From: Zygnema cylindricum
Lineage: Eukaryota; Streptophyta; Zygnematophyceae; Zygnematales; Zygnemataceae
Assembly: GCA_037447655.1 (NCBI GenBank)
Contig: JBBHKE010001841.1
Span: 124,001 to 188,000 of the forward strand
Reading direction: 5' to 3'
Length of the DNA stretch: 64,000 nt
Within the stretch, counting starts at the first letter, position 1, and every line of letters starts with the position of its first letter. Both the position numbers and the translations under genes were made by a program. Below are positions 1 to 64,000 of this stretch, piece after piece. The notes beneath the pieces were generated by a model that was not told the origin of the DNA, ran no database searches, and saw nothing but the letters and a program-made list of their open reading frames with translations.

Positions 1-1167
1 GGACAAAGTGCTCTCTCGTCTATAAGCAATGTGAATATGGCGCAATCATTCATCTACACCGTTAATTGCTGATCAGTAGCGTAGATTAAGCTGGTCAAGC
101 TTCATGAAATAGCCTACGTGGGAACTCCTGGTCCACTATTTTTGGATAATAAATAGAGTTTAGCCATTTTCATTTCTGCATCGGTTGATTCTGCAGTCTT
201 AAATGTTGAACAATGTCATCAAGACTATTTAAGTTCAGCGTGTATACAGAGCTTGGTCCCGTACAGTCTCACCGAAACATCGTAGCACCAGACTACCAGA
301 GTCGTCACGGCTACACGTCTCCCACAACAGGGCACCGTCAAACGCTACCAAGCCCTAAGAAATAATTAATTTCAGAACTGTTATAGTGTTAGCAACTCTA
401 TTTCCAGTTTGGATGACGTGGAGTGTTCTGGACCGCCAATCAATCAGTTGCCAAGAAAAAAACAATTAGTATTACCAATGTTCTGTTCAGACTTCAGAGG
501 GCAAGAAAAACCAGGACCGAATCTGTGTTATTTAACATGATGGACGGCGCTGTCAAAGTGGCGTGACGTGTCGATGGTGGCAGTTTAATACAAAATGGAC
601 GTGAATTGCCACTTTGTTCATCAAGCATGTTGATTCGCACGTGTGAACCCATCCCTGTTGACAGGTATTGTAACTTTGTAAGACATAACTTTTTCCTCTA
701 TCCTCTTTTGCAAAGAAGCATCGTTTGGAAATTGTTAACTGGAAGGAATTTTTTACACATGAACGATTGTATTAAAAGAGTTTCTTTTGAACATTTTTTT
801 TTGGAAAGAAATATATGAGAAGTAAGAGCTCACTTTTTATTCTTTTTTTCAGTTTCAAGTCTGTTATCATAAGCATGTTCGTTTTCTGAATGTGCGTTCC
901 TCTCCTTAAATCTCTGGAAGGAAATTGACATCTTGTTTTAGAATCATCAGCATTTTTCTTTAAACTACTTCTCTTTGATAAGGATTAAAATCTTTATATC
1001 CACTGTGATCTCAAGATTTGGACATATCATAAATGATTCTTAAGCTCTTTTCGCCTAGGCAACCTAATATTTGTTTCTAAGATCCCTGTTTTTTTTGTAA
1101 CTGTTGCGGCTTTGTTTCTCACTTTATTTTGACAAATTTATTTTGTACTTCTTAGAGCTTTCCAATC
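1..1167. other. 5' flank, no gene recognised
   Basis: No coding region with convincing codon use or homology is visible. The end of the stretch has a pyrimidine-rich tract and a TAG at 1153-1155 that would serve as a 3' splice site just before the small ORF at 1168, so part of this stretch may be a 5' UTR and its intron. Confidence 0.3.
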
Positions 1168-1317
1168 ATGAACTCTCACATTGCTTTTGCTGCTGGAGCT
1201 TTGGCTATGTACGGATTTGTACGGGCCATTGAACACCATCGTGGATTTCTTTGCATTGGTGCAGCTGTAGTTCTTCTTTTCAGTGTCGATACATGGCTAA
1301 CTAAACAAGATAAATGA
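1168..1317 (+). CDS. Small hypothetical membrane protein (49 aa), possibly a last exon
   Basis: An ATG-initiated frame of 49 codons ends at TGA 1315-1317. Two hydrophobic stretches (about residues 4-19 and 28-43) flank a basic/His segment (EHHR near 22-25), and the C-terminus is polar (TKQDK), which suggests a two-helix hairpin in a membrane. A TAG lies in frame 12 nt before the ATG and coincides with a plausible 3' splice site, so the protein either starts here after a spliced 5' UTR or is the last exon of something longer. I do not recognise the family. It lies on the same strand as the HRLI gene and its codon use is balanced rather than low-complexity, which is why I keep it. It could still be a chance ORF. 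Confidence 0.4.
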   Translation: MNSHIAFAAGALAMYGFVRAIEHHRGFLCIGAAVVLLFSVDTWLTKQDK

Positions 1318-2756
1318 AGAGGCTAATAAAAGTCTAATGAAATGCTCTAATGGCTATAGTTAGGTTCCTAATTGGTTTAACATTCTGAAGGGTTAGAGTT
1401 CAGACTTGTAGGCTTAACTTTATGGTGAAATAAAGACGCCAGATATTGCTGATGAGAAGATCAATAATGTGAGTTTGTACGAGTTTATAAACATTTCCAG
1501 CGAAAATTGGGATAGTTTGGAACAAATTAGTAATAGTTGGAGATTAGTTAGCCGGAAGTTTTTAGCATTCACTTTTCCCCGTTTGTCCTCACTGTAATTT
1601 TGAATAAACTAGATGTTCTTTTTTTTATCTTCTGTTACATGTGTTTGCTATTTGTTTCTCACTAACATTTTTCTTTATCAAGTCTGCTGTAATGATTTTC
1701 TTTTACATGCACGCAATTTGCTGTTCTGGCAGTTGGTTTATAGTTAATGTGTGTGGAAAAGATAAAATTATATTTAAATAGTACATTGGTTACCGCGCAT
1801 TTACATTGTTTTTGTATACGAGAATATTTGGAAGGAAACCGGTGGAAATTAAATCGATGGTGCAAGCTATTTCAATAGAGATTATTTTAACATGATTTTC
1901 TTGTTATTTGATATGTGTTGACACAATTATGTAAAGTATATGAATGTTTAAGTCTGATTTGATTACGTACCATACATATTGACCTTATATTCAAGAGCTT
2001 GTTCTGTCTTCAAAATGGGGGTGTTAATTCTGGTTATTTCATATTAGTTGACTATTTTGTGTGAGAATTTCAAATGTTTGTAATATTGTTTACTTATGGA
2101 TCGTGTGTTTTTTCTTACTACAAAAGTAGAATGTTTATGGGCATCATCCTACGGTTTGTGTTGTGCTTTTGTATGACCTGACCTTGACTAGCCTGAAATT
2201 CTTTAGGCACAACGTTTACCTCTTGTAAATTGTAAACTTAATTTAAAAGCAGCAGATGGAAGCATCCAACAAAGTGGACTAGGAGAAGAGAGAGGAATAG
2301 AGGTGAGAAGAGGGTAAGGGATGAAAAGGAGCAAGAGAGGAATATTTGTAATTAGTTTTGCCTGTCTTGTTCTGCTCCTTGGTAGCCCTTGCTTTCACTT
2401 AATAATATAATTATAAGAATAATAGTAGTAAAAGTTTCAGTTTCTGGCGAAGTTTATCATTTGTGAAACTTTGCCCTTGTGGTTGTATTTTACAGGTCAA
2501 GTACTTTTCCACCTCTCAGATCATCCTGAGACCTGTGTTCTTTTGAACTAAGAGTTTTGCCCACAATTTTTTTGCATGTTACCAAGTGAGTGCCCTTTTT
2601 CTGTAAAAATTGTAGTCAGTGGTTTTCTTTTGTGATGACGATATCATAAGATAAGTGGGCGGTAAAGAGCTTTTTGTTTTTTTTCATTGTTTTACCGAGT
2701 CTATCAACTAATTATACATGGATTCTGTCATCTTCTGTTCATGCAAGGAAGTTAGG
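1318..2756. other. Intergenic / possible promoter and 5' UTR intron of the HRLI gene
   Basis: AT-rich sequence without a supported coding region. A purine-rich run (about 2283-2345) is the only compositional feature. Because the HRLI start codon sits one base after a 3' splice site, a non-coding first exon of that gene should lie in this stretch, but I cannot place it. Confidence 0.3.
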
Positions 2757-3052
2757 CCATTTCTATTAGAGTTAATCACTCTACTTTGAGTGAGTATCCA
2801 AAGTCATAAATAGTGTTAACAACACTATTAGTTGAATGGCCCATAATGAGCCATGTTGCAAAACATAATCTAGTTTAGTTAATGCTAAATCTCTTAGGCT
2901 ATTAATTCACGAACTCTTAACTACATTAAACCATGTAATGAGATGCCGTTCATTTTGGGCCACTTAACTAAATAGTGTTAGTATTGCTAATTTATGATTT
3001 TGGGTCGAAACACGCACTTGAATTGGTGTGATCAATTCTAATAGCAATGGTC
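2757..3052. repeat. Fold-back / MITE-like element with ~95-bp imperfect terminal inverted repeats
   Basis: The left arm (about 2757-2855) and the reverse complement of the right arm (about 2945-3052) match through the motifs CTATTAGA, CATAAAT, AACACTAT, AGTTGAATGGCCCA versus AGTTAAGTGGCCCA, and AATGA. The centre is about 90 bp and non-coding. A related partial copy lies in intron 3 of the HRLI gene. It sits immediately upstream of the first HRLI coding exon, inside the probable 5' UTR intron. Family and target duplication are unresolved. Confidence 0.55.
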
Positions 3053-3159
3053 ATTATATTTTGGTTATGAATATTATTATCTGCCGACTCTAAATTTTGG
3101 AACATAGTTCATCAGAAGTCTGGCCTTGATTTTTCTCACATTTGACTTTTCTCTACAGG

Positions 3160-6100
3160 ATGGGCTTCTTTGGTTTTGTCGGTCGAGTATTCTTCTCTGC
3201 AATTTTCATTCTCTCTGCCTGGCAGAAGTAAGAACATGCCATTTCTATTTTTGTGTGATGTTGTTTAAACTTCAGTTTTCAGAATTGGTTTTTCAGCCTT
3301 GGAAAGTTTGTTGATAGTTGTATTTTACGGTGGTGCAATCTTTCATATGATAGCAAAAGGAAGATGTCAAAAAAAAAAAGGCGTTGTCAAGGAAACATAA
3401 CTCATGAAGGACACGAGTCAGGAAGATCAGGAAGAGACAAGGTCATAATAATAGATGATCCAGAACAAATATAGAGGAGAAGAAGTACAGGAAGAGGTGG
3501 TAGAGTGAAAAGGCAGGACATAAGGATTCTGAGAACTTTGTGAGTGGCGAATTTAAGACGAAAACGATCAGTGATAAGCGATAGTGAAGAAAAGAAGACG
3601 AGGATGATGACGATGATGATCCTGTTCTTGTGCTCCCAGTATTTTCCTTAAAATATGTTCGTGAAGAGGAATGTAGAAACAATCACCAACTATTCAATAC
3701 GTCATTTTTTGTTATCTCGAATTCCACCTATGATTCCTTTGAAAGTGTTGATGTGGCTGTTTTTCTGCCTTGTATTTTTAAATTCCCTATATTTTGAAGT
3801 TCCCTGTATTTACAACCTCCCTGTATTTTTAACTTCCTTGTATTCTTAACTTGTATCCTGAATTCTATCTTTCAAATAGGATGAACGACTTAGGCACGGA
3901 TGGAGGGGAGATTTTGAAAACTTTAGAACCAAAAGTAGATTTGTTTCGGACTCATGTCACCAATTTTTTGAAAGTCGACCTTCCAGTTTTTGAGGTGAGC
4001 ATGAAATGGTGTGATGCATTTTGTCCTTTTTCTTCATTTTAGGCAAAGCATGCCAAAGGAATATGTTTAAATTTAACCATCTATGATGGCAACATGTATT
4101 CTACTATGTTAAAATTCAAAATCTGTTTTTCCGATGTTATGTTTATAACCGGCAACAATTGAGGATGAATGATGGTTGTTGATTGAGCCTTATCTTGTGC
4201 ATCATTAGCAATCAATTGTCATTTTTCATCATCATCCTCGTGTAGATTTTTGCATCAGTTTTTCACAATTTTTTCATCGTAACAATCATCAACACAAACT
4301 GTTAGTTCCAGTTACTTCTTTTACTAATTTTTTACTTTTAATAATTGATTTAGTTGACTGCATAACCCACCCACTTTTCACCATGGGTAGGAAAACAAGA
4401 ATGTCAAGAAAAAGAAAAAGCAGGAATCTGTTGATGTTCTCTTTAATGCCATGCTCTTTTTGGCTAAAAGAGAGGCGTTAAAGGGGAGGGAGGGTCATTT
4501 TGTGATTTTAAGTTTATGCTCTATTTTTGGGCTTTATGGAACAGGTGAAATATCTTCTTGTTGCTTCCATTGTTCTTGAAGGCTTTGGAGGAATTCTATT
4601 CACGTTAGGAAGTCACCTTGGAGCTACTCTTTTGGTAGGTACACTTTTAATCGCTAATTGCCTTAATGACACTAATTTGGTCTCAGTCTTTGCTGCCCTC
4701 TGACCACAAAATAGCGTTAATAATACGACTTTTGTTTTCCTTAATGCCAATGTTTTTAAACGGTTCAAAACCGTCCACGTCATTTGGAGTCGAATTACAG
4801 TTAACAACGTTATTAACGATTCAGTGTATACTGAACTTCTTTGTTCCTCTCCTTTTTTACTTTCCAATACATTTGTGAAACTTCAAGGAGAAATGAAGAA
4901 ACTAAATGATGTACAGTTTTTCCTGATTAAGGCCTGGAAACCGGGTAAAAAGTAAGAGATCTTTGGCAAGTCTGGGCTGAAGATCTATTTTTAGGAAAGT
5001 TGACAAGATACTGTTTTTTTCATTATTGAGAGACATTTTTCAAGTTGAAAAGGAAGACAGTCCAGTGCTTGGTGAAACGTGTTGTCTAGTTTCTTGGCCT
5101 TTATTTTTGACATTTACACATTTTTCAAGCATGAAATAAGTAAATCTGAATAGCATGTTATGATTTGAATGTTTTATGGATTGGAGGGAATTTTTATTTT
5201 TTTGCTTTCTATACTTCAACGTGAGCTTGAAATAGTCCCTGGGTACATTTAGTCTTAAAAACAGTATTTAGTTAAGTGACCCATAATAAGCCACGTGGAA
5301 AAACATATTTTAGTGTACTTAAGTGTAATAAAGTGTTAACGCTAATAATTCACTAATTCTAATAGGGATGGGCTGTGATTACTGCGCATTTTCATTTTGC
5401 ATTAATTTCATTTTTAATATTTTGTATTTGTTTCCAGATGCTTTTCTTGGCCACTGTGACACCCATAATGCACGATTTCTACAATTATGACCCAAACTCG
5501 CCACGATTTGAGCAGGAGTTCATCCAATTTCTGAAGGTTTGCTCACCAAGCCTCTTTCAAAAAGTTTTTGTTTCTCTGAAGGTTTGTCAGCGTCTTTCAA
5601 TTGGTTTTCTGTTTTCTGGCGGTCTGTGACAGTTTTTGATTTTCTGGAGGTTCGTTAACTAGGTGTCTTAATTAGTTTTATTTTTTTTGGTTTGTTCACT
5701 AAGCCTCTTTCAGTTAGTTTTCTTTCAGTTGGTTTTCGATTTTCTGAGAGTTTGTTAACCAAGCCTCTTTCTAATTTCACTGTGTATTGCTATTAGTGGT
5801 AATGTTTTTTTTTTCACTTTTTTGAAACATTTTTTAATCGTATTATTAACGGTAAGATTCTTACCTTCCAATTTGCAGTCTTCAATTGAAAATTGAACAT
5901 ATGTGCACAAAGAAAAGAGCCGATTTAAGTGGCGAAAAAAGACATGAAGTCTTATAGCAATAAACAGTGTAGTTTTTGATTTCCAAAGAAACCAGATATT
6001 TTCCACTGTGGGCTCTCATCTTACACATCCGATCCAATTCTTTTTTTTTTCTTTTCAGGATACTGTCTGTTTTTCCATTTTCTCTGCCCTATTTTCACTT

Positions 6101-6676
6101 TGCTGTCACACCCTCTTTTTCCCTTACTAACCGCTCTCTGCTTGTCTCGCTCTCTCTCTCCTCCTCTTGCTCTCCATTTTTCCTACCTTCAACAAATCCT
6201 GTCTCTACTCCCTTACTCTCTCACTTTTAATGCTGTTTCCACCCCCTTTAAACTGTCGGTATTGTCTACCCTTTTGTCTTTTATTGATCTCTTTGTGTCC
6301 TTTCTCTCCCTCTCCTGTTTCCAACTCCGCTTCCTCTCTCCCTCAATTTTCTCTCCTTCAATCCTGTCAGTACAGACCCACTGGAAGCCTTTTAATGTAA
6401 TGTCCTTAATCAGGGAACACACAAGCTGAGTTTTGAAACCGTCTTTTCCCTTTTTTTTATTTTTTTGTTTGACAAAAAATCAGAGATTCTGGAATTGTCG
6501 TTTTCCTTTTCTTTTTTTGAACTTTCGAGCTGAGTTTTTGCAATCGTTTTTTTTTTTCTGTTTTCCAGAACCTTTCCATGTTCGGAGCTCTTCTGTTTTA
6601 TTCGGGAATGAAAAGTTCAACAGCAAAATTGGCGGCTCGAAAACGGAAAGGAATCATCAAGTCCAAGTCCCTTTGA
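3160..6676 (+). CDS. HR-like lesion-inducing (HRLI, DoxX-like) membrane protein; exons 3160-3227, 3880-3994, 4545-4634, 5438-5536, 6569-6676
   Basis: Five coding exons join in frame to a 159-residue protein, about the usual family length. All introns are GT-AG: GTAAG, GTGAGC, GTAGGT and GTTTGC donors, with CAG or TAG acceptors. Family marks are the N-terminal hydrophobic segment ending in SAWQK (18-23), the acidic DGGEILKTLEPK stretch, the helix pair near 63-102, and DFYNYD (104-109). A last hydrophobic segment (about 126-137) and a basic C-terminus (KLAARKRKG) follow. Plant members are multi-pass membrane proteins named for causing hypersensitive-like lesions when overexpressed; the biochemical role is unknown. 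The ATG follows a 3' splice site by one base, so the 5' UTR is spliced. Introns carry a MITE fragment (intron 3) and a minisatellite (start of intron 4). Exons are intact, so the gene is probably functional. Confidence 0.9.
5233..5372. repeat. Partial MITE-like copy in HRLI intron 3
   Basis: The stretch repeats in direct orientation much of the inner and right part of the fold-back element at 2757-3052: AGTTAAGTGACCCATAAT, AGCCACGTGG, AAAACATA, TTAGTG, and an end ATTCACTAATTCTAATAG. The left terminal arm is missing or diverged. It occupies the middle of intron 3. Confidence 0.45.
5531..5775 (+). repeat. Degenerate ~45-60-bp minisatellite starting at the exon 4 splice donor
   Basis: Four to five imperfect copies share GGTTTGTTAACCAAGCCTC, TTTCAGTTGGTTTTC and GATTTTCTG. 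The first copy begins at the exon 4 end (CTGAAG then GTTTGC), and the second copy repeats CTGAAGGTTTG at about 5577. The array therefore duplicates the 5' splice site itself. Confidence 0.55.
5889..5971. repeat. Dispersed repeat, copy 1 (HRLI intron 4)
   Basis: Shares GTGCACAAAGAAAAGA, then AAAAA, ACAT and TATAGC blocks, and ends near CAGTGTAG in the same order as 9645-9727. This suggests two copies of an unclassified short dispersed repeat, one in HRLI intron 4 and one downstream of the direct-repeat RT unit. Confidence 0.4.
6100..6400. other. Pyrimidine-rich tract in HRLI intron 4
   Basis: About 300 bp of CT-rich, T-rich sequence within the last intron. It opens long Ser/Leu/Pro-rich frames in several phases, none with a family match. 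I regard it as non-coding intron sequence. Confidence 0.6.
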
Positions 6677-6687
6677 CTATTGACTAT

Positions 6688-6900
6688 TCGATGAGTTAAA
6701 CCGATGAGCGAAACCGATGAGCTAAACCGATAGTTTAAACCAATGAGTTAAACCGATGGGTTAAACCGATAGGTTAAACCGATGAGTTAAACCGATAAGT
6801 TAAACTGATAGGTTAAACCATCAAGTTAAATTAATCGGTTAAACTGATAGGTTAAACCAATGAGCTCAACCGATGAGTTAAACCAATGGGTTAAACCCAC
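6688..6900 (+). repeat. 13-bp minisatellite downstream of the HRLI stop
   Basis: About 16 imperfect tandem copies of GTTAAACCGATGA begin a dozen bases after the HRLI stop codon (6674-6676), so they probably lie in the 3' UTR or at the polyadenylation region. Variants at the last two positions (GG, AG, GA, AA) and occasional C-to-T changes are visible. Confidence 0.8.
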
Positions 6901-7999
6901 GGTGTTTCTCTTTACGACTTATTCATTAAGTTCAGACGAGGTGGATTTCCGAAGTATTCACCAAAATACAAACTAGAACTTACTTTTCGGTATTTTTGGA
7001 GAGGTACGAGGTCATTTTTTCGAGCTTTTAAAGTCACAAAAAGGACTTTTGTTCATAGGTTACCATTCAAATTTGCCTCATTTGGGAGGCAATCTTTTTA
7101 ATTAGTGGTGCTAACCACTTTTAGAGTTTTTTTTTTTTGTTGTTTTTGTTTACAAGAGTTAATCAATTTCTATAGATAGTTTTTTATGTCTTGGACTTTT
7201 TACTATCAATTGGCAAATATTGGAAAAACCAAGGAATTGAAGAACTTCAACACTAAAAGAAACAACAAGAAAAAAGAAAAAAGAAATAAAACATTGTGGT
7301 AGAGTACGATTCATTTGGTTGCATGCCCAACGTTTTACAAATGGTTACTAAAGTTTAATGGGGAATTCAAAAATGTCTCCATTCCAATGTCTCCAATTCA
7401 ATGTTTCTTTCTTTTCTCAATGATGTCATTTTATCAATTTGGAGAAGGAAAACTGAGAAAGAGTGGCAGTAAGTTTAACTATAAAGTTTTAAATGCTCTT
7501 ACAAGATGGTATTAAAATGTGGTGACTAGGCTGTGGGTCACTTACAATATGTAGTTGACCCAATGCCTAAAACGCCTGTCTTAGGGTTTTTTAGGCCTTT
7601 TTAGGGTTTTTTTGGGGTTTTTAGGGTGCAATGGCTGTAATCTTAGCTGTGTTATAGTCGGAAGTCTAATTAGGAGGTCATCCTGTACATTCTGTACATT
7701 CAGTGCATTACATATATTACGTACATTACGTACATTTTAAGTTGGGAGTCTAATCAGAAGGACAATCAAACTTTTGAAGCACTCCCATACTGTTTGAAAG
7801 AGATATCGGAGCTGAAGAAATTATGAAAAATTTAAACATTTTCGTACATTCCGTACATTTTAAGTCAACTTCTAGCCGGACTGAAGAGAAGCGTCCGTGG
7901 ATTACAATTCGTACGATGCTCCACTTCGCCAAATTGCAAAGATACTATTGGAGGACTTTATTCAGCGGTTTGGCGACATTTGGAATTAGTTCATTTGGA
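6901..7999. other. Non-coding, with short telomere-like and GTACATT repeats
   Basis: No supported gene. At about 7575-7628 there are four to five TTTAGGG/TTTTAGGG-like units resembling degenerate plant telomere repeat. At about 7684-7738 and again at 7845-7867 there are runs of GTACATT units, the latter pair sharing GTACATTTTAAGT. Confidence 0.45.
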
Positions 8000-8359
8000 T
8001 GCATTGCCAGAAAAACAAAATTGGCGGTTGCTCTTGACCGCATAAGCTTACTGAAACACACGTGCAGTGATTGAAAAGAATATGTATGGCCTGATATTTT
8101 TGATTTTAAAAAAAAATTGCATACATCAAAAACGAAAATTGCAACATAGTTCCCATTCCTACTTGATAATGCAAATCGAATGAATTTATCGTCTGAAAAA
8201 AAAATTCAGAAGAACAATGGAAGCTTTCAATGCCATTTTTACAAAGCTCAATTAAGACATTGGGCGCAATATTTACAAAAGTTCTGGTCTAAATGAACCA
8301 GAATTGTCGAAAATGGACGAAACGGAGTATAAAACGTAACTACACCCTGTATCGCTTTT
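8000..8359 (+). repeat. Long direct repeat, left copy (flanks RT fragment)
   Basis: About 360 bp repeated at 9144-9525 in the same orientation. Both copies start TGCATTGCCA, share AATTGGCGGTTGC or its close variant, GATAATGCAAATCGAA and GAGTATAAAACG, and end near TGTATCGCTTTT. Similarity is about 90 percent by eye. The ends lack a clean TG...CA pair and I see no target-site duplication outside them, so they are not obvious LTRs. Confidence 0.75.
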
Positions 8360-8360
8360 T

Positions 8361-9143
8361 ATTGTGAGGGCCTTTTATTCTCTGAGCAGTAGCCTCTCTT
8401 TCTCCACGGATGATGGTTTGGTCCCACTTTCCTCCACGACTGGCACCCGTCAGGGGGATCCTCTTGGGGGCCCTTTGTTTGCCCTAGCCCATTACCGTGC
8501 CCTCCGAGCTTCAGCAGCTGCTTACCCTTCTTGCCTCTTCCCTTCTGTTGCGGATGACACACACATTATTGGTCCTTCGGACCAAGTTATACCGGCCTAT
8601 AACTATTTCAAGGCTCGCTTGGCTGAACTCAATCTTTCGGTCCAGCCATCAAAGTGTGTTGTTTGGTCCCCACGTCCTATTCCTCTTTCTTTCACTCCCC
8701 CTTCTGGTTTTCTGACTCCTCTTCCTACCGAAGGCATTCGGGTGTTGGGTTGCCCGCTTGGTTCCGATCCCTACGTCACAAAATTCCTCGATTCCGCTCT
8801 TCAGACAGATTTGTCCCACGTGGATGACCTTCCTCACCTCTCTGATCCCCAGGTGGCCTTTGCTCTTCTGACGAGATGTTTCCCGGCCCGGCCCTCCTAC
8901 CTTACTCGCACTTCCCCTCCCACCCCATCCTTTGTGTCCTCACTTTGCGCATTCGATGATCGTCTTATGGATGTCCTCCACACTTTGTTGGGCCGTGGAG
9001 CTTTTGATCGCGAGTCCGGGCCCGCGGCACGCATCCAAGCCTCTCTTCCAGTCTCGGCCGGCGGTTTGGGTTTACTCTCGACGGCGCGTGTTGCTCCAGC
9101 CGCCTATTTGGGAAGTTGGTGCCTTGTTGCTTCCACTATTGTC
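8361..9143 (+). pseudogene. Non-LTR-type reverse transcriptase fragment between direct repeats
   Basis: A continuous frame without start codon context covers part of an RT palm and thumb. GTRQGDPLGGPLFALAH is the QGDPL motif. SVADDTHIIGP is the catalytic box, with VADD in place of the usual F/Y-ADD. PSKCVVWS follows. The C-terminal part (LPVSAGGLGLLS, APAAYLGSW) matches the post-RT region of host-scattered LINE-like RT genes. N-terminal endonuclease and the end of the protein are missing on both sides, exactly at the direct repeats. The segment is clearly GC-richer than its surroundings, which suggests recent arrival or another source. It is a fragment, unlikely to encode an active enzyme. 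Confidence 0.75.
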
Positions 9144-9525
9144 TGCATTGCCAAAAAAAGCAATATTGGCGGTTGCCCTTGACTGCATAAGCTAACTGAA
9201 ACACATGTGCAGTGATCGAAAAGAATTTGTATGCCTGATGTTTTTGATTTTCAAAAAAAATTGCATACATCAAAAACGAAAATTGCATACATCAAAAACG
9301 AAAATTGCAACATAGTTGCCATTCCTACTTGATAATGCAAATCGAACGAATTTATCGTCTGAAAAACAAATTCAGAACAACAATGGAAGCTTTCAATGTC
9401 ATTTTTACAAAGCTCAATTAAGACATTGGGCGCAATATTTACACAAGTTTTGGTCTAAATGAACCAGAATTGTCGAAAATGGACGAAACGGAGTATAAAA
9501 CGCAACTACACCTTGTATCGCTTTT
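9144..9525 (+). repeat. Long direct repeat, right copy
   Basis: Second copy of the 8000-8359 repeat. It is about 22 bp longer because GCATACATCAAAAACGAAAA is tandemly duplicated near 9265-9310. The RT frame at 8361-9143 runs into its first bases. Confidence 0.75.
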
Positions 9526-9644
9526 AGTGTTAACTTTTTTTTCGCCATTTAAAACAATTTTTCTCTTTACACGCGGGTCCTTTATGATTGGAAACCACCA
9601 ATCGGAAGGTGAAAACCTTGGATTTCAATCGGGACCGTCCGGTT

Positions 9645-9727
9645 GAAAATACGTCTAGTGTGCACAAAGAAAAGATGTTATAACTGACCACAAAAACATT
9701 AACACTATAAGCGATTCACTGTGTAGC
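9645..9727. repeat. Dispersed repeat, copy 2
   Basis: Counterpart of 5889-5971: GTGCACAAAGAAAAGA, CACAAAAACATTAACA, TATAAGC and CTGTGTAG occur in the same order and spacing. Confidence 0.4.
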
Positions 9728-9899
9728 GTACGTAAGAAGAGCAATCCGTACAGGGCCCGTGATGTGTCAGAGAATCGACGCTCCTCTGAAGAATCGCAGA
9801 GGTGTCACGTGGACCCGACAAAACGAAGTGACGAAACGGAGTAGAATTTGGTATATCGCCAAAACGTCGGAGATTGGAGCGTAGACTAAAGCGATAAAA

Positions 9900-11230
9900 C
9901 AAGTCGGGACTAAAACACAGACGATATATTGAAGGTGGAAGAGAGATTGGATCGAGAAAAACATATCGGGATTTGTGGTTGAAAAATGGACGGCGGAGAG
10001 TGAAGGGTGGAAAACAGATCGGGATTAAAAAAAGCTGGCAAATGAATAGCGGACGGGGGAGATTGAAGCGAGAAAAACAGATTGGAGTATTTATATGAAT
10101 TTTGGACGGCGTAGATTGAAGCGATTAAAACAGGGTCGGGATCGAGATAAAGAAGGTACATGAACAGTGGGCGACAGAGATTTCAGGGTCAAAACAGATC
10201 GGGATCCAAACAAAGATGGTTCGCAAGATTGGACGGCGAGGATTAAATTAAGAAAACAGATTGGAGATGAAACAAAGATAGAATGGAGTGGACGGCGGAG
10301 ATAGACGCAATAAAGTCAGATGGGAACCAAAGAAAAGATAAATATGAATAGTGGACAGCGTTTTAAACTGATCAAAGAAAACAGATCAAGATTGAAAGAA
10401 ACAAGGTACATGAATAGTGGAGATTGAAGTGATAAAAACAAATCCCGATTGAAACAAAAGATGGTATATGAATAGTGGACGGTGGACATTGAAGCGAGAA
10501 TAACAGATCGAGATTATAACAAAGTTTGTAACTTGAAGATTGGGAGGCAGATCGAAACATAATTCAAAAGTAGGCGTTTTCTGGTAGGCCTTTGGTAGGC
10601 GCCAAGTTTGGTAAGTTGTGTTATGGGCTTTTGATGTGATCTTCTTAGATCGCTACTTTGATCAGCGACTGTCTGATCGTCCGAATTTGATGGTTTAAAA
10701 AAAAAAAAATCTCAAAAATACTCAACCATGTTACTATTTTTTTTCATTTTGCGACCAATACAATATGGGTCTTAAGGTCATATTGTATGTCTTTCAAACA
10801 ATAGGCATACAGTATGGGCCTACTTTCACTCACTTTTGAACTATGGATCAAAACAAAAGAATGTATATGAATACTGGACGACGATAAAAAGAGATCCACA
10901 TTAAAACAAAGCTAGTATATGCATACTGGACGACGTAATTTGAAGCAAGGAAAACAGATCCGTAAAAAAACAGAAGATGGTATCTGAGGAGTGGACGCGG
11001 GAGATTGAAGAGAGCAAAAAAAGATAAAGATTAAAAAAAAATGGTATCTGTAGAGTGGAACATAGAGATTGACGCGGTGAAATCGGCTAGAGATCAAAAG
11101 AAAATAAAGAATATTCAACGGTAGAGTTTGACGCCAAAAATAAGTCCGGGGTTAAGACACAAATGAAGTTTGAATAGTAAACGGCGGAGATTGAAGTGAG
11201 AAGAACAGATTGGGATTTAAGGGAAGTATG
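9900..11230 (+). repeat. Degenerate ~64-bp tandem array with an internal interruption
   Basis: Imperfect units carry AGTGGACGGCGGAGATTGAA, then GCGAGAAAAACAGATCGGGA, then ACAAAGATGGTATATGAAT. Roughly ten units lie at 9900-10560 and about six at 10855-11230. About 290 bp of unrelated sequence (10561-10854) splits the two blocks. Units differ a lot and several have internal deletions, so the array is old. No frame crosses it. Confidence 0.7.
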
Positions 11231-11279
11231 AAGGTGGATTGGCGGATGCCACGAAATCATACACAATGGAACATATCAA

Positions 11280-11682
11280 TGCATCAAAAGAGAAATTGAA
11301 TTAAATTTGAGATAATTTCATGAGGTGAGACAATTAAATATTTACTATTTACACAGTGCTAATTACTATAGAGTATAAGAACTCTTTCGTGCGCTGTAAT
11401 TAAAAGATCATAGTTAGGATTCTAATAAATGTGGTCTAAATTCTAAAGGATTGACATTAAGGCGGCAATGTATAACGTAATAAGGACCAAAAGTAATGAC
11501 GTAGAGTCACGCTAAAAGAAAAAGGACGATGATATAAACAATAATATAAAAGAGAATCAAAACAAGGTGACATAAACAAACATAGGACAAAATGAAAATG
11601 TTGCCTAAAGAACTTGTACGAATGACAAGTTTGGAAGATACCGACAGAACAAAAAGAGATCGAAGCTAAGTGATCGATAACA
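11280..11682 (-). mobile_element. 3' LTR (part) of a minus-strand copia element of another lineage (Z)
   Basis: On the minus strand the RNase H stop is followed by a purine tract TGAGGGGGCG and then TGTTATCGATCACTTAG, a typical LTR start. The LTR therefore runs leftwards from 11682. The left boundary is approximate; I did not find a partner LTR in the window. Confidence 0.5.
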
Positions 11683-11689
11683 CGCCCCC

Positions 11690-12057
11690 TCAAGTGAAAA
11701 CTAGAAAGTAGTTTGAGATGAAAAAAAAGGGAATTTGGCAAAGACAAGGTGGTGGACAAAGGCCTAAGGAGGGGTGATGCTGTTCAAAATGAGGGCCATG
11801 AAAAGCTTTGGTGAGATAATCAACCACTTGATCAACAAATTTAACATAAAGAAACTGCAGAGTGTCGTCCTCGACTCGCTCCTGAGAGTAATGGTACTGA
11901 ATGTCGATGTGTGTCGTCCTTGTGTGGTAAACACGATTGCGAATCAATGCAACGACTCCATGGGAATCGGAAAAATAATAAGTAGGAGCCGAAGGGGGGA
12001 ATCCAAAATTAGAAAGAAGAGTGCCAAGCCAAACAACTTCTGTAGCGACGTGACAAG
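11690..12057 (-). pseudogene. Copia RNase H C-terminal fragment (element Z)
   Basis: The minus-strand frame contains VVWLGTLL, SDSHGVVALIRNRVYHTR, HIDIQYHYSQERVE and VDYLTKAF, the standard end of a Ty1/copia RNase H domain with its DN(S/K)-type and H-x-H-I-D motifs. It differs from the clade that fills the rest of the window. It is cut at 12057 by the LTR-like sequence Q, and the rest of pol is absent. Confidence 0.75.
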
Positions 12058-12720
12058 TGTTGAATAAGGTATTTTATGTTCTAGTTCGTTTGTCTATGGT
12101 CTTACTATGTCATAGTCAATGAGAACTGGTGGCTGCCCCAAACAAACACAAAGAAAAATAGATGGAGCTGAAGACACAACTCCTACAAAAGATGATGCAT
12201 AAGACCAGGATTTGATCCCGAGACCTCCCAAATAGACACCGTATGGTATAGCCTTTCGTCTTATCCATTAGGTATTGAAGAGCGTTAAAGTATATCGGGT
12301 TTGATTTATATTTAAACATTACATGGCGGCATATTTCATTTAACTGTTTACCGCGCAATATGAACATGGAACAAATAGGATCGCACAAAATTCTGGATCG
12401 CACGAAACGAACGAAACGACATTTAAATTCAACGGAAAAAATCAAATGTCATTTGCGACCGACAGCCCACAGAGGAGCCGGAATTTCGGAGTGGACATTT
12501 GGCGGTTTGCAAGCCAATGTCGGCGGACAACAAGTGGCAAGATATGATTTGACAATGTATATTACGAGGGGAGCAACTACGGCTCAGGAACTAACACGCG
12601 TCAGCGGAGCGACCATGCTGTACTATGGCCATACAAAAGTACAGCGGTATTTGTACCTTCTTGTACCTTAGAGTCATTTGATTAGCTAGGTTACATTAAT
12701 AGTAGGTTTAGAGAGGGAGA
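12058..12720 (+). mobile_element. Truncated copia LTR (Q)
   Basis: Starts TGTTGAATAAGG and continues with blocks shared by the other clade LTRs: a reverse-complement GTGACTACAACAAGTATG body relative, an antisense tRNA-like region, a GTACTATGGCCATAC...GTACCTTCTTGTAC hairpin region, and TCATTTGATTAGC. It fades at about 12720 before the usual R-U5 part. It interrupts the Z RNase H fragment. Confidence 0.55.
12200..12275 (-). other. Antisense tRNA-like module in LTR Q
   Basis: On the minus strand CTAATGGATAAGACG resembles a tRNA-Arg-type A box and GGGATCAAATCC a B box, about 45 nt apart. It lies 142-217 bp inside the LTR and opposite to LTR polarity. Acceptor stem not recognisable. Confidence 0.5.
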
Positions 12721-13512
12721 TTTTTCGTGCATGTGTCAAATAACGTGAAGATGCATGCAATATCATCAGCTGTGCTCTAATTAAACCCAAACGATAACAA
12801 GATATCGTGATAAACACAAAAGTGAAAATGGATAAATACAACAACGGGCAAGGTGGAAGAAAAAGAAAGGTGAACGACTAAGCTGGTTATGGTTAGGTCG
12901 GTTTATTATGGCCACTAGGCCCCACGGTCTATTTACATTCCTTACAGGAGTTACCTTATCGAAGACAATCTGAATATAGACTTAAAGAGAAAAAATAAAA
13001 ATATAAACAATCGAGAAGGAAAACAAAAACTGAAAATGACCATATGCCAAACACTTATGAGGTTTGAGATAACCAAACTCAAAAGATGCGCATAAGACAA
13101 ATAGAAATTAATTCAAAATTACAAGAAATAAAAACAACAAATTGATATTCCCAACATGCAATTTCCACACTAATTAAGGTTCAGCCACAGCCGGGAAAAG
13201 AAGTTTGTGTTGTGAGATCGCGATCGTAATCCACTTAAAAGGACGAAAGGAGTTGAAGAGGAATCGTGCAAGTCTTGGTTGAAGCCTTATAGATTAATAT
13301 GTAGGGCTTTACAAGAGAATGATAAAATAAGAAAAAACTAGACGCTTCACGCTAAGGCAGAAAATCGCCTCTAAGCTGTCAGAACAATTTTACAAAGAAA
13401 AAGATGGTTGCAGAAAATTTCAATACCAAAAATAATTCATGCACTTGAAAAGTGTGTGCATGAAATAATCTAAAATCTACTAAGTACTAGCGTCTACGCC
13501 TAGCCAAACAAA
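12721..13512. other. AT-rich non-coding sequence between LTR Q and element A
   Basis: No gene or clear repeat family recognised. A CCCCACGGTCTA motif near 12922 resembles a motif in the D LTR, so some old LTR material may be present. Confidence 0.35.
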
Positions 13513-14582
13513 TGTAACACTGTGACCTCCGTTGGAACATAGAATGTTCACCTTATATAAAGCTTTTAGGATAACATATGCACATTTGACTCTGGCAATG
13601 AACAAGTGCAGTGCCGCCCTGGCACGCAAAAACGTTGATCGACTATCACCCTTGTGTAGCCTGGACTCCGTTGAGTCCGCTACAAAAAGAATCATTGAAA
13701 TCCCTCACCTAAACATTAAATTATGGTTGTTCAAAGACAACAAATTTATACAGATTGCCTTCGGGAGAGAAGACTTTCAAAAAATTCTCTAAGTCCTAAG
13801 AACATACTCACAACTCTGCTAGACCAATCAAATTACAGCACACTACATAATGTATATAGAAAGTACGGTAGCCGCAGTACTTTATGTACGGAAATATACG
13901 ACACCTCTCTAGGTCTGCCACGTGGCAAGTAAGTCGTTGTCGTTCTGTCTTTTTCTTCTCCGATATCCAACACGATTATGCCACGTGTCACTTTCCTTCA
14001 TTTTGACGAAGTACGGCTAAAAAGTCTTCCTGGCATTCTAGCACTCACACATGCTGTCCGTTTGTAATACAACGATCGATGTCGGCCGTTTGATCTTGAC
14101 AGCGCGCCGAATGATGATGACCTTTGAAATTCTTACAGTGTTGACCATTGAATGTCAACGGTCGTTATCCCGTGTTGACCGTTGAATTTCCAGTTCCTCT
14201 ACGAACCGTCAATCGCAAATGACATTTAATTTCGTCTGTTGAAATTAAATGTCGTTTCATTTATTTTTTTGCGATACACTATTTCGTACTGTACTGTACT
14301 TCCCATGTCCAATTGGTTTCGTTTAGCCGTGAAATGAATTGTGTCGCCGCGTCATTATTCAAATATTTATCAAATAACTTATGTGCATCGAATCTTCAAG
14401 ACCCACCGAATAAGGTGGACAGCTATTTCGTAAGGATGTCATCCGGGAGGTCATACGATCAAATCCTTTCCCTGGCATGCCTGTCTTCTCATCTACCTGA
14501 AAGTGACTATGACAAGTATCAGAACTGCAGAATGGCCAAAGACCGACTAAGAAGATAGATTATAAAATACCATTTTTCAACA
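13513..14582 (-). repeat. 3' LTR of element A (1070 bp)
   Basis: Right end (LTR start on minus) is TGTTGAAAAATGG directly after purine tract AATAAAAGGGAG. The left end is TGTAACACTGTGACCTCC, aligned with the equivalent end of G's LTR. It contains GCCACGTGGC at 13917-13926. Confidence 0.75.
14401..14475 (+). other. Antisense tRNA-like module in LTR A
   Basis: Plus-strand CCGAATAAGGTGGACAGC resembles an A box and ACGATCAAATCC a B box; body motif AAGTGACTATGACAAGTAT follows downstream. Opposite to LTR polarity, about 107-181 bp in from the LTR start. Confidence 0.5.
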
Positions 14583-14596
14583 CTCCCTTTTATTTT

Positions 14597-16180
14597 CTAG
14601 TCTATCTTTTCTTTCAGTCCAGACTTCTTCCTACAAAATATCAATTTGGGAGAGGGAACCGGCTTAGTCATCATACCTGCTACCATCTCTACATCCGGTT
14701 TGTATTCCAAACTTAATATTTTATTCTCAACCTTCTCTATAACAAAGCTCAAACGATTATCCATATGCTTTGCTTTATAGTGATGATTAGAGTTTCCTGC
14801 AATTGCAACCGCAACTTGATTATCACAAAATATCTTTTGTATTCCACTCTTCATATATCCAAGTTCTTGAAGCAAAGACTTCACCCACATAAATTCTTTC
14901 ACAGCCGAACAAGAGGCCATATACTTAGCATCTATGGTGGACTGAGCAATCACCTTTTGTTGCTTACTGCTCCACCAGCAAGCCCCATTCCCAACATACA
15001 ATATATACCCAGAAGTACACCTCCTCATTGGAGCATCCCCATAATTGGCATCATTCCAAGGGGTGATGTCTGTGTTATCCCCTCCCAAATCCAACCACAG
15101 ATCTCTCGCTCCTATCAAGTACCGCATGACCCTTTTGGCTTCTTCCCAATCTTTCTTCCTAGGATCATTCAGACTCCTACTTAATACCTTTACAACTATT
15201 GCTATATCAGGACGAGAACATTTCATAAAATAAATCAAACTACCAACAACTTGTCTATACGTAATAGTTTGCATGAACTTGCTTTCCTCAAGTCTTAACT
15301 CATTATCTAAGATCAAGACTCCTTGTTTTGAGCTCCCCTCATTTTCCTTTTTGAAGTCCATTGGAGTCGTACAACTATTTGCTTTATCTATTTGAAAATT
15401 TTCAAGCATATTTCGTTTTACTTCTTTTTGTGTTAGTCTAATCATTTTTATTTCTCTATCCCTCTCCATCTGAATTCTAAAAATATACTTTGCGTTCCCA
15501 AGTCTTTCATTTCAAATCTACTCTTTTGATCCTTTTACAATCTATTAATTTTCTCCATTGGTTTACTTAGAACAAGCAAATCATCAACATATATGGCATT
15601 GAAAATTATACCTTCCTCATCCTCAAATACTTATATCAAATGATCCAAACTAATTGGTTATATCCCAAACTCGTCAAAAACTCTTTGAGCTTCTTGTTCC
15701 ATTAGCGGAGCTTGTTTTAGTCAGAAAGAAACTTTATCAATATGCACACTTACTTTCTTCTCATTTCTCCACAAATCCTTTTGGCTGGTGTATGACGATC
15801 TCTTTTAATTCCCTGTGTAAGAAAGCGGTTTTGATGTCCATCTGGTGCACCTCCATATCTTCAGCTGCCTCTAGACTTAGTAGACTCCGGACGGAGGGAA
15901 ACTAACAACCGGAGCTAAGTTCCTACTCATAATCGATTCCCTCATTCTGTGTGAACCCCTTTGCCACTAATCTGGCCTTGTCTCGCTCGATAATATTATC
16001 TGGATTGAGCTTCAACTTAAATACCCACTTGCATCCTATTGGCTTTCTATCCGAAGGACAATCCACCAACTTCCATGTGTTTGCTTCCATAATGGAAGCC
16101 ATCTCATCATCAATAGCTGTCACCCATCTACTACGCTGCGGCCTATTAACTGCTTCCGAGTAAGTCTGGGATTCGCTCAA
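14597..16180 (-). pseudogene. Reverse transcriptase-RNase H, element A
   Basis: The RT start (16180-15923) shows [14 protein letters not shown] and [18 protein letters not shown], with the usual order TYSEAV, ASIMEANTW. The middle (about 15470-15922), where the YVDD box belongs, is degenerate and shortened. An 290-codon open frame (14597-15469) then covers the end of RT (RLTQKE, TTPMD) and RNase H: VVGSLIYFMKCSRPDIA, RCTSGYILYVGNGACWWSSK, KYMASCSAVKEFMWVKSLL, IFCDNQVAVAIA, KAKHMD. The E of the A-E-Y motif is now K. Broken, not active. Confidence 0.85.
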
Positions 16181-17372
16181 ATGTGGCAGTTAGTTACCTT
16201 GTTGTTCACTTGTCTCTCTTGAAGTCTCTTGCTGCTTCTCCTTCCTCCTTTAAACTCCGACACTGGGATGGAGGGTAATCTCGGATTTCTCTGAACAACT
16301 TCATCTTCTCCCCTATTTGTGGAGTCGATCTTCGGACGTTTATAGTCCATTTCCGATCTTTCCTCGTTTACTTCCTCTATTTGAACCGGAAGCTGTGACT
16401 CCAAGAGAGGGTCACTCTCGATCAGATTTTTCCCTTCCTTTGCAAGGTCAGGCTGAACCGGAGTTTGGTTAGAAGAATGTGAATCTAACTCATTTTTGGA
16501 TTCAATTCTAATTCTAACCGGTTTAGTGTATTTAAAGAGATCTATGGACTTCCCTTCATCCATGACTACCGAGTGTTTTACTAGAATGATGTATTCCCTT
16601 CCGATATCATAAACTCTATATCCCTGCACATTTTCTTTATACCCAAGTAAGTATCCCGACTTTCCTCTTGCATCTAACTTCCAATCAGAATTTTCCGTGT
16701 TTAGACTAAACACTTGACTTCCAAACACCTTTAAGTGTGAAATATAAGGTTTTCTCTCGGTCCATCTTTCATTAGGTGTTTGTCCTTTTACCGCAGAGGT
16801 AAGGACTCTTTTTTTGAGATAGTTAGCACAATTTATAGCTTCTGCCCAAAAACTTTTTCTTATCATTTTATCTGACAACATACTACGGGCAATATCACTT
16901 AATGTCCGATTTAGTCTCTCGGCTACGCCGTTTTTTTCTGGGTTCTTTGGGACAATCTTTTGGTGTTGAACCCCTTCCTCTTTCAAGAAATCCTCAAACT
17001 CATTAGAAGTGTATTCCGCCCCATTATCACTCCCCACTCTCTTTATAGATGTCTCACGAAGCTTAATGCTTTATACTCCATAAAATAAGCCGAAGCCTCA
17101 GATCTTTTTTTCAAGAAATATACTCTAGAGTATTTAGACTAATCATCTATGATAGTAAGCATAAATATTTTCCCTCCAACTGATGACACTTTGGCTGGTC
17201 CCCATATGTCAGTATGATCTAGATCTAAGACCTTTTCACCCTTATATGTTGAGGTTTTTGGAAAAGGCAACCTGTAGCCCCTTCCTCGAGCACATCCACT
17301 ACAATCATCCAAAGTTTCATTGTCTCCAAAATGTATTCCCTCAACTACACCCATTTTCTTCATTTCCTTCAA
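16177..17372 (-). pseudogene. Integrase, element A
   Basis: Two frames separated by a damaged ~100 bp. The upstream one (17372-17139) has the C-x2-C half of the zinc finger (CSGCARG), then LDLDHTDIWGPAK carrying the first catalytic D, and LTIIDD. The downstream one (17037-16177) has SDNGAEYTSNEF with the second D, ENGVAERLNRT with the E at the right spacing, then RKPYISHLKVFGSQVFSL and a long linker ending NPRLPSIP...RRSSKRLQERQ before RT. Confidence 0.85.
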
Positions 17373-17830
17373 TCAATCTAGTTGCACATGTCCCAATCTT
17401 TTATGCCATATCATCAAATCAATAACACTAGTATAGTAAACTCGCGTCTTTCCATTACTCAAATTCAGCCTAAACATTCCTTGGCTACCCTTTTCAGCTG
17501 TGAAGTATATTTCATTCTCATAGTAAGCTGCAAAGACTCATTTCTTAGTACTAGTTTCAAAACCCTTATCTTCTAAGACCGACGTAGAGATAAGGTTCTT
17601 GTTAAAATTTGGAATAAAAACATCATCGGTGAAAGTAACTATAGATGTCTTTCCATCAACTAGGACTCTCACATCCACAGATCCCACTGAATTAGTGGTT
17701 ACAATTCTCCCATCCCCATACTCTATCTCTATAGTAAGATTTTTTTTCATTTTGGTAAACAATGGTTTTTCTCTACATAAATGCATAGAGGCTCCTAAAT
17801 CAATAATCCATCCTTCTTTAAAAGCTTATT
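17373..17830 (-). pseudogene. Aspartic protease and pre-integrase, element A
   Basis: GWIIDLGASMHLCREK gives the active-site box as D-L-G instead of D-S/T-G. IEIEYGDGRIVTTNSVG and VFIPNFNKNLISTSVLEDKG follow in the family order. A stop interrupts the frame at 17538, and the WHKRLGH pre-integrase part is in another phase. Confidence 0.75.
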
Positions 17831-18616
17831 TTACTCCAACGAAAGCACACTTTTGCCTCCTTGGAATCTCCTGCTCACCTTTCACCTCCAGCTCCTCGTT
17901 GAGGAGAAGTTCTCCATCGTCCTCATCGAAATCCTCTCCCATGACTTGTGTGCCACAAATGCTTTCTTTTTCCTTGCAACTGGTTTTCCGATCTCTTCCT
18001 CCTTCAATCTCAACTCTGTCAATTTAGTACATTTTGCAATGTAGTGTCTTGGCTTCTTACAAAAGGGACGAAGCCCTTTCGGAGGCCGAGACCCACATCC
18101 GTCATGGTTTCCTCTTCCTCCTCCACCAAAGTTTCCATAAGGTTTCTTGGAATCCTTATTCCCCCAGCTAGTTCTAGCAGCCAATGCTTGAAAACTCTTT
18201 CCTCCTCTCTAAATCTTAATTGTGCTTTCCCGAACCAAAATAATCCCCACAACGGAGTTCCAGATCCATCGATGATATGGCAAATCTTGAACCCTATTAA
18301 CAATGTTTTCATAGTCATCTGGGAGTTTCATCAACAAAGTATTCATTTTCATTTCTCAGTCTCCCTTTTTCCTACACTCTCCAACTCCATAAAATACCAG
18401 GCCAAGTCATAATAAAAGTCTAACATCTTTCCTCTTTTGTACACATATGCCTGTACCTTCTGATCCGCCAATTTTTGCTGCTAAATCGTACTGTTCTTGT
18501 AAATGTTGACAATAAACTCCTAATTTTTGCTGCTAAATTGTACCGTTTTTGTAAATGTTGACAATAACCTCCAAAAACTTGTCAGCCCTATCCACATGAA
18601 GATGAGGTGTAGCCAC
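17831..18616 (-). pseudogene. Gag C-terminal part with zinc knuckle, element A
   Basis: Region between the protease and the truncation. PFCKKPRHYIAKC is the CCHC knuckle with its first Cys lost. Upstream are RREESFQALAAR-type and KLPDDYENIV-type Gag blocks in shifted frames. The N-terminus of Gag is absent because of the break at 18616/18617. Confidence 0.7.
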
Positions 18617-19121
18617 TGTTAGGATAAAGTACTGAGCACTCACTTAGGGACAAAACATTCTCTTCGCTAAGGTAGTGACGACCAACGACGAAGTAGTTTC
18701 GTTGCTAGATATTTGAAGTGACGTAGAAAATGTTTGGTCGTTTTGTTTCGCGCGAGTTATAGTCGTACTATAGAAATGACGTTGAAATTGTTTCGTCGCT
18801 TCGGTTCACTAAAGTTCTAGTCGTGCCGTGTATTTCAAGTCGGTTGGTAGTTGACTTTCTTTGTTGGTCAACCAACTTAGGACGACTACCTTTTTGTTGG
18901 CCGTATAGTTCGCTACGCATTTTTAGTTGTGTAGATATATATTTGTTGAGACTTCGTGGTAGAGTTATCTTTTGGAGGCATAGATTATTAACGAGGCGTA
19001 GAAAGGTCAGAAGTAAAAGGGAGAAAGTAAATAAGTTGTATTTACATTGTGTTTAAATATATTGAATGTTTTGAAGGAACACTATTTTGTGTGTATATTT
19101 TGTTTGGTTTGTTATCTTTCA
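18617..19121 (+). mobile_element. 5' LTR of element B (505 bp)
   Basis: Starts TGTTAGGATAAAGTACTGAG, ends ATCTTTCA, and is followed two bases later by a conventional PBS. A second copy in inverse orientation lies at 61843-62400. A CGACGAA hairpin sits near 18682-18706. It truncates A and is itself cut off by C. Confidence 0.8.
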
Positions 19122-19123
19122 TT

Positions 19124-19203
19124 TGGTATCGGAGTGGGTTACTGGCAACGCTTTTCGGTATGGCGGAGAAAGGGAAATCCACAGCGGAACCTAGTGGAGG
19201 AGT
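19124..19203 (+). mobile_element. PBS and gag start of element B, truncated
   Basis: TGGTATCGGAGTGGGTTA (19124-19141) is complementary to the 3' end of initiator tRNA-Met with few mismatches. An ATG at 19159 opens MAEKGKSTAEPSGG-like coding, cut at 19203 by the LTR of C. Confidence 0.7.
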
Positions 19204-20170
19204 TGTTGAAATCACTAGATTTATGAAGTATTTTTTAGGTCCGAATAGCTGAATAGAAAAAGAAAAGAAAAGCGCAAGCAGTCTACCTCCACCTCTTTTC
19301 TTTGTCCCTCATACTTGTTGTAGTCAATGAAAGAGAGAAAGAGAGAAGTGGAGCCATGGCTGCCTAAGCTCCAGTAGGTAGGACTTAAGAGTGACTTAAG
19401 TCACTCTCAACAAAAGGTTGAGTCCGGCAGGACTTGAACCTCCGACCGGCAGAGCGAGGCGTAGCTGTCAGCTCTAACCGATCTGTCGTAAAAGTTCTTT
19501 AAAGTACATAGGGCGTGATATATACTTAAACAACGTTTTAATCTCTAATCAGGTGACAGAAGTATGAATGAATGGACATAAAATTAGTTAAAATATAGTG
19601 CGAACATAATCCCGTACAAAAAAAATGAATCGGACATTTGTTTCGACGACTAACATAAAATGTCGATTTTATCCAACAACGCATATCACGGTCGAGATCT
19701 CTGAACGGTCACTTTGGCATTTTGTGATGTGGCATGACCTGGCGCCACGTAGAGAGATAACATTTGGTCATGAGAAATCCGAGGAATATAAGGACGAGTA
19801 AAAAGTGGACACGCGTCCACTTGATGGCCTTTTCGTACATAGGCCGTACAGTTATCTGATTGGTTCATACTGTAGTACATAGGGGTTGTGAGAGGGAATT
19901 AGGACTTAGCAATTTTTGGTAGACAGTTAGCTCTCTCCTTGAGAATTTGTATAAATTGGCATCTTTGCCACCTTATAACTTATCGGTTGGTTTGTTGTTT
20001 TCAGTGATTCTTTTTGCTACGGCCTCAGGGGAGTTCAAAATGCATAAGGGTGTAGTCAGATTGTCAACTTGTGTGCATGGGCAGCAGTGGTTGTGGTTGA
20101 AAGTGGGTTAGTTAAATACTACCTAAAGGCTTCTTGAATTTTGTAGTCCAATGGAGGACACAGAATTGCA
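19204..20170 (+). repeat. 5' LTR of element C (967 bp)
   Basis: TG...CA ends, TATA-like TTGTATAAATTGG near 19947, and the Gag ATG (20151) inside its last 20 bp. Directly followed by the PBS. Confidence 0.85.
19420..19490 (-). other. Antisense tRNA-like module in 5' LTR of C
   Basis: Minus strand: TCGGTTAGAGCTG (A-box-like, as in GGTTAGAGC tRNAs) and GGTTCAAGTCC (a perfect match to the B-box consensus), 40 nt apart. The SINE-like body (GGCAGCCATGGCTCC, then TTGACTACAACAAGTATG) lies beyond it, at about 19305-19370. Confidence 0.6.
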
Positions 20171-21090
20171 GGTTATGGGCCCACCCTTTAGGGTGCCCAT
20201 CTTCAATGGATCTGGGTTCATCTATTGGGAAGCCATGATGACAGGGGCTTTGTGCGAATTACGATACTAGAGTATTATCAGTGGACAAGTGAAACGTCCA
20301 CCTCAGGGAAATCCACCAAGGTTTGGTGGAATAAAGCTTTTTGCAGCAACATCTGCTGCAGCAGAGGAGGCAGATGTTGGGGACAACACTGTGTCCAAAA
20401 AGGGGAAAGAGAAGGAGACACCTCTTGCTCCTATTGCCACGACACCCAGAGCGACGACCTTGAATACCGCGGAGAACGATACCCAAATGTGGGAAGACAC
20501 CAACATGGCTGCAAAAAACTTTATTTTAAGACACCTCACTCAGGCTTTGGCAACCCCTCACCTTCACATTTACAAGGACGAAGAGTTGTGGGTGAGTTTG
20601 GTGGAGATCTTTAGAGGTGGTACTATTTAGGAGCTCCAGTTGGCTGAGCAAAAGTTAGGGAATTATACTTACAAAGGGGGAAAGATGTTAAACTATTGTA
20701 ATGATCTCTCTTGTTTGTATATGGAGGTGGAGAGTGCCGAGTGGACAGGTACAATGAAGATGAAAGTTAAACCTCTCATCATGAAGTTACCCGACGAGTA
20801 TGAAAACATAGTGTACCGAGTAAAGGAGATGATTGGGAGTTCATGGAAGTGGAACACAGTGGTCCGGATGATACTTGTGCAAGAGGACACAATTGAGAAA
20901 AGGAGAGGGAGAAAGAGCATCCAAGCTCTAGCTACAGGAGCTAACCGATGGGGGAAGGATCCAAAGAAACTGTACAAAAGAGAGAGAGAGATCAGTCTGG
21001 AGGACCAAGGCCTACAAAGGGTCTTTGTCATTTTTGCAAAAAGTCGGGACACTTCATTGCAGATTGCGTCAAGTTGTGGGAGGTGAGGCT
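20151..21090 (+). pseudogene. Gag, element C
   Basis: Starts in the LTR with MEDTELQVMGPPFRVPIF, the VMGPP being encoded by the PBS. Then SGQVKRPPQGNPPRFGG, ILRHLTQALATPHL, YTYKGGKMLNYCNDL and KLPDEYENIVYRVKEM follow in order, as in other clade members. The CCHC knuckle CHFCKKSGHFIADC (near 21017-21067) is complete. At least two stops or frameshifts (near 20262 and 20630) break it. Confidence 0.85.
20171..20186 (+). other. Half-tRNA primer-binding site, element C
   Basis: GGTTATGGGCCCACCC directly after the LTR is complementary to the anticodon stem-loop of initiator tRNA-Met (GGGCCCAUAACC), not to its 3' end. It is the site type known from Drosophila copia. Confidence 0.75.
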
Positions 21091-21865
21091 CTTAGAGAAC
21101 CGTGGGGGGGGGACTTTTGGAGGGAAGAAGAAAGAACTTGTGGTCACAAAAGTAAAAAGAGAGAGCGAGGATAAATCCTATAATGAGGATGATGGGGAGC
21201 TTCTTCTTGACGAAAGTCTAAAGGAGAAGGAGATTCCTTGGAGACAGAAGTGTGCTCTTAGAGTAATTCGAGAAGCTCCACAAGAAGGATGGATCATTGA
21301 ACCAGGTGCATCCATGCATATGTGTCGTGATAAACACCTCTTCACTAAGCTAAGAAAGATCCCTACAGTAGAAATAGAGTATGGGGATGGGAGAGTGGTT
21401 ATTACAAATCTAGTGAGGTCGGTAGATTTGAAGGTCTTAGTGGAGGGTAAGACTTCTATACTCACCTACTCAGATGTTCTCTACTTTCCTCAACTAAGTA
21501 AAAATCTTGTCTTTACGACTGTGTTAGATGACAAAGATTTTGATACCTTCACTAGAAAGGGAGTCTTTAAAGCTAACTATTGGGATGAAGTCTACTTCAC
21601 GGCAGATAAGGGTAGCCAAGGAATTTTTGGGCTTAAACTAAATAATGAAAAGAAGAATGCTTATTATGTTGATGTTCCAAAGTTGATGGTTTGGCATAAG
21701 CGGTTGGGGCATCTGCATTTTGACAGGCTGAGGGAAGTGAAGAAGCTTGGCGTAGTAGAAGGCATACAATTTGAGGATAATAAAATGGTGGATGAATGTA
21801 GTGATTGTGCCCAAGATAAGGCTCACAGACTTCTTTTTCCCAAAGCCGCCATATATAGGGGTTAA
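20948..21865 (+). pseudogene. Knuckle-protease-pre-integrase open frame, element C
   Basis: A 305-codon frame overlapping the end of Gag. After the zinc knuckle come EIPWRQKCALRV, GWIIEPGASMHMCRDKH (active-site D replaced by E, S/T by P), VEIEYGDGRVVITN, LYFPQLSKNLVFTTVLDDKD and WHKRLGHLHFDRLREVKKL, then the C-x2-C of the integrase zinc finger (CSDCAQDKAHR). The substituted active site argues for a dead protease. It stops at TAA 21863-21865. Confidence 0.85.
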
Positions 21866-22650
21866 AAAGTACTAGATCTGGTCCACACCGAAATCTGGGA
21901 ACCTCCAAAAGTACCTTCGGTCGGAGGGAAGAGGTTTTTGTTGACAATAACCGATGACTGGTCCAGATATACTAGAGTCTATCTTAAAAACAAAGTCTGA
22001 AACACCAACTTACTTCAAAGAATATAAAGCTTGGAGTGAGAAGTTGCCTGGACCCTCATTAAGAATATAAGAAGTGATAATGTGGGAGAATATAACTCTA
22101 ACCAGTTTGAGGAACACTTGAGAGATAAGGGAGTTCAGCACTAGAAAATTGTACCATATAACTCGGAACAAATTGTTGTAGCTGAGAGGTTGAACCGTAC
22201 ACTAAGAGATAGTGTATGAGGTATGTTGGCCGATAAGAAAATAGGAAAGAGATTTTGGGTAGAAGCCATGAACTGTGCCAACAACATTAAGAATAGAGTC
22301 CTTACCTCAGCCGTAAAAGGAATGACACCTTATGAGAGATGGGTTGGAAGGAAACCATATATCTTTCACCTTAAAGTGTTCGGTAGCCAAGTTTACAGTC
22401 TTGATGCGAAGAGGAAAAACTGGAATCTAGATGCTACGGGAAAACCTGGATACTCTGTAAGATATGATGAGGATGTTAAAGGATATAGAGTCTATGACTT
22501 AGCAAAGAAAGATATCATTTTGGTCAAACACCTAGTTGTTATGGATGAAGGGAAGTCATTTGATCGTTTCAATTATACCAAGAAGATAAGAATCAGTTTT
22601 GAGTCCAAAGTGAGGAGGACTCGGTACTTCCCGAAAGGGACGTAAAATAA
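21866..22650 (+). pseudogene. Integrase, element C
   Basis: Starts VLDLVHTEIWEPPKVPS, where the first catalytic D of the usual HTDIWGP is E. TITDDWSRYTRVY, SDNVGEYNSNQFEE (second D) and VAERLNRTLRDS (E) follow but with frameshifts and stops around 21990-22220. A clean frame 22223-22645 covers WVEAMNCANNIKNRVLTS, ERWVGRKPYIFHLKVFGSQV and GYRVYDLAKKDIILVKH. Confidence 0.8.
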
Positions 22651-24136
22651 ATAGTGATTGCAAATTCAGCGGAGATCCAAGATACAAGAGATTTGTCGGA
22701 AACCTCACATATTCCTATGGACTTCGAGGAGACAGAAGTGGAACCAACTTCCATGGACAAGGAAGCCGATGAGACAGTAAGAAGAAATCCAAGACTTCCC
22801 TCCATTCTAGCTTCAAAGTTTGAGCGAGGGAGAAGGAGCAGTAAACAAATAAAAGAAAAACATGCCGCTCATAAAGTAACTAAGTTATCTCACCCTGATG
22901 AGCCTCAGACATACTAGGAGGCAGTCAACAGTCCGGAGAAAGACAGATGGATTAGAGCCATAAATGATGAGATGGCCTCTATAATGGAAGAAAATACTTG
23001 GGAACTAGCGGACTGTCCTTTGGACAGAAAATTGATTAGTTGTAAATGGGTGTTTAAACTGAACTATACCCAGATAATACCATCGAAAGATAAAAAGCTC
23101 TGTTGGTAGCAAAGGGATTCACTCAAAAAGAGGGAATTCACTATGGGGAGACTTTTGCTTTAGTTGTTCGGTTCCCATCAGTAATGATTCTCCTCAATCT
23201 AGCAGCAACGGAAGACATGGAAATACACTAGATGGATATTAAGACAACCTTTCTCAATAGTGAGTTAGAGGAAGAAATTTTAATGCGGCAACCAAAGGGG
23301 TTTATGGAGGAAGGAGAAGAGAGCAAAGTCTGAATCCTCATAAAGTCCTTATAATGATTCGAGCAGGCTCCCCGATAGTGGAATAAGAAACTAGATGAGT
23401 TTCTCACTAGTCTATGATATATCCGGATCAGCTCTAACCATTCTATTTATATGTTTGAAGATGTGAATGGTGTGATTTTTATTGCAATTTATGTGGATGA
23501 TCTACTGGTGTTAAATAAGTCTTTGGAAAAGATCAATAAGTTGAAGAAAGATCTTAGAAGCAGATTTGACATGAAAGATTTAGGGGAGGCAAGATATATT
23601 TTGGTAATTCAAATGGCGAGAGATAAGGGAAAAAAGATCATTAGACTTACTCAGAAAGAAGCAACAGGTAATATGCTTGAGAAATTTCAGATGGAAAAGA
23701 CAAACACTTGTACCACTCCCATGGACTTGAAGAAAGTAAGTGATGGAAGTGTAGAAGGAGGAGTGATAATCTTAGAGGATCAAATTAGTCTAGAAGAATA
23801 AGAGTTTATGAATTCTATCCCTTATAGGAAGGTTGAAAGAAGTCTAATAAACTTTATGAACTGTACCAGGCCGGACATAGCGGCAGCAGTTGGAGTACTC
23901 AGTAGGAGTCTTAATGACCTTAGAAAAAAAGACATGGAGGAAGCCAAGAGAGTCATGAGATATCTGGTGGGAATGAGAGAGTTATGGTTTCATTTAGGAG
24001 GGGAGCACATTGATATCAGTACTTGGAGTGATGCTTGTTTTGGGGATGCACCTATGAGAAGATGCACTTCTGGGTATGTGTTGTATGCAGGGGAAGGTGC
24101 TTGTTGTTGGAACAGCAAACAACAAAAGGTGGTTGC
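22651..24136 (+). pseudogene. RT and first part of RNase H, element C
   Basis: Linker NPRLPSILASKFERGRRSSK (22770-22850), then RT in several phases. 23451-23801 holds FIAIYVDDLLVL with intact YVDD, FDMKDLGEARYIL and RLTQKEATGNMLEKFQM. 23808-24136 holds NFMNCTRPDIAAAVGVLSRS, WSDACFGDAPMRRCTSGYVL and CCWNSKQQKVVA. More than five stops or frameshifts lie between 23030 and 23440. Interrupted at 24137 by O. Confidence 0.85.
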
Positions 24137-25410
24137 TGAAACTTTGAGACCTCCATTGGCCCTCAGAGTAGGCAGATCCAAAAAGAAGCTAATCTAGGTA
24201 GTGCCGACTCCAACTTGATATAAACCCAAATAACTGACCCCTTGATAGTAAAAACCCCAATACAGCTTCACCCCTGTGAAAGAATACTTTCTGTGTGCTC
24301 AGTTCCACCACAGAATGCAAAGGTAGAATATGAGATTTGGACACATTCACCCACTTTGACTTTCCCTTATAATAAGTGCCACTTTGGCACGCAAAGACAC
24401 TTACCGACTACACCCCTTTTTAGCCTGGACTCCCATGAGTCCGCAGCAAAAAGAATCACCTAAAATGGTCAAGTAAATTGATAGTTATGGCTGGCCAAAG
24501 TTTGCCATTTATACAAGGTGCTCTCTGGGAGAGCGAATCACCTAAAATGGTCAAGTAAATTGATAGTTATGGCTGGCCAAAGTTTGCCATTTATACAAGG
24601 TGCTCCCTGGGAAGAGCAGCTACCTACCCAAAATATTCTAAGTCCTATTCCCCTTCTAAAAATCTATCTACTGAAGTACGACACCAATCAAATTACTGTG
24701 TCGTACATAAAAGTATAGGTACCGGTGTACTTTCTGTACGACCATCGTACGACATGGCCAAAATGTCGACACGTGTCATAGCCAAATTTGTTCCCGCAAT
24801 CTCCAGAGTCGCGGCAATCCAACATTGTTGCGCCACGTGTCACATGACGTGGCGATGACTGAAAAACGCCAAAAGTACATATTTCGTGATCGCGGCGCCT
24901 ATCGTGGCCGTCCGATCAAACCGGATACAATTGTAGCCGTTGAAAATACACCCGCGATATTTGTTTCGCGTTCAAAACAAATGCGCGGTATCCGTTTCAT
25001 AAAATACATTAAATCGTACTCCGTACTATACAAAACTGTATCTATACATTACGTATCTATTTTCTGTTAGACGAAATAGTCTACGTGTAAAAACATAAAT
25101 ATCTGTCAAACCTATTATACTTTAGCACTGGATTTAAACTTATTGGTTGAAGCTAACGGCTAGTTTGACGGACGGCAGGTACCCAGATCAAATCCTCGGT
25201 CCGTCAAACCTTTTAGATAACTCTATCAAGATTTGCCTTCTTGTCCTCTTTGGACAGCCTAGGCAGCCATGGATCCAACTCCTCTTCAAGTCTTCAGTGA
25301 CTGCGACAAGTGTGGGGACTTGAGTGAAGAGTTAGAGGCAGGCAGTCACTGTCCCCTTTTTGCCTTTTATTTTACAATCTCAAGACTTAGAAAATACTTA
25401 AATTTCAACA
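24137..25410 (-). mobile_element. Solo LTR O (minus), TSD GTTGC
   Basis: Reads TGAAACTTTGAGACC...AATTTCAACA on the plus strand and is flanked by GTTGC at 24132-24136 and 25411-25415. RNase H of C resumes immediately after the second GTTGC. No internal region. A ~78-bp stretch (from AATCACCTAAAATGGTCAAG) is tandemly duplicated at about 24459-24620, partly explaining the 1274-bp length. Confidence 0.9.
25145..25207 (+). other. Antisense tRNA-like module in solo LTR O
   Basis: Plus-strand GAAGCTAACGGCTAG (A-box position) and CCCAGATCAAATCC (B-box position), then the body GGCAGCCATGGATCC and CAGTGACTGCGACAAGTGTG. Opposite to LTR polarity, 203-265 bp inside. Confidence 0.5.
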
Positions 25411-25783
25411 GTTGCTCAATGTACTATGGAGGCTGGGTATATGGCCTCTTGTTCTGCTGTGAAAGAGCTGATGTGGGTCAAGTCTTTGTTGCAAGAACTA
25501 GGGTATGTGAAAGAGGGAGTGCATGAAGTCTTTTGTGATAATCAGGTTGCCATTGCAATTACACCCAATCCAAAACATCATTTTAAAGCTAAGCATATCG
25601 ACATAAGATTAAGCTTCGTAAGGGAAAAAGTTGAAAATAAAAATGTGAATCTTGTGTATAGTTCTGATGAATAAATGGTGGTTGACATGATGACCAAACC
25701 AGTGCCCTCTCCCAAGTTAAAATGTTGTAGGGAAAAATGTGGATTGAAAGAAAAGTCAAAATTAGACTAGAAAATAAGAGGAG
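25411..25783 (+). pseudogene. RNase H C-terminal part and purine tract, element C
   Basis: Continues C after the solo LTR: EAGYMASCSAVKELMWVKSL, VFCDNQVAIAITPNPKHH and KAKHIDIRLSFVREKVENK, then MTKPVPSPKLKCCREKCGL. One in-frame stop (near 25672) in the usual PDEEMV. Ends with AATAAGAGGAG before the 3' LTR. Confidence 0.85.
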
Positions 25784-26784
25784 TGTTAAAATTACTAGAT
25801 TTATGGAGTATTTTTTAGGTCTGAATAGCTTAGTAGAAAAAGAAAAAAAAAGCGCAAACAGTCTGCTTCCACCTCTTTCCTTGATCCCCTATACTTGTTG
25901 TAGTTACTAAAAGAGAGAGAGTGTAGTGGAGCCATGGCTGCCTCAGCTTTATATGCAAGACTAAAGAGTGACATAAGTCACTCTCAACAAAAGGTTGAGT
26001 CCGGCAAGACTCGAACCTCCGACCGGCAGAGCGAGGCGTAGCCGTCAACTCTAACCAATCTGTCATAGAAGTCCGTTAAAATACACAGAGTGTGATAAAT
26101 ACTTTAAGTGTGTTTTAATCTGTAATATGATTAACAAAATTATGAATGAATTGACATAGAACTAATTAAATTACAGTGCAAACATTATCCCGCACTAAAC
26201 AAATGAATCGAACATTTGTTTCAACGGCTAACATTAAATGTCGGTTATTATCCAACGCCGCATATCATTGCTAAGATCTCGGAATGGTCACTATGACGTT
26301 TTGTGACGTGGAATGACCTGGATCCACTTGGAGAGATAACATTTGGTCGCGAGAATTTCGGTGAATGTAAGGACGAGTAAACAATGGACACGCGTCCACT
26401 CAATGGCCTTGTCGTACACATGCCGTAAAATAAGTACATCGACAGTAGTACTTTCATTACTGTACAGTTATCCGATTGGTTCGTGCTGTAGTAGATAGGG
26501 GTTTTGAGAGGGAATTATGACTTAGCATTTTTTGGTAGACACTTAGCTTCCTCTTCGAGAGTTTGTATAAATTGGCATCTTTGCCACCTTATAACTTATC
26601 ACCTGATTGGCCGTTTTCATTGATTTTTTTTGATACAGACTCAAGGGATTCGAAAATGCACAGGGGTGTAGTCAGATTACCAACTTGTCTGATTGGGCAG
26701 CAGTGGTTGTGGTTGAAAGTGGGTTAGTTAAAATCTATCTAGAGGCTTCTTGAATTCTGTAGTCGAATGGGGGACACAATTGCA
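25784..26784 (+). repeat. 3' LTR of element C (1001 bp)
   Basis: TGTTAAAATTACTAG to GACACAATTGCA. It still contains the Gag start region (GTCGAATGGGGGACACAATTG) as expected when gag begins inside the LTR. It carries its own antisense tRNA-like module. Confidence 0.85.
25995..26067 (-). other. Antisense tRNA-like module in 3' LTR of C
   Basis: Minus strand: TTGGTTAGAGTTG (A box) and GGTTCGAGTCT (B box). Same position and orientation as in the 5' LTR. Confidence 0.6.
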
Positions 26785-26789
26785 GAACC

Positions 26790-27116
26790 TACACAATGCT
26801 AAATAATTATCAAACCCTATGTATTCTAACAAACTTCAACGACAGACACGCTAAAGCTGCCAGCTACGCCTCGCTTTGCCAGTCAGAGGTTTGAGTCCTG
26901 GCGGACTCACGTTTTTGATAAGAGTGCTTATGTCACTCCTTAGTTCTACCTAAGGAGCTGAGGTAGCCATGGCTCCATCTCCCTCTCTATCCTTTAGTGA
27001 CTACAACAAGTATGGGGACTAGAGAGAGGAGATGGAGACACGTTGCCCATGCTCTTTCCTCCTTTTTTTTTAATCAATAAGAACTTAGAAAATACCCTCT
27101 AAATCTAGTGATTTCA
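26790..27116 (-). mobile_element. LTR fragment P (C-type, minus)
   Basis: The reverse complement matches the first ~330 bp of the C LTR, from TTGAAATCACTAGATTTAGA through the tRNA-like part. The rest of the LTR is missing and an A-run joins it to the truncated G LTR at 27117-27121. Confidence 0.65.
26840..26910 (+). other. Antisense tRNA-like module in LTR fragment P
   Basis: Plus strand: CGCTAAAGCTGCCAGC (A-box region) and AGGTTTGAGTCCTGG (B-box region), then GAGGTAGCCATGGCTCC and TTAGTGACTACAACAAGTAT as the body. Opposite to LTR polarity. Confidence 0.5.
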
Positions 27117-27120
27117 AAAA

Positions 27121-27544
27121 AAAGTTCATTCCAAGATGGCGGCGTGAACTTCAACCGTACGATTGCGCTAATTTGTGGGGTTCCATCCGCGTCGGTATAC
27201 TAGATACATTTATATGTACACCGTTGGTCCTTTGTTTCGTTAAACATATGAGTCGTGCTAAATTTATTTAAAAAATCTATGATACCCCATATATGTATCG
27301 AATCATCTACGACTTGGCAGATAAGCCGGATGGCTATTGCGTACGGCACTATCCTACAAGACCTAGGATCAAATCCTAGTTTGACCACCAATTTTTGCAG
27401 GGGACTAATCCTCGTGTCTGCCTCTCTATCTTCATAAGGCAGCCATGGTTGCTCTTGAGTTCTCAGTGACTACGACAAGTACGACGACTCACTAACAACA
27501 CAAACCGCCAAAAATATAAAATTTATAAAATACCTTTTTAAACA
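27121..27544 (-). repeat. 3' LTR of G, truncated
   Basis: Matches 59333-59755. Its right end TTTTTAAACA is followed by the purine tract complement CTCCCCTTG. The outer ~500 bp of the LTR are missing, replaced by fragment P. Confidence 0.8.
27309..27385 (+). other. Antisense tRNA-like module in left LTR of G
   Basis: Plus strand: CTTGGCAGATAAGCCGG (A-box region) and a perfect T-arm CTAGG / ATCAAAT / CCTAG. The body AAGGCAGCCATGGTTGC and CAGTGACTACGACAAGTA follows. Opposite to LTR polarity. Confidence 0.55.
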
Positions 27545-27644
27545 CTCCCCTTGTTTTCTAATCTATCTTTTGCTTTAGTCCACAATTATCCCTATAAAAT
27601 ACCAATCTAGGTGAGGGCACCGATTTAGTTATCATGTTTGCTAA
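27545..27644 (-). pseudogene. RNase H extreme C-terminus, element G
   Basis: Minus strand: ITKSVPSP, LVFYRDNCGLKQK then stop and purine tract ACAAGGGGAG. The preceding residues continue at 45444 beyond inserted element D. Confidence 0.75.
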
Positions 27645-28636
27645 TGTTGAAAAACTGAGTTATTTTATTTTTTCTAGGTCAAAATTTAAAAATAAAATGG
27701 ACTTAATTTATAGTAGGCTCCACTCTCTCTCTCTCTCCTGTTGCCATACTTGTTGCAATCCCTGAAGACTCGTCAGAGAGAGATGAAGCCATGGGTGCCT
27801 AAGCAGCCACAAGAGGGGAGGTAGATGAATCTTCAGCAAAAAGGTTGTCGCACCAAGGATTTGATCTTGGTCCCTATAGTCCGTCATAGTAGCCAGTAGC
27901 CGGTAGCGTTGTCCTATAGTTTGAGACTAGTGCTAAGATAGATGGGGTATGATAACTATATAAACCAATACAATTGGATTAAGCCGATTAACGAAATTAT
28001 AGAACAGTAACATAGAAACATTTAAAGTATTTAGTAGGCCCACGGTCTACTATATTGAACGGCTCATATTGAATTCTGGTTTACATCGGACAGCTCCTAT
28101 TCAAGCCGCTATTGCGGAATAGTCGCTTTGGCCATTTTTGGACGTTATGTCACCAAGTGCCACGTGGCAACTCATCATTCGATTACAAGAATTGCGAAAA
28201 ACCGGGAGGCAAGTCGGAAGGTGACGGGTGTCCCCTCCATGTCCATGTTGTACAATGGCCATACAGAAAGTACATCGACGTCAGTATCTTTCTGTACAGT
28301 ACACTCATTTGATTGGACCTGTACACCAGTAGTAGGGTGTTTAGTGAGGGGTTTATGACTTAGTGTTTTTTGGTAGATGCGCGCCTCTCTCTTAGAGAGC
28401 TTGTATAAAAATTGGCATCTTTGCCACCTAATAAATAATCGTTTGGTTGGGCGTTTTTGAGAAATTCTTTTTGCATCGGGCTCAGAGAAGTGTATCCTTC
28501 ACAAGGGTGAAGGCTGTAAGGGAATTTGCCTTCCAAAGTGGCAGTTGTTCCTAGGTAAAGAGAGGCACTTCAATTTATCCTAGAGGCTTGTAGTAAGCTG
28601 CATATTATGTGCACCATTGGAGGTCACAAAATTGCA
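27645..28636 (+). repeat. 5' LTR of element D (992 bp)
   Basis: TGTTGAAAAACTGAG to CACAAAATTGCA. Contains the palindrome GCCACGTGGC (28158-28167), TTGTATAAAAATTGG as TATA-like box (near 28402) and an antisense tRNA-like module. Confidence 0.85.
27845..27930 (-). other. Antisense tRNA-like module in 5' LTR of D
   Basis: Minus strand: ACTATAGGACAACGC (A-box position) and T-arm CCAAG / ATCAAAT / CCTTGG. Body motifs TAGGCACCCATGGCTTC and TTGCAACAAGTATGG follow. 200-285 bp from the LTR start, antisense. Confidence 0.5.
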
Positions 28637-29400
28637 GGTTGTGGACCCACCCTCGAGAGTGCCCATCTTTGATGGAACATTGTTTATCTTTTTTTCCTTC
28701 CACTTCATCTTTAGTCACCTTTCATGAAAAGTGGCCACGCCTCATCTGAATGTAAATAGAGCCTCCGATCTGTGGGAGGCACTTGAAGACATTTATAAAA
28801 GTGGCACGATTCACGTACAAAAACTTGCAGATTAAAAATTTTAGGCAGTTAGTCACTAAGGAGAGAAAATGATTGATTTCTGCACTATGTTGGTGGGTTT
28901 TTTTGTGGAGTTGGAGAGTGCAGAGAAGGTGGAATCAGAAAAATAGAAGGTGAATACTTTGCTAATGAAGCTCCCGTAGGAGTATGAAAATATTGTCAAC
29001 AGATTTAAGGATCTGCGAGAAAGTTGGTGGATTTGGAACACGGTGGTTAGGATGATATAGGTTAGAGAAAACACCATTGAGCTTCGGAGCAGAGGAAAGA
29101 GTGGTCACGCCTTGGCCGCTGGAACCAATTTGAGAGATCAGGAGAACAAAAAACCATATGCAAACTTCGGTGGAGGCGAGAGAGGAGATCAAACGGATGG
29201 ATCCGGATCTCGGCCTCCAGTAGGGCTTTGCCATTTTTGTAAAAAACTTGGTCACCACATGGCAGATTCCACCAAGCTGACTAAACTAAGGCTTAAGGAG
29301 AACAAATCTGGTGTACCTTCCGGGAAGAAAAATAAAGTTGTAATCACACGGGTGAAAGGGGAGCTTGGAGAAAAGAAAATCTCTAACGAAAAGGACTAGG
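28617..29400 (+). pseudogene. Gag, element D
   Basis: The start codon in the LTR has become ATT (28617). Residues read LQVVDPP through the PBS, then PIFDG. The middle is scrambled by frameshifts. A frame at 29112-29399 gives AAGTNLRDQENKKPYANFGG, a knuckle GLCHFCKKLGHHMADS whose last Cys is now Ser, and KLTKLRLKE. Confidence 0.75.
28637..28652 (+). other. Half-tRNA primer-binding site, element D
   Basis: GGTTGTGGACCCACCC, the anticodon-arm initiator tRNA-Met site with two changes (A to G, G to A). Confidence 0.65.
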
Positions 29401-29880
29401 AGAGCTTTTTCTCAATGAAAAATTGGAGGAGAAAGATATCCCAAGGAGACAAAAATGTGTGATCGAGGATTTCCGAGAAGCTATGGAGGAAGGTTGGATC
29501 ATTGATATAGGTGCTTCACTGAATATGTGCCAAGAAAAGCAAATGTTTCCCAAGCTGAGAAAGATTCCCAATATAGAGATAGAATATGAGGATGGGAGGG
29601 TTGTAACTACAGATATAGTGGGGTTTGTAGGTACTTGTGGAGGCTCAAACATCTATAGTTATTTTTTCAAACGTCCTCTATATACCTTAGTTACGCAAGA
29701 ATCTCATATCTACCTCTGTTTTGGATGACAAAGATTTTGAGACTCATTAGAACGGGAACTTTCACATCTAAATATGATGATGAGATCTATTTCACTGGTG
29801 ACAAGGGTAGTCAAGGAATGTTCAGACTTAACTTGAGTAATGTAAAGAAGAGTGCTAATTATGTTGGTGTCCTCTAGATA
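29401..29880 (+). pseudogene. Protease, element D
   Basis: EEKDIPRRQKCVIEDFREA, then EGWIIDIGASLNMCQEKQ (active site D-I-G) and IEIEYEDGRVVTTDIVG, after which the frame is lost (29640-29760). ADKGSQGMF-type sequence recurs in another phase near 29800. Confidence 0.75.
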
Positions 29881-30850
29881 ATGGTATGGCATTAGCAGTT
29901 GGGGCATGTGCATTTGGATAGATTGAGGGAAATGAAAAAACGGGGAGTAGTGGTAGGGATTCACTTTGGGGACAATAAAGTAATGGATGATTGCAGTGGC
30001 TGTGCTCAAGGTAAGGCTCACAGATTTTCCTTTCCCAAATTTGCCACATATAATGGGGAAAAGCTACTAGATCTTGTACACACCGATATCCGGGGACCGG
30101 CTAAAATACCTTCAGTAGGAGGAAAGAGATGTATGCTAACCATAACTGATGATTAGTCTAAATATTCAAGAGTTTTTTTTCTCAAAAATAAATCTGAATC
30201 ACCACTCTATTTTAAAGAATATAAAGCATCGAATGAGAAGTTGCATGGAAACCTTATTAAAAGAATTAGAAGTGATAATGGGGGAGAGTACACATCCAAT
30301 CAGTTTGAGGATTTCTTGAAAGATGAGGGAGTAAAACACCAAAAAAATGTTCTTGATAATCCAGAACAAAATGGTGTAGCTGAGAGACTAAATAGAACTC
30401 TAGGTGATAGAGCCAAAAGCATGATAACAGATAAAACGATACGAAAATGTTTTTGGGCTGAAGCTATGAACAATGCAAATTACATTAAGAATAGAGTTCT
30501 TACATCAGCTATAAAAAAAGAAACACCTTATGAGAGATGGGTTTAGAGGAAGCCGGATGTATCTTATCTAAAAGAATCGAGAGTCAAGTGTATAGTCTAA
30601 ACTCTGAATGTAATAATTGGAAGCTATATGCTAAAGGAAAGTCAAGATATCTAGTGGGAAATGATGAGGATGTTAAGGGATACCGAGTCTATGATCTTGG
30701 GAGAAATGATATCATAATGATTAAGCACCTAGTTTTCATGGATGAAGGAAAGTTGATAGACGCCTTCAAGTACTATAAGACAATCAAAATCAGATTTGAT
30801 CCGGAGCTCGAGGAAGAGTCAAAGTTTCATGAAAGAAGTACCAGCCCTCA
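29881..30850 (+). pseudogene. Integrase, element D
   Basis: GHVHLDRLREMKKRGVVVG and CSGCAQGKAHRFSFPK (zinc finger), LDLVHTDIRGPAKIPS (first D), then after a stop SDNGGEYTSNQFEDFLKDEG (second D) and EQNGVAERLNRTLGD (E). KCFWAEAMNNANYIKNRVLT and a C-terminal VYDLGRNDIIMIKHLVFMDE follow. The DDE triad is present in pieces; stops near 30154 and 30544 break it. Confidence 0.85.
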
Positions 30851-31129
30851 GATTATTGTAGATTCATAGGAAAAACAGATCGAGGAGGAGACACCGATGA
30901 ATCTGCAAACTCCACTTGAGTTTAACAACATTGAGGAGGAGGAGACAACTCCCATAGATAGGGGAGCAGATGAAGTGATTGAGAAGAACCCATACTACTA
31001 TGTTTTCCAGCTTCCGGGTTTGAGGGAGGACGAAGGAGCGCAAAAGACTACAAGAAATGCAAGTTTTCACAAAGTAACGAACTATCTAATCCCAATGAGC
31101 CTCAAACTTAATCAAAGGCAGTAAACATC

Positions 31130-31423
31130 CTTGAAAATGACAGATGGATTAGAACCATTAATGATAAAGTGACTTCCATCATGGAAGCTAATACATGGGA
31201 ATTAGTGGACTGCCCTCGAGACAGAAAAAACCGATGGGGTGCAAATGGGTGTTTGGACTAAAATCGACCCAGATAATACAATTGAGAGGTTCAAAGCCAG
31301 ATTAGTAGCAAAGGGTTTCACCCAAAAGGAGGGAATAGATTATGAAGAGACCTTTGTACCGGTTGTACTTTTTCCCTCAATGAGGATTCTCCTAAGTCTA
31401 ACTACAACATAAGACATGGAAAT
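31130..31423 (+). pseudogene. RT N-terminal part, element D (left of E)
   Basis: [70 protein letters not shown] in two phases. Ends in GACATGGAAAT, where E begins; the last five bases are the TSD. Confidence 0.8.
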
Positions 31424-31915
31424 TGTTGAAAAAATGTAATTAATAGTTCACTTCTCCATTTTAGTTATACTTTAAATAAAGAGAGTGAGGATGAAAGGCA
31501 CGCCATGGCTTCCGCCATGTTTAGAAAGTGGCAAATTTTGAAGTAGAGGATATTTTACTAAAATGTTGCCTAAGTCCAGATTTGAACCTAGATCTGTGGA
31601 CCAGTATGTAGACGTAAGCTTTATCCACTAGGGCGTTATCGAAACGATACACGTGACGGGTTCCAAAAATATATAAATATTAACGCGACAGCTAATTAAC
31701 TGCAGACTAATGAAAAGGAGCAATTCATGCATGTACGCAAATCTGAACAGTGTAAAATATATTTTGATCAGACGGCCCGCATTGTAGCCGCCATGCGAAG
31801 TGAACTTTTCGCGGCATTTGGAGAGAGCGTCATACGGTGCCACGTGGCGCCACATTATTTGATACGGGAGATATTGGGAGCGGGAACCGTGGCTCCCGAT
31901 TTGACAGGTGTCACC
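31424..31915 (+). repeat. 5' LTR of E, part before F
   Basis: TGTTGAAAAAATG to TGTCACC, matching 42345-42833. Contains GCCACGTGGC (31842-31851). The last five bases are the TSD of F. Confidence 0.85.
31567..31637 (-). other. Antisense tRNA-like module in 5' LTR of E
   Basis: Minus strand: CCCTAGTGGATAAAGC resembles a tRNA-Arg D-arm/A box, and GGTTCAAATCT a B box with one change. A stem TCTAC near the anticodon position is shared with H. 143-213 bp into the LTR, antisense. Confidence 0.55.
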
Positions 31916-32771
31916 TGTTGTTTTTAGAAAGCTTTAGTCCTCTCTATGCCTCAGTTGTGAGGGAGAGAGAGTTGTTTAGGACATAAGAAATTTTTTGGTT
32001 GAGTTCGGTTCAGTACTTACCAGAATTATTATGACAGTGAAGTTGGGAGTTCACGGTTCATTCACACTTGGGACATGCGTCGTCACTTGAGACAAATGCG
32101 TGAGTATGTCCTCCGTGGACGTACTGTATTCGGCAGGACCACGGGACTTCGTGAAGTCAGTTCTACTTTGCCAAATCCTCTAATCAGACAGCTGACAGCC
32201 GCCTCCAACAAATACTGAGGAGAAGTGACTAGATCAGTGACTAGATCACTATCACTTTACGTTGTCTGAACTTCGGTGTAAATATTTGGTAGAACATAAT
32301 TTTGTTTGTAGTGAATTAGTTGTTAAGTGTTGAGAATGTGGTTTATGACATACCTGCAGTACACAAGTATACTCACAGTATTTGTTGTGTTAGAATGTTA
32401 GATGTACGGCTGGAATGCCTCTGTACAGCTTAGTGTAGTTTTGGTGTATAGAAGTAGGACTTAGTGAATTTGATTCATTAGGAAAAAATGATATGAAAAC
32501 TGTACACTCAGTTTTATGTAATTTCATTTCTGAATATCTCAAAGATCTGTGAGCAAAATTAAATGAAATTATGTGTGTGTGTGGTTTTTGCATGTCATCT
32601 AAGCTGTGGTAAAGTTTTAGGACCATTGGGTTTCTGTACTGAAAGTTATAGTCCGTCAAAGTTGCTGTTCAACCATCGGTCTTTGTGGAAGCTTCCTCTC
32701 TTGATTTTTTCTACAATGACTAATGTTGCATCTTCTTCATCTTCAGTGCCAGCAGTTGTCTCAGAACAACA
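31916..32771 (+). repeat. 5' LTR of element F (856 bp)
   Basis: TGTTGTTTTTAGAAAGC to CAGAACAACA. The Gag ATG (32716) lies inside, 56 bp before the LTR end, in front of a run of Ser codons. Confidence 0.9.
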
Positions 32772-33687
32772 GGTCAGGGGCCCGCCTTCACGAATTTCGA
32801 TTTTTGATAGACGCGAATATTTGTATTGGGCAGATTTGGTTAAGTCTTACTTCAAGCAAGTGAAACTTATTGATGTGTTAAATGGATCACTGGCAGAATC
32901 TGATGCGAGCTTTGATCAGAAAAATGACCAAGCTTTGCATTTCGTGAAGCTTATGATATAAAAAGAATTGCATATGACATATATTAATGTTACAAAGGCA
33001 TCAGAATTGTGGGATGCATTGAAATCTTCTTATGTTAAAGCTAGTGACCAGCATGAGATTATAACTACTGGTCAGATCTATGAGTATGTACACATGTGGT
33101 AGCATGGTAGAATAGACTAATCGGTTTCGAATGTTATTGTCAAAAAATGCATGTTCTTGGGGGACTTTCTCCCGTTATCATAAGGCCATGATTCTCTTAA
33201 AAGGGCTTTCAATGAATATAAAGGAGCCTTAGATGAAATGAAAAAAATGTCTAAACCTCTTTAGAATTTGCAAACAGCTATAGAGTTTATCTTTGCAGAA
33301 GAGGTTACTCAAACAGTTTTAGGATTAGGGAAACCAGCTGTAGCATTTACGGCTCGGTTTCAGAGGGAAAGTAGATATAAAGGGAATCAGTTTAATCCTC
33401 AGTTTGAGAAATGTGTTTATTGATATACTGATGGTAACTCCTTCAGAGCTTGTCCTTTGTATATAAAAGCTCTTGAAATAGGTAACTTTCAGAAAGGATG
33501 GAGACACCACGGACCTCCCATTTCCCAAAAACCTCCGAATGAAACTGTTGCATTTTCAGCGAAGGATACGGAATTGAAGAAGAAAAAGACCAAGGAAACG
33601 ACACCTGATGTGATCAATTTTCCAAAAACTGATGTCAAAGAGTTCTTTCCTCTTGCTAAACTCGACATGATGGAAGGAGAAAAGGAC
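32716..33687 (+). pseudogene. Gag, element F
   Basis: Starts in the LTR (MTNVASSSSSVPAVV), passes the PBS as QQVRGPPSR, then FDRREYLYWADLVKSYFKQV, KASELWDALKSSYVKASDQH. Stops at 32959 and several later positions. A knuckle relic reads FEKCVY-stop-YTD...FRACPLYIKALEIGNFQKGW, closely matching the knuckle region of element I. Confidence 0.8.
32772..32786 (+). other. Half-tRNA-type primer-binding site, element F
   Basis: GGTCAGGGGCCCGCC is in the same place as GGTTATGGGCCCACC in C and I, with three to four substitutions, so probably a decayed anticodon-arm site. Confidence 0.55.
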
Positions 33688-33890
33688 CTCAGATGGATAA
33701 TGGATTCCGGCAGCTCTTCACACATGTGTTGGAACAAGTTTCTACGTTTGTAGCTGAAAGCAAAGGCTTTGAGGTTCTCCAGCAAAATGGCAAGAAAATA
33801 GTGAGCAAGAATGGAAGAGTAGCTCTAGTAGGAATTAGAGGCCCAAACTTTTTGTACCGCTTGGACCTGGCTAATAAAATTAATTTTGCG
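33688..33890 (+). pseudogene. Protease, element F
   Basis: LRWIMDSGSSSHMCWNKF has an intact D-S-G box, the best preserved in the window. After a stop (33751) the continuation EVLQQNGKKIVSKNGRVALV is in another phase. Confidence 0.8.
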
Positions 33891-34790
33891 TACTATAGTG
33901 TTCTATGTGATAATTTTTTGTGGCATAAAAGGCTTAGTCATGTGCATCATGAGAGACTTACTAAGTTGATAAAGCACGATATGATAGAGGGAGTCAAGCT
34001 TGGTCAACAAGAGTCTCATGTGTGTGATGGTTGTGCTCTGGGAAAGCTTCACAAGCTTCCCCTATCACAAGTTTCTGATCACCGAGCCACAGATGTTCTT
34101 GGTATTATTCACTCTGATGTTTTCGGCCCTTCCAAAGTTCCCTCTCTTGGTAGCAGCCACTTCTTTGTCACCTTTACAGACGATTACTCCCGGTATAGTC
34201 GCCTATACTTCATGAAGGAGAAGAGAGAAGTCTTCACTCACTTTAAACACTACAAAATTTGGGCGGAGAAACTTCACGGCAAATCTATTCTTGCTTTGCG
34301 GACAGATAATAGTGTAGAGTATGTATCTCATGCCTTTGCTGATTTTTTGAAAGAAAATGGCATCTCTCGTTAATTTACTGCTGCGTACAGACCGGAGCAA
34401 AATGGTGTTGCCGAGAGACTTAATCAGACTTTGACTGAATGTGCTCGATTTATGATGGCCGATAAAGGTGTGGATCCAAAGTTTTGGGGGGAAGCTTTTC
34501 ATTGTGCTTCCTACATCAGAAATAGAGTGAAAACCCGAGCTGTTAGGGGTAAGACACCTTATGAAGTGTGGACAGGCAAAAAGCCAAATGTCAGTCATTT
34601 TAGAGTTTTTGGTAGCAAATGTTTTATCTTGGATAATCTTCCTAATTGGAAGCTTAGTCCAAAATCTATACCTGGTGTCTTTTAAGGGTATGATGATGAA
34701 TCTGCAAGCTATAGAGTGTATAATCCTCAGAGAGGATGTCTTCAGACAGCCAGGAATTTTCAGATTAAAGAAAAAAGTCAATCTGTTGAT
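33891..34790 (+). pseudogene. Integrase, element F
   Basis: FLWHKRLSHVHHERLTKLIK and VCDGCALGKLHKLPLS form the HHCC finger. HSDVFGPSKVPSLGSS holds the first D, TFTDDYSRYSRLYFMKEK follows, RTDNSVEYVSHAFADFLKEN the second D, and EQNGVAERLNQTLTECARF the E. One stop (34371-34373) lies between the second D and the E. Then KFWGEAFHCASYIRNRVKTR and KPNVSHFRVFGSKCFIL. Near-complete, broken by two or three lesions. Confidence 0.88.
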
Positions 34791-35089
34791 GTTTTTAGCA
34801 TGGATGCAGCTTAAAGGAATGAGAAAATACGTATATCATTGTGGAGCAGATACCTTTTACTCCATCCTCTTCTACTTCTTCTACCTCTCTCCCAAATGCC
34901 TCAAGGCCGTATAATACCCCTTTCGGAGCTGCTCTTTCTACTGATGCTCCTCCCAATACACGCCGTGTGCGACAAGCTAGGGAACCAACAGTTCCTGCGT
35001 CACATTTTCCGAGGGGAAGAAGGCAAAACAACCGCCTTCGAGGCGACCGAGTGGAGAGTGCTTTTTTTGCAAGGACAAGGGAGCAGTTT

Positions 35090-35964
35090 ACTATTCATGT
35101 AGCTTTTTCCATTCGTGAAAAGATCATTGGATCTCGACAGCTAATGAAGAGATAAAGTCAATTATGGAAGCCCAAACTTGGGAACTTGTGGAGCTCCCAC
35201 CGAACCGGAAAGCTATCGGTTGTAAGTGGGTCTTCAAATTAAAATTGAATCCTGATAATATAATTGAGAGATATAAAGCTAGACTGGTGGCTAAGGGATT
35301 TAGCCAAAACGAGGGAATTGATTATGAAGAGACCTTCTCTCCTGTGGTTCGCTTTCCTACTGTTAGAGTTTTGCTATCTCTTGCTGCAATAGAGGATATG
35401 GAATTGCATCAGATGGATGTTAAGACGACTTTCTTGCATGGTGATTTGGAGGAAGTAATTTATATGAAGCAGCCAGAGATGTATGCAGAAAAAGGGAAAG
35501 AAAATCTGGTCTGTAAACTGTTGAAGTCCCTGTATGGTCTGAAACAGGCTCCGAGACAATGGAACCTGAAATTAGATGAGTTTTTAACCAATCTTGGCTT
35601 TACCAGGATCAGTTCAGATCACTTAGTCTATGTATTGCAAGGTGATGATGGAGTGATTTATGTGTCATTTTATGTAGATGATTTGCTACTGATTAGCAAA
35701 TCTATCAATGAGATTAATAAAATAAAATCAGCTATGAATTCCCAGTTTGAAATGAAAGACTTGTGTGAGGCTAAGTATATTATAGGAATTCAAGTAGAAA
35801 GAGACACGATTTTTTTTTTTTATTTAACTCAAAAAGAAGCAATCAAGAACATGTTAGAAAAGTTTGGCATATCAGATGCAAAGGGCAGTGCCACTCCTAT
35901 AGAATTCAGACAGAAATTGGAGGGTACGAAACGGATGGTGGTGTTTTGGATGATGATTTCTTAG
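35090..35964 (+). pseudogene. Reverse transcriptase, element F
   Basis: The 35164-35964 frame is open over nearly the whole [92 protein letters not shown] and FYVDDLLLISKS with intact YVDD. It ends in a frameshift at about 35940. An oligo-T run at 35811-35822 within the coding region is a possible slippage site. Confidence 0.9.
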
Positions 35965-36655
35965 ATTCGAGGAGGCAGATTCTATGTCCTCCATTCCTTA
36001 CAGGCAGATTGTCGGAAGCCTCATTTATTTCATGAAATGTACTCATCCCGACATCGCAGCAGCGGTTGGAGCTTTCAGCTGAAGCCTGGAAAATCGAAGG
36101 AAGTCGGACTATGAGGCAGCAAATAGAGTTATTCGTTATCTTGCAAGAAGTCAAAATCTTAAACTCTCTCTCCGTGGAGAGGAAGTAAAAATTCATACAT
36201 GGAGCGATGCGAGCTACGGAGATATGCCCAGCCAACGCTCCACTACCGGATACATTTTGAAGATTAGAAGTAGAACTTGGTGCTAGATAAGCAAACTTCA
36301 AAAGGTAACAGCTCAGTGTACCATAGAGGCTGAGTACATGGCTGCCAGCTCGGCAGTTAAGGAGTTACTTTGGGTAAAGTCTCTTCACTAAGAGCTTCTC
36401 TTTATACAATCTGGACCACAGATAGTGTGGTGTGACAATCAGGCAGCAATCACTATTGCATCTATTCCCAGTCATCACTTTAAGAGAAAGCACATTGATA
36501 TCAAGCTACATTTTGTAAGAGAAAAGGTGATGGGAAAAGTCTTGAAGTTGAGTTATTTACCTGATGAGCAAATGGTGGCTGATATGATGACGAAACCCTT
36601 ACATGCTCCCAAATTGAAACTCTGTAGAGAGGCATGTGGACTGAGTGACTAAAAG
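35965..36655 (+). pseudogene. RNase H, element F
   Basis: SLIYFMKCTHPDIAAAVGAF, TWSDASYGDMPSQRSTTGYI, QCTIEAEYMAASSAVKELLW, WCDNQAAITIASIPSHHFK, KHIDIKLHFVREKVMGK and MTKPLHAPKLKLC. The catalytic D, E, D positions are all present but stops (near 36081, 36285, 36390) break the frame. Stop of the last frame at 36652. Confidence 0.88.
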
Positions 36656-36675
36656 AGTCTAAAACTTTAGGGGAG

Positions 36676-37516
36676 TGTTGTTTTTAGAAAGCTTTAGTCC
36701 TCTCTATGCCTCAGTTATGAGAGAGAGAGAGCTGTTCAAGACTTAAATTATTTTTTGGTTGAGTTCGGTTCAGTACTTACCAAAATTATTATGACAGTGA
36801 AGTTGGGAGTTCACGGTCATTCACACTTGGGACACGCGTCGTCACTTGAGAGAAATGCGTGAGTATGTCCTCCGTGGACGTACGGAAATTTGGCAGGACC
36901 ACGGGACTTCGTGAAGTCAGTTCTATTGTGCCAAATCCTCTAATCGAAAAACTGACAGCCGGCGCCAACAAATATTGACGAGGCGTGACTAGATCACTAT
37001 CACTTTACGTTGTCTGAACTTTGGTGAAAACATTTGGTAGAACAAAATTTTGTCTGTAGTGAATTAGTTGTTTAGTGTTGAGAATTTGGTTTATGACATA
37101 CCTTCAGTACACAAGTATACTCACATTATTTGTTGTGTTAGAATGTTAGATGTACAGCTGGAATGCCTCCGTACAGCTTAGTGTAGTTTCGGTGTATAGA
37201 AGTAGGACTTAGTGAATTTGATTCATTAGGAACAAATGATATGAAACTTTACACTCACTTTTATGTAATTTCATTTCTGAATATCTCACAGATCTGTGAG
37301 CGGAATTAAGTGAAATTTGTGTGTGTGTTCCTTTGCATGTTATCTACACTGTGGTAAAGTTTTAACACCATTGGGTTCCTATACTGAGAGTTATAGTCTG
37401 TCAAAGTTGTTGTTCAGCCATCGGTCTTTGTAGAAGCTTCCTTTCTTGATTTTTTCTACAATGACTAATGTTGCATCTTCTTCATCTTCAGTGCCAACAG
37501 TTATCTCAGAACAACA
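36676..37516 (+). repeat. 3' LTR of element F (841 bp)
   Basis: Follows purine tract TTTAGGGGAG. Matches the 5' LTR with about 15 bp of net indels. It retains ATGACTAATGTTGCATC, the Gag start. Confidence 0.9.
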
Positions 37517-37521
37517 TCACC

Positions 37522-37917
37522 TTGTAGACCTTGTTGTGTAATGGTCGTACAATAAGTACATCGCCTATTGTACCTTCTTGTACTATATAGTGTTCCTATT
37601 GGACTAGGGTGTAGTAGTAGGTAGTCGTGAGTAGGCAAACCAAGACTTAGTGAAGTTTAGGTACCTCTCACTAAGAGAGCTTGTAACTGTAAAGGTCATC
37701 TTCGACCATCCATAACTTACTGCTCAGGGGTGCAAATTTAGTGATTCTTTTTGCGTTTGACTCAAGGGAGTCTTCTCCTGACAAGGGTGAGGGTGGTTTG
37801 AATATTTGTGTTACTGGGCGGCACTTATTCAGTGGGAAAGTGGAAGGGGCAAATATTATCCTAGAGGCTTTATATAGGCTGCTCATTCTGTGAGTCAATA
37901 GAGACCACAAGATTTCG
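37522..37917 (+). repeat. 5' LTR of E, part after F
   Basis: TTGTAGACC onward matches 42834-43228. The last base pair of the LTR end is CG here rather than CA. Confidence 0.85.
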
Positions 37918-37933
37918 GGTTATGGACCCACCC
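37918..37933 (+). other. Half-tRNA primer-binding site, element E
   Basis: GGTTATGGACCCACCC, one mismatch to the anticodon-arm site of initiator tRNA-Met. Confidence 0.7.
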
Positions 37934-38890
37934 TCTAGGATGCCCGTATTTCATGGATCAACCTTTTTGTATTGGGAAATGATGGTGGAGGAAGAACTAT
38001 CTGAGAAGCATCTATGGGGCATATTGTCTGGACAAATTCGATGCCCACCTCCAACTGGGTTTGGAGGGACACGTTTTTCTGGCACCTCCGCCTCTTCCGT
38101 TGGTAGAACAGCTGCCACCATCACCAAGGATGAAGAAGAGGAAGGAGAGAAGATTTTCATAGAAGGAGAAAGGGGAGGAGATGCAACTCTAGTGACACCA
38201 TTGCCGAAGGCGATACCGGCTGCAACACCACCAGCAAGGGGCGACAAGGGTTCAGACCGAAAGATCAAAGTATGAAAAGTGGAACTACAAAGACAAGGTT
38301 GCTAAGCTCTTAATTCTTAAAAGTGTAGCAAAAGGCATTGCCATTCCCCTTATGCATGTCAAATCTTCATCTCAGATTTGGATATCACTAGTTAACAAAT
38401 ACAAGAGTGGATTATTGCAGCAGCAACAGTTGGCAGAAAATAAGATTGCAGCTTATACTTATAAGGGAGGAAGTATGGATAATTATTGCAATGATTTACA
38501 AGCATTATTTGAAGAGCTAGAGAGTGCAGGTAACTCATGGTCTGAGAGACAAAGAGTGAACACATTAATGAAGAAACTACCTGAAGTGTATGAGAATATT
38601 ATTCACTGATTGCGAACATAGGAGATAGCAATTAAAATTGGGATGACACAGTGGGAATGATTTTAGTGAAAGAAAGGACCATAGAGCTTAGGAGAGGGAG
38701 TCCAAGTGTTCAAGCATTGTCTGCAGGAGCTGATTGGCGGAAGCGTGATGAGGAGAGAGGGAAAAATCCCTATCGAAACTTTGGTGGAAGAGGATAAGGA
38801 GGTGGCAGATTTGATAGACAGGGGAGAGGAACTTCTCGAGGAGGATTTTGTCACTTCTGCAAGAAACCGGGACACTATATGGCAGATTGT
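37918..38890 (+). pseudogene. Gag, element E
   Basis: VMDPPSRMPVFHGSTFLYWE is read from the PBS. EEELSEKHLWGILSGQIRCP, FGGTRFSGTS and an acidic/basic linker follow, then after a frameshift (38275) SSSQIWISLVNKYKSGLLQQ, AAYTYKGGSMDNYCNDLQAL and KLPEVYENIIH. The knuckle CHFCKKPGHYMADC (38840-38890) is complete. The LTR start codon has changed to ATA. Confidence 0.85.
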
Positions 38891-39673
38891 GTCAAACTTG
38901 CAGATCTTCGACTGAAAGATGGTCAAGGAACCTCAAGGCACGGAGGAAAGAAAAAGGCTTTCATGACTCAAGTTTTTGATGAGAAAGTGGAAGAAAAAAC
39001 TGAACTAGAAGAGGAGCTTGAGGAGCTTCTTCTTAATATGAAAAACACTGAAAAACATGCCGACATTCCATGGAGACAAAAGTGTGTTTTCGGAGTTAAG
39101 AGGGATCTACTCGAGGATGGGTGGATCATGCACTCAGGAGCTTCAATGCGTATGTGCAAAGATAAGCGATGGTTCACTAAACTGAGAAAGATCCCAACAA
39201 TTGAGATAGAGTACGGAGATGGTAGAGTAGAAACCACAAGTCTTGTTGGAACTGTTGACTTGAAGGTTCTAGTTGATGGAAAGGCCTCAATTGTAACACT
39301 CTCAGACGTTCTTTACATTCCACAACTTAGCCATAACCTAGTTTCAATAGCTCTCCTAGATGAAACGGAGTTTGAAACAAGAACTAAGAAAGGAATCTTC
39401 ACAGCAAGCTCTGATAATGAGGTTTATTTCATCGCTGAGAAGGGCAATCAAGGAATGTTCAGAATTTTTCTTTGCAATGAAAAGAGTGTTCTCTACTCGT
39501 CTGCAAGTGAGATGATGCTTTGGCACAAAAGGTTGGGGCATGTGCATCTAGATAGATTAAAGAAAATGAAGAAAAAGGGAATAATGAAGGGTATTACTTT
39601 TGAGGATGATGAGACCTTTGATGATTGTAGTGGATGCGCCCAAGGGAAGATTCATAGACTTCCATTTCTATGA
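38879..39673 (+). pseudogene. Protease and pre-integrase, element E
   Basis: A 264-codon frame: DIPWRQKCVFGVKRDLLEDG, WIMHSGASMRMCKDKRW (active site H-S-G, the D lost), EIEYGDGRVETTSLVGTV, LYIPQLSHNLVSIALLDETE, AEKGNQGMFRI, LWHKRLGHVHLDRLKKMKKK and CSGCAQGKIHRLPF, then stop. An inactive protease is likely from the D to H change. Confidence 0.87.
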
Positions 39674-40500
39674 GCAACCACATTTAGGAGAGAGAGGGTA
39701 TTGGATCTATTTCACAATGATGTTGAGGACCTGCTAGGTATGCTTCACATAGGGGGAAGAGATGGATGTTAACCATCACAGATGATTGGTCTAGATACAC
39801 GAAGGTATATTTTCTCAAACATAAGTCAAAGGTATTAAGATGTTTCAAAGAGTATAAAGTATGGAGTGAAAAGCTACATGAAACCTCAATAAAAGAGATA
39901 AAAAGTGATAATGGGAAAGAATACATCTCAAGGGAACTTGAAGAATGTCTTAAAGAAGAAGGAATTCATCATGAGAAAATTGTTCTCAATAATCTTGAAC
40001 AAAATGAAGTAGCAGAAAGAGTGAATAGAACTTTAGGAGATATGCCCAAAAGTATTTTAAGTGATAAGAGGATAGGGCTGCAGTTTTGGGTTGAGTCTAT
40101 GAACTATGCTAATTTAATCAAAAAAAGAGTCCTAACTTCAGCAAATAAAGAGTAAACTCCGTATGAGAGGTGGACAAGAAGAAAGCCTGATTTGTCTAGT
40201 TTGAGAGTGTTCGGAAGTCAAGTTTACAGTTTGGATTCCGATAAGACTAAATGGAAGTTAGAGTGAAGAGGGAAACCAGGATATCTTGTAGGATATGATG
40301 AGAGCACAAAAGGATACCGGGTGTATGACTTGAAAAAAAAAGATATAATTTTGGTAAAACACATAGTGGTGATGAATGAAGTGAAGTCCATTGATCCATT
40401 CAAATATAATAAAGAAGTCAAAATCAGATTTGTAACGGATCAGTTTTCTGACTTTGAATCTGAAAATGAAGAGAAAGAAGATGGATAAAAAGAAAAATCT
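39674..40500 (+). pseudogene. Integrase, element E
   Basis: The first block (LDLFHNDVEDLLG) is poorly preserved. From 39766: TITDDWSRYTKVYFLKHKSK, KSDNGKEYISRELEECLKEE (second D) and AERVNRTLGDM (E). Stop at 40153, then YERWTRRKPDLSSLRVFGSQ, GYDESTKGYRVYDLKKKDII, and an acidic tail (ESENEEKEDG). Confidence 0.85.
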
Positions 40501-41782
40501 ACAGATGAACCAAAGGAGAAGGAGGAAATGACAAAATCCGAGGCAACGCCACAATACGAAGTGGAAATCAATAAGGAACTTGATGAGACACCGGAATTGG
40601 AAGACGAGGAGCTAAAAATTGTCCTAAACGAAACCCAAGGATGCCTTCCATACTGGCGTCCGATTTTGAAGGGGGGAGAAGAAGTAGTAAACAACTTCAA
40701 GAAAGACAAGAAAATAACCAACTCACAAAGATGTCTCACCCAGATGAACCTCAGACATACTTAGAGGCCATAAACACCCCAGAAAGTAGCCGGTGGATCA
40801 ATACTATAAATGGAGAAATGGCCTCTATCATGGAAGCCAATACATGGGAGTTGGTAGATTCTCCACTGGATTGAAAACCGATCGGATGTAAGTGGGTTTT
40901 TAAACTTAAATTAAACTTGGATAATACCATTGAGATGTACAAAGCTAGGTTAGTTGCAAAAGGGTATACTCAAAAAGACGGGATAGACTACGAAGAAACC
41001 TTGCACCAGTAGTTAGATTCCTTTCTGTTAGAATGATCTTATGTTTAGCCGCAGCGGAGGATATGGAAATACACCAAATGGATATTAAAACAACATTTTT
41101 GCACGAAGTGTTAGAAGAAGAAATTTACATGAGGCAACCGGAAGGATTCGTGGAAAGTGGGGAAGAAAACAAGGTTTGCAAACTGCTAAAATCACTCTAT
41201 GGGCTTAAGCAAGCCCCGCGACAATGGAATATAAAGCTAGACGAATTTTTGACGGGTTTTGGGTATACCAGAATTAGTTCAAATCAGTCAATATTTTTAT
41301 TTGAGGATGAGAATGGAGTGATATTTATTGCATTTTATGTGGATGATTTGTTAGTCCTTAGCAATTCCTTAGATAAGACTAACAAACTAAAACGGGATCT
41401 TAAAAACCACTTTGACATGAAAGATCTCGGCGAAGCGAAACATATTTTGGGAATTCAGATGGAGAGAGATAGAGGGAATAGGATTATAAGACTCACTCAG
41501 AAAAAGGTAATCGGTAATATGCTAGAAAAATTTCAGATGGAAAAGTCAAACGGATGTACTACTCCCATGGATCTGAAGAAAGTGTCTCAGGGGAGTGACG
41601 AGAGACGAATAATGACCATTAATGATGAGATGGATGAAATAGAAAGAAAATTTATGGAAAATATCCCTTATCGGCAGATTGTAGGCAGTTTAATCTATTT
41701 TATGAACTGTACCCGTCCGGATATAGCTGCAGCTGTAGGTGTCCTTAGTAGAAGTCTAAATGAACCAAAAATGAGAGACTAG
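40501..41782 (+). pseudogene. Reverse transcriptase, element E
   Basis: Linker rich in Glu (40501-40640), then [37 protein letters not shown] with a stop after it, [18 protein letters not shown] and a one-base frameshift near 41005. The 41033-41782 frame is open for 249 codons: AAAEDMEIHQMDIKTTFLHE, SLYGLKQAPRQWNIKLDEF, AFYVDDLLVLSNS (YVDD intact), RPDIAAAVGVLSRSLNEPK. Confidence 0.88.
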
Positions 41783-42331
41783 GAGGCTGCCAAAAGGGTG
41801 ATGAGGTATCTGGTGGGGACAAGGTAATCGTGGTTGCATTTTGGAGGGGAGCACACTGACATTACCACCTGCAGTGATGCTAGTTATGGAGATGTGCCTT
41901 TATGGCGGTGTACGACTGGATATGTGTTGCAAAATGGATTCGGTGCATGTTGTTGGAGTAGCAAGCAACAAAAAGTAGTTGCTCAGTCCACTATGGAGGC
42001 TGAATACATGGCTTCCTGTGTTGCCACCAAAGAATTAGTGTGGGTGAAATCTCTTCTTGAAGAACTTGGGTTCACGAAGTTTGGAACTCAAAATGTTTTT
42101 TGTGATAATCAAGTTGCTATCTCTATTACAGCTAATCCGAAACATCACTTCAAAGCTAAGCATATGGATATTAGACTAAGCTTTGTCCGAGAGAAGGTTG
42201 AAAATAAAATTATTAAACTGGTTCATAAAACTGATAGAGAAATGATTGCACACATGATAACAAAACCAGTGCCTTCCCCTAAGTTGATTTATGGCAGAGA
42301 AAACTGTGGATTAAAATTGAAAAGTAAATAG
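41783..42331 (+). pseudogene. RNase H, element E
   Basis: After a stop at 41780-41782 and another near 41826: CSDASYGDVPLWRCTTGYVL, CCWSSKQQKVVAQSTMEAEY, ELVWVKSLLEELGFTKFGTQ, FCDNQVAISITANPKHHFKA, KHMDIRLSFVREKVENK. Catalytic D, E and D are all there in one 165-codon frame. Confidence 0.88.
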
Positions 42332-42344
42332 GAATTAAGTGGAC

Positions 42345-43228
42345 TGTTGAAAATAGTTAATTAATAGTTCACTTCTCTATTTTAGTTATAATTTAAATAA
42401 AGAGTGTGAGGATCGAAAGCACGCCATGGCTGCCGCCATATTTAAAAAGTGGCAGATTTTAAAGTAGAGGATATTTTACTAAAATGTTGCCTAAGTCCAG
42501 ATTTGAGCCTAGGTCTGCGGACGAGTATGTAGACGTAAGCCTTATCCACTAAGGCGTTATTGCAACGATGTGACGGGTTTTAAAAATAACTAAACGTTAA
42601 CGCGACAGCTAATTAACAGCAAACTAACCAAAAGGAGCAATTCATGCATGTACGCGAATCTGAACCGTGTAAAACATGTTTTGATCGGACGGCCGGCATT
42701 GTAGCCGACACGCGAAGTGAGCTTTTGGCGGCATTTGGAGAGAGAGTCACACGGTGCCACGTGACGCCACATCATTTGATATCGGAGAAGATGGGAGCAA
42801 GAACCATGGCTCTCGATTTGACAAGCGTCACCTTGTAGACCATGTCGTACAATGGCCGTACAATAAGAACATCGCCTATTGTACCTTCTTGTACTATATA
42901 GTGTTCCTATTGGACTAGGGTTTAGTAGTAGGTAGTCGTGAGTAGGAAGACCATGGCTTAGTGATATTTAGGTACCTCTCTATAAGAGAGCTTGTAACTA
43001 TAAAGGTCAACTTTGACCAGCCATAACTTACTGCTCAAGGGAGCAAATTCAGTGATTCTTTTTGCGTTTGACTCAAGGTAGTCTTGTCCTCACAGGGGTG
43101 AGGGTGGTCAGAATATTTTTGTCATAGGGCGGCACTTATTCAGTGGGAGAGTGGAAGGGGAAAATATTATCCTAGAGGCTTTACATAGGCTGCTCATTCT
43201 GTGGGTCAATGGAGACCACAGAATTTCA
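42345..43228 (+). repeat. 3' LTR of element E (884 bp)
   Basis: TGTTGAAAATAG to CAGAATTTCA, intact because F only hit the 5' copy. G-box-like GCCACGTGAC at 42757-42766. Confidence 0.9.
42488..42558 (-). other. Antisense tRNA-like module in 3' LTR of E
   Basis: Minus strand: GCCTTAGTGGATAAGGC (Arg-type D-arm with closed GCC/GGC stem) and GGCTCAAATCT (B box with two changes). Confidence 0.6.
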
Positions 43229-43620
43229 GAAATTCATCAGATGGATATGAAAATTACCTTCCTCAATGGTGAGCTAGAGGAAGAAATTTTAATGAAGTAG
43301 TCAAAAGGCTTCGTAGAGGAAGGGGAGTTGAGTAAAGTATGCAAGATTATTAAGTCATTGTATGGACCAAAACAGGCTCTTAGGCAATGGAACAAAAAAC
43401 TGGATGAATTCTTAACCAATGTGGTATATATCATAATCACCTTTGACCACTCAATTTAAATTGTTGATGACGAGGAGAGAGTGATTTTTATCATCATCTA
43501 TGTAGATGATTTTCTAGTATTGAGTAAGTCCATGGAAAAGATTAATAAGTTAAAGATAGATTTAAGAAGCAGATTTTGACATGAAAGACTTAGGAGAGGC
43601 AAGATATATCTGATGAATTC
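43229..43620 (+). pseudogene. RT C-terminal part, element D (right of E)
   Basis: Starts with the second GAAAT. EIHQMDMKITFLNGELEEEI, KSLYGPKQALRQWNKKLDEF, FIIIYVDDFLVLSKSMEKI (YVDD kept), then frameshift near 43579. Confidence 0.8.
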
Positions 43621-44486
43621 AGATGGAAAAGGATGGACAGAAAAGAATAATCAGATTAACCAAAAAGGAGGCAATCAAAAACATGTTAGAAAAGTTTCAA
43701 ATAGGAAAGGTAAACAATTGTACCACTCCCATGGACTTGAAGAAAGTATGTGATGGGAGTGAAGAAGGAGGTGTAATTATCATTGAAGAGGAAACGTGTG
43801 CAGTAGAGAGACAGTTTCTGAAGTTGATTCCCTATAGGCTGGTTGTAGGAAGTCTTATTTATTTTAGACCCTAATATAGTTTTTAACAGATTGATTATTT
43901 AAATGGAACCGATGTCCAAAACAAATACAAAGGCCCAAGAGGTCATAGAGATATTTGATAGGAACTAGGGGTCTTTGGTTGCATCAAGGGGGAGAATACT
44001 AACATCACCAATTGGAGTGATGCCAGTTATCGAGATGCTCCTATGAAGAGGTGCACATCAAGATTTGTTTTTTATGTGGGGAATGATGTTTATTGTTGGA
44101 GCAGTAAGTAGCAAAAGGTGGTAACTCAATCTACCATAGAGGTTGAGTATATGACGTCTTGTTCTGCTGTTAAATATTTAATGTGGGTAAAGTCCCTCTT
44201 GCAAGAACTTGGATTCATGAAGGTTGGAGTTCAGAAAATGTTTTGTGATAATAAAGCTCCTATGGAAATTACAGCAAATCCAAAACATCACTTCAAAGCT
44301 AAGCACATAGATGAAGACTAAGTTTTATGAGAGAAAAAGTAGAGAACAAAATTGTAAGCTTGGAGTATAAACCAGATGGAGAAATGGTGGCTGATATGAT
44401 GACACAAACGGTTCAATCTCCTAAGCTAAAATTTTGTAGGGAACAGTGTGGACTTAAAGAAAAGGGTGATTAGAAAATAAGGGGAG
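43621..44486 (+). pseudogene. RNase H, element D
   Basis: RIIRLTKKEAIKNMLEKFQI, TTPMDLKKVCDG, YRLVVGSLIYF, then a deletion of about 100 bp and WSDASYRDAPMKRCTSRF, EVEYMTSCSAVKYLMWVKS, FCDNKAPMEITANPKHHFKA. Ends with MTQTVQSPKLKFCREQCGL and AATAAGGGGAG. Confidence 0.82.
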
Positions 44487-45443
44487 TGTTGAAAAACAAT
44501 TTATTTATGTGTTTTCTAGGTCAGAAAAAAAAGGAGTTAATCGATAGTTAGGCTCCCTCTCTCCAATTGCCATACTTGTTGCAATCCCTAAAGACTTGTC
44601 AGAGAGAGATGAAGCAATGTTTGCCTAAGCAACCACAAGAAGGGATGAAGATTAATCTTCAGCAAAAAGGTTGTCACACTATGGATTTGATTCTTGTCCC
44701 TATAGTCCATTAGAATAGCCAGAAGCCTGTAGCGTTGTCTTATAGTCTAGGATCAGTGCAAGGATATATAGGGTGTGATAACTATATAAACCTATGCAAT
44801 TGGATTAAGCCGATTAACGAAGTTATAGGACAGTAACATATAAACAATTAAAGTATTTATTAGGCGCACGGTCTACTATATACAACGGCTAATATTGAAT
44901 TCCGGTTATCATCGGACGGCTCATATTCAAGCCGCCATTGCGAAATAATCGTTTTGGCCGTTTTTGGACGTTATGTCACCAAGTGCCACGTGGCAACTCA
45001 TCATTCGATTGCAAGATTTGCGAGAAACTCGAAGGCAAGTCCGAAGGTGACGAGTGTCCCCTCGATGGCCATGTCGTACAATGGTCGTCAGTATCTTTCT
45101 GTAATGTTTAGTCATTTGATTGGACCTGTACACCAGTAGTAGGGGGTTTAGGGAGGGGTTTATGACTTAGTGTTTTTGGGTAGATGCCCACCTCTCTCAT
45201 AGAGAGCTTGTATGAAAAAAAACATTTTTGCCACTTAATAATTAATCGCTTGGTTCGGCGTTTTTGAGCAATTAATTTTGCATTGGGCTCAAGGGAATCT
45301 ATCTTTCACTGGGGTGAAGGTAGTCAGAGAATTTGTCGTCCAAGGTGGTTGTTTTTCCTAGGTATAGAGAACTACTTCAAATTATCTTAGAGGCTTCAAG
45401 TAAGCTGAATATTCTGTGCACAAATGGAGGTCACAGAATTGCA
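44487..45443 (+). repeat. 3' LTR of element D (957 bp)
   Basis: TGTTGAAAAACAATT to CACAGAATTGCA. GCCACGTGGC at 44987-44996. It retains AATGGAGGTCACAGAATTGC, the Gag start. Confidence 0.9.
44664..44755 (-). other. Antisense tRNA-like module in 3' LTR of D
   Basis: Minus strand: ACTATAAGACAACGC and AGAATCAAATCC; same place as in the 5' LTR. Confidence 0.5.
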
Positions 45444-46125
45444 TCTACCATTTACCCATCCGGTCTATATTTCAAACTAATGATTTTATTCTCTACCTTT
45501 TCTTTAACAAAACTTGGTCTCATATCCATGTGTTTTGCTTTGAAATGATTCTTTGGATTTGCTGCAATTGCAATTGCAATTTGATTATCACAAAATATAT
45601 TTTGCACTCCATTCTTCGTATATCGAAGTTCTTAAAGCAATGATTTCACCCAAATCAATTCTTTCACAGCAGAAGAAGAGGCCATATACTCAACCTCCAT
45701 GTTGGGCTGAGCAATAACCTTTTGCTCTTTGGTGCTCTAAGAGCAAGCCACATTCCCAACATGCAACACACACCAAGAAGTACACCTCCTCATTGGAGCA
45801 TTCCCATAACTAGCATTACTCCAAGTGGTGATGTCAGCATTAACCCCCCCCCCCAATTGCAGCCACATATCTCTTTGTTCCTTTCAAGTATCGCATTACC
45901 CTCTTGGCCGCTTCATAGTCTCTCTTCTTAAGATCATTTAGACTCCTACTAAATGTTCCTATAGTTGCCGCTACATCAAGACGGGTACAGTTCATAAAAT
46001 ATATCTAACTGCCGATAACTTGTCTGTATGGAATATTTTGCATAAACTCTCTTTCCTCCGGTCCTAACTCTTCTTCCGAGACCACAACTCCCCCTTCCGA
46101 ACTCCCTTCATTTCTTTTAAATCCA
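45444..46125 (-). pseudogene. RNase H, element G (right of D)
   Basis: Minus strand, degenerate: FCDNQIAIAIAANPKNH-type, SVKELIWVKSLL-type and RCTSWCVLHVGNVACS-type sequence, then YFMNCTRLDVAATIGTFSRS. Continues to the RT frame at 46126. A C-run at 45846-45855 marks an expanded homopolymer in the coding part. Confidence 0.75.
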
Positions 46126-46871
46126 TCAAGTTGTACAACTATTTGTTTTATCCATTTGAAACTTTTCAAGAATGTTTTTGATTGATTTTTTTTGAGTTAA
46201 TCTAATTGTTTTCTTCCCTCTATCCCTCTCTGTTCGAATTTCCAAAATATTTTTTGCTTCTTCCAAATCCTTCATTTCAAATCTATTCTTTAAATCCTTT
46301 TTTAGCTCATTAATTTTCTTCATTGATTTACTTAAAACAAGCAAATCATCAAGATGGATTGCGATGGAAATTATACCTTCCTCATATTTAAAGAGATAGA
46401 TGGAATGATCCGAGTTGATGCAAACATATCCCATATTCGTCAAAAACTTGTTTAGTTTCTTGTTCTATTGGCGCGGAGCTTGCTTTAGTCTATAAAGGGA
46501 CTTTATCAATCTTCTTAACTTGTTTTTTTTTCCTTTCTCTTGAAATCCTTCTGGCTACCGCATGAAGATCTCTTCTTCCAATTCTTTGTGCAAGAAAGTT
46601 GTTTTAACATCCATCTGGCGCACTTCTATGTCTTCCGCTGCTGCCAAACTAAGTAAAATTTGGACGGATGAAAATATAACAACCGGAGCGAAGGTCTCCT
46701 TATAATCTATTAGTGTCTTTTGTGTGAACAATCTGGCCACTAACCTTGCCTTGTACCGCTCAATAGTGTTATCCGGGCTGAGTTTTAGCTTGAAAATCCA
46801 CTTGCATCCAATCAGTTTCCTGTCTAGTGGACAATCCACAAGCTCCCATGTGTTTGCTTCTATGATGAAAG
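46126..46871 (-). pseudogene. Reverse transcriptase, element G
   Basis: Minus strand. 46839-46555: CPLDRKLIGCKWIFKLKLSP, ARLVARLFTQKTLIDYKETF, AAAEDIEVRQMDVKTTFLHK. 46443-46126: ISIAIHLDDLLVLSKSMKKI, where the YVDD box is changed to HLDD, then RLTQKKSIKNILEKFQMDKT. The YV to HL change and frameshifts show a dead enzyme. At 46871 the solo LTR J begins. Confidence 0.85.
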
Positions 46872-47840
46872 TGTAACATGATCTCCTACCTCTCAGAAAA
46901 TCCCATTACCACAAACAATTTCAACCACACATTCCACACATTGGAAAATACACATCCACATTGGAAAGCACTCACATAAGGATAAACTTTAAATTAGAAG
47001 AAGTTTTTTTTCACATAACATTAGCTTGGTCTCTTGCCCTCGTGGCTCAACCCTTTTTTTAAAGTGTTTTCCTCTACTCTCCACTCTTAAATATTTATAT
47101 CTCTTAACTACTAAAACACTATTTAGTTAGTAAGAGATTTCAATGCAAAAATGCCACTTCTTCAATTTGGTTTTAACCGCTTAGGTCCAAGATCAGTCGG
47201 AATTTCCACAAACTTTTCCAAAGGAAAAGATGTCTACTCTCCTCTTACAATTCACTATTTATCCATCATTGCCTTGGACTAGCCAGGCCAGAGTCAAAGC
47301 TCCGTTTGAACAGGCTTTTACCCGAGCCAATCATTGATCAGCAAGGACTCGGACTGACCAATGCAAAAACGTGCGAAATCTCTTACTAACTACTTAGCAC
47401 TTTACTAACCAGTCAAACGCTACGTTTCACTACGTAAGATTTACGTGCAAAAGTGCGCGCCAAACGAAACGCGATTTCACACGATCGTGCGTCACAAATT
47501 TTGCACGCGAAACTTTCTACAAAATTCCTTTAATTGAGAGTGACGTTTCGTACTAAAATTTGTACGAAACGAACCACCGTGCATACTAAAAGTTTCATTA
47601 GAACTTTATGAAACGTACACTCAAATATTCGGTACTAATTTGACCCTTAACCCTTTTCAATGATACCCACTTGTTATTTAGACCCCGCGCTCTCACCTAA
47701 ATACACCCATCGCTATAACTTTGAAAATATAACTCCAAATCGCGTGATTTTTTTGTGGACGTCTACCAACTTTAGTACCCTATAATCATAACACCCAAAT
47801 ACCCTTTTACGAACAAGTTTGATACGCTATTGCTATTACA
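46872..47840. mobile_element. Solo LTR J of an unrelated LTR retrotransposon, TSD GAAAG
   Basis: TGTAACATGATC...TATTGCTATTACA, with TGTAA/TTACA inverted ends, flanked by GAAAG at 46867-46871 and 47841-47845. The RT frame of G resumes right after. 969 bp, no coding. It contains several GTACGAAAC/GTTTCGTAC-like blocks and AACGAAACG motifs. It does not resemble the copia LTRs; strand not determinable. Confidence 0.88.
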
Positions 47841-49200
47841 GAAAGCCATTTCATCATTGATAGTTGTTATCCATCTACTCATTTGTTAATTGCTTCCAAA
47901 TAGGTTTGGGGTTTACTCAAATGTGACACCTTAGTTACCTTATTATTTACTTGTCTTTCTTGAAGTCTCTTGCTGCTTCTCCTTCCCCCGAATGGATGGT
48001 AATATCGGATTTCTCTAAATGACTTCATCTTCTCCCCTATCCATGGAATCCATCTTCGGTCTCTCTCCCCTATCCGTGGAGTGCGTTTGTGGTCTTTCTT
48101 CGTCCTCCCCCTCGGTTGCAACCGGTGACTGTGACTCCAAGAGGGTCATTCTCGGTTAGTTTTTCCTCCTTATCCTTAAGGTTTGGGTAAACCAGAGCTC
48201 GGTTATAAGAATTTGAATCTAACTCACTTTTGGATTCAATTCCAATTCTGACCGGTTTAGTGTATTTAAAGGGATCTACCAACTTTCCTCCATCTATAAA
48301 TACCAAGTGTTTTACTAGGATGATATCTTCTTTCCCGAGATCATATACTCTATATCCCGTACAATTTCATCATACCCAAGTAAGTAACCCGGATTTCCCC
48401 TTGCATCTAACTTCTGATCAGATTTTTCTGCTTTTAGACTTAAAACTTAACTTCCGAACACCTTTAAGTGAGAGGTATCCGGTTTTCTCCCGGTCCATCT
48501 TGCATACTATGTTTGACCTTTTACCGCTAAGGTGAGAAATCTATTCTTAAGGTAATTAGCATATTTTATAGCTTCTACCAGAAGCGTTTTCTTATCTTTT
48601 TACCCAATAGCATGCCCAGAAGCGTTTTCTTATCTTTTTACCCAATAGCATTCTACGGGCACAATCACTTAGTGTCCTATTTAACCTTTCGACTACACCG
48701 TTTTGTTTCGAATTTTTTGAGACATTTTTGGTGTTGAACCCCTTCCTCTTTTAATTAATCCTTAAACTGATTAGAAGGATATTCTCCCCCATTATCACTC
48801 CTCACTTTCTTTATAGGTATCTCATGGAGCTTTTCACTCCATGCTTTATACTCTTTGAAATAAGCCGGTGCCTCAAATTTATTTTCAAGAAGTAGACTCT
48901 AGAATACCAAGACCAATCATCAGTAACAGTAAGCATAAATCTTTTCCCTCCAACCGACGGTACTTTAGCGGGTCCCCATATGTTAGTGTGAACTAGATCT
49001 AGCACTTTTTCACCCTTATAGGTTACAGTTTTTGGGAAAGGTAATCTGTGGGCCTTACCTTGAGCACATTCACTACAGTCATCCAAGGTCTCATTATCCC
49101 CAAACTGAATTCCCTCATCTACTCCCATTTTCTTCATTTCTTTCAATCTATCTAGATGCACATGCCCCAATCTTTTATGCCAAATCATCAAGTCACTTAC
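47841..49200 (-). pseudogene. Integrase and start of RT, element G
   Basis: Minus strand. 49191-48811: MIWHKRLGHVHLDRLKEMKK, CSECAQGKAHRLPFPKTVTY, LDLVHTNIWGPAKVPSVGGK (first catalytic D now N) and LTVTDDWSWYSRVYFLK. A damaged core follows; near 48600-48650 about 40 bp (AAGCGTTTTCTTATCTTTTT block) is tandemly duplicated. 48306-47879: YTKPVRIGIESKSELDSN and RRSSKRLQERQVNNKVTKVS. Confidence 0.82.
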
Positions 49201-49311
49201 ACCGACATAATAAACCTCGGTCTTTTAATTACTCATATTCAACCTAAACATTCCTTGGCTACCCTTTTCAGCTGTGAAATATACCTCATCCTCATAGCTA
49301 GCAACAAAGAC
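49201..49311 (-). pseudogene. Protease C-terminal piece, element G (left of H)
   Basis: Minus strand: DEVYFTAEKGSQGMFRLNMS-type sequence. The frame runs up to the AAGAC target site (49307-49311) and continues at 54017. Confidence 0.7.
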
Positions 49312-49574
49312 TGAAATTCTATGGGCTCCATTGCCCACAGAATTCGCAGATCCAAAAGAAGCTAATCTAGATAGTGCCGACTCCAAGTTTATATAAACCC
49401 AAATGAATGATCCCTTGACAATTAGAACCCCAATACACCTTCACCCCTGTGAAGAGAAGACCTTGTGTGTGCTCAGTTCTGTTGACGTACGTAAAACGTG
49501 CTGATCGATACCCAGAATTGTGGTAAAATCCACACTAAAAACTATATAAAATTGGACCCACCAGCATAACATCT

Positions 49575-49647
49575 GAGCTGGTGGTACAGTGGTTAGTACA
49601 TTCACAGCTAAAGTGAAAGGTCCCAGGTTCAAATCCTGGCCGGCTCA
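49575..49647 (+). tRNA. tRNA-like cloverleaf in LTR1 of TRIM K
   Basis: 73 nt fold completely: acceptor GAGCTGG/CCGGCTC (one G-U), D stem GTAC/GTAC, anticodon stem TTCAC/GTGAA, loop AGCTAAA, variable AGGTC, T stem CCAGG/CCTGG with loop TTCAAAT, discriminator A, no encoded CCA. A box TGGTACAGTGG and B box GGTTCAAATCC match consensus. The loop centre reads CTA, but position 33 is G, not T, so decoding is doubtful. Best seen as a pol III promoter and structural module of the element, not a cellular tRNA gene. Confidence 0.7.
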
Positions 49648-49863
49648 TGAATCCCTTTATTGGGATCATCCATTCTATCCCCCGATTCTAGGAATCTTAA
49701 CATGGTATCAAAGCCAGGGGGACTAGGTTTACATGGACAATTATGACCAGCTACCTCTCAAGGGGGGGTGTTGACGTACGTAAAACGTGCTGATCGATAC
49801 CCGGAATTGTGGTAAAATCCACACTAAAACCTATATAAAATTGGACCCACCAGCATAACATCT

Positions 49864-49936
49864 GAGCTGGTGGTACAGTGGTTAGTACATTCACAGCTAA
49901 AGTGAAAGGTCCAAGGTTCAAATATTGGCCGGCTCA
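49864..49936 (+). other. tRNA-like module in LTR2 of TRIM K, partly decayed
   Basis: Same as LTR1 except the T arm, now CAAGG/ATTGG, with mismatches; the B box reads GGTTCAAATAT. A box, D and anticodon stems unchanged. Confidence 0.65.
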
Positions 49937-50664
49937 TCAATCCCTTTATTGGGATCGTCCATTCTATCCCCCGATTCTAGGAATCTTAACAAGTTCCACC
50001 ACAGAATGCAAAGCTTGAATATGTGTTTTGGACAATACTCCCCACTTTGACTTTCCCACTGAATAAGTGCCACCCTGGCACACAAAGACTCTGACCGACT
50101 ACACCCATGTGTATCTTGGACTTCCCTGAGTCCGCAGCAAAAAGAATCACCGAATTTGCTCACTCGAGCATTAAGTTTTGGCTGGCCAAAGATGGCCTAT
50201 AAATACAAAAGGTCACCTGGAGAGAGGCGCCTCAAATACGCTAAGTCCCTTAACTCCTACTCATAACTATCTACTACTCTACCCTAGGCCAGTCAAAAGA
50301 GTGTATAGTACAAGAAGGTACAGTGGCCGATTGTACTTCTTGTACGGCCATTGTACTACATGGCCTTTTGGTTGACACTTGTCAACTTGGGAGCCATCGT
50401 TCCTCCTCCCATCTTTCCTGGCGTCCAATGATGTGTAGCCACGTGGCAAAGCGCGCCGCGCTGTCTGGAAGCCGCCGAAGATTCATTCGGGTTTGGCGGG
50501 GGCGACGAAAGCCGTCCGATCATATATTTTACACGGTTAGATTCGCGTCCGCGAGCGCTGTTTGACTATAGATGTCGTTTCGTCAATTTTGGTCTGTTTA
50601 AGTCAAAGTGACGTTTCAATAAGACTTTAATTAATAACCGAACCATATACGTGTATCGTTTCGT

Positions 50665-50740
50665 TAACGCCTAAGTGGATAAGGCTTACGTCTACATAGT
50701 ACTCCGTAGACCCAGGTTCAATTCCGGCAATAGGCAGTAT
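50665..50740 (+). other. Antisense tRNA-like module in left LTR of H
   Basis: CGCCTAAGTGGATAAGGC (Arg-type D-arm and A box), stem GTCTAC/GTAGAC, and GGTTCAATTCC, a perfect B box. The acceptor stem does not close. The body GCAGCAGCCATGGCCTGCC follows at about 50795. Antisense to H. Confidence 0.65.
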
Positions 50741-50937
50741 TTTACTAAAAGTAGTAAAATTCCTTCTAATTTATTCTGCCTCCTTCTAAATGACGCAGCA
50801 GCCATGGCCTGCCTTTGGTCCTCTCATTCTCTGTTTTTACATTCTAACTAAAATATAGAAGTAAACTATTAATAACCTTTTTCCAACACTCTAATTATTT
50901 TTCCAATACAGACCTAGAAAATACATTAATTTCAACA

Positions 50938-50976
50938 CTCCCCTTATTTTTTAGTCTACTTCCGTTTCAACTCCCA
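50938..50976 (-). other. Purine tract of element H
   Basis: Minus-strand AAAAATAAGGGGAG next to the LTR start TGTTGAAATTAATG, as in the autonomous relatives. Confidence 0.7.
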
Positions 50977-51861
50977 CTAAACACATTTTTTTTTTCTTTT
51001 CTTTTTCTTCTTTCTTTTCTCCTCATAAAACTTTAAGTGAATACCCTCGTATTTAACGAAGTGTATTAGATAAGCTGAAATAATAGTTACATCATACATT
51101 TTATTTTGCATGCCATTTTTCATAATTTCGAGAAAAGATTTTATCCATCTCATCTCTTTTCCATCCACACTAAATCCTATTTCCCTCTTGCAATTCAAAC
51201 AGCCAGCCCCATCTCCAATCTGCAACACACACCGAGATGCTAACCCTTTTACAGGTACACCTTCATAAATGCCATCACTCCCATTAGTGATGTCAAATCC
51301 ATTACCCCCCAAATTTTCCCAAAAAACAAGTGTCCCCACTAGGTTCCTCATAAGATCTACGTCTTCCGTATTCATATTTTTATCCATGATATTCACCCCA
51401 TTTTTTGAACTTTCCTCACTCTCTCCCATGGAATTCTTTCCGCTATCACTTTCTATTTTTATTCCCAATAAATATTTCTCCTCCCCTAAACCTTTCATTA
51501 AATATTCCTTTTCTCCCCTATCCTTTAAAACCCCCTCTAGATTTACTTCTCCCCTTTCCTCGGAATCCGTTGAAGTCTCCCTTTCCGACCAGTTTTCTGT
51601 TTCCAAAATATCTATAAAATTATCCTCATTATTTTTATTTTTCCCTTTTTCAATTATAGATTCTAGATCTGACTTTCTATACTCCTTGACATCCATATCA
51701 TGTCTAACTCCTTTAAGTACCTCCCTTCCCTTTACTTCCCTTATACCTCCAAAAGCACACTGTTGCTTTCGTGGAATTTCTGTGTACTTTTCTCTCTTCG
51801 CAATTCTACCGATGTGGAGAAGCTCTAAGATTTCTTTATCCTCTTTTTGCTCTTCCCTCTC
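50977..51861 (-). CDS. Reduced pol relic of element H, open for 294 codons
   Basis: Open from after TAA (51862-51864) to a stop at 50977. In order it keeps shadows of the autonomous polyprotein: EIPRKQQCAFGGIRE (before the protease), a Glu-rich linker, MKGLGEEKYLLGIKIESDSG (end of RT palm), RNLVGTLVFWENLGG, then an RNase H remnant ITNGSDGIYEGVPVKGLASR, CVLQIGDGAGCLNCKR, KEMRWIKSFLEI, IHLKFYEEK, and a Lys-rich end. Protease active site, integrase, YVDD, and RNase H E and second D are gone. It lies in another frame than gag (stop 51887), 22 nt downstream, so expression would need a frameshift or internal start. An open frame of this length in so degraded a gene is unexpected. Confidence 0.65.
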   Translation of the reverse strand, partial: EREEQKEDKEILELLHIGRIAKREKYTEIPRKQQCAFGGIREVKGREVLKGVRHDMDVKEYRKSDLESIIEKGKNKNNEDNFIDILETENWSERETSTDSEERGEVNLEGVLKDRGEKEYLMKGLGEEKYLLGIKIESDSGKNSMGESEESSKNGVNIMDKNMNTEDVDLMRNLVGTLVFWENLGGNGFDITNGSDGIYEGVPVKGLASRCVLQIGDGAGCLNCKREIGFSVDGKEMRWIKSFLEIMKNGMQNKMYDVTIISAYLIHFVKYEGIHLKFYEEKRKKKKKRKKKCV

Positions 51862-51886
51862 TTACTCCTCATCCACATTCCAACTC

Positions 51887-52912
51887 CTAAGTTTCCAAAC
51901 AAGGGCATTCCTCCATATAATGACCCGGTTCCCTACAAAAGAAGCAAACCCCCTTTTTCAAAGCTCCCCTTTCTTTTACTCTCCCTCTCTTTCCACCAAA
52001 GTTCCGATAAGGTTTACCTTTGTCTTTCTTCCTCTCATCACGCTTTCGCTCGTCACCGCCGTTCCTCTCATCACGCTTCCGCCAATCACCGCCAGCTGTA
52101 AATGCAGTCACCTTGTCACTTCCCCTACGAAGCTCCAAAGTGCTTTCCCTCACAAGAATTATCTCCATGGTAAAGCTCCAAGTCCATAAGGAGCCATCCA
52201 TTGCCTGCATACGATAAATGATGTTTTCGTACTCATCTGGGAGTTTCATGAGTAATGTATTAATCTTTCTCTCCTCAGATTCTACATACCCCGCACTAGC
52301 AAGCTCGACATATAACGCAGCAATTTCTTTACAAAACACTATCATGTTACCGCTTTTATAAACATAGGCCTCTATTTCTTGTTTTACTAACTGCTGCCTC
52401 TGAATAGTCTCACTCTTATAAATCTGACTTAGTGTTTCCCAGATTTTCGAAAACTTGGTTAGACTTAAAAGAGTGATAGCTATGGACTTAGACACATATC
52501 TAAGTATGAGATCTTTTGCTATAGTGTTTTTATACTCCCAAATTTTACTATCATTTTTTTCAGTTTTACTTATAACCCCTCTAAGTGGAGCTGTGGCGGA
52601 GAGCATAGCTCCCCTCACCATAAGTGTCCTTTTATCCTTCTCCCCTTTTCCCCCTTCCATGACAATATTTTTCCCTTCACCTTCCGTTGCATCTAAAATA
52701 CAGTTGGTTTTATGGGAAGCCCCTAATGATTCTCCGTAGTGAGTTCCTCCAAATCCCGGTGGCCGACACCTCACTTGTCCCGAAACAATTCCCCATAAGT
52801 GCTTCTCGAAAAGCAATCCCTCCATTGTAAACTCCCAATAAGTGAAGTCTGCTCCATCGAACATAGGCACCCTAGATGGTGGGCCCATAACCTGAAATTC
52901 TATGGGCTCCAT
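51887..52912 (-). CDS. Intact Gag of element H (341 aa)
   Basis: Starts in the LTR at MEPIEFQVMGPPSRVPMF, where VMGPP is encoded by the PBS. FDGADFTYWEFTMEGLLFEK, LWGIVSGQVRCRPPGFGG, ILRYVSKSIAITLLSL, KIWETLSQIYKSETIQRQQL (UBN2-like core), EAYVYKSGNMIVFCKEIAAL, MKLPDEYENIIYRMQAMDGS and ILVRESTLELRRGSD follow. Two short RKRDER repeats precede the CCHC knuckle CFFCREPGHYMEEC near the C-terminus. Gag forms the virus-like particle and packages RNA. No internal stop, complete length for the clade. I start at the family-conserved Met (52912) rather than the in-frame one eight codons upstream. Confidence 0.85.
   Translation of the reverse strand: MEPIEFQVMGPPSRVPMFDGADFTYWEFTMEGLLFEKHLWGIVSGQVRCRPPGFGGTHYGESLGASHKTNCILDATEGEGKNIVMEGGKGEKDKRTLMVRGAMLSATAPLRGVISKTEKNDSKIWEYKNTIAKDLILRYVSKSIAITLLSLTKFSKIWETLSQIYKSETIQRQQLVKQEIEAYVYKSGNMIVFCKEIAALYVELASAGYVESEERKINTLLMKLPDEYENIIYRMQAMDGSLWTWSFTMEIILVRESTLELRRGSDKVTAFTAGGDWRKRDERNGGDERKRDERKKDKGKPYRNFGGKRGRVKERGALKKGVCFFCREPGHYMEECPCLET
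52879..52892 (-). other. Half-tRNA primer-binding site, element H
   Basis: On the minus strand GGTTATGGGCCCAC directly follows the LTR end AATTTCA: a perfect complement of the initiator tRNA-Met anticodon arm. Confidence 0.75.
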
Positions 52913-54016
52913 TGCCCACAGAATTCGCAGATCCAAAAGAAGCTAATCTAGATAGTGCCGAATTCAAGTTGATATAAACCCAAATGAATGATCCCTTGAC
53001 AATTAGAACCCCAATACACCTTCACCCCTGTGAAAAGAAGACCTTCGGTGTGCTCAGTTCCACCACAGAATGCAAAGCTTGAATATGTGTTTTGGACAAT
53101 ATTCCCCACTTTGAATTTCCCACTTTATAAGTGCCACCCTGGCACGCAAAGACTCTGATTGACCACACCCCTGTGTAGCTTGGACTCCCCTGAGTCCGCA
53201 GTAAAAAGAATCACTGAATTTGCTCACTCGAGCATTAAGTTATGGCTGGCCAAAGATGACCTTTATAGTTACAAGCTCTCTTAGAGAGAGGTACCTAAAT
53301 CTCACTAAGTCTTGGTCTGCCTACTCACGACTACCTACTACTAAACCCTAGTCCAATAGGAACACTTTATAGTACAAGAAGGTACGATGGGCGATGTACT
53401 TATTGTACGACCATTGTACGACATGGTCTACAAGGTGACATGTGCCAAATCAGGAGCCATGGTTCCTCCTCCCATCTTCTCCGGTATCAAATAATGTGGC
53501 GCCACGTGGCACCGCGTGACGCTATCCCCAAAGGCCACCGAAAGCTTATTGCGGGTGGCGGCTGTTATGGTGGCCGTCCGCTCAATTGTATTTATACGGA
53601 TTCGATTCGCTTCCATGCATCAATTGATTAATGCGCGTTTTCGTTAGTCTGCTGCGAATTAGCCCTTTGAATCAATAGCTAAATATGCGTGAAACGTCTA
53701 ACCTGTATCGTTTCGATAGTAACTAAATGGATAAGGCGTTGGTCATTAGTAGCCTACAGACCCCGGTTCAAACCCAGCCGGCGACAGTATTTTGGTAAAA
53801 CTAGTAAAATACTTTCTAATTCATTCTGCCTCCTTCTAAATAATGCAACAACAATGGCGTGCCTTTGGTCCTCTCTTTCTCTCTCTTTACATTTTGGTCC
53901 TTTCTTTCTTTCTCTTTACATTCTAACTAAAATATAGAAGTGAACTATTAGTCACCTCTTTTCAACACTCTATTTATTTTTCCGATACAGACCTAGAAAA
54001 TACATAAATTTCAACA
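52893..54016 (-). repeat. 5' LTR of element H (1124 bp)
   Basis: TGAAATTCTATGGGC to AATTTCAACA on the plus strand. GCCACGTGGC at 53502-53511, near GTACTTATTGTACGACCATTG-type hairpin sequence (53396). Confidence 0.9.
53717..53790 (+). other. Antisense tRNA-like module in right LTR of H
   Basis: ACTAAATGGATAAGGCG (A box) and CCCCGGTTCAAACCC (perfect B box), 42 nt apart. Antisense to H, 226-299 bp from the LTR start. Confidence 0.6.
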
Positions 54017-54190
54017 AAGACTGCTTCCTTAGTACTAGTCTCAAAACCCTTATCATCTAAGACCGACGTAGAGATAAGATTTTTGTTCAACTCTGGAATA
54101 AAAAGTACATTGGAGAAAGTGACTATAGATGTCTTGCCTTCAACTAAGACTTTCAGATCCACAGATCACACTAAACTAGTGGTCATTAAT
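54017..54190 (-). pseudogene. Protease middle piece, element G (between H and I)
   Basis: Minus strand: DLKVLVEGKTSIVTFSNVLF, IPELNKNLISTSVLDDKGFE and TSTKEAVFV. It joins 49311 on one side and 57593 on the other. Confidence 0.8.
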
Positions 54191-55108
54191 TGTTGTTTTT
54201 GAAATGTTAGTTTCGTACTTACGCCACATTTTGTGCGCACGCGACGGTTCGTGCGTAGATTATTACCGGAAATATTGTGGTGGTACAAATGGAGGTTCGA
54301 ATGGATTTGTGGATTGGGGGAGTAATTGTACAATTGAAGTTAAAGGATTGTATTTTGATAATGTGGTATCAAGTGGACCGTACGTATATGATGTCGGTTC
54401 ATGTCGTGGTTTCGTCCTCAAGTGACTAATCAAGTTGATACTCAGTACGCGGATTTTACGGAAGCGTCGATGTAAATATTTGGTTGAACATTGATGTGTC
54501 TTTTTGTGAATTAATTATTAGTGTAGATTTACTCACTTTGACATACCTTGAAGTATTCACGTATACCGACATTAATAGAGGTAGCTGGTAGATAGCGTAC
54601 CGCTGATATGCCTCCGTACATTTAGCAGTAAGCTCTTGTATATATTTGTAGGACTTCGTCATTTTAGGACATAGGAACTTTTTGGACCAAAAACTGTTTA
54701 TGGTTATTTTTGGTAATTTTATCTGAGGATTACTCTCAGATCTGCTTGCGGAATTATCTGAAACTCTGCATGTTTGTTCCTATTTATATTTTTAATATTG
54801 TCACAGATTTTCAGGTCTATTTTGTGCCTGGTCTGTGTTTTACGTCATTGTGAAGTTAGCCTGTCTGATCAAAGTTCTGGCAGACTGTTTTTCTGCAACT
54901 TTGACTAGATGATGTGATCAATCTGTTTATTATTTTTGTCTGAAACTTTGTGAGGTCATTTTATATCCTAGATAATATCTGTAAATGTAGTTTCAGCTTG
55001 TTTTGTTTATTCTGTTGAATTCTGTGTGTATCCAAACTACGCTGTTTTTAGGGTAGTATGTGGTGCTTCCTAGGGTGAATCCATGGTTAGAAATGGCTAT
55101 GGACAACA
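54191..55108 (+). repeat. 5' LTR of element I (918 bp)
   Basis: TGTTGTTTTTGAAATG to ATGGACAACA. No A/B-box pair or GCCACGTGGC seen, unlike the A/C/D/E/G/H LTRs. The Gag ATG (55083) is inside the last 26 bp. Confidence 0.92.
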
Positions 55109-55712
55109 GGTTATGGGCCCACGCCCATGGCTACCCATATTGGATGAATCGTACTTACCCATATTTAATGGAACTGAATATTATTGTTGGAGGAGTATTA
55201 TGAAGAGCTACTTCAAGTTGAGGGAGCTTATGGATGTGGTGGATGGGATATGTGTCGAAACATCGGCTGAATGGGAGGAGAAAAACCTGGAGTGCTTGAG
55301 GATTATCAAGCTATCTATGACTAAGGAATTTGTAATGATGTACCTTGATGTGAAGAGTGCAGCTGAATTGTGGAAGTGTTTAGAATGCACTTATCAAAAG
55401 ACTTCTGTGTATCATTGGATGATTAGTGCTACAAAAATATTTGAATATAAATATGCTGGAGGTAGCATGTTGAAATATTGCCTTAGTTTGCAAAGATTGT
55501 TTGCAGAAAATGATATTGCAGGAGAAAACTTTACAAATGTTCAAAAGGTTCTCTTGTTAATGAAAGGATTACCTAAAGAATATAAGTGTGCTTTAGATAG
55601 ATTAAAACAAGTTGATAAAAAGGATTGGAGCTTACCTTTAGCAATCAGATTTGTTTTAGATGAAGAAGATGATAAAGAGGCTTTAAAGAATAGGGGGAAT
55701 TTCAGGGTGTGA
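55083..55712 (+). CDS. Gag, N-terminal and core part, element I (209 codons)
   Basis: Starts in the LTR (MVRNGYGQQ), crosses the PBS as VMGPRPWLPILDES, then FNGTEYYCWRSIMKSYFKLR, MTKEFVMMYLDVKSAAELWK, TYQKTSVYHWMISATKIFEY, GGSMLKYCLSLQRLFAENDI and MKGLPKEYKCALDRL. This is the UBN2/Gag core of copia elements. It ends at TGA 55710-55712; the zinc knuckle follows in the -1 frame starting within the last codons (GTGTGA overlap). A one-base lesion or a programmed shift are both possible. Confidence 0.85.
   Translation: MVRNGYGQQVMGPRPWLPILDESYLPIFNGTEYYCWRSIMKSYFKLRELMDVVDGICVETSAEWEEKNLECLRIIKLSMTKEFVMMYLDVKSAAELWKCLECTYQKTSVYHWMISATKIFEYKYAGGSMLKYCLSLQRLFAENDIAGENFTNVQKVLLLMKGLPKEYKCALDRLKQVDKKDWSLPLAIRFVLDEEDDKEALKNRGNFRV
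55109..55123 (+). other. Half-tRNA primer-binding site, element I
   Basis: GGTTATGGGCCCACG next to ...GGACAACA, the same junction form as Drosophila copia. Confidence 0.75.
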
Positions 55713-56359
55713 GATCACAATTTCATAAAAATAGAAAAAATGGTAAATCAGAAAATTGTTTTTACTGTAATGATTTAGGACATACTTTTAGAGTATGTCC
55801 ACTTTATAAATGTGCATGTGTCACAGGAAATTTTCGAAATGGATGGGATGACTATCGGGTTCTACCCCCTCCACGAAAGGCTACACTTCACGTTGATGAA
55901 TTTGTATACTTGCCGACTGTTATTTTTCTAAATATGGAAAATGAGGAAGGGAGGGAAACATGTGCTGTCACCGAAAATGGAGTGGAGAATGAGGTGACAG
56001 AAAAGGATTTGGTTTTTGTCAATTTTTCCGATGACAGATTGGTGAGTGATAAAGATTTACAGGAGGAAGAGGTTAATGTAGTGAGGATAGCTGGAGAGAG
56101 TGAAGGTCAATTAGAAATGGAAACTGAAAATAATTTGCATGAGGAGATTACTGTACTTAAAGAGGGAAAGAGAAAAAGTGTTCAAAAAATTGAAGTAGGA
56201 GAGGAAGTTTATATTATTGGAATAGAAAACAAAAGTTCAAAAATTGAGAAAATACCAAAATTTATTAAGAAAACAAAGAAAATAAGTAGAAGTAAAAAGA
56301 TAAACCGTAGAAGAAAACATGTTCAGAAAATGGTCAAAAGAAAGCATCGTGGAAAATAA
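55709..56359 (+). CDS. Gag C-terminal part with knuckle and basic tail, element I
   Basis: Open for 216 codons, overlapping the previous frame by 4 nt; no ATG at its start, so it probably depends on the upstream frame. CFYCNDLGHTFRVC is a CCHC knuckle (C-x2-C-x4-H-x4-C), then GNFRNGWDDYRVLPPPRKA as in F. The middle is acidic (ENEEGRETCAVTENG, LQEEEVNVVRIAGESEG). The C-terminus is very basic (KKTKKISRSKKINRRRKH, MVKRKHRGK), like a nuclear localisation or RNA-binding tail, where autonomous elements have protease and integrase. I do not know this tail from other elements. Confidence 0.75.
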   Translation: MRSQFHKNRKNGKSENCFYCNDLGHTFRVCPLYKCACVTGNFRNGWDDYRVLPPPRKATLHVDEFVYLPTVIFLNMENEEGRETCAVTENGVENEVTEKDLVFVNFSDDRLVSDKDLQEEEVNVVRIAGESEGQLEMETENNLHEEITVLKEGKRKSVQKIEVGEEVYIIGIENKSSKIEKIPKFIKKTKKISRSKKINRRRKHVQKMVKRKHRGK

Positions 56360-56674
56360 TTTTAGGGAAAGTAATTATCTTTTACATTTAATAATTTTTT
56401 GACGAATTTCTGATTTAAAACTTTGAATTTTGAAATTGTGTGAGAAGGAAAATTTCTACTTTGAAGACCTAGAAAGAGGTAGTGGAAGCAATGGTGTGTT
56501 TAGGAAGGAAGGATTTTGGAAGACATGGCAGCAGGCAGTTGGAGCAGTGGCGACGTCAGCGGAAGCAGTGGTGATGTCAGCGGAAGCAGTGGTGATATTT
56601 GAACGAAAGGTACAGTTTCATTTGACACGCGGCATACTTTATTATGGGTGCACGAAACTAAAATTTCGGGGGAG
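56360..56674 (+). other. Untranslated interior of element I, 21-bp repeat, purine tract
   Basis: Contains about two and a half tandem copies of GATGTCAGCGGAAGCAGTGGT at about 56554-56604 and the purine tract TCGGGGGAG just before the 3' LTR. No gene. Confidence 0.7.
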
Positions 56675-57592
56675 TGTTGTTTTTGAAATGTTAGTTTCGT
56701 ACTTACGCCACATTTTGTGCGCACGCGACGGTTCGTGCGTAGATTATTACCGGAAATATTGTGGTGGTACAAATGGAGGTTCGAATGGATTTGTGGATTG
56801 GGGGAGTAATTGTACAATTGAAGTTAAAGGATTGTATTTTGATAATGTGGTATCAAGTGGACCGTACGTATGTGATGTCGGTTCATGACGTGGTTTCGTC
56901 CTCAAGTGACTAATCAAGTTGATACTCAGTACGCGGATTTTACGGAAGCGTCGATGTAAATATTTGGTTGAACATTGATGTGTCTTTTTGTGAATTAATT
57001 ATTAGTGTAGATTTACTCACTTTGACATACCTTGAAGTATTCACGTATACCGACATTAATAGAGGTAGCTGGTAGATAGCGTACCGCTGATATGCCTCCG
57101 TACATTCAGCAGTAAGCTCTTGTATATATTTGTAGGACTTCGTCATTTTAGGACATAGGAACTTTTTGGACCAAAAACTGTTTATGGTTATTTTTGGTAA
57201 TTTTATCTGAGGATTACTCTCAGATCTGCTTGCGGAATTATCTGAAACTCTGCATGTTTGTTCCTATTTATATTTTTAATATTTTCACAAATTTTCAGGT
57301 CTATTGTGTGCCTGGTCTGTGTTTTACTTCATTGTGAAGTTAGCCTGTCTGATCAAAGTTCTGGCAGACTGTTTTTCTGCAACTTTGACTAGATGATGTG
57401 ATCAATCTGTTTATTATTTTTGTCTGAAACTTTGTGAGGTCATTTTATATCCTAGATAATATCTGTAAATGTAGTTTCAGCTTGTTTTGTTAATTCTGTT
57501 GAATTCTGTGTGTATCCAAAGTACGCTGTTTTTAGGGTAGTCTGTGGTGCTTCCTAGGGTGAATCCATGGCTAGAAATGGCTATGGACAACA
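56675..57592 (+). repeat. 3' LTR of element I (918 bp)
   Basis: Same length as the 5' LTR, about 98.8 percent identical by eye. It retains ATGGCTAGAAATGGCTATGG, the Gag start. Confidence 0.92.
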
Positions 57593-57760
57593 CTAATCTC
57601 CCATCCCCATACTCTATCTCTACCATAGGGATCTTTATCATTTTGGTAAACATATGTTTCTCTCTACACATATGCATAGAGGCACTAGTGTCAATGATCC
57701 AACCTTCTTCGGGTTTTTCTTTCACCCTCCCAAGGCACACTTTTGCTTCCTTGGATTGTG
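57593..57760 (-). pseudogene. Protease N-terminal piece, element G (right of I)
   Basis: Minus strand: PEEGWIIDTSASMHMCREKH (active site D-T-S, the G lost) and TKMIKIPMVEIEYGDGR, then the I insertion. Confidence 0.8.
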
Positions 57761-58830
57761 CGGCTCGGTTTTCACCTCCAACTCCTCGTTGGCGCAAAGT
57801 TTACCATCATCGTCATCGAAATCCTCTCTTGTTACTTGTGTTGCCACAAGTGCTTTCTTCTTTCCTCCGGCTGATCCACCATACTTCCCTTACTTAAGCC
57901 TCAACTCCGTCAATCTAGTACACTCAGCTATGTAATGCCCCGAGTTCTTACAAAAATGACAAAGCCCCTTTGGGGGCCTATATCCGAAATCATATGATTG
58001 AGAGCCTCTCCCTTCTCCTCAAAAGTTTCCATAAGGCTGCTTGAAATCCTCATTCCTCCAGTTAGTTCTAGTGGCCAAAGCTTGACCACTCTTTCCTCCT
58101 CTCCGAATCTCAATGGTATTTTCTCGAACCAAAATCATTCCAACAACAGAATTCCAAATCCATTGATGATCCGACAAATTGTGAACCCTGTTAACGATGT
58201 TCTCGTACTCATCCATTATTTTCATTAGTAAAGTGTTCACCTTTTCTTTCTCAGTGTCCCGTTTTCCATCATTCTCCTACTCCATAAACAATCCGGACAA
58301 GTCATTACAAAAGTCAAGCATCTTTCCTCCTTTGTAAACATTTGCATGCACCTTGTGATATGCCAATTTCTGCTGTTTAATCATATCGCTCTTGTAAATC
58401 TTTACAAGAGCCTTTCACAGGTTGGGTGCCTTGTCCACATTTAGGGTAGGAGTAGCAACTGCTTGGGTAAGACGCCCGTGAATAAAATGAGTTGCCACAA
58501 TATTGTTGAATTCCCACATGTCAATGTCATTTGCCTCGGTTTTTTGAACAGTTGCTATCAGTGTGAGTTACTCCTTCTCCTTCTCCTTTCCTTTGTGCAA
58601 CATGGTACTGTCTCAGTGAACAACTAATTCCTCTGCCCCCGCAAATCCTCCTAAGAATCGAGCTCCTCGAAACCTTAGTGGAACTCCCAAATTTGTAGAT
58701 GGCCACCGCACTGGACCACTCACAATGCCACATAGCCGTTATTCAAAAATGTGCACCTATCATCAAGGTTTCCCAGTAAATGAACCCCGTTCCATTTGAA
58801 ATGGGCACCCTAGAGGGTGGGCATATAACT
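57761..58830 (-). pseudogene. Gag, element G
   Basis: Minus strand: the knuckle reads GLCHFCKNSGHYIAEC (near 57930-57975). Upstream are RREKVVKLWPLE- and MDEYENIVNRVHNLSDHQWI- type blocks, LVRENTIEIRRGGKSGQALA, KMLDFCNDL-type and MEVTQSQVICPPSRVPISNG-type starts, in several phases. The start lies in the LTR as in relatives. PBS (58817-58830) is decayed: AGTTATATGCCCAC. Confidence 0.75.
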
Positions 58831-59755
58831 TGTGATTGTGTGACCTCCATTGGCCCACACAATATCTAACTAATATCAAGCCTCTAGGATATTTTTGCCC
58901 TTTGCCTTTCCCATTGAATAAGTGCCACCTTGGCACGCAAATATTTTGACCACCTTCACCCCTATGAAGGCGTGACTCCTGTGAGTTGAACACGAAAAAA
59001 ATCACTTTATTTTCTCCCCTGAGCTGTGAGTTATAGTTGGCCAAAGATGGCTTATAAACATAAAAGGTCACCTGGAGAGAGGCGCCTCAAAAACTCTAAG
59101 TCCCTAAACCTCTACTCACAGCTACCTAGTACTAAACCCTAGACAAATGGGGAAACTGTGCAGTACTAGAAGGTACAGTGGCCGATGTACTTCTGGTACC
59201 ACCATTGTACGACATGGCTTTCAAGTTGACGCTTGTCATCTTAGGAGCCATGGTTCTTTCTCCTGTATTCTCCGATGGCCAATGATTTGTCACCACGGGG
59301 CATTGCGTGACATTGTCTCTTATAGGCGCCAAAAGTTCATTTTGGAATGGCGGCGTGAATGTCAACCGTCCAATCACGCTAATTTGTGGGGTTTGATCCG
59401 TGTACGTATATTATATACATTTATAAGTACACCGTCGGGCGTTCGTTCTGTTAAATGAATGAGCCGTGTCAAAACTATTTAAATATCTATCACACACCAT
59501 ATACGTATTGATTCATCTACGACTTGGCGAATAAGGCGGATGGCTATTCAGTACGGCAGTATTTTGAAAGACCTAGAATCAAATCCTAGTCTCACCACTA
59601 ACTTTTGCAAAAGACTAATCCTCCTGTTCTGCCTCTATGTCTACCTAAGGCAGCCATGGCTGCTCTTGAGTTCTCTGTGACTACAACAAGTATGATGACT
59701 CACTATCAACACAGACCGCCAAAAAAGTAGACTTTATAAAATACCTTTTTCAACA
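58831..59755 (-). repeat. 5' LTR of element G (925 bp)
   Basis: TGTGATTGTGTGACCTCC to TTTTTCAACA on the plus strand. The inner half matches the truncated left copy (27121-27544). Its G-box is decayed (ACCACGGGGC near 59291). Confidence 0.85.
59521..59606 (+). other. Antisense tRNA-like module in right LTR of G
   Basis: CTTGGCGAATAAGGCGG (A-box region) and T arm CTAGA / ATCAAAT / CCTAG. The body AAGGCAGCCATGGCTGC and TGTGACTACAACAAGTATG follows at about 59648-59695. Antisense to G. Confidence 0.55.
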
Positions 59756-60007
59756 CTTTCTCCTAGAGAGTTTGTATAAAAACAGGCGATTTTGCCACTT
59801 CACAATCAAACGCCTGGTTGGGCGTTTTTGAGCAATTCTTTTTGCATTAAGCTTAGGGGAATCTAACCTTTACAGGGGTGAAGGCAGTTAGAGTCTTTGT
59901 GTGCCAGGGTGGCAATTGTTGTAAGAGGAAGGGAGGCACCTAAAATTTTCCTAGAGGCTTCAAGTAAGCCGCATATCTTGTGTAGCAATGGATTTCACAG
60001 AATTGCA
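59756..60007 (+). mobile_element. LTR fragment L (R-U5 part, plus)
   Basis: Matches the last ~250 bp of the D LTR from the AGAGAGCTTGTATAAA region to CACAGAATTGCA, including an ATGGATTTCACAGAATTGC Gag start. Its 5' part is missing at the junction with G, so G may have inserted in it. Confidence 0.75.
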
Positions 60008-60059
60008 AGTTCCATGTACTCGCTCGCACAGTTACACATGCACTTCCAATGACGTGTTT

Positions 60060-60597
60060 TGTGGGAAAAAGAACGTACGGCTGGGGGATCATGAGGACTT
60101 CCTACACCAAATCCAAATCCAAAGTCCTTGTTGTATCCCCACGCCTACCCACCGCCACCTGGTCATGCGGCGCACGCGGCGATTGGCTTCAATTTGCCTT
60201 ACGGCCCACCACCACCGTGTTATACGGCTCCTCTTTTTTACTATCCTCTTTCAAATCCGTCGGTTTCACCGGATGTTTTTCCCACATCCACCCAAAATAT
60301 TGGGTCTGCGTCACCTGCAATTGTACCTATCCCAAATATACCTCCCCCACTTCCCGCCGTGGACTATGGGTACGCTTTTTCGCAATCAGGTAATCCTTTT
60401 GATTGGCTAATTGACTTAGGCGCTTCTCATCACATGTGTTGCCAGTGTGATATACTGCTTAATATGGTTCCCCTTTCCATTCCTCTACGTATTTATTTGG
60501 GTAATAATATGATTCTAACCTCCACTCTCGTTGGACAGGTGCATATTAATTCCGGTTTGCACGCCTCTCATCTAATCATATTGGACAAAGTTTATTA
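60060..60597 (+). pseudogene. Gag end and protease of a copia element of another lineage
   Basis: A Pro/Tyr-rich stretch (AYPPPPGHAAHAA, YGPPPPCYTAPLFYYP) typical of the Gag-protease linker of other copia lineages, then NPFDWLIDLGASHHMC (active site D-L-G), LGNNMILTSTLVGQVHI. It ends at a stop in 60595-60597 and nothing further of pol is seen. It starts right after LTR fragment L. A ~51-bp stretch (TTAATTCCGGTTTGCACGCC) is duplicated at 60547-60630. Confidence 0.7.
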
Positions 60598-60629
60598 ATT
60601 CCGGTTCGCACGCCTCTCGTCCAATCTAT

Positions 60630-61625
60630 TATTACTATTTACTATTATTGTTAGATGGCATTATAGAGATTATTATTGATTAATTCTAATAGTTACAGTT
60701 CTTACCTAGTCTATGCATTGAATATAACATATTATTACTATTTTTAACTCTAAATATATTTCTTTATTGCTGCGTTCAATGACTATTATTATTATAATAG
60801 CAATTATATATATTATTATTTATTCATACCTATTTTTACTATTATTTATTTATATAGCTATCATTAATTATAATTGATAATAAGCTACTGGTGTCATTAA
60901 TTAACGTTATTGTTTGTCCGTAGTTTTAATTACTATTACTATTATTATAGATTATTCTTGTTGAAAATTACTATTACAGATCATTTTTATTCGTTTGGAT
61001 TACTAATAAACGTTAGTCGTTAGTTATTTTCTTTTTTTTAAATAAACAAGAGTATTAAATGTTATCAACTATTTCCAAAAATTGTGCTTGACAGGTCGCG
61101 ATCATTATACACCTACACTTCTTTAAAAATAAACTCAAATTATTATAGAAGTTAAATAAAATGTCAATATTCACCATTATTATTGTTTATCTTGAATATC
61201 ATAAGTATTTATACCCAAGCTTACAATTATTATTAGGATTATTAAATTTTATTATTATCATGATTATTATTGTTAAATTGTTAATATTGATAATTATTCA
61301 GTGTTTGATATTATATTATTTTATTGTTATTGTCTATTCTTTATTCCATTATTGTTATTTTTCTTATTACATTTATTGTTGATCATTTTATAATTATTAT
61401 CATTTTTTATTATTGCTATTATTGTTATTATTGTTTGATAAAAAAGCTTTTATTAAAACATATACTCATTAATATTTGGATGTTTACTTACAAAAAAAAT
61501 ATACTTTTAAGATCACTGTTAGGATGGATACATCCTATTATAAAGATGATATATCCTATTATTAAGATAGATACCCAAGTATTATTATCACTATGGATAA
61601 AAAATGATTGTTATTAGGATATATG
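60630..61625. repeat. AT-rich, ATT/TTA trinucleotide-rich region
   Basis: About 1 kb dominated by imperfect TTA/ATT runs, with poly-Ile/Tyr frames that are low-complexity translation artefacts. Near 61512-61575 GGATACATCCTATTA-like units occur two to three times. No gene. Confidence 0.75.
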
Positions 61626-61629
61626 ATAA

Positions 61630-61842
61630 TGTTACCCTCCCCCCCCGCTCTACCTTCCCCTTACTCTTTTTCGCACTTTTTAACTCTTTTCACATCTCTC
61701 CCTTCGTCCTCTCTTTTTCTACCTCCCACTTCCTCTCTCTCAACCTTTACCTTATTGTCCCCCCTCTATCTCTCTCTCACACTCTCTATCTCTAGCTCTT
61801 TCACTATATCTCTCTCTCCTTCCCTACCTCACTCCGCGTCCC
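61630..61842. repeat. Pyrimidine-rich (CT)n tract
   Basis: About 200 bp of CT-rich simple sequence with TCTCTCTC runs, ending at LTR B'. Confidence 0.75.
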
Positions 61843-62400
61843 TGAAAGATTACAAACCAAATAACATACATACACAACAAAGGTGTTCCTCCAAAAGCAT
61901 TCAATAAATTAAGCACAATGCAAATACAACTCCTTTCTGTCTCTTCCTTTTGCTTCTGACCTTTCTACGCCTTCTTAACAAGCTATGCCTCAAAAAGATA
62001 ATACTACCACAAATTCACAACAAATATATATAGGTACACGACTAGAAACGCGTAAGGGTCAACGTAGGGAAATGAACGACCGACAAGTTAAACCGACTTG
62101 AACAACAAGGTACGACAAGGAAAGTCAATCGCGAACCAACTTGAATCACACGGTACGACTTGAACTTACGTGAACCAAAACTACCAAGCAATTTCCACGT
62201 CACTTCTATAGTACTATTCAACATACGTGAAACGAAATGAACATTTGATTTCTACGTCACTTCAAATATCCAGCGACAAAACTTCTTCGTCACTGGTACT
62301 TCAAATATCCAGCGACGAAACTACTTCGTCGCTGGTCGTCACTACTTTAGCTACAAGAATGACTCGTCGCTAAAAGAGTTCTCAGTACCATATCCTAACA
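61843..62400 (-). mobile_element. LTR B' (same family as B, minus)
   Basis: TGAAAGATTACA to ATATCCTAACA on the plus strand, the reverse of LTR B at 18617-19121. No PBS at its inner side and no TSD, so a solo LTR with one flank lost, or a 3' LTR. Two tandem hairpins with CCAGCGACGAA and TTCGTCGCTGG arms lie at 62270-62335. Confidence 0.75.
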
Positions 62401-62543
62401 CATGCCTCCATGAGTTCTTCACCAAGACGAGATTCCAAGGTTGCGACGGTGTTGCTCAGCTGAGCATTCTGTAATCTGACATTTTCCAACTCTCGAAGAA
62501 CTTGCGCTAACATTTCCATGGTGGATACGCCGTGTTCTCCCAT
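62401..62543 (-). pseudogene. Gag start of LTR element M, truncated
   Basis: Minus-strand ATG at 62541-62543 opens a frame with STMEMLAQVLRELENVRLQN and TLESRLGEELMEA, a coiled-coil-like Leu heptad pattern common at the start of retrotransposon Gag. Cut at 62401 by LTR B'. It follows the PBS by 21 nt. Superfamily unresolved. Confidence 0.5.
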
Positions 62544-62564
62544 GTTGTTGAGTCACGAGGAAAA

Positions 62565-62576
62565 GCTCTGATACCA
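62565..62576 (-). other. Primer-binding site, element M
   Basis: TGGTATCAGAGC on the minus strand, the conventional initiator tRNA-Met 3'-end site, one base after the LTR. Confidence 0.8.
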
Positions 62577-62577
62577 G

Positions 62578-63077
62578 TGTAAAAGGGACAAAGTGATCCA
62601 CACCACACCACAATGCACAGCGGAAAGACTCCCGAGGATCCCCCTGTAGCAATAACAAAAGCACACAACACTCACGGATAAAGGTTGAGCTTTATTAACC
62701 GGGAAGATTACAAGTTGAAAGCTCGCTGTGAAGGTTTACCTAAAAAGAGTTGTCTACTCACTAGGTCTACTTGATTATTTAAACTCACCAGCTGCTAGTC
62801 AACCCGTACCACACTTATGTACAGGTGGACCTTTATGGTCAAACGAGATCTATCTAAACTATCTTTTAGAACTATATAGTTTAATATAAATTTTGTGGCG
62901 TTGCTATACTGTTACGCTGTTTTGCTAGGCTACACTACCAAGTCGTTGCGCTATCTCGCTAAGTCGCTACGCTACTATGTTGCGCTGGTCTGGCATCGCA
63001 GCTGCGCTGCTTCGGAATCGCAACTATCGCAACCCGGATTCTAACCACTAGGTACTCCACTCTGTAACCATGTTACA
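62578..63077 (-). mobile_element. 5' LTR of element M (500 bp)
   Basis: TGTAAAAGGGAC to CCATGTTACA on the plus strand. The start on the minus strand, TGTAACATGG, resembles the start of solo LTR J (TGTAACATGA), so the two may be related. A stretch of GTTGCGCTA/GCTACGCTA units lies at 62930-62985. Confidence 0.7.
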
Positions 63078-63259
63078 CCTTTGCTCGATGGTTGGATCTC
63101 CTTAGACTTGTCCAACCAGCATATTATATGGACAACAGTGTGATTCATTCCCGTATATTTGGGTTCCATTTGCGCCATGAAAACCGCAAATTGCTCCTCT
63201 ATCATGGCCACCATTTCCATATGCATTTTTAAACGCCCTCTCTCCCTTCTGGATTTCAT
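63078..63259 (-). pseudogene. Gag-like N-terminal fragment (N) next to LTR M
   Basis: Minus-strand frame from ATG 63257-63259: RRERGRLKMHMEMVAMIEEQ, FAVFMAQMEPKYTG, then hydrophobic residues until it runs into LTR M. The Met-rich, helical start is like a Gag N-terminus of another element. Homology uncertain. Confidence 0.35.
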
Positions 63260-64000
63260 AGGTGGAGTCGTTATTTTCTCAATTTCTTTGAAATGTTAAA
63301 CAAGTTTTGCACATCGAGCAAAAATGGCAACACTTCGAATTTTGAATTTTGAAATCAAATTTTGGGGTTTATAATGCGCCATCTATCGACGTTATGTCCA
63401 ACTTACTTGCAATGTATACAGGATGCAATTTTTTCAGGACACATTTGTGTATCATAACCCGATTTCTCGCATAGAAATCATATTACGTTCTCGGGATTAA
63501 GTGGTGGAGTTGCCATGGTTCAAACCATATGTGGTCGATTGTTAGGCCATAGGTTGTGCGGGATTTTAATGCTTGCACCACTTGTTAATTCTAGACCACG
63601 ATAGGATGATCTTAGGCATCCCACCAACAAGTTAACATTTTATATTCTACTACGCAGTGAGAGACTTAGTAAAAGGAGAAATTCAAGCCATACGTTTGGG
63701 TCAAAAGGTTGTGGTTACACCTCCAAATTTTTGGATAGCTTTTACATTGGAAATTAAATTGGGCAACGTCTCTCTGAGTATTCTAATCGAGCATGCATGG
63801 AGGGAGGGGTCTCTCCCAATTTTTGTTTGAATTTCATCAACTTGAGAACTGTTAAAAAATTTAGCTAATTTATATTCACTTTTTATGTTAAAGCTGTAAA
63901 AACCTCTCAGAGTAAGGCTGTATGGTTGCCGCCTTGGTTGCTAAGATGACAGAGTAAAGAGAAGGAAAAATATATAAATCACCCTTTTCAAAAAGGGTAG
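63260..64000. other. Right flank, no feature recognised
   Basis: Moderately AT-rich; no frame, LTR end or PBS that I can support. Confidence 0.4.

Follow-up and report, generated by a model that had tools for sequence, protein, structure and literature searches.

An antisense, tRNA-derived Pol III-type module in the U3 of Copia LTRs from Zygnema cylindricum

Why would the long terminal repeats of a retrotransposon carry tRNA-like promoter boxes on the strand opposite to their own? The question is raised by a 64-kb stretch of Zygnema cylindricum DNA (the window), within which we mapped 18 LTR sequences from Copia-type elements. By their domains the carriers are Ty1/Copia LTR retrotransposons: 10 window ORFs contain PF07727 (best 259 bits), PF14223, PF13976, PF00665 and PF22936 among them, although these Copia RVT_2, gag, GAG-pre-integrase and integrase domains come from different elements rather than from one demonstrably intact copy. 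Behind the LTRs lies a putative primer-binding site, GGTTATGGGCCCACC or near variants of it, which may match the half tRNA-iMet (anticodon arm) of Copia priming. A half-tRNA PBS, like the Helenus account in PMC10886601, would point to a rust fungus as host. When one reverse transcriptase fragment was compared with known proteins, at least 120 matches were listed, and the few of these that bore names came mostly from plants, two being from oomycetes; a second query yielded a single weak match without a name.

An initial annotation had described A- and B-box-like sequences, opposite to the LTR strand and near the LTR 5' end, in thirteen copies and in every LTR of one Copia clade. Profile alignment bears out the arrangement and corrects the counts (Table 1). 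A homologous tRNA-derived module is common to 14 of the 18 mapped LTRs, representing 10 elements; it is antisense in 14/14, with the B box 129–252 nt from the LTR 5' end. The four LTRs of two further Copia-type elements (f1, f2, h1, h2) have neither a profile match nor an antisense B box at ≥ 9/11, so that the module is not universal among Copia LTRs of the window. When a B box was called at a match of at least 9/11 including T55, C56 and A58, and TTTT was counted within 35 nt, 13 of the 14 homologous LTRs had an antisense B box (the exception being c2, with GGTTTGAGTCC), and 12 of these 13 had the T-run (the exception being R). On the sense strand, B-box-like matches were found in two of the 14 (i, g2) and in h1 and h2, none with TTTT; three of the LTRs (c, c2, e1) are partial.

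Table 1. Positions in the window of the antisense modules and of the TRIM nested in one LTR.
Feature	Position (strand)	LTR or context	B box and other signals	nhmmer
Module of LTR Q	12187..12276 (-)	LTR +, starts ~12058	12208-12218, 10/11, TTTT within 35 nt	2.1e-9
Module of LTR R	14394..14475 (+)	LTR -, starts ~14584	14456-14466 (CGATCAAATCC), without TTTT	0.0011 core, 2.2e-10 whole head
Module of LTR a	19412..19492 (-)	LTR 19205-20170 +	19430-19440 exact; terminator CCTTTTG
Module of LTR p	25133..25214 (+)	LTR -, head ~25412	25185-25195	3.7e-12
Module of LTR b	25989..26069 (-)	LTR 25784-26784 +	26007-26017
Module of LTR fragment c2	26835..26915 (+)	26798-27117, LTR -	26888-26898 (GGTTTGAGTCC), then TTTTT	3.5e-14
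Module of LTR c	27304..27395 (+)	LTR 27545..27119 -	27366-27376, then TTTTT
Module of LTR d1	27839..27922 (-)	LTR 27645-28636 +	27857-27867, then TTTTT
Module of LTR e1	31560..31640 (-)	LTR 31424-31915 +, interrupted by element f	31578-31588
Module of LTR e2	42481..42561 (-)	LTR 42345-43227 +	42499-42509	6.2e-33
Module of LTR d2	44665..44752 (-)	LTR 44487-45443 +	44683-44693
Module of LTR g1	50663..50743 (+)	LTR 50937..49311 -, interrupted by TRIM	50715-50725 exact
Module of LTR g2	53717..53793 (+)	LTR 54016..52892 -	53765-53775 exact
Module of LTR i	59514..59606 (+)	LTR 59755..58840 -	59576-59586	7.1e-26
Helenus-type TRIM	49480..49991 (+)	inside LTR g1	LTRs 49480-49702 and 49769-49991; TSD AGTTC; PBS TGGTATCAAAGC

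The exact consensus GGTTCRANYCC occurs four times in the window, against a mean of 0.37 in 100 shuffles, only one of which reached four. Three of these sites are the exact B boxes of Table 1, all named in the initial annotation and verified here, and the fourth (49626-49636, +) lies inside the TRIM.

Beyond the window, we drew a module-blind sample of 59 LTRs from the 6,536 exact R-motif matches in the genome. The antisense module was present in 48/59, and on the other strand in 1/59 (L032), apparently within a nested inverted LTR. Among the 11 LTRs lacking it, eight lose LTR homology before the module site and L032 is broken inside the module, which gives 48/50 among sample LTRs that have the site; in the remaining two (L047, L066) LTR homology runs through a degenerate module. 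Sites were also placed solely by their flanks. With the flank beyond the terminator, an antisense B box at ≥ 9/11 was found in 34/44 sites (other strand, 4/44), followed in 33 of the 34 by TTTT 13–22 nt on; with the upstream flank, it was found in 29/37 (other strand, 3), 27 of them with TTTT. Such a B box was found in 0/236 control 100-nt stretches on the R side. GGTTCAARTCC with TTTT 12–20 nt further on was matched 1,485 times, whereas the backward control scored 19; the count takes in longer T-runs repeatedly and may also contain true tRNA genes and copies of Helenus. The sample sequences are related (41 single-module LTRs form 19 clusters at 80%), and sample counts are therefore not independent. 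The constant orientation is no evidence of selection, because the module is inherited by descent. A changing tRNA type within a kept slot had been proposed initially; instead, the sample LTRs carry two module types, in tandem in 6–7 LTRs and forming two tree groups, so that module variety reflects differential retention or LTR recombination.

The modules present their signals in the order of a Pol III gene: a TATA-like element, a weak A box, a B box and a T-run. TTTT, a minimal terminator, follows the B box by 13–19 nt in 44/49 modules located with a terminator-blind model, against a background of 5.1%. The TATA-like element, a motif suggested by the window LTRs and then tested on other LTRs, lies 70–110 nt upstream of the B box in 48/55 modules (background 14.5%). 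The A box is degenerate: 29/55 modules match six or more of its seven specified positions, versus 17% in the background. For comparison, module type 1 has a D-arm similar to that of tRNA-Arg-like genes of the host, and six such host places match its 17-mer D-arm together with the B box; a TATA-like motif stands upstream in 3/6 and TTTT follows within 20 nt in 2/6, making the host places laxer in these signals than the modules. With a terminator immediately after the tRNA part, a tRNA gene seems a likelier origin than a SINE insertion. Neither the upstream TATA-like element nor the TTTT just after the module figured in the initial annotation.

What has been kept is not the tRNA itself. The Rfam tRNA model found no module in the whole window, nor in one LTR head (50500-50937) searched alone, and among 20 LTRs (of 48) it gave a single sub-threshold match (22.4 bits versus a cut-off of 29). 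The D and T arms, described at first as retained, have 60.7% of their named stem cells paired versus 59.7% after shuffling, with no covariation, and folding of 19 antisense modules gave z-scores of -4.2 to +1.2 and shapes that vary between families. The tRNA fold is not conserved. The Rfam results and the lack of D/T stem covariation speak against functional tRNA genes. ARAGORN with relaxed thresholds made many spurious calls on both LTR strands and had no discriminating value.

Taken together, these data support an antisense Pol III-type module fixed in the U3 of a Copia clade, with promoter boxes that appear to be under selection. An ancestral tRNA gene would have been built backwards into the U3 of a Copia LTR and retained as a small transcription unit with a TATA-like element, a degenerate A box, a B box and TTTT, some hundreds of nucleotides upstream of the presumed Pol II start. 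There, we infer, it recruits TFIIIC, TFIIIB and Pol III. The initial annotation had the transcript running towards the LTR 5' edge; TTTT 13–19 nt behind the B box would stop it sooner, and the predicted product is a self-terminating antisense RNA of about 80–110 nt. Its likeliest use may be as a tDNA-like boundary or open-chromatin element, shielding the LTR promoter from silencing in a genome crowded with nested repeats. A reversed module would, in addition, spare the genomic RNA a tRNA-like target of tRNA-processing enzymes. We give an even chance to this reading, in which U3 holds a short antisense Pol III unit that terminates itself and perhaps serves as a tDNA-like chromatin boundary. The analogy is with fission yeast, where a tDNA with a TATA at -30 forms a Pol III-dependent, orientation-independent heterochromatin barrier (PMC2040200) and B-box sites act as boundaries (PMC4502379). 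The likeness extends to the upstream TATA, the A and B boxes and a tDNA barrier that works either way round; however, the yeast barriers are host loci rather than mobile-element cargo, and a boundary role of the Copia modules is proposed by analogy.

The main rival to the boundary reading is an antisense regulator, a short RNA complementary to the U3 at the 3' end of the element's genomic RNA that would control copy number, translation or reverse transcription in trans. Promoter elements and a terminator kept without a conserved fold are what an antisense RNA needs, because complementarity to its own LTR is automatic. There is also a viral parallel: bovine foamy virus has a Pol III miRNA cassette in the U3 of an autonomous LTR element, and its deletion attenuates replication (PMC7693620). 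The viral products, however, are hairpin (dumbbell) miRNA precursors, whereas the Copia modules lack a conserved fold or hairpin, and a boundary fits the same pattern of conservation. We regard regulation by antisense RNA as possible, though tentative.

Could the module instead be a functionless fossil, handed down from a single insertion of a tRNA gene, a SINE or a piece of Helenus into an ancestral LTR? All copies are indeed homologous by descent, and the A boxes and arms have decayed. Against this, the B box diverges less and less, compared with the rest, as LTR pairs become more distant: the ratio is 1.16 in pairs > 85% identical (a class of only 18 pairs), then 0.69, 0.61 and 0.48. In near-identical LTRs the B box thus decays like its surroundings, and between distant families half as fast; it scores 37/44 (84%) versus 83% for the rest in within-element LTR pairs, and 75% versus 49% between families. 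The TATA-like element behaves likewise (0.96, 0.88, 0.75, 0.50). Only these two show the falling trend: ratios for the D-arm (0.57, 0.81, 0.73, 0.68) and TTTT (0.28, 0.55, 0.55, 0.63) lie below the rest without it, as a fossil would allow. The regular placing of the TTTT and of the TATA-like element also argues against a relic, a reading that is already disfavoured and that we consider unlikely. The earlier proposal of selection on the promoter boxes is supported. The patterns named in the initial annotation as refuting the idea (boxes conserved no better than the U3 around them, random orientation, or absence from most family members) did not appear in the genome sample, and the B box is better conserved than its surroundings.

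The B-box-like motif might also be a Pol II transcription-factor site of the U3 enhancer that merely looks like tRNA. Conserved islands make up a patchwork in U3 (GCCATGGC, CACGTG, TTTGTTTCGTGCGG), and the B box is among them: GCCATGGC and TTTGTTTCGTGCGG are at least equally conserved in the genome sample, where the best B-box 11-mer comes 10th among 567 windows by conservation, and divergence is lower in GCCATGGC and CACGTG than in the B box. However, a TATA-like element, a tRNA-Arg-like D-arm, a B box and TTTT co-occur in Pol III gene order and spacing, mostly on one strand, and an enhancer site is in our view quite improbable.

It is very unlikely that the modules are landing pads, at which the Pol III machinery would draw in the Copia integrase and direct new copies into old LTRs. 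Three of 16 insertion sites do fall in the U3 of another clade LTR, but at scattered distances (immediately after the B box in L039, and about 260–290 nt upstream of the A box in L043 and L054), and the other 13 lie elsewhere, for example in Copia internal sequence (L030, L056). Integration near tRNA genes, suggested initially, finds no counterpart in the 16 upstream flanks (351–617 nt, upstream side only), none of which has a tRNA gene, and the 16 sites show no clear preference.

The nearest known parallels to the modules are the Helenus and Cassandra TRIMs. According to Kojima (2024; PMC10886601), Helenus elements are protein-less, 311–1263 bp long and carry a tRNA-derived sequence in the LTR (TRIMp3), its boxes being proposed to drive template RNA; they have 5-bp TSDs in fungi and plants, Copia is the proposed mobiliser of the fungal ones, and tRNA function is mostly lost. 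Part of a tRNA is present in not a few Repbase LTRs, and the words 'antisense' and 'opposite' do not occur in that text (PMC10886601). Like Helenus/TRIMp3, the Copia modules place A and B boxes of tRNA origin in the LTR (the Copia A box being weak), but their carriers encode gag/pol and so are not short protein-less elements, and the modules are antisense and TTTT-terminated rather than oriented to transcribe the element. Cassandra and Ajax, with LTRs derived from 5S rRNA as described in the same source, have a Pol III promoter in the LTR in common with the Copia modules but differ in its 5S type and in being short and non-autonomous. The TRIM inside LTR g1 offers a contrasting case: its paired short LTRs, PBS, PPT, 5-bp TSD and sense tRNA-like sequence fit Helenus/TRIMp3, and no TTTT follows from the tRNA start to the TRIM end. 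That the Copia module is a TRIMp3-like promoter for the element's own RNA, as Pol III boxes within LTRs of Helenus and Cassandra might suggest (PMC10886601), is already contradicted by its orientation away from the element body and by its terminator, and is extremely improbable.

We therefore return to the antisense Pol III unit. On balance we think it somewhat probable that the LTRs of a whole autonomous Copia clade contain a second gene, a Pol III gene that faces the other way, terminates itself, has been under selection within the lineage and in some families stands as a tandem pair. Such LTRs would be dual promoters, Pol II forward and Pol III backward, with the element regulated or protected by a short antisense product or by the Pol III complex itself. 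Small protein-less TRIMs, thought to make template RNA with them, and foamy viruses are known cases of Pol III promoters in LTRs; to these would be added an antisense, terminated Pol III unit kept in the U3 of a Copia clade that is both autonomous and abundant. For annotation, the many degenerate tDNA-like sites are a warning. If the reading is true, LTR retrotransposons can turn tRNA genes into regulators or insulators of their own.

Displaying and then aligning the antisense strand of the LTR heads mapped in the window revealed one homologous module, a tRNA-derived A-box/B-box sequence in U3; a profile built from ten heads recovered four additional ones, giving fourteen in total (see table). 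The initial annotation had placed such antisense modules in every LTR of one Copia clade; this holds for the fourteen heads, but no module was found in any of the four LTRs of two further elements, f and h. An antisense B box matching at least 9/11 positions is present in 13/14 heads in the window, with a TTTT no more than 35 nt away in 12 of these 13. With no motif chosen beforehand, the B box was the most conserved of 439 11-column windows among eight families (mean inter-family identity 0.78 vs 0.41 overall). Next came an AT-rich, TATA-like element that precedes the A-box region by ~45–50 columns, and also GGATAAGGC..GGCTA, half of the D-arm.

Window repeats were mapped by self-BLAST; wherever they could be seen, TG...CA, PBS, PPT and TSD served to set the LTR ends. 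Pfam domains identify the elements as Copia (RVT_2, Retrotran_gag_2, GAG-pre-integrase, rve and Pol_BBD among ten ORFs). Their PBS may pair with the anticodon arm of initiator tRNA-Met, which would imply half-tRNA priming. Such priming is described for Puccinia Copia in PMC10886601. By their sequence, the LTRs of element g are mosaic or recombined.

Features of the window and LTRs carrying the module (positions are those of the window)
Feature	Position	Remarks
LTR heads with module		a, b, c, c2, d1, d2, e1, e2, g1, g2, i, p, Q, R
Sampled LTRs with tandem modules		L035, L039, L043, L045, L050, L051, L055; one module of each type
PBS GGTTATGGGCCCACC or close forms	20171, 52891, 55109; close forms at 28637, 32772, 37917	directly behind LTRs
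Helenus-type TRIM	49480-49991	inserted in LTR g1; TSD AGTTC
LTRs of element g	49311-50937, 52892-54016	96% identity over ~169 nt at 3' end, ~75% elsewhere
GAGGAG, PPT-like letters	19197-19204	directly outside 5' LTR of element a/b
13-nt minisatellite, CGATGAGTTAAAC type	6663-6922	14 registers listed
Fragment similar to RVT_1	8340-9179	26.2 bits (under Pfam cut-off 29.6); overlaps direct repeat 8000-8359/9144-9525 (89%)
Inverted pair of another repeat	18681-19121, 61843-62297	75% identity
TGGTATCGGAGT, PBS-like, 3' iMet type		behind repeat copy 18681-19121

The 352.8-Mb assembly containing the window was searched with an R-region motif lying several hundred nucleotides from the module. The clade is abundant, since this motif had 6,536 exact matches vs 16 for its backward control. 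From the first 100 listed places we fetched 60 stretches and used 59 (L080 left out), a sample of mutually related sequences from contigs C1–C38 and limited to LTRs whose R motif is intact. The antisense module was found in 48/59 at E<0.01, and on the other strand in one (L032, apparently a nested inverted LTR). Among the 11 without an antisense module, LTR homology ends before the site in eight, L032 is broken inside it, and in two (L047 and L066) homology runs through a degenerate module.

In 51/55 modules (E<0.05) a TTTT begins no more than 31 nt from the B box (background within 35 nt 22.9%), and in 50 of those 51 it does so at 13–19 nt. Because this first profile includes the terminator, a second, terminator-blind model was cut off at the B box; 44/49 modules then have a TTTT beginning at 13–19 nt (background 5.1%). 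At sites located by models of one flank alone, an antisense B box is present in 34/44 (flank beyond the terminator; other strand 4/44) and in 29/37 (upstream flank; other strand 3/37). A TATA-like element precedes the B box by 70–110 nt in 48/55 modules (background 14.5%), and at least 6 of 7 specified A-box positions are matched in 29/55 (background 17%). Judged from sequence, TATA, weak A box, B box and TTTT have the anatomy, strand and spacing of a small Pol III gene.

Two antisense modules stand in tandem in six sampled LTRs at E<0.01 and seven at E<0.05, with TTTT behind the B box in 13 of these 14 modules. In a midpoint-rooted tree of 69 modules, some of whose nodes are weak, the seven R-proximal copies fall in the half holding e, g, c, i and R, while the seven nearer the LTR 5' end group with a, b, c2, d, p and Q. 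Thus the earlier proposal that tRNA type changes within a kept slot gives way to two module types, tandem in some LTRs, which are perhaps LTR recombinants. Type 1 modules have a D-arm similar to host tRNA-Arg-like genes.

The 5' and 3' LTRs of one element drift apart after insertion. Between such same-element pairs the B box shows no extra conservation over the rest (37/44 vs 83%); between families it does (75% vs 49%). Among 52 LTRs, B-box divergence relative to the rest is 1.16 in the 18 pairs that exceed 85% identity and drops with distance to 0.69, 0.61 and 0.48; TATA columns give 0.96, 0.88, 0.75 and 0.50 from near to distant pairs. Selection during the elements' transposing phase would leave such a pattern. 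D-arm (0.57, 0.81, 0.73, 0.68) and TTTT (0.28, 0.55, 0.55, 0.63) stay below the rest throughout with no falling trend, which weakens the case for selection on both. Since the D and T stems show no covariation, the boxes are kept rather than the tRNA fold; of the initial annotation's proposals, selection on the promoter is supported, and retention of D and T arms is not. The B box is not alone in being conserved, as the GCCATGGC and CACGTG islands diverge less. In the heads, conserved blocks also occur between the module and the LTR 5' end (GGCAGCCATGGC and ACAAGTAT, e.g. near 19352) and upstream of the module (CACGTG and TTTGTTTCGTGCGG), some exceeding the B box.

Pol III boxes occur in Helenus, Ajax and Cassandra, all of them short TRIMs that encode no protein, and not a few Repbase LTRs hold part of a tRNA, a point from which the paper turns to TRIM classification (PMC10886601). 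In a search of open-licence PMC text, no description emerged of autonomous LTRs with a Pol III unit that is antisense and terminated. The TRIM inserted in LTR g1 carries a near-complete tRNA-like sequence in each LTR (first LTR: Rfam 56.6 bits, anticodon CTA), with no TTTT from the tRNA start to the element end (418 nt), a condition for a template RNA made by Pol III. There the tRNA-like sequence is sense and without TTTT, whereas the Copia modules are antisense and followed by TTTT.

A Pol III-type unit in U3 would yield an RNA of ~80–110 nt ending before the LTR edge. As an alternative to the barrier role described next, the module may make antisense RNA against the U3 of genomic RNA, a reading that predicts the same conservation. 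In fission yeast, according to PMC2040200, units of this kind with TATA at -30 block heterochromatin in either orientation and require a full Pol III complex to do so. By analogy, a barrier in U3 could hold the Pol II promoter open amid nested repeats.
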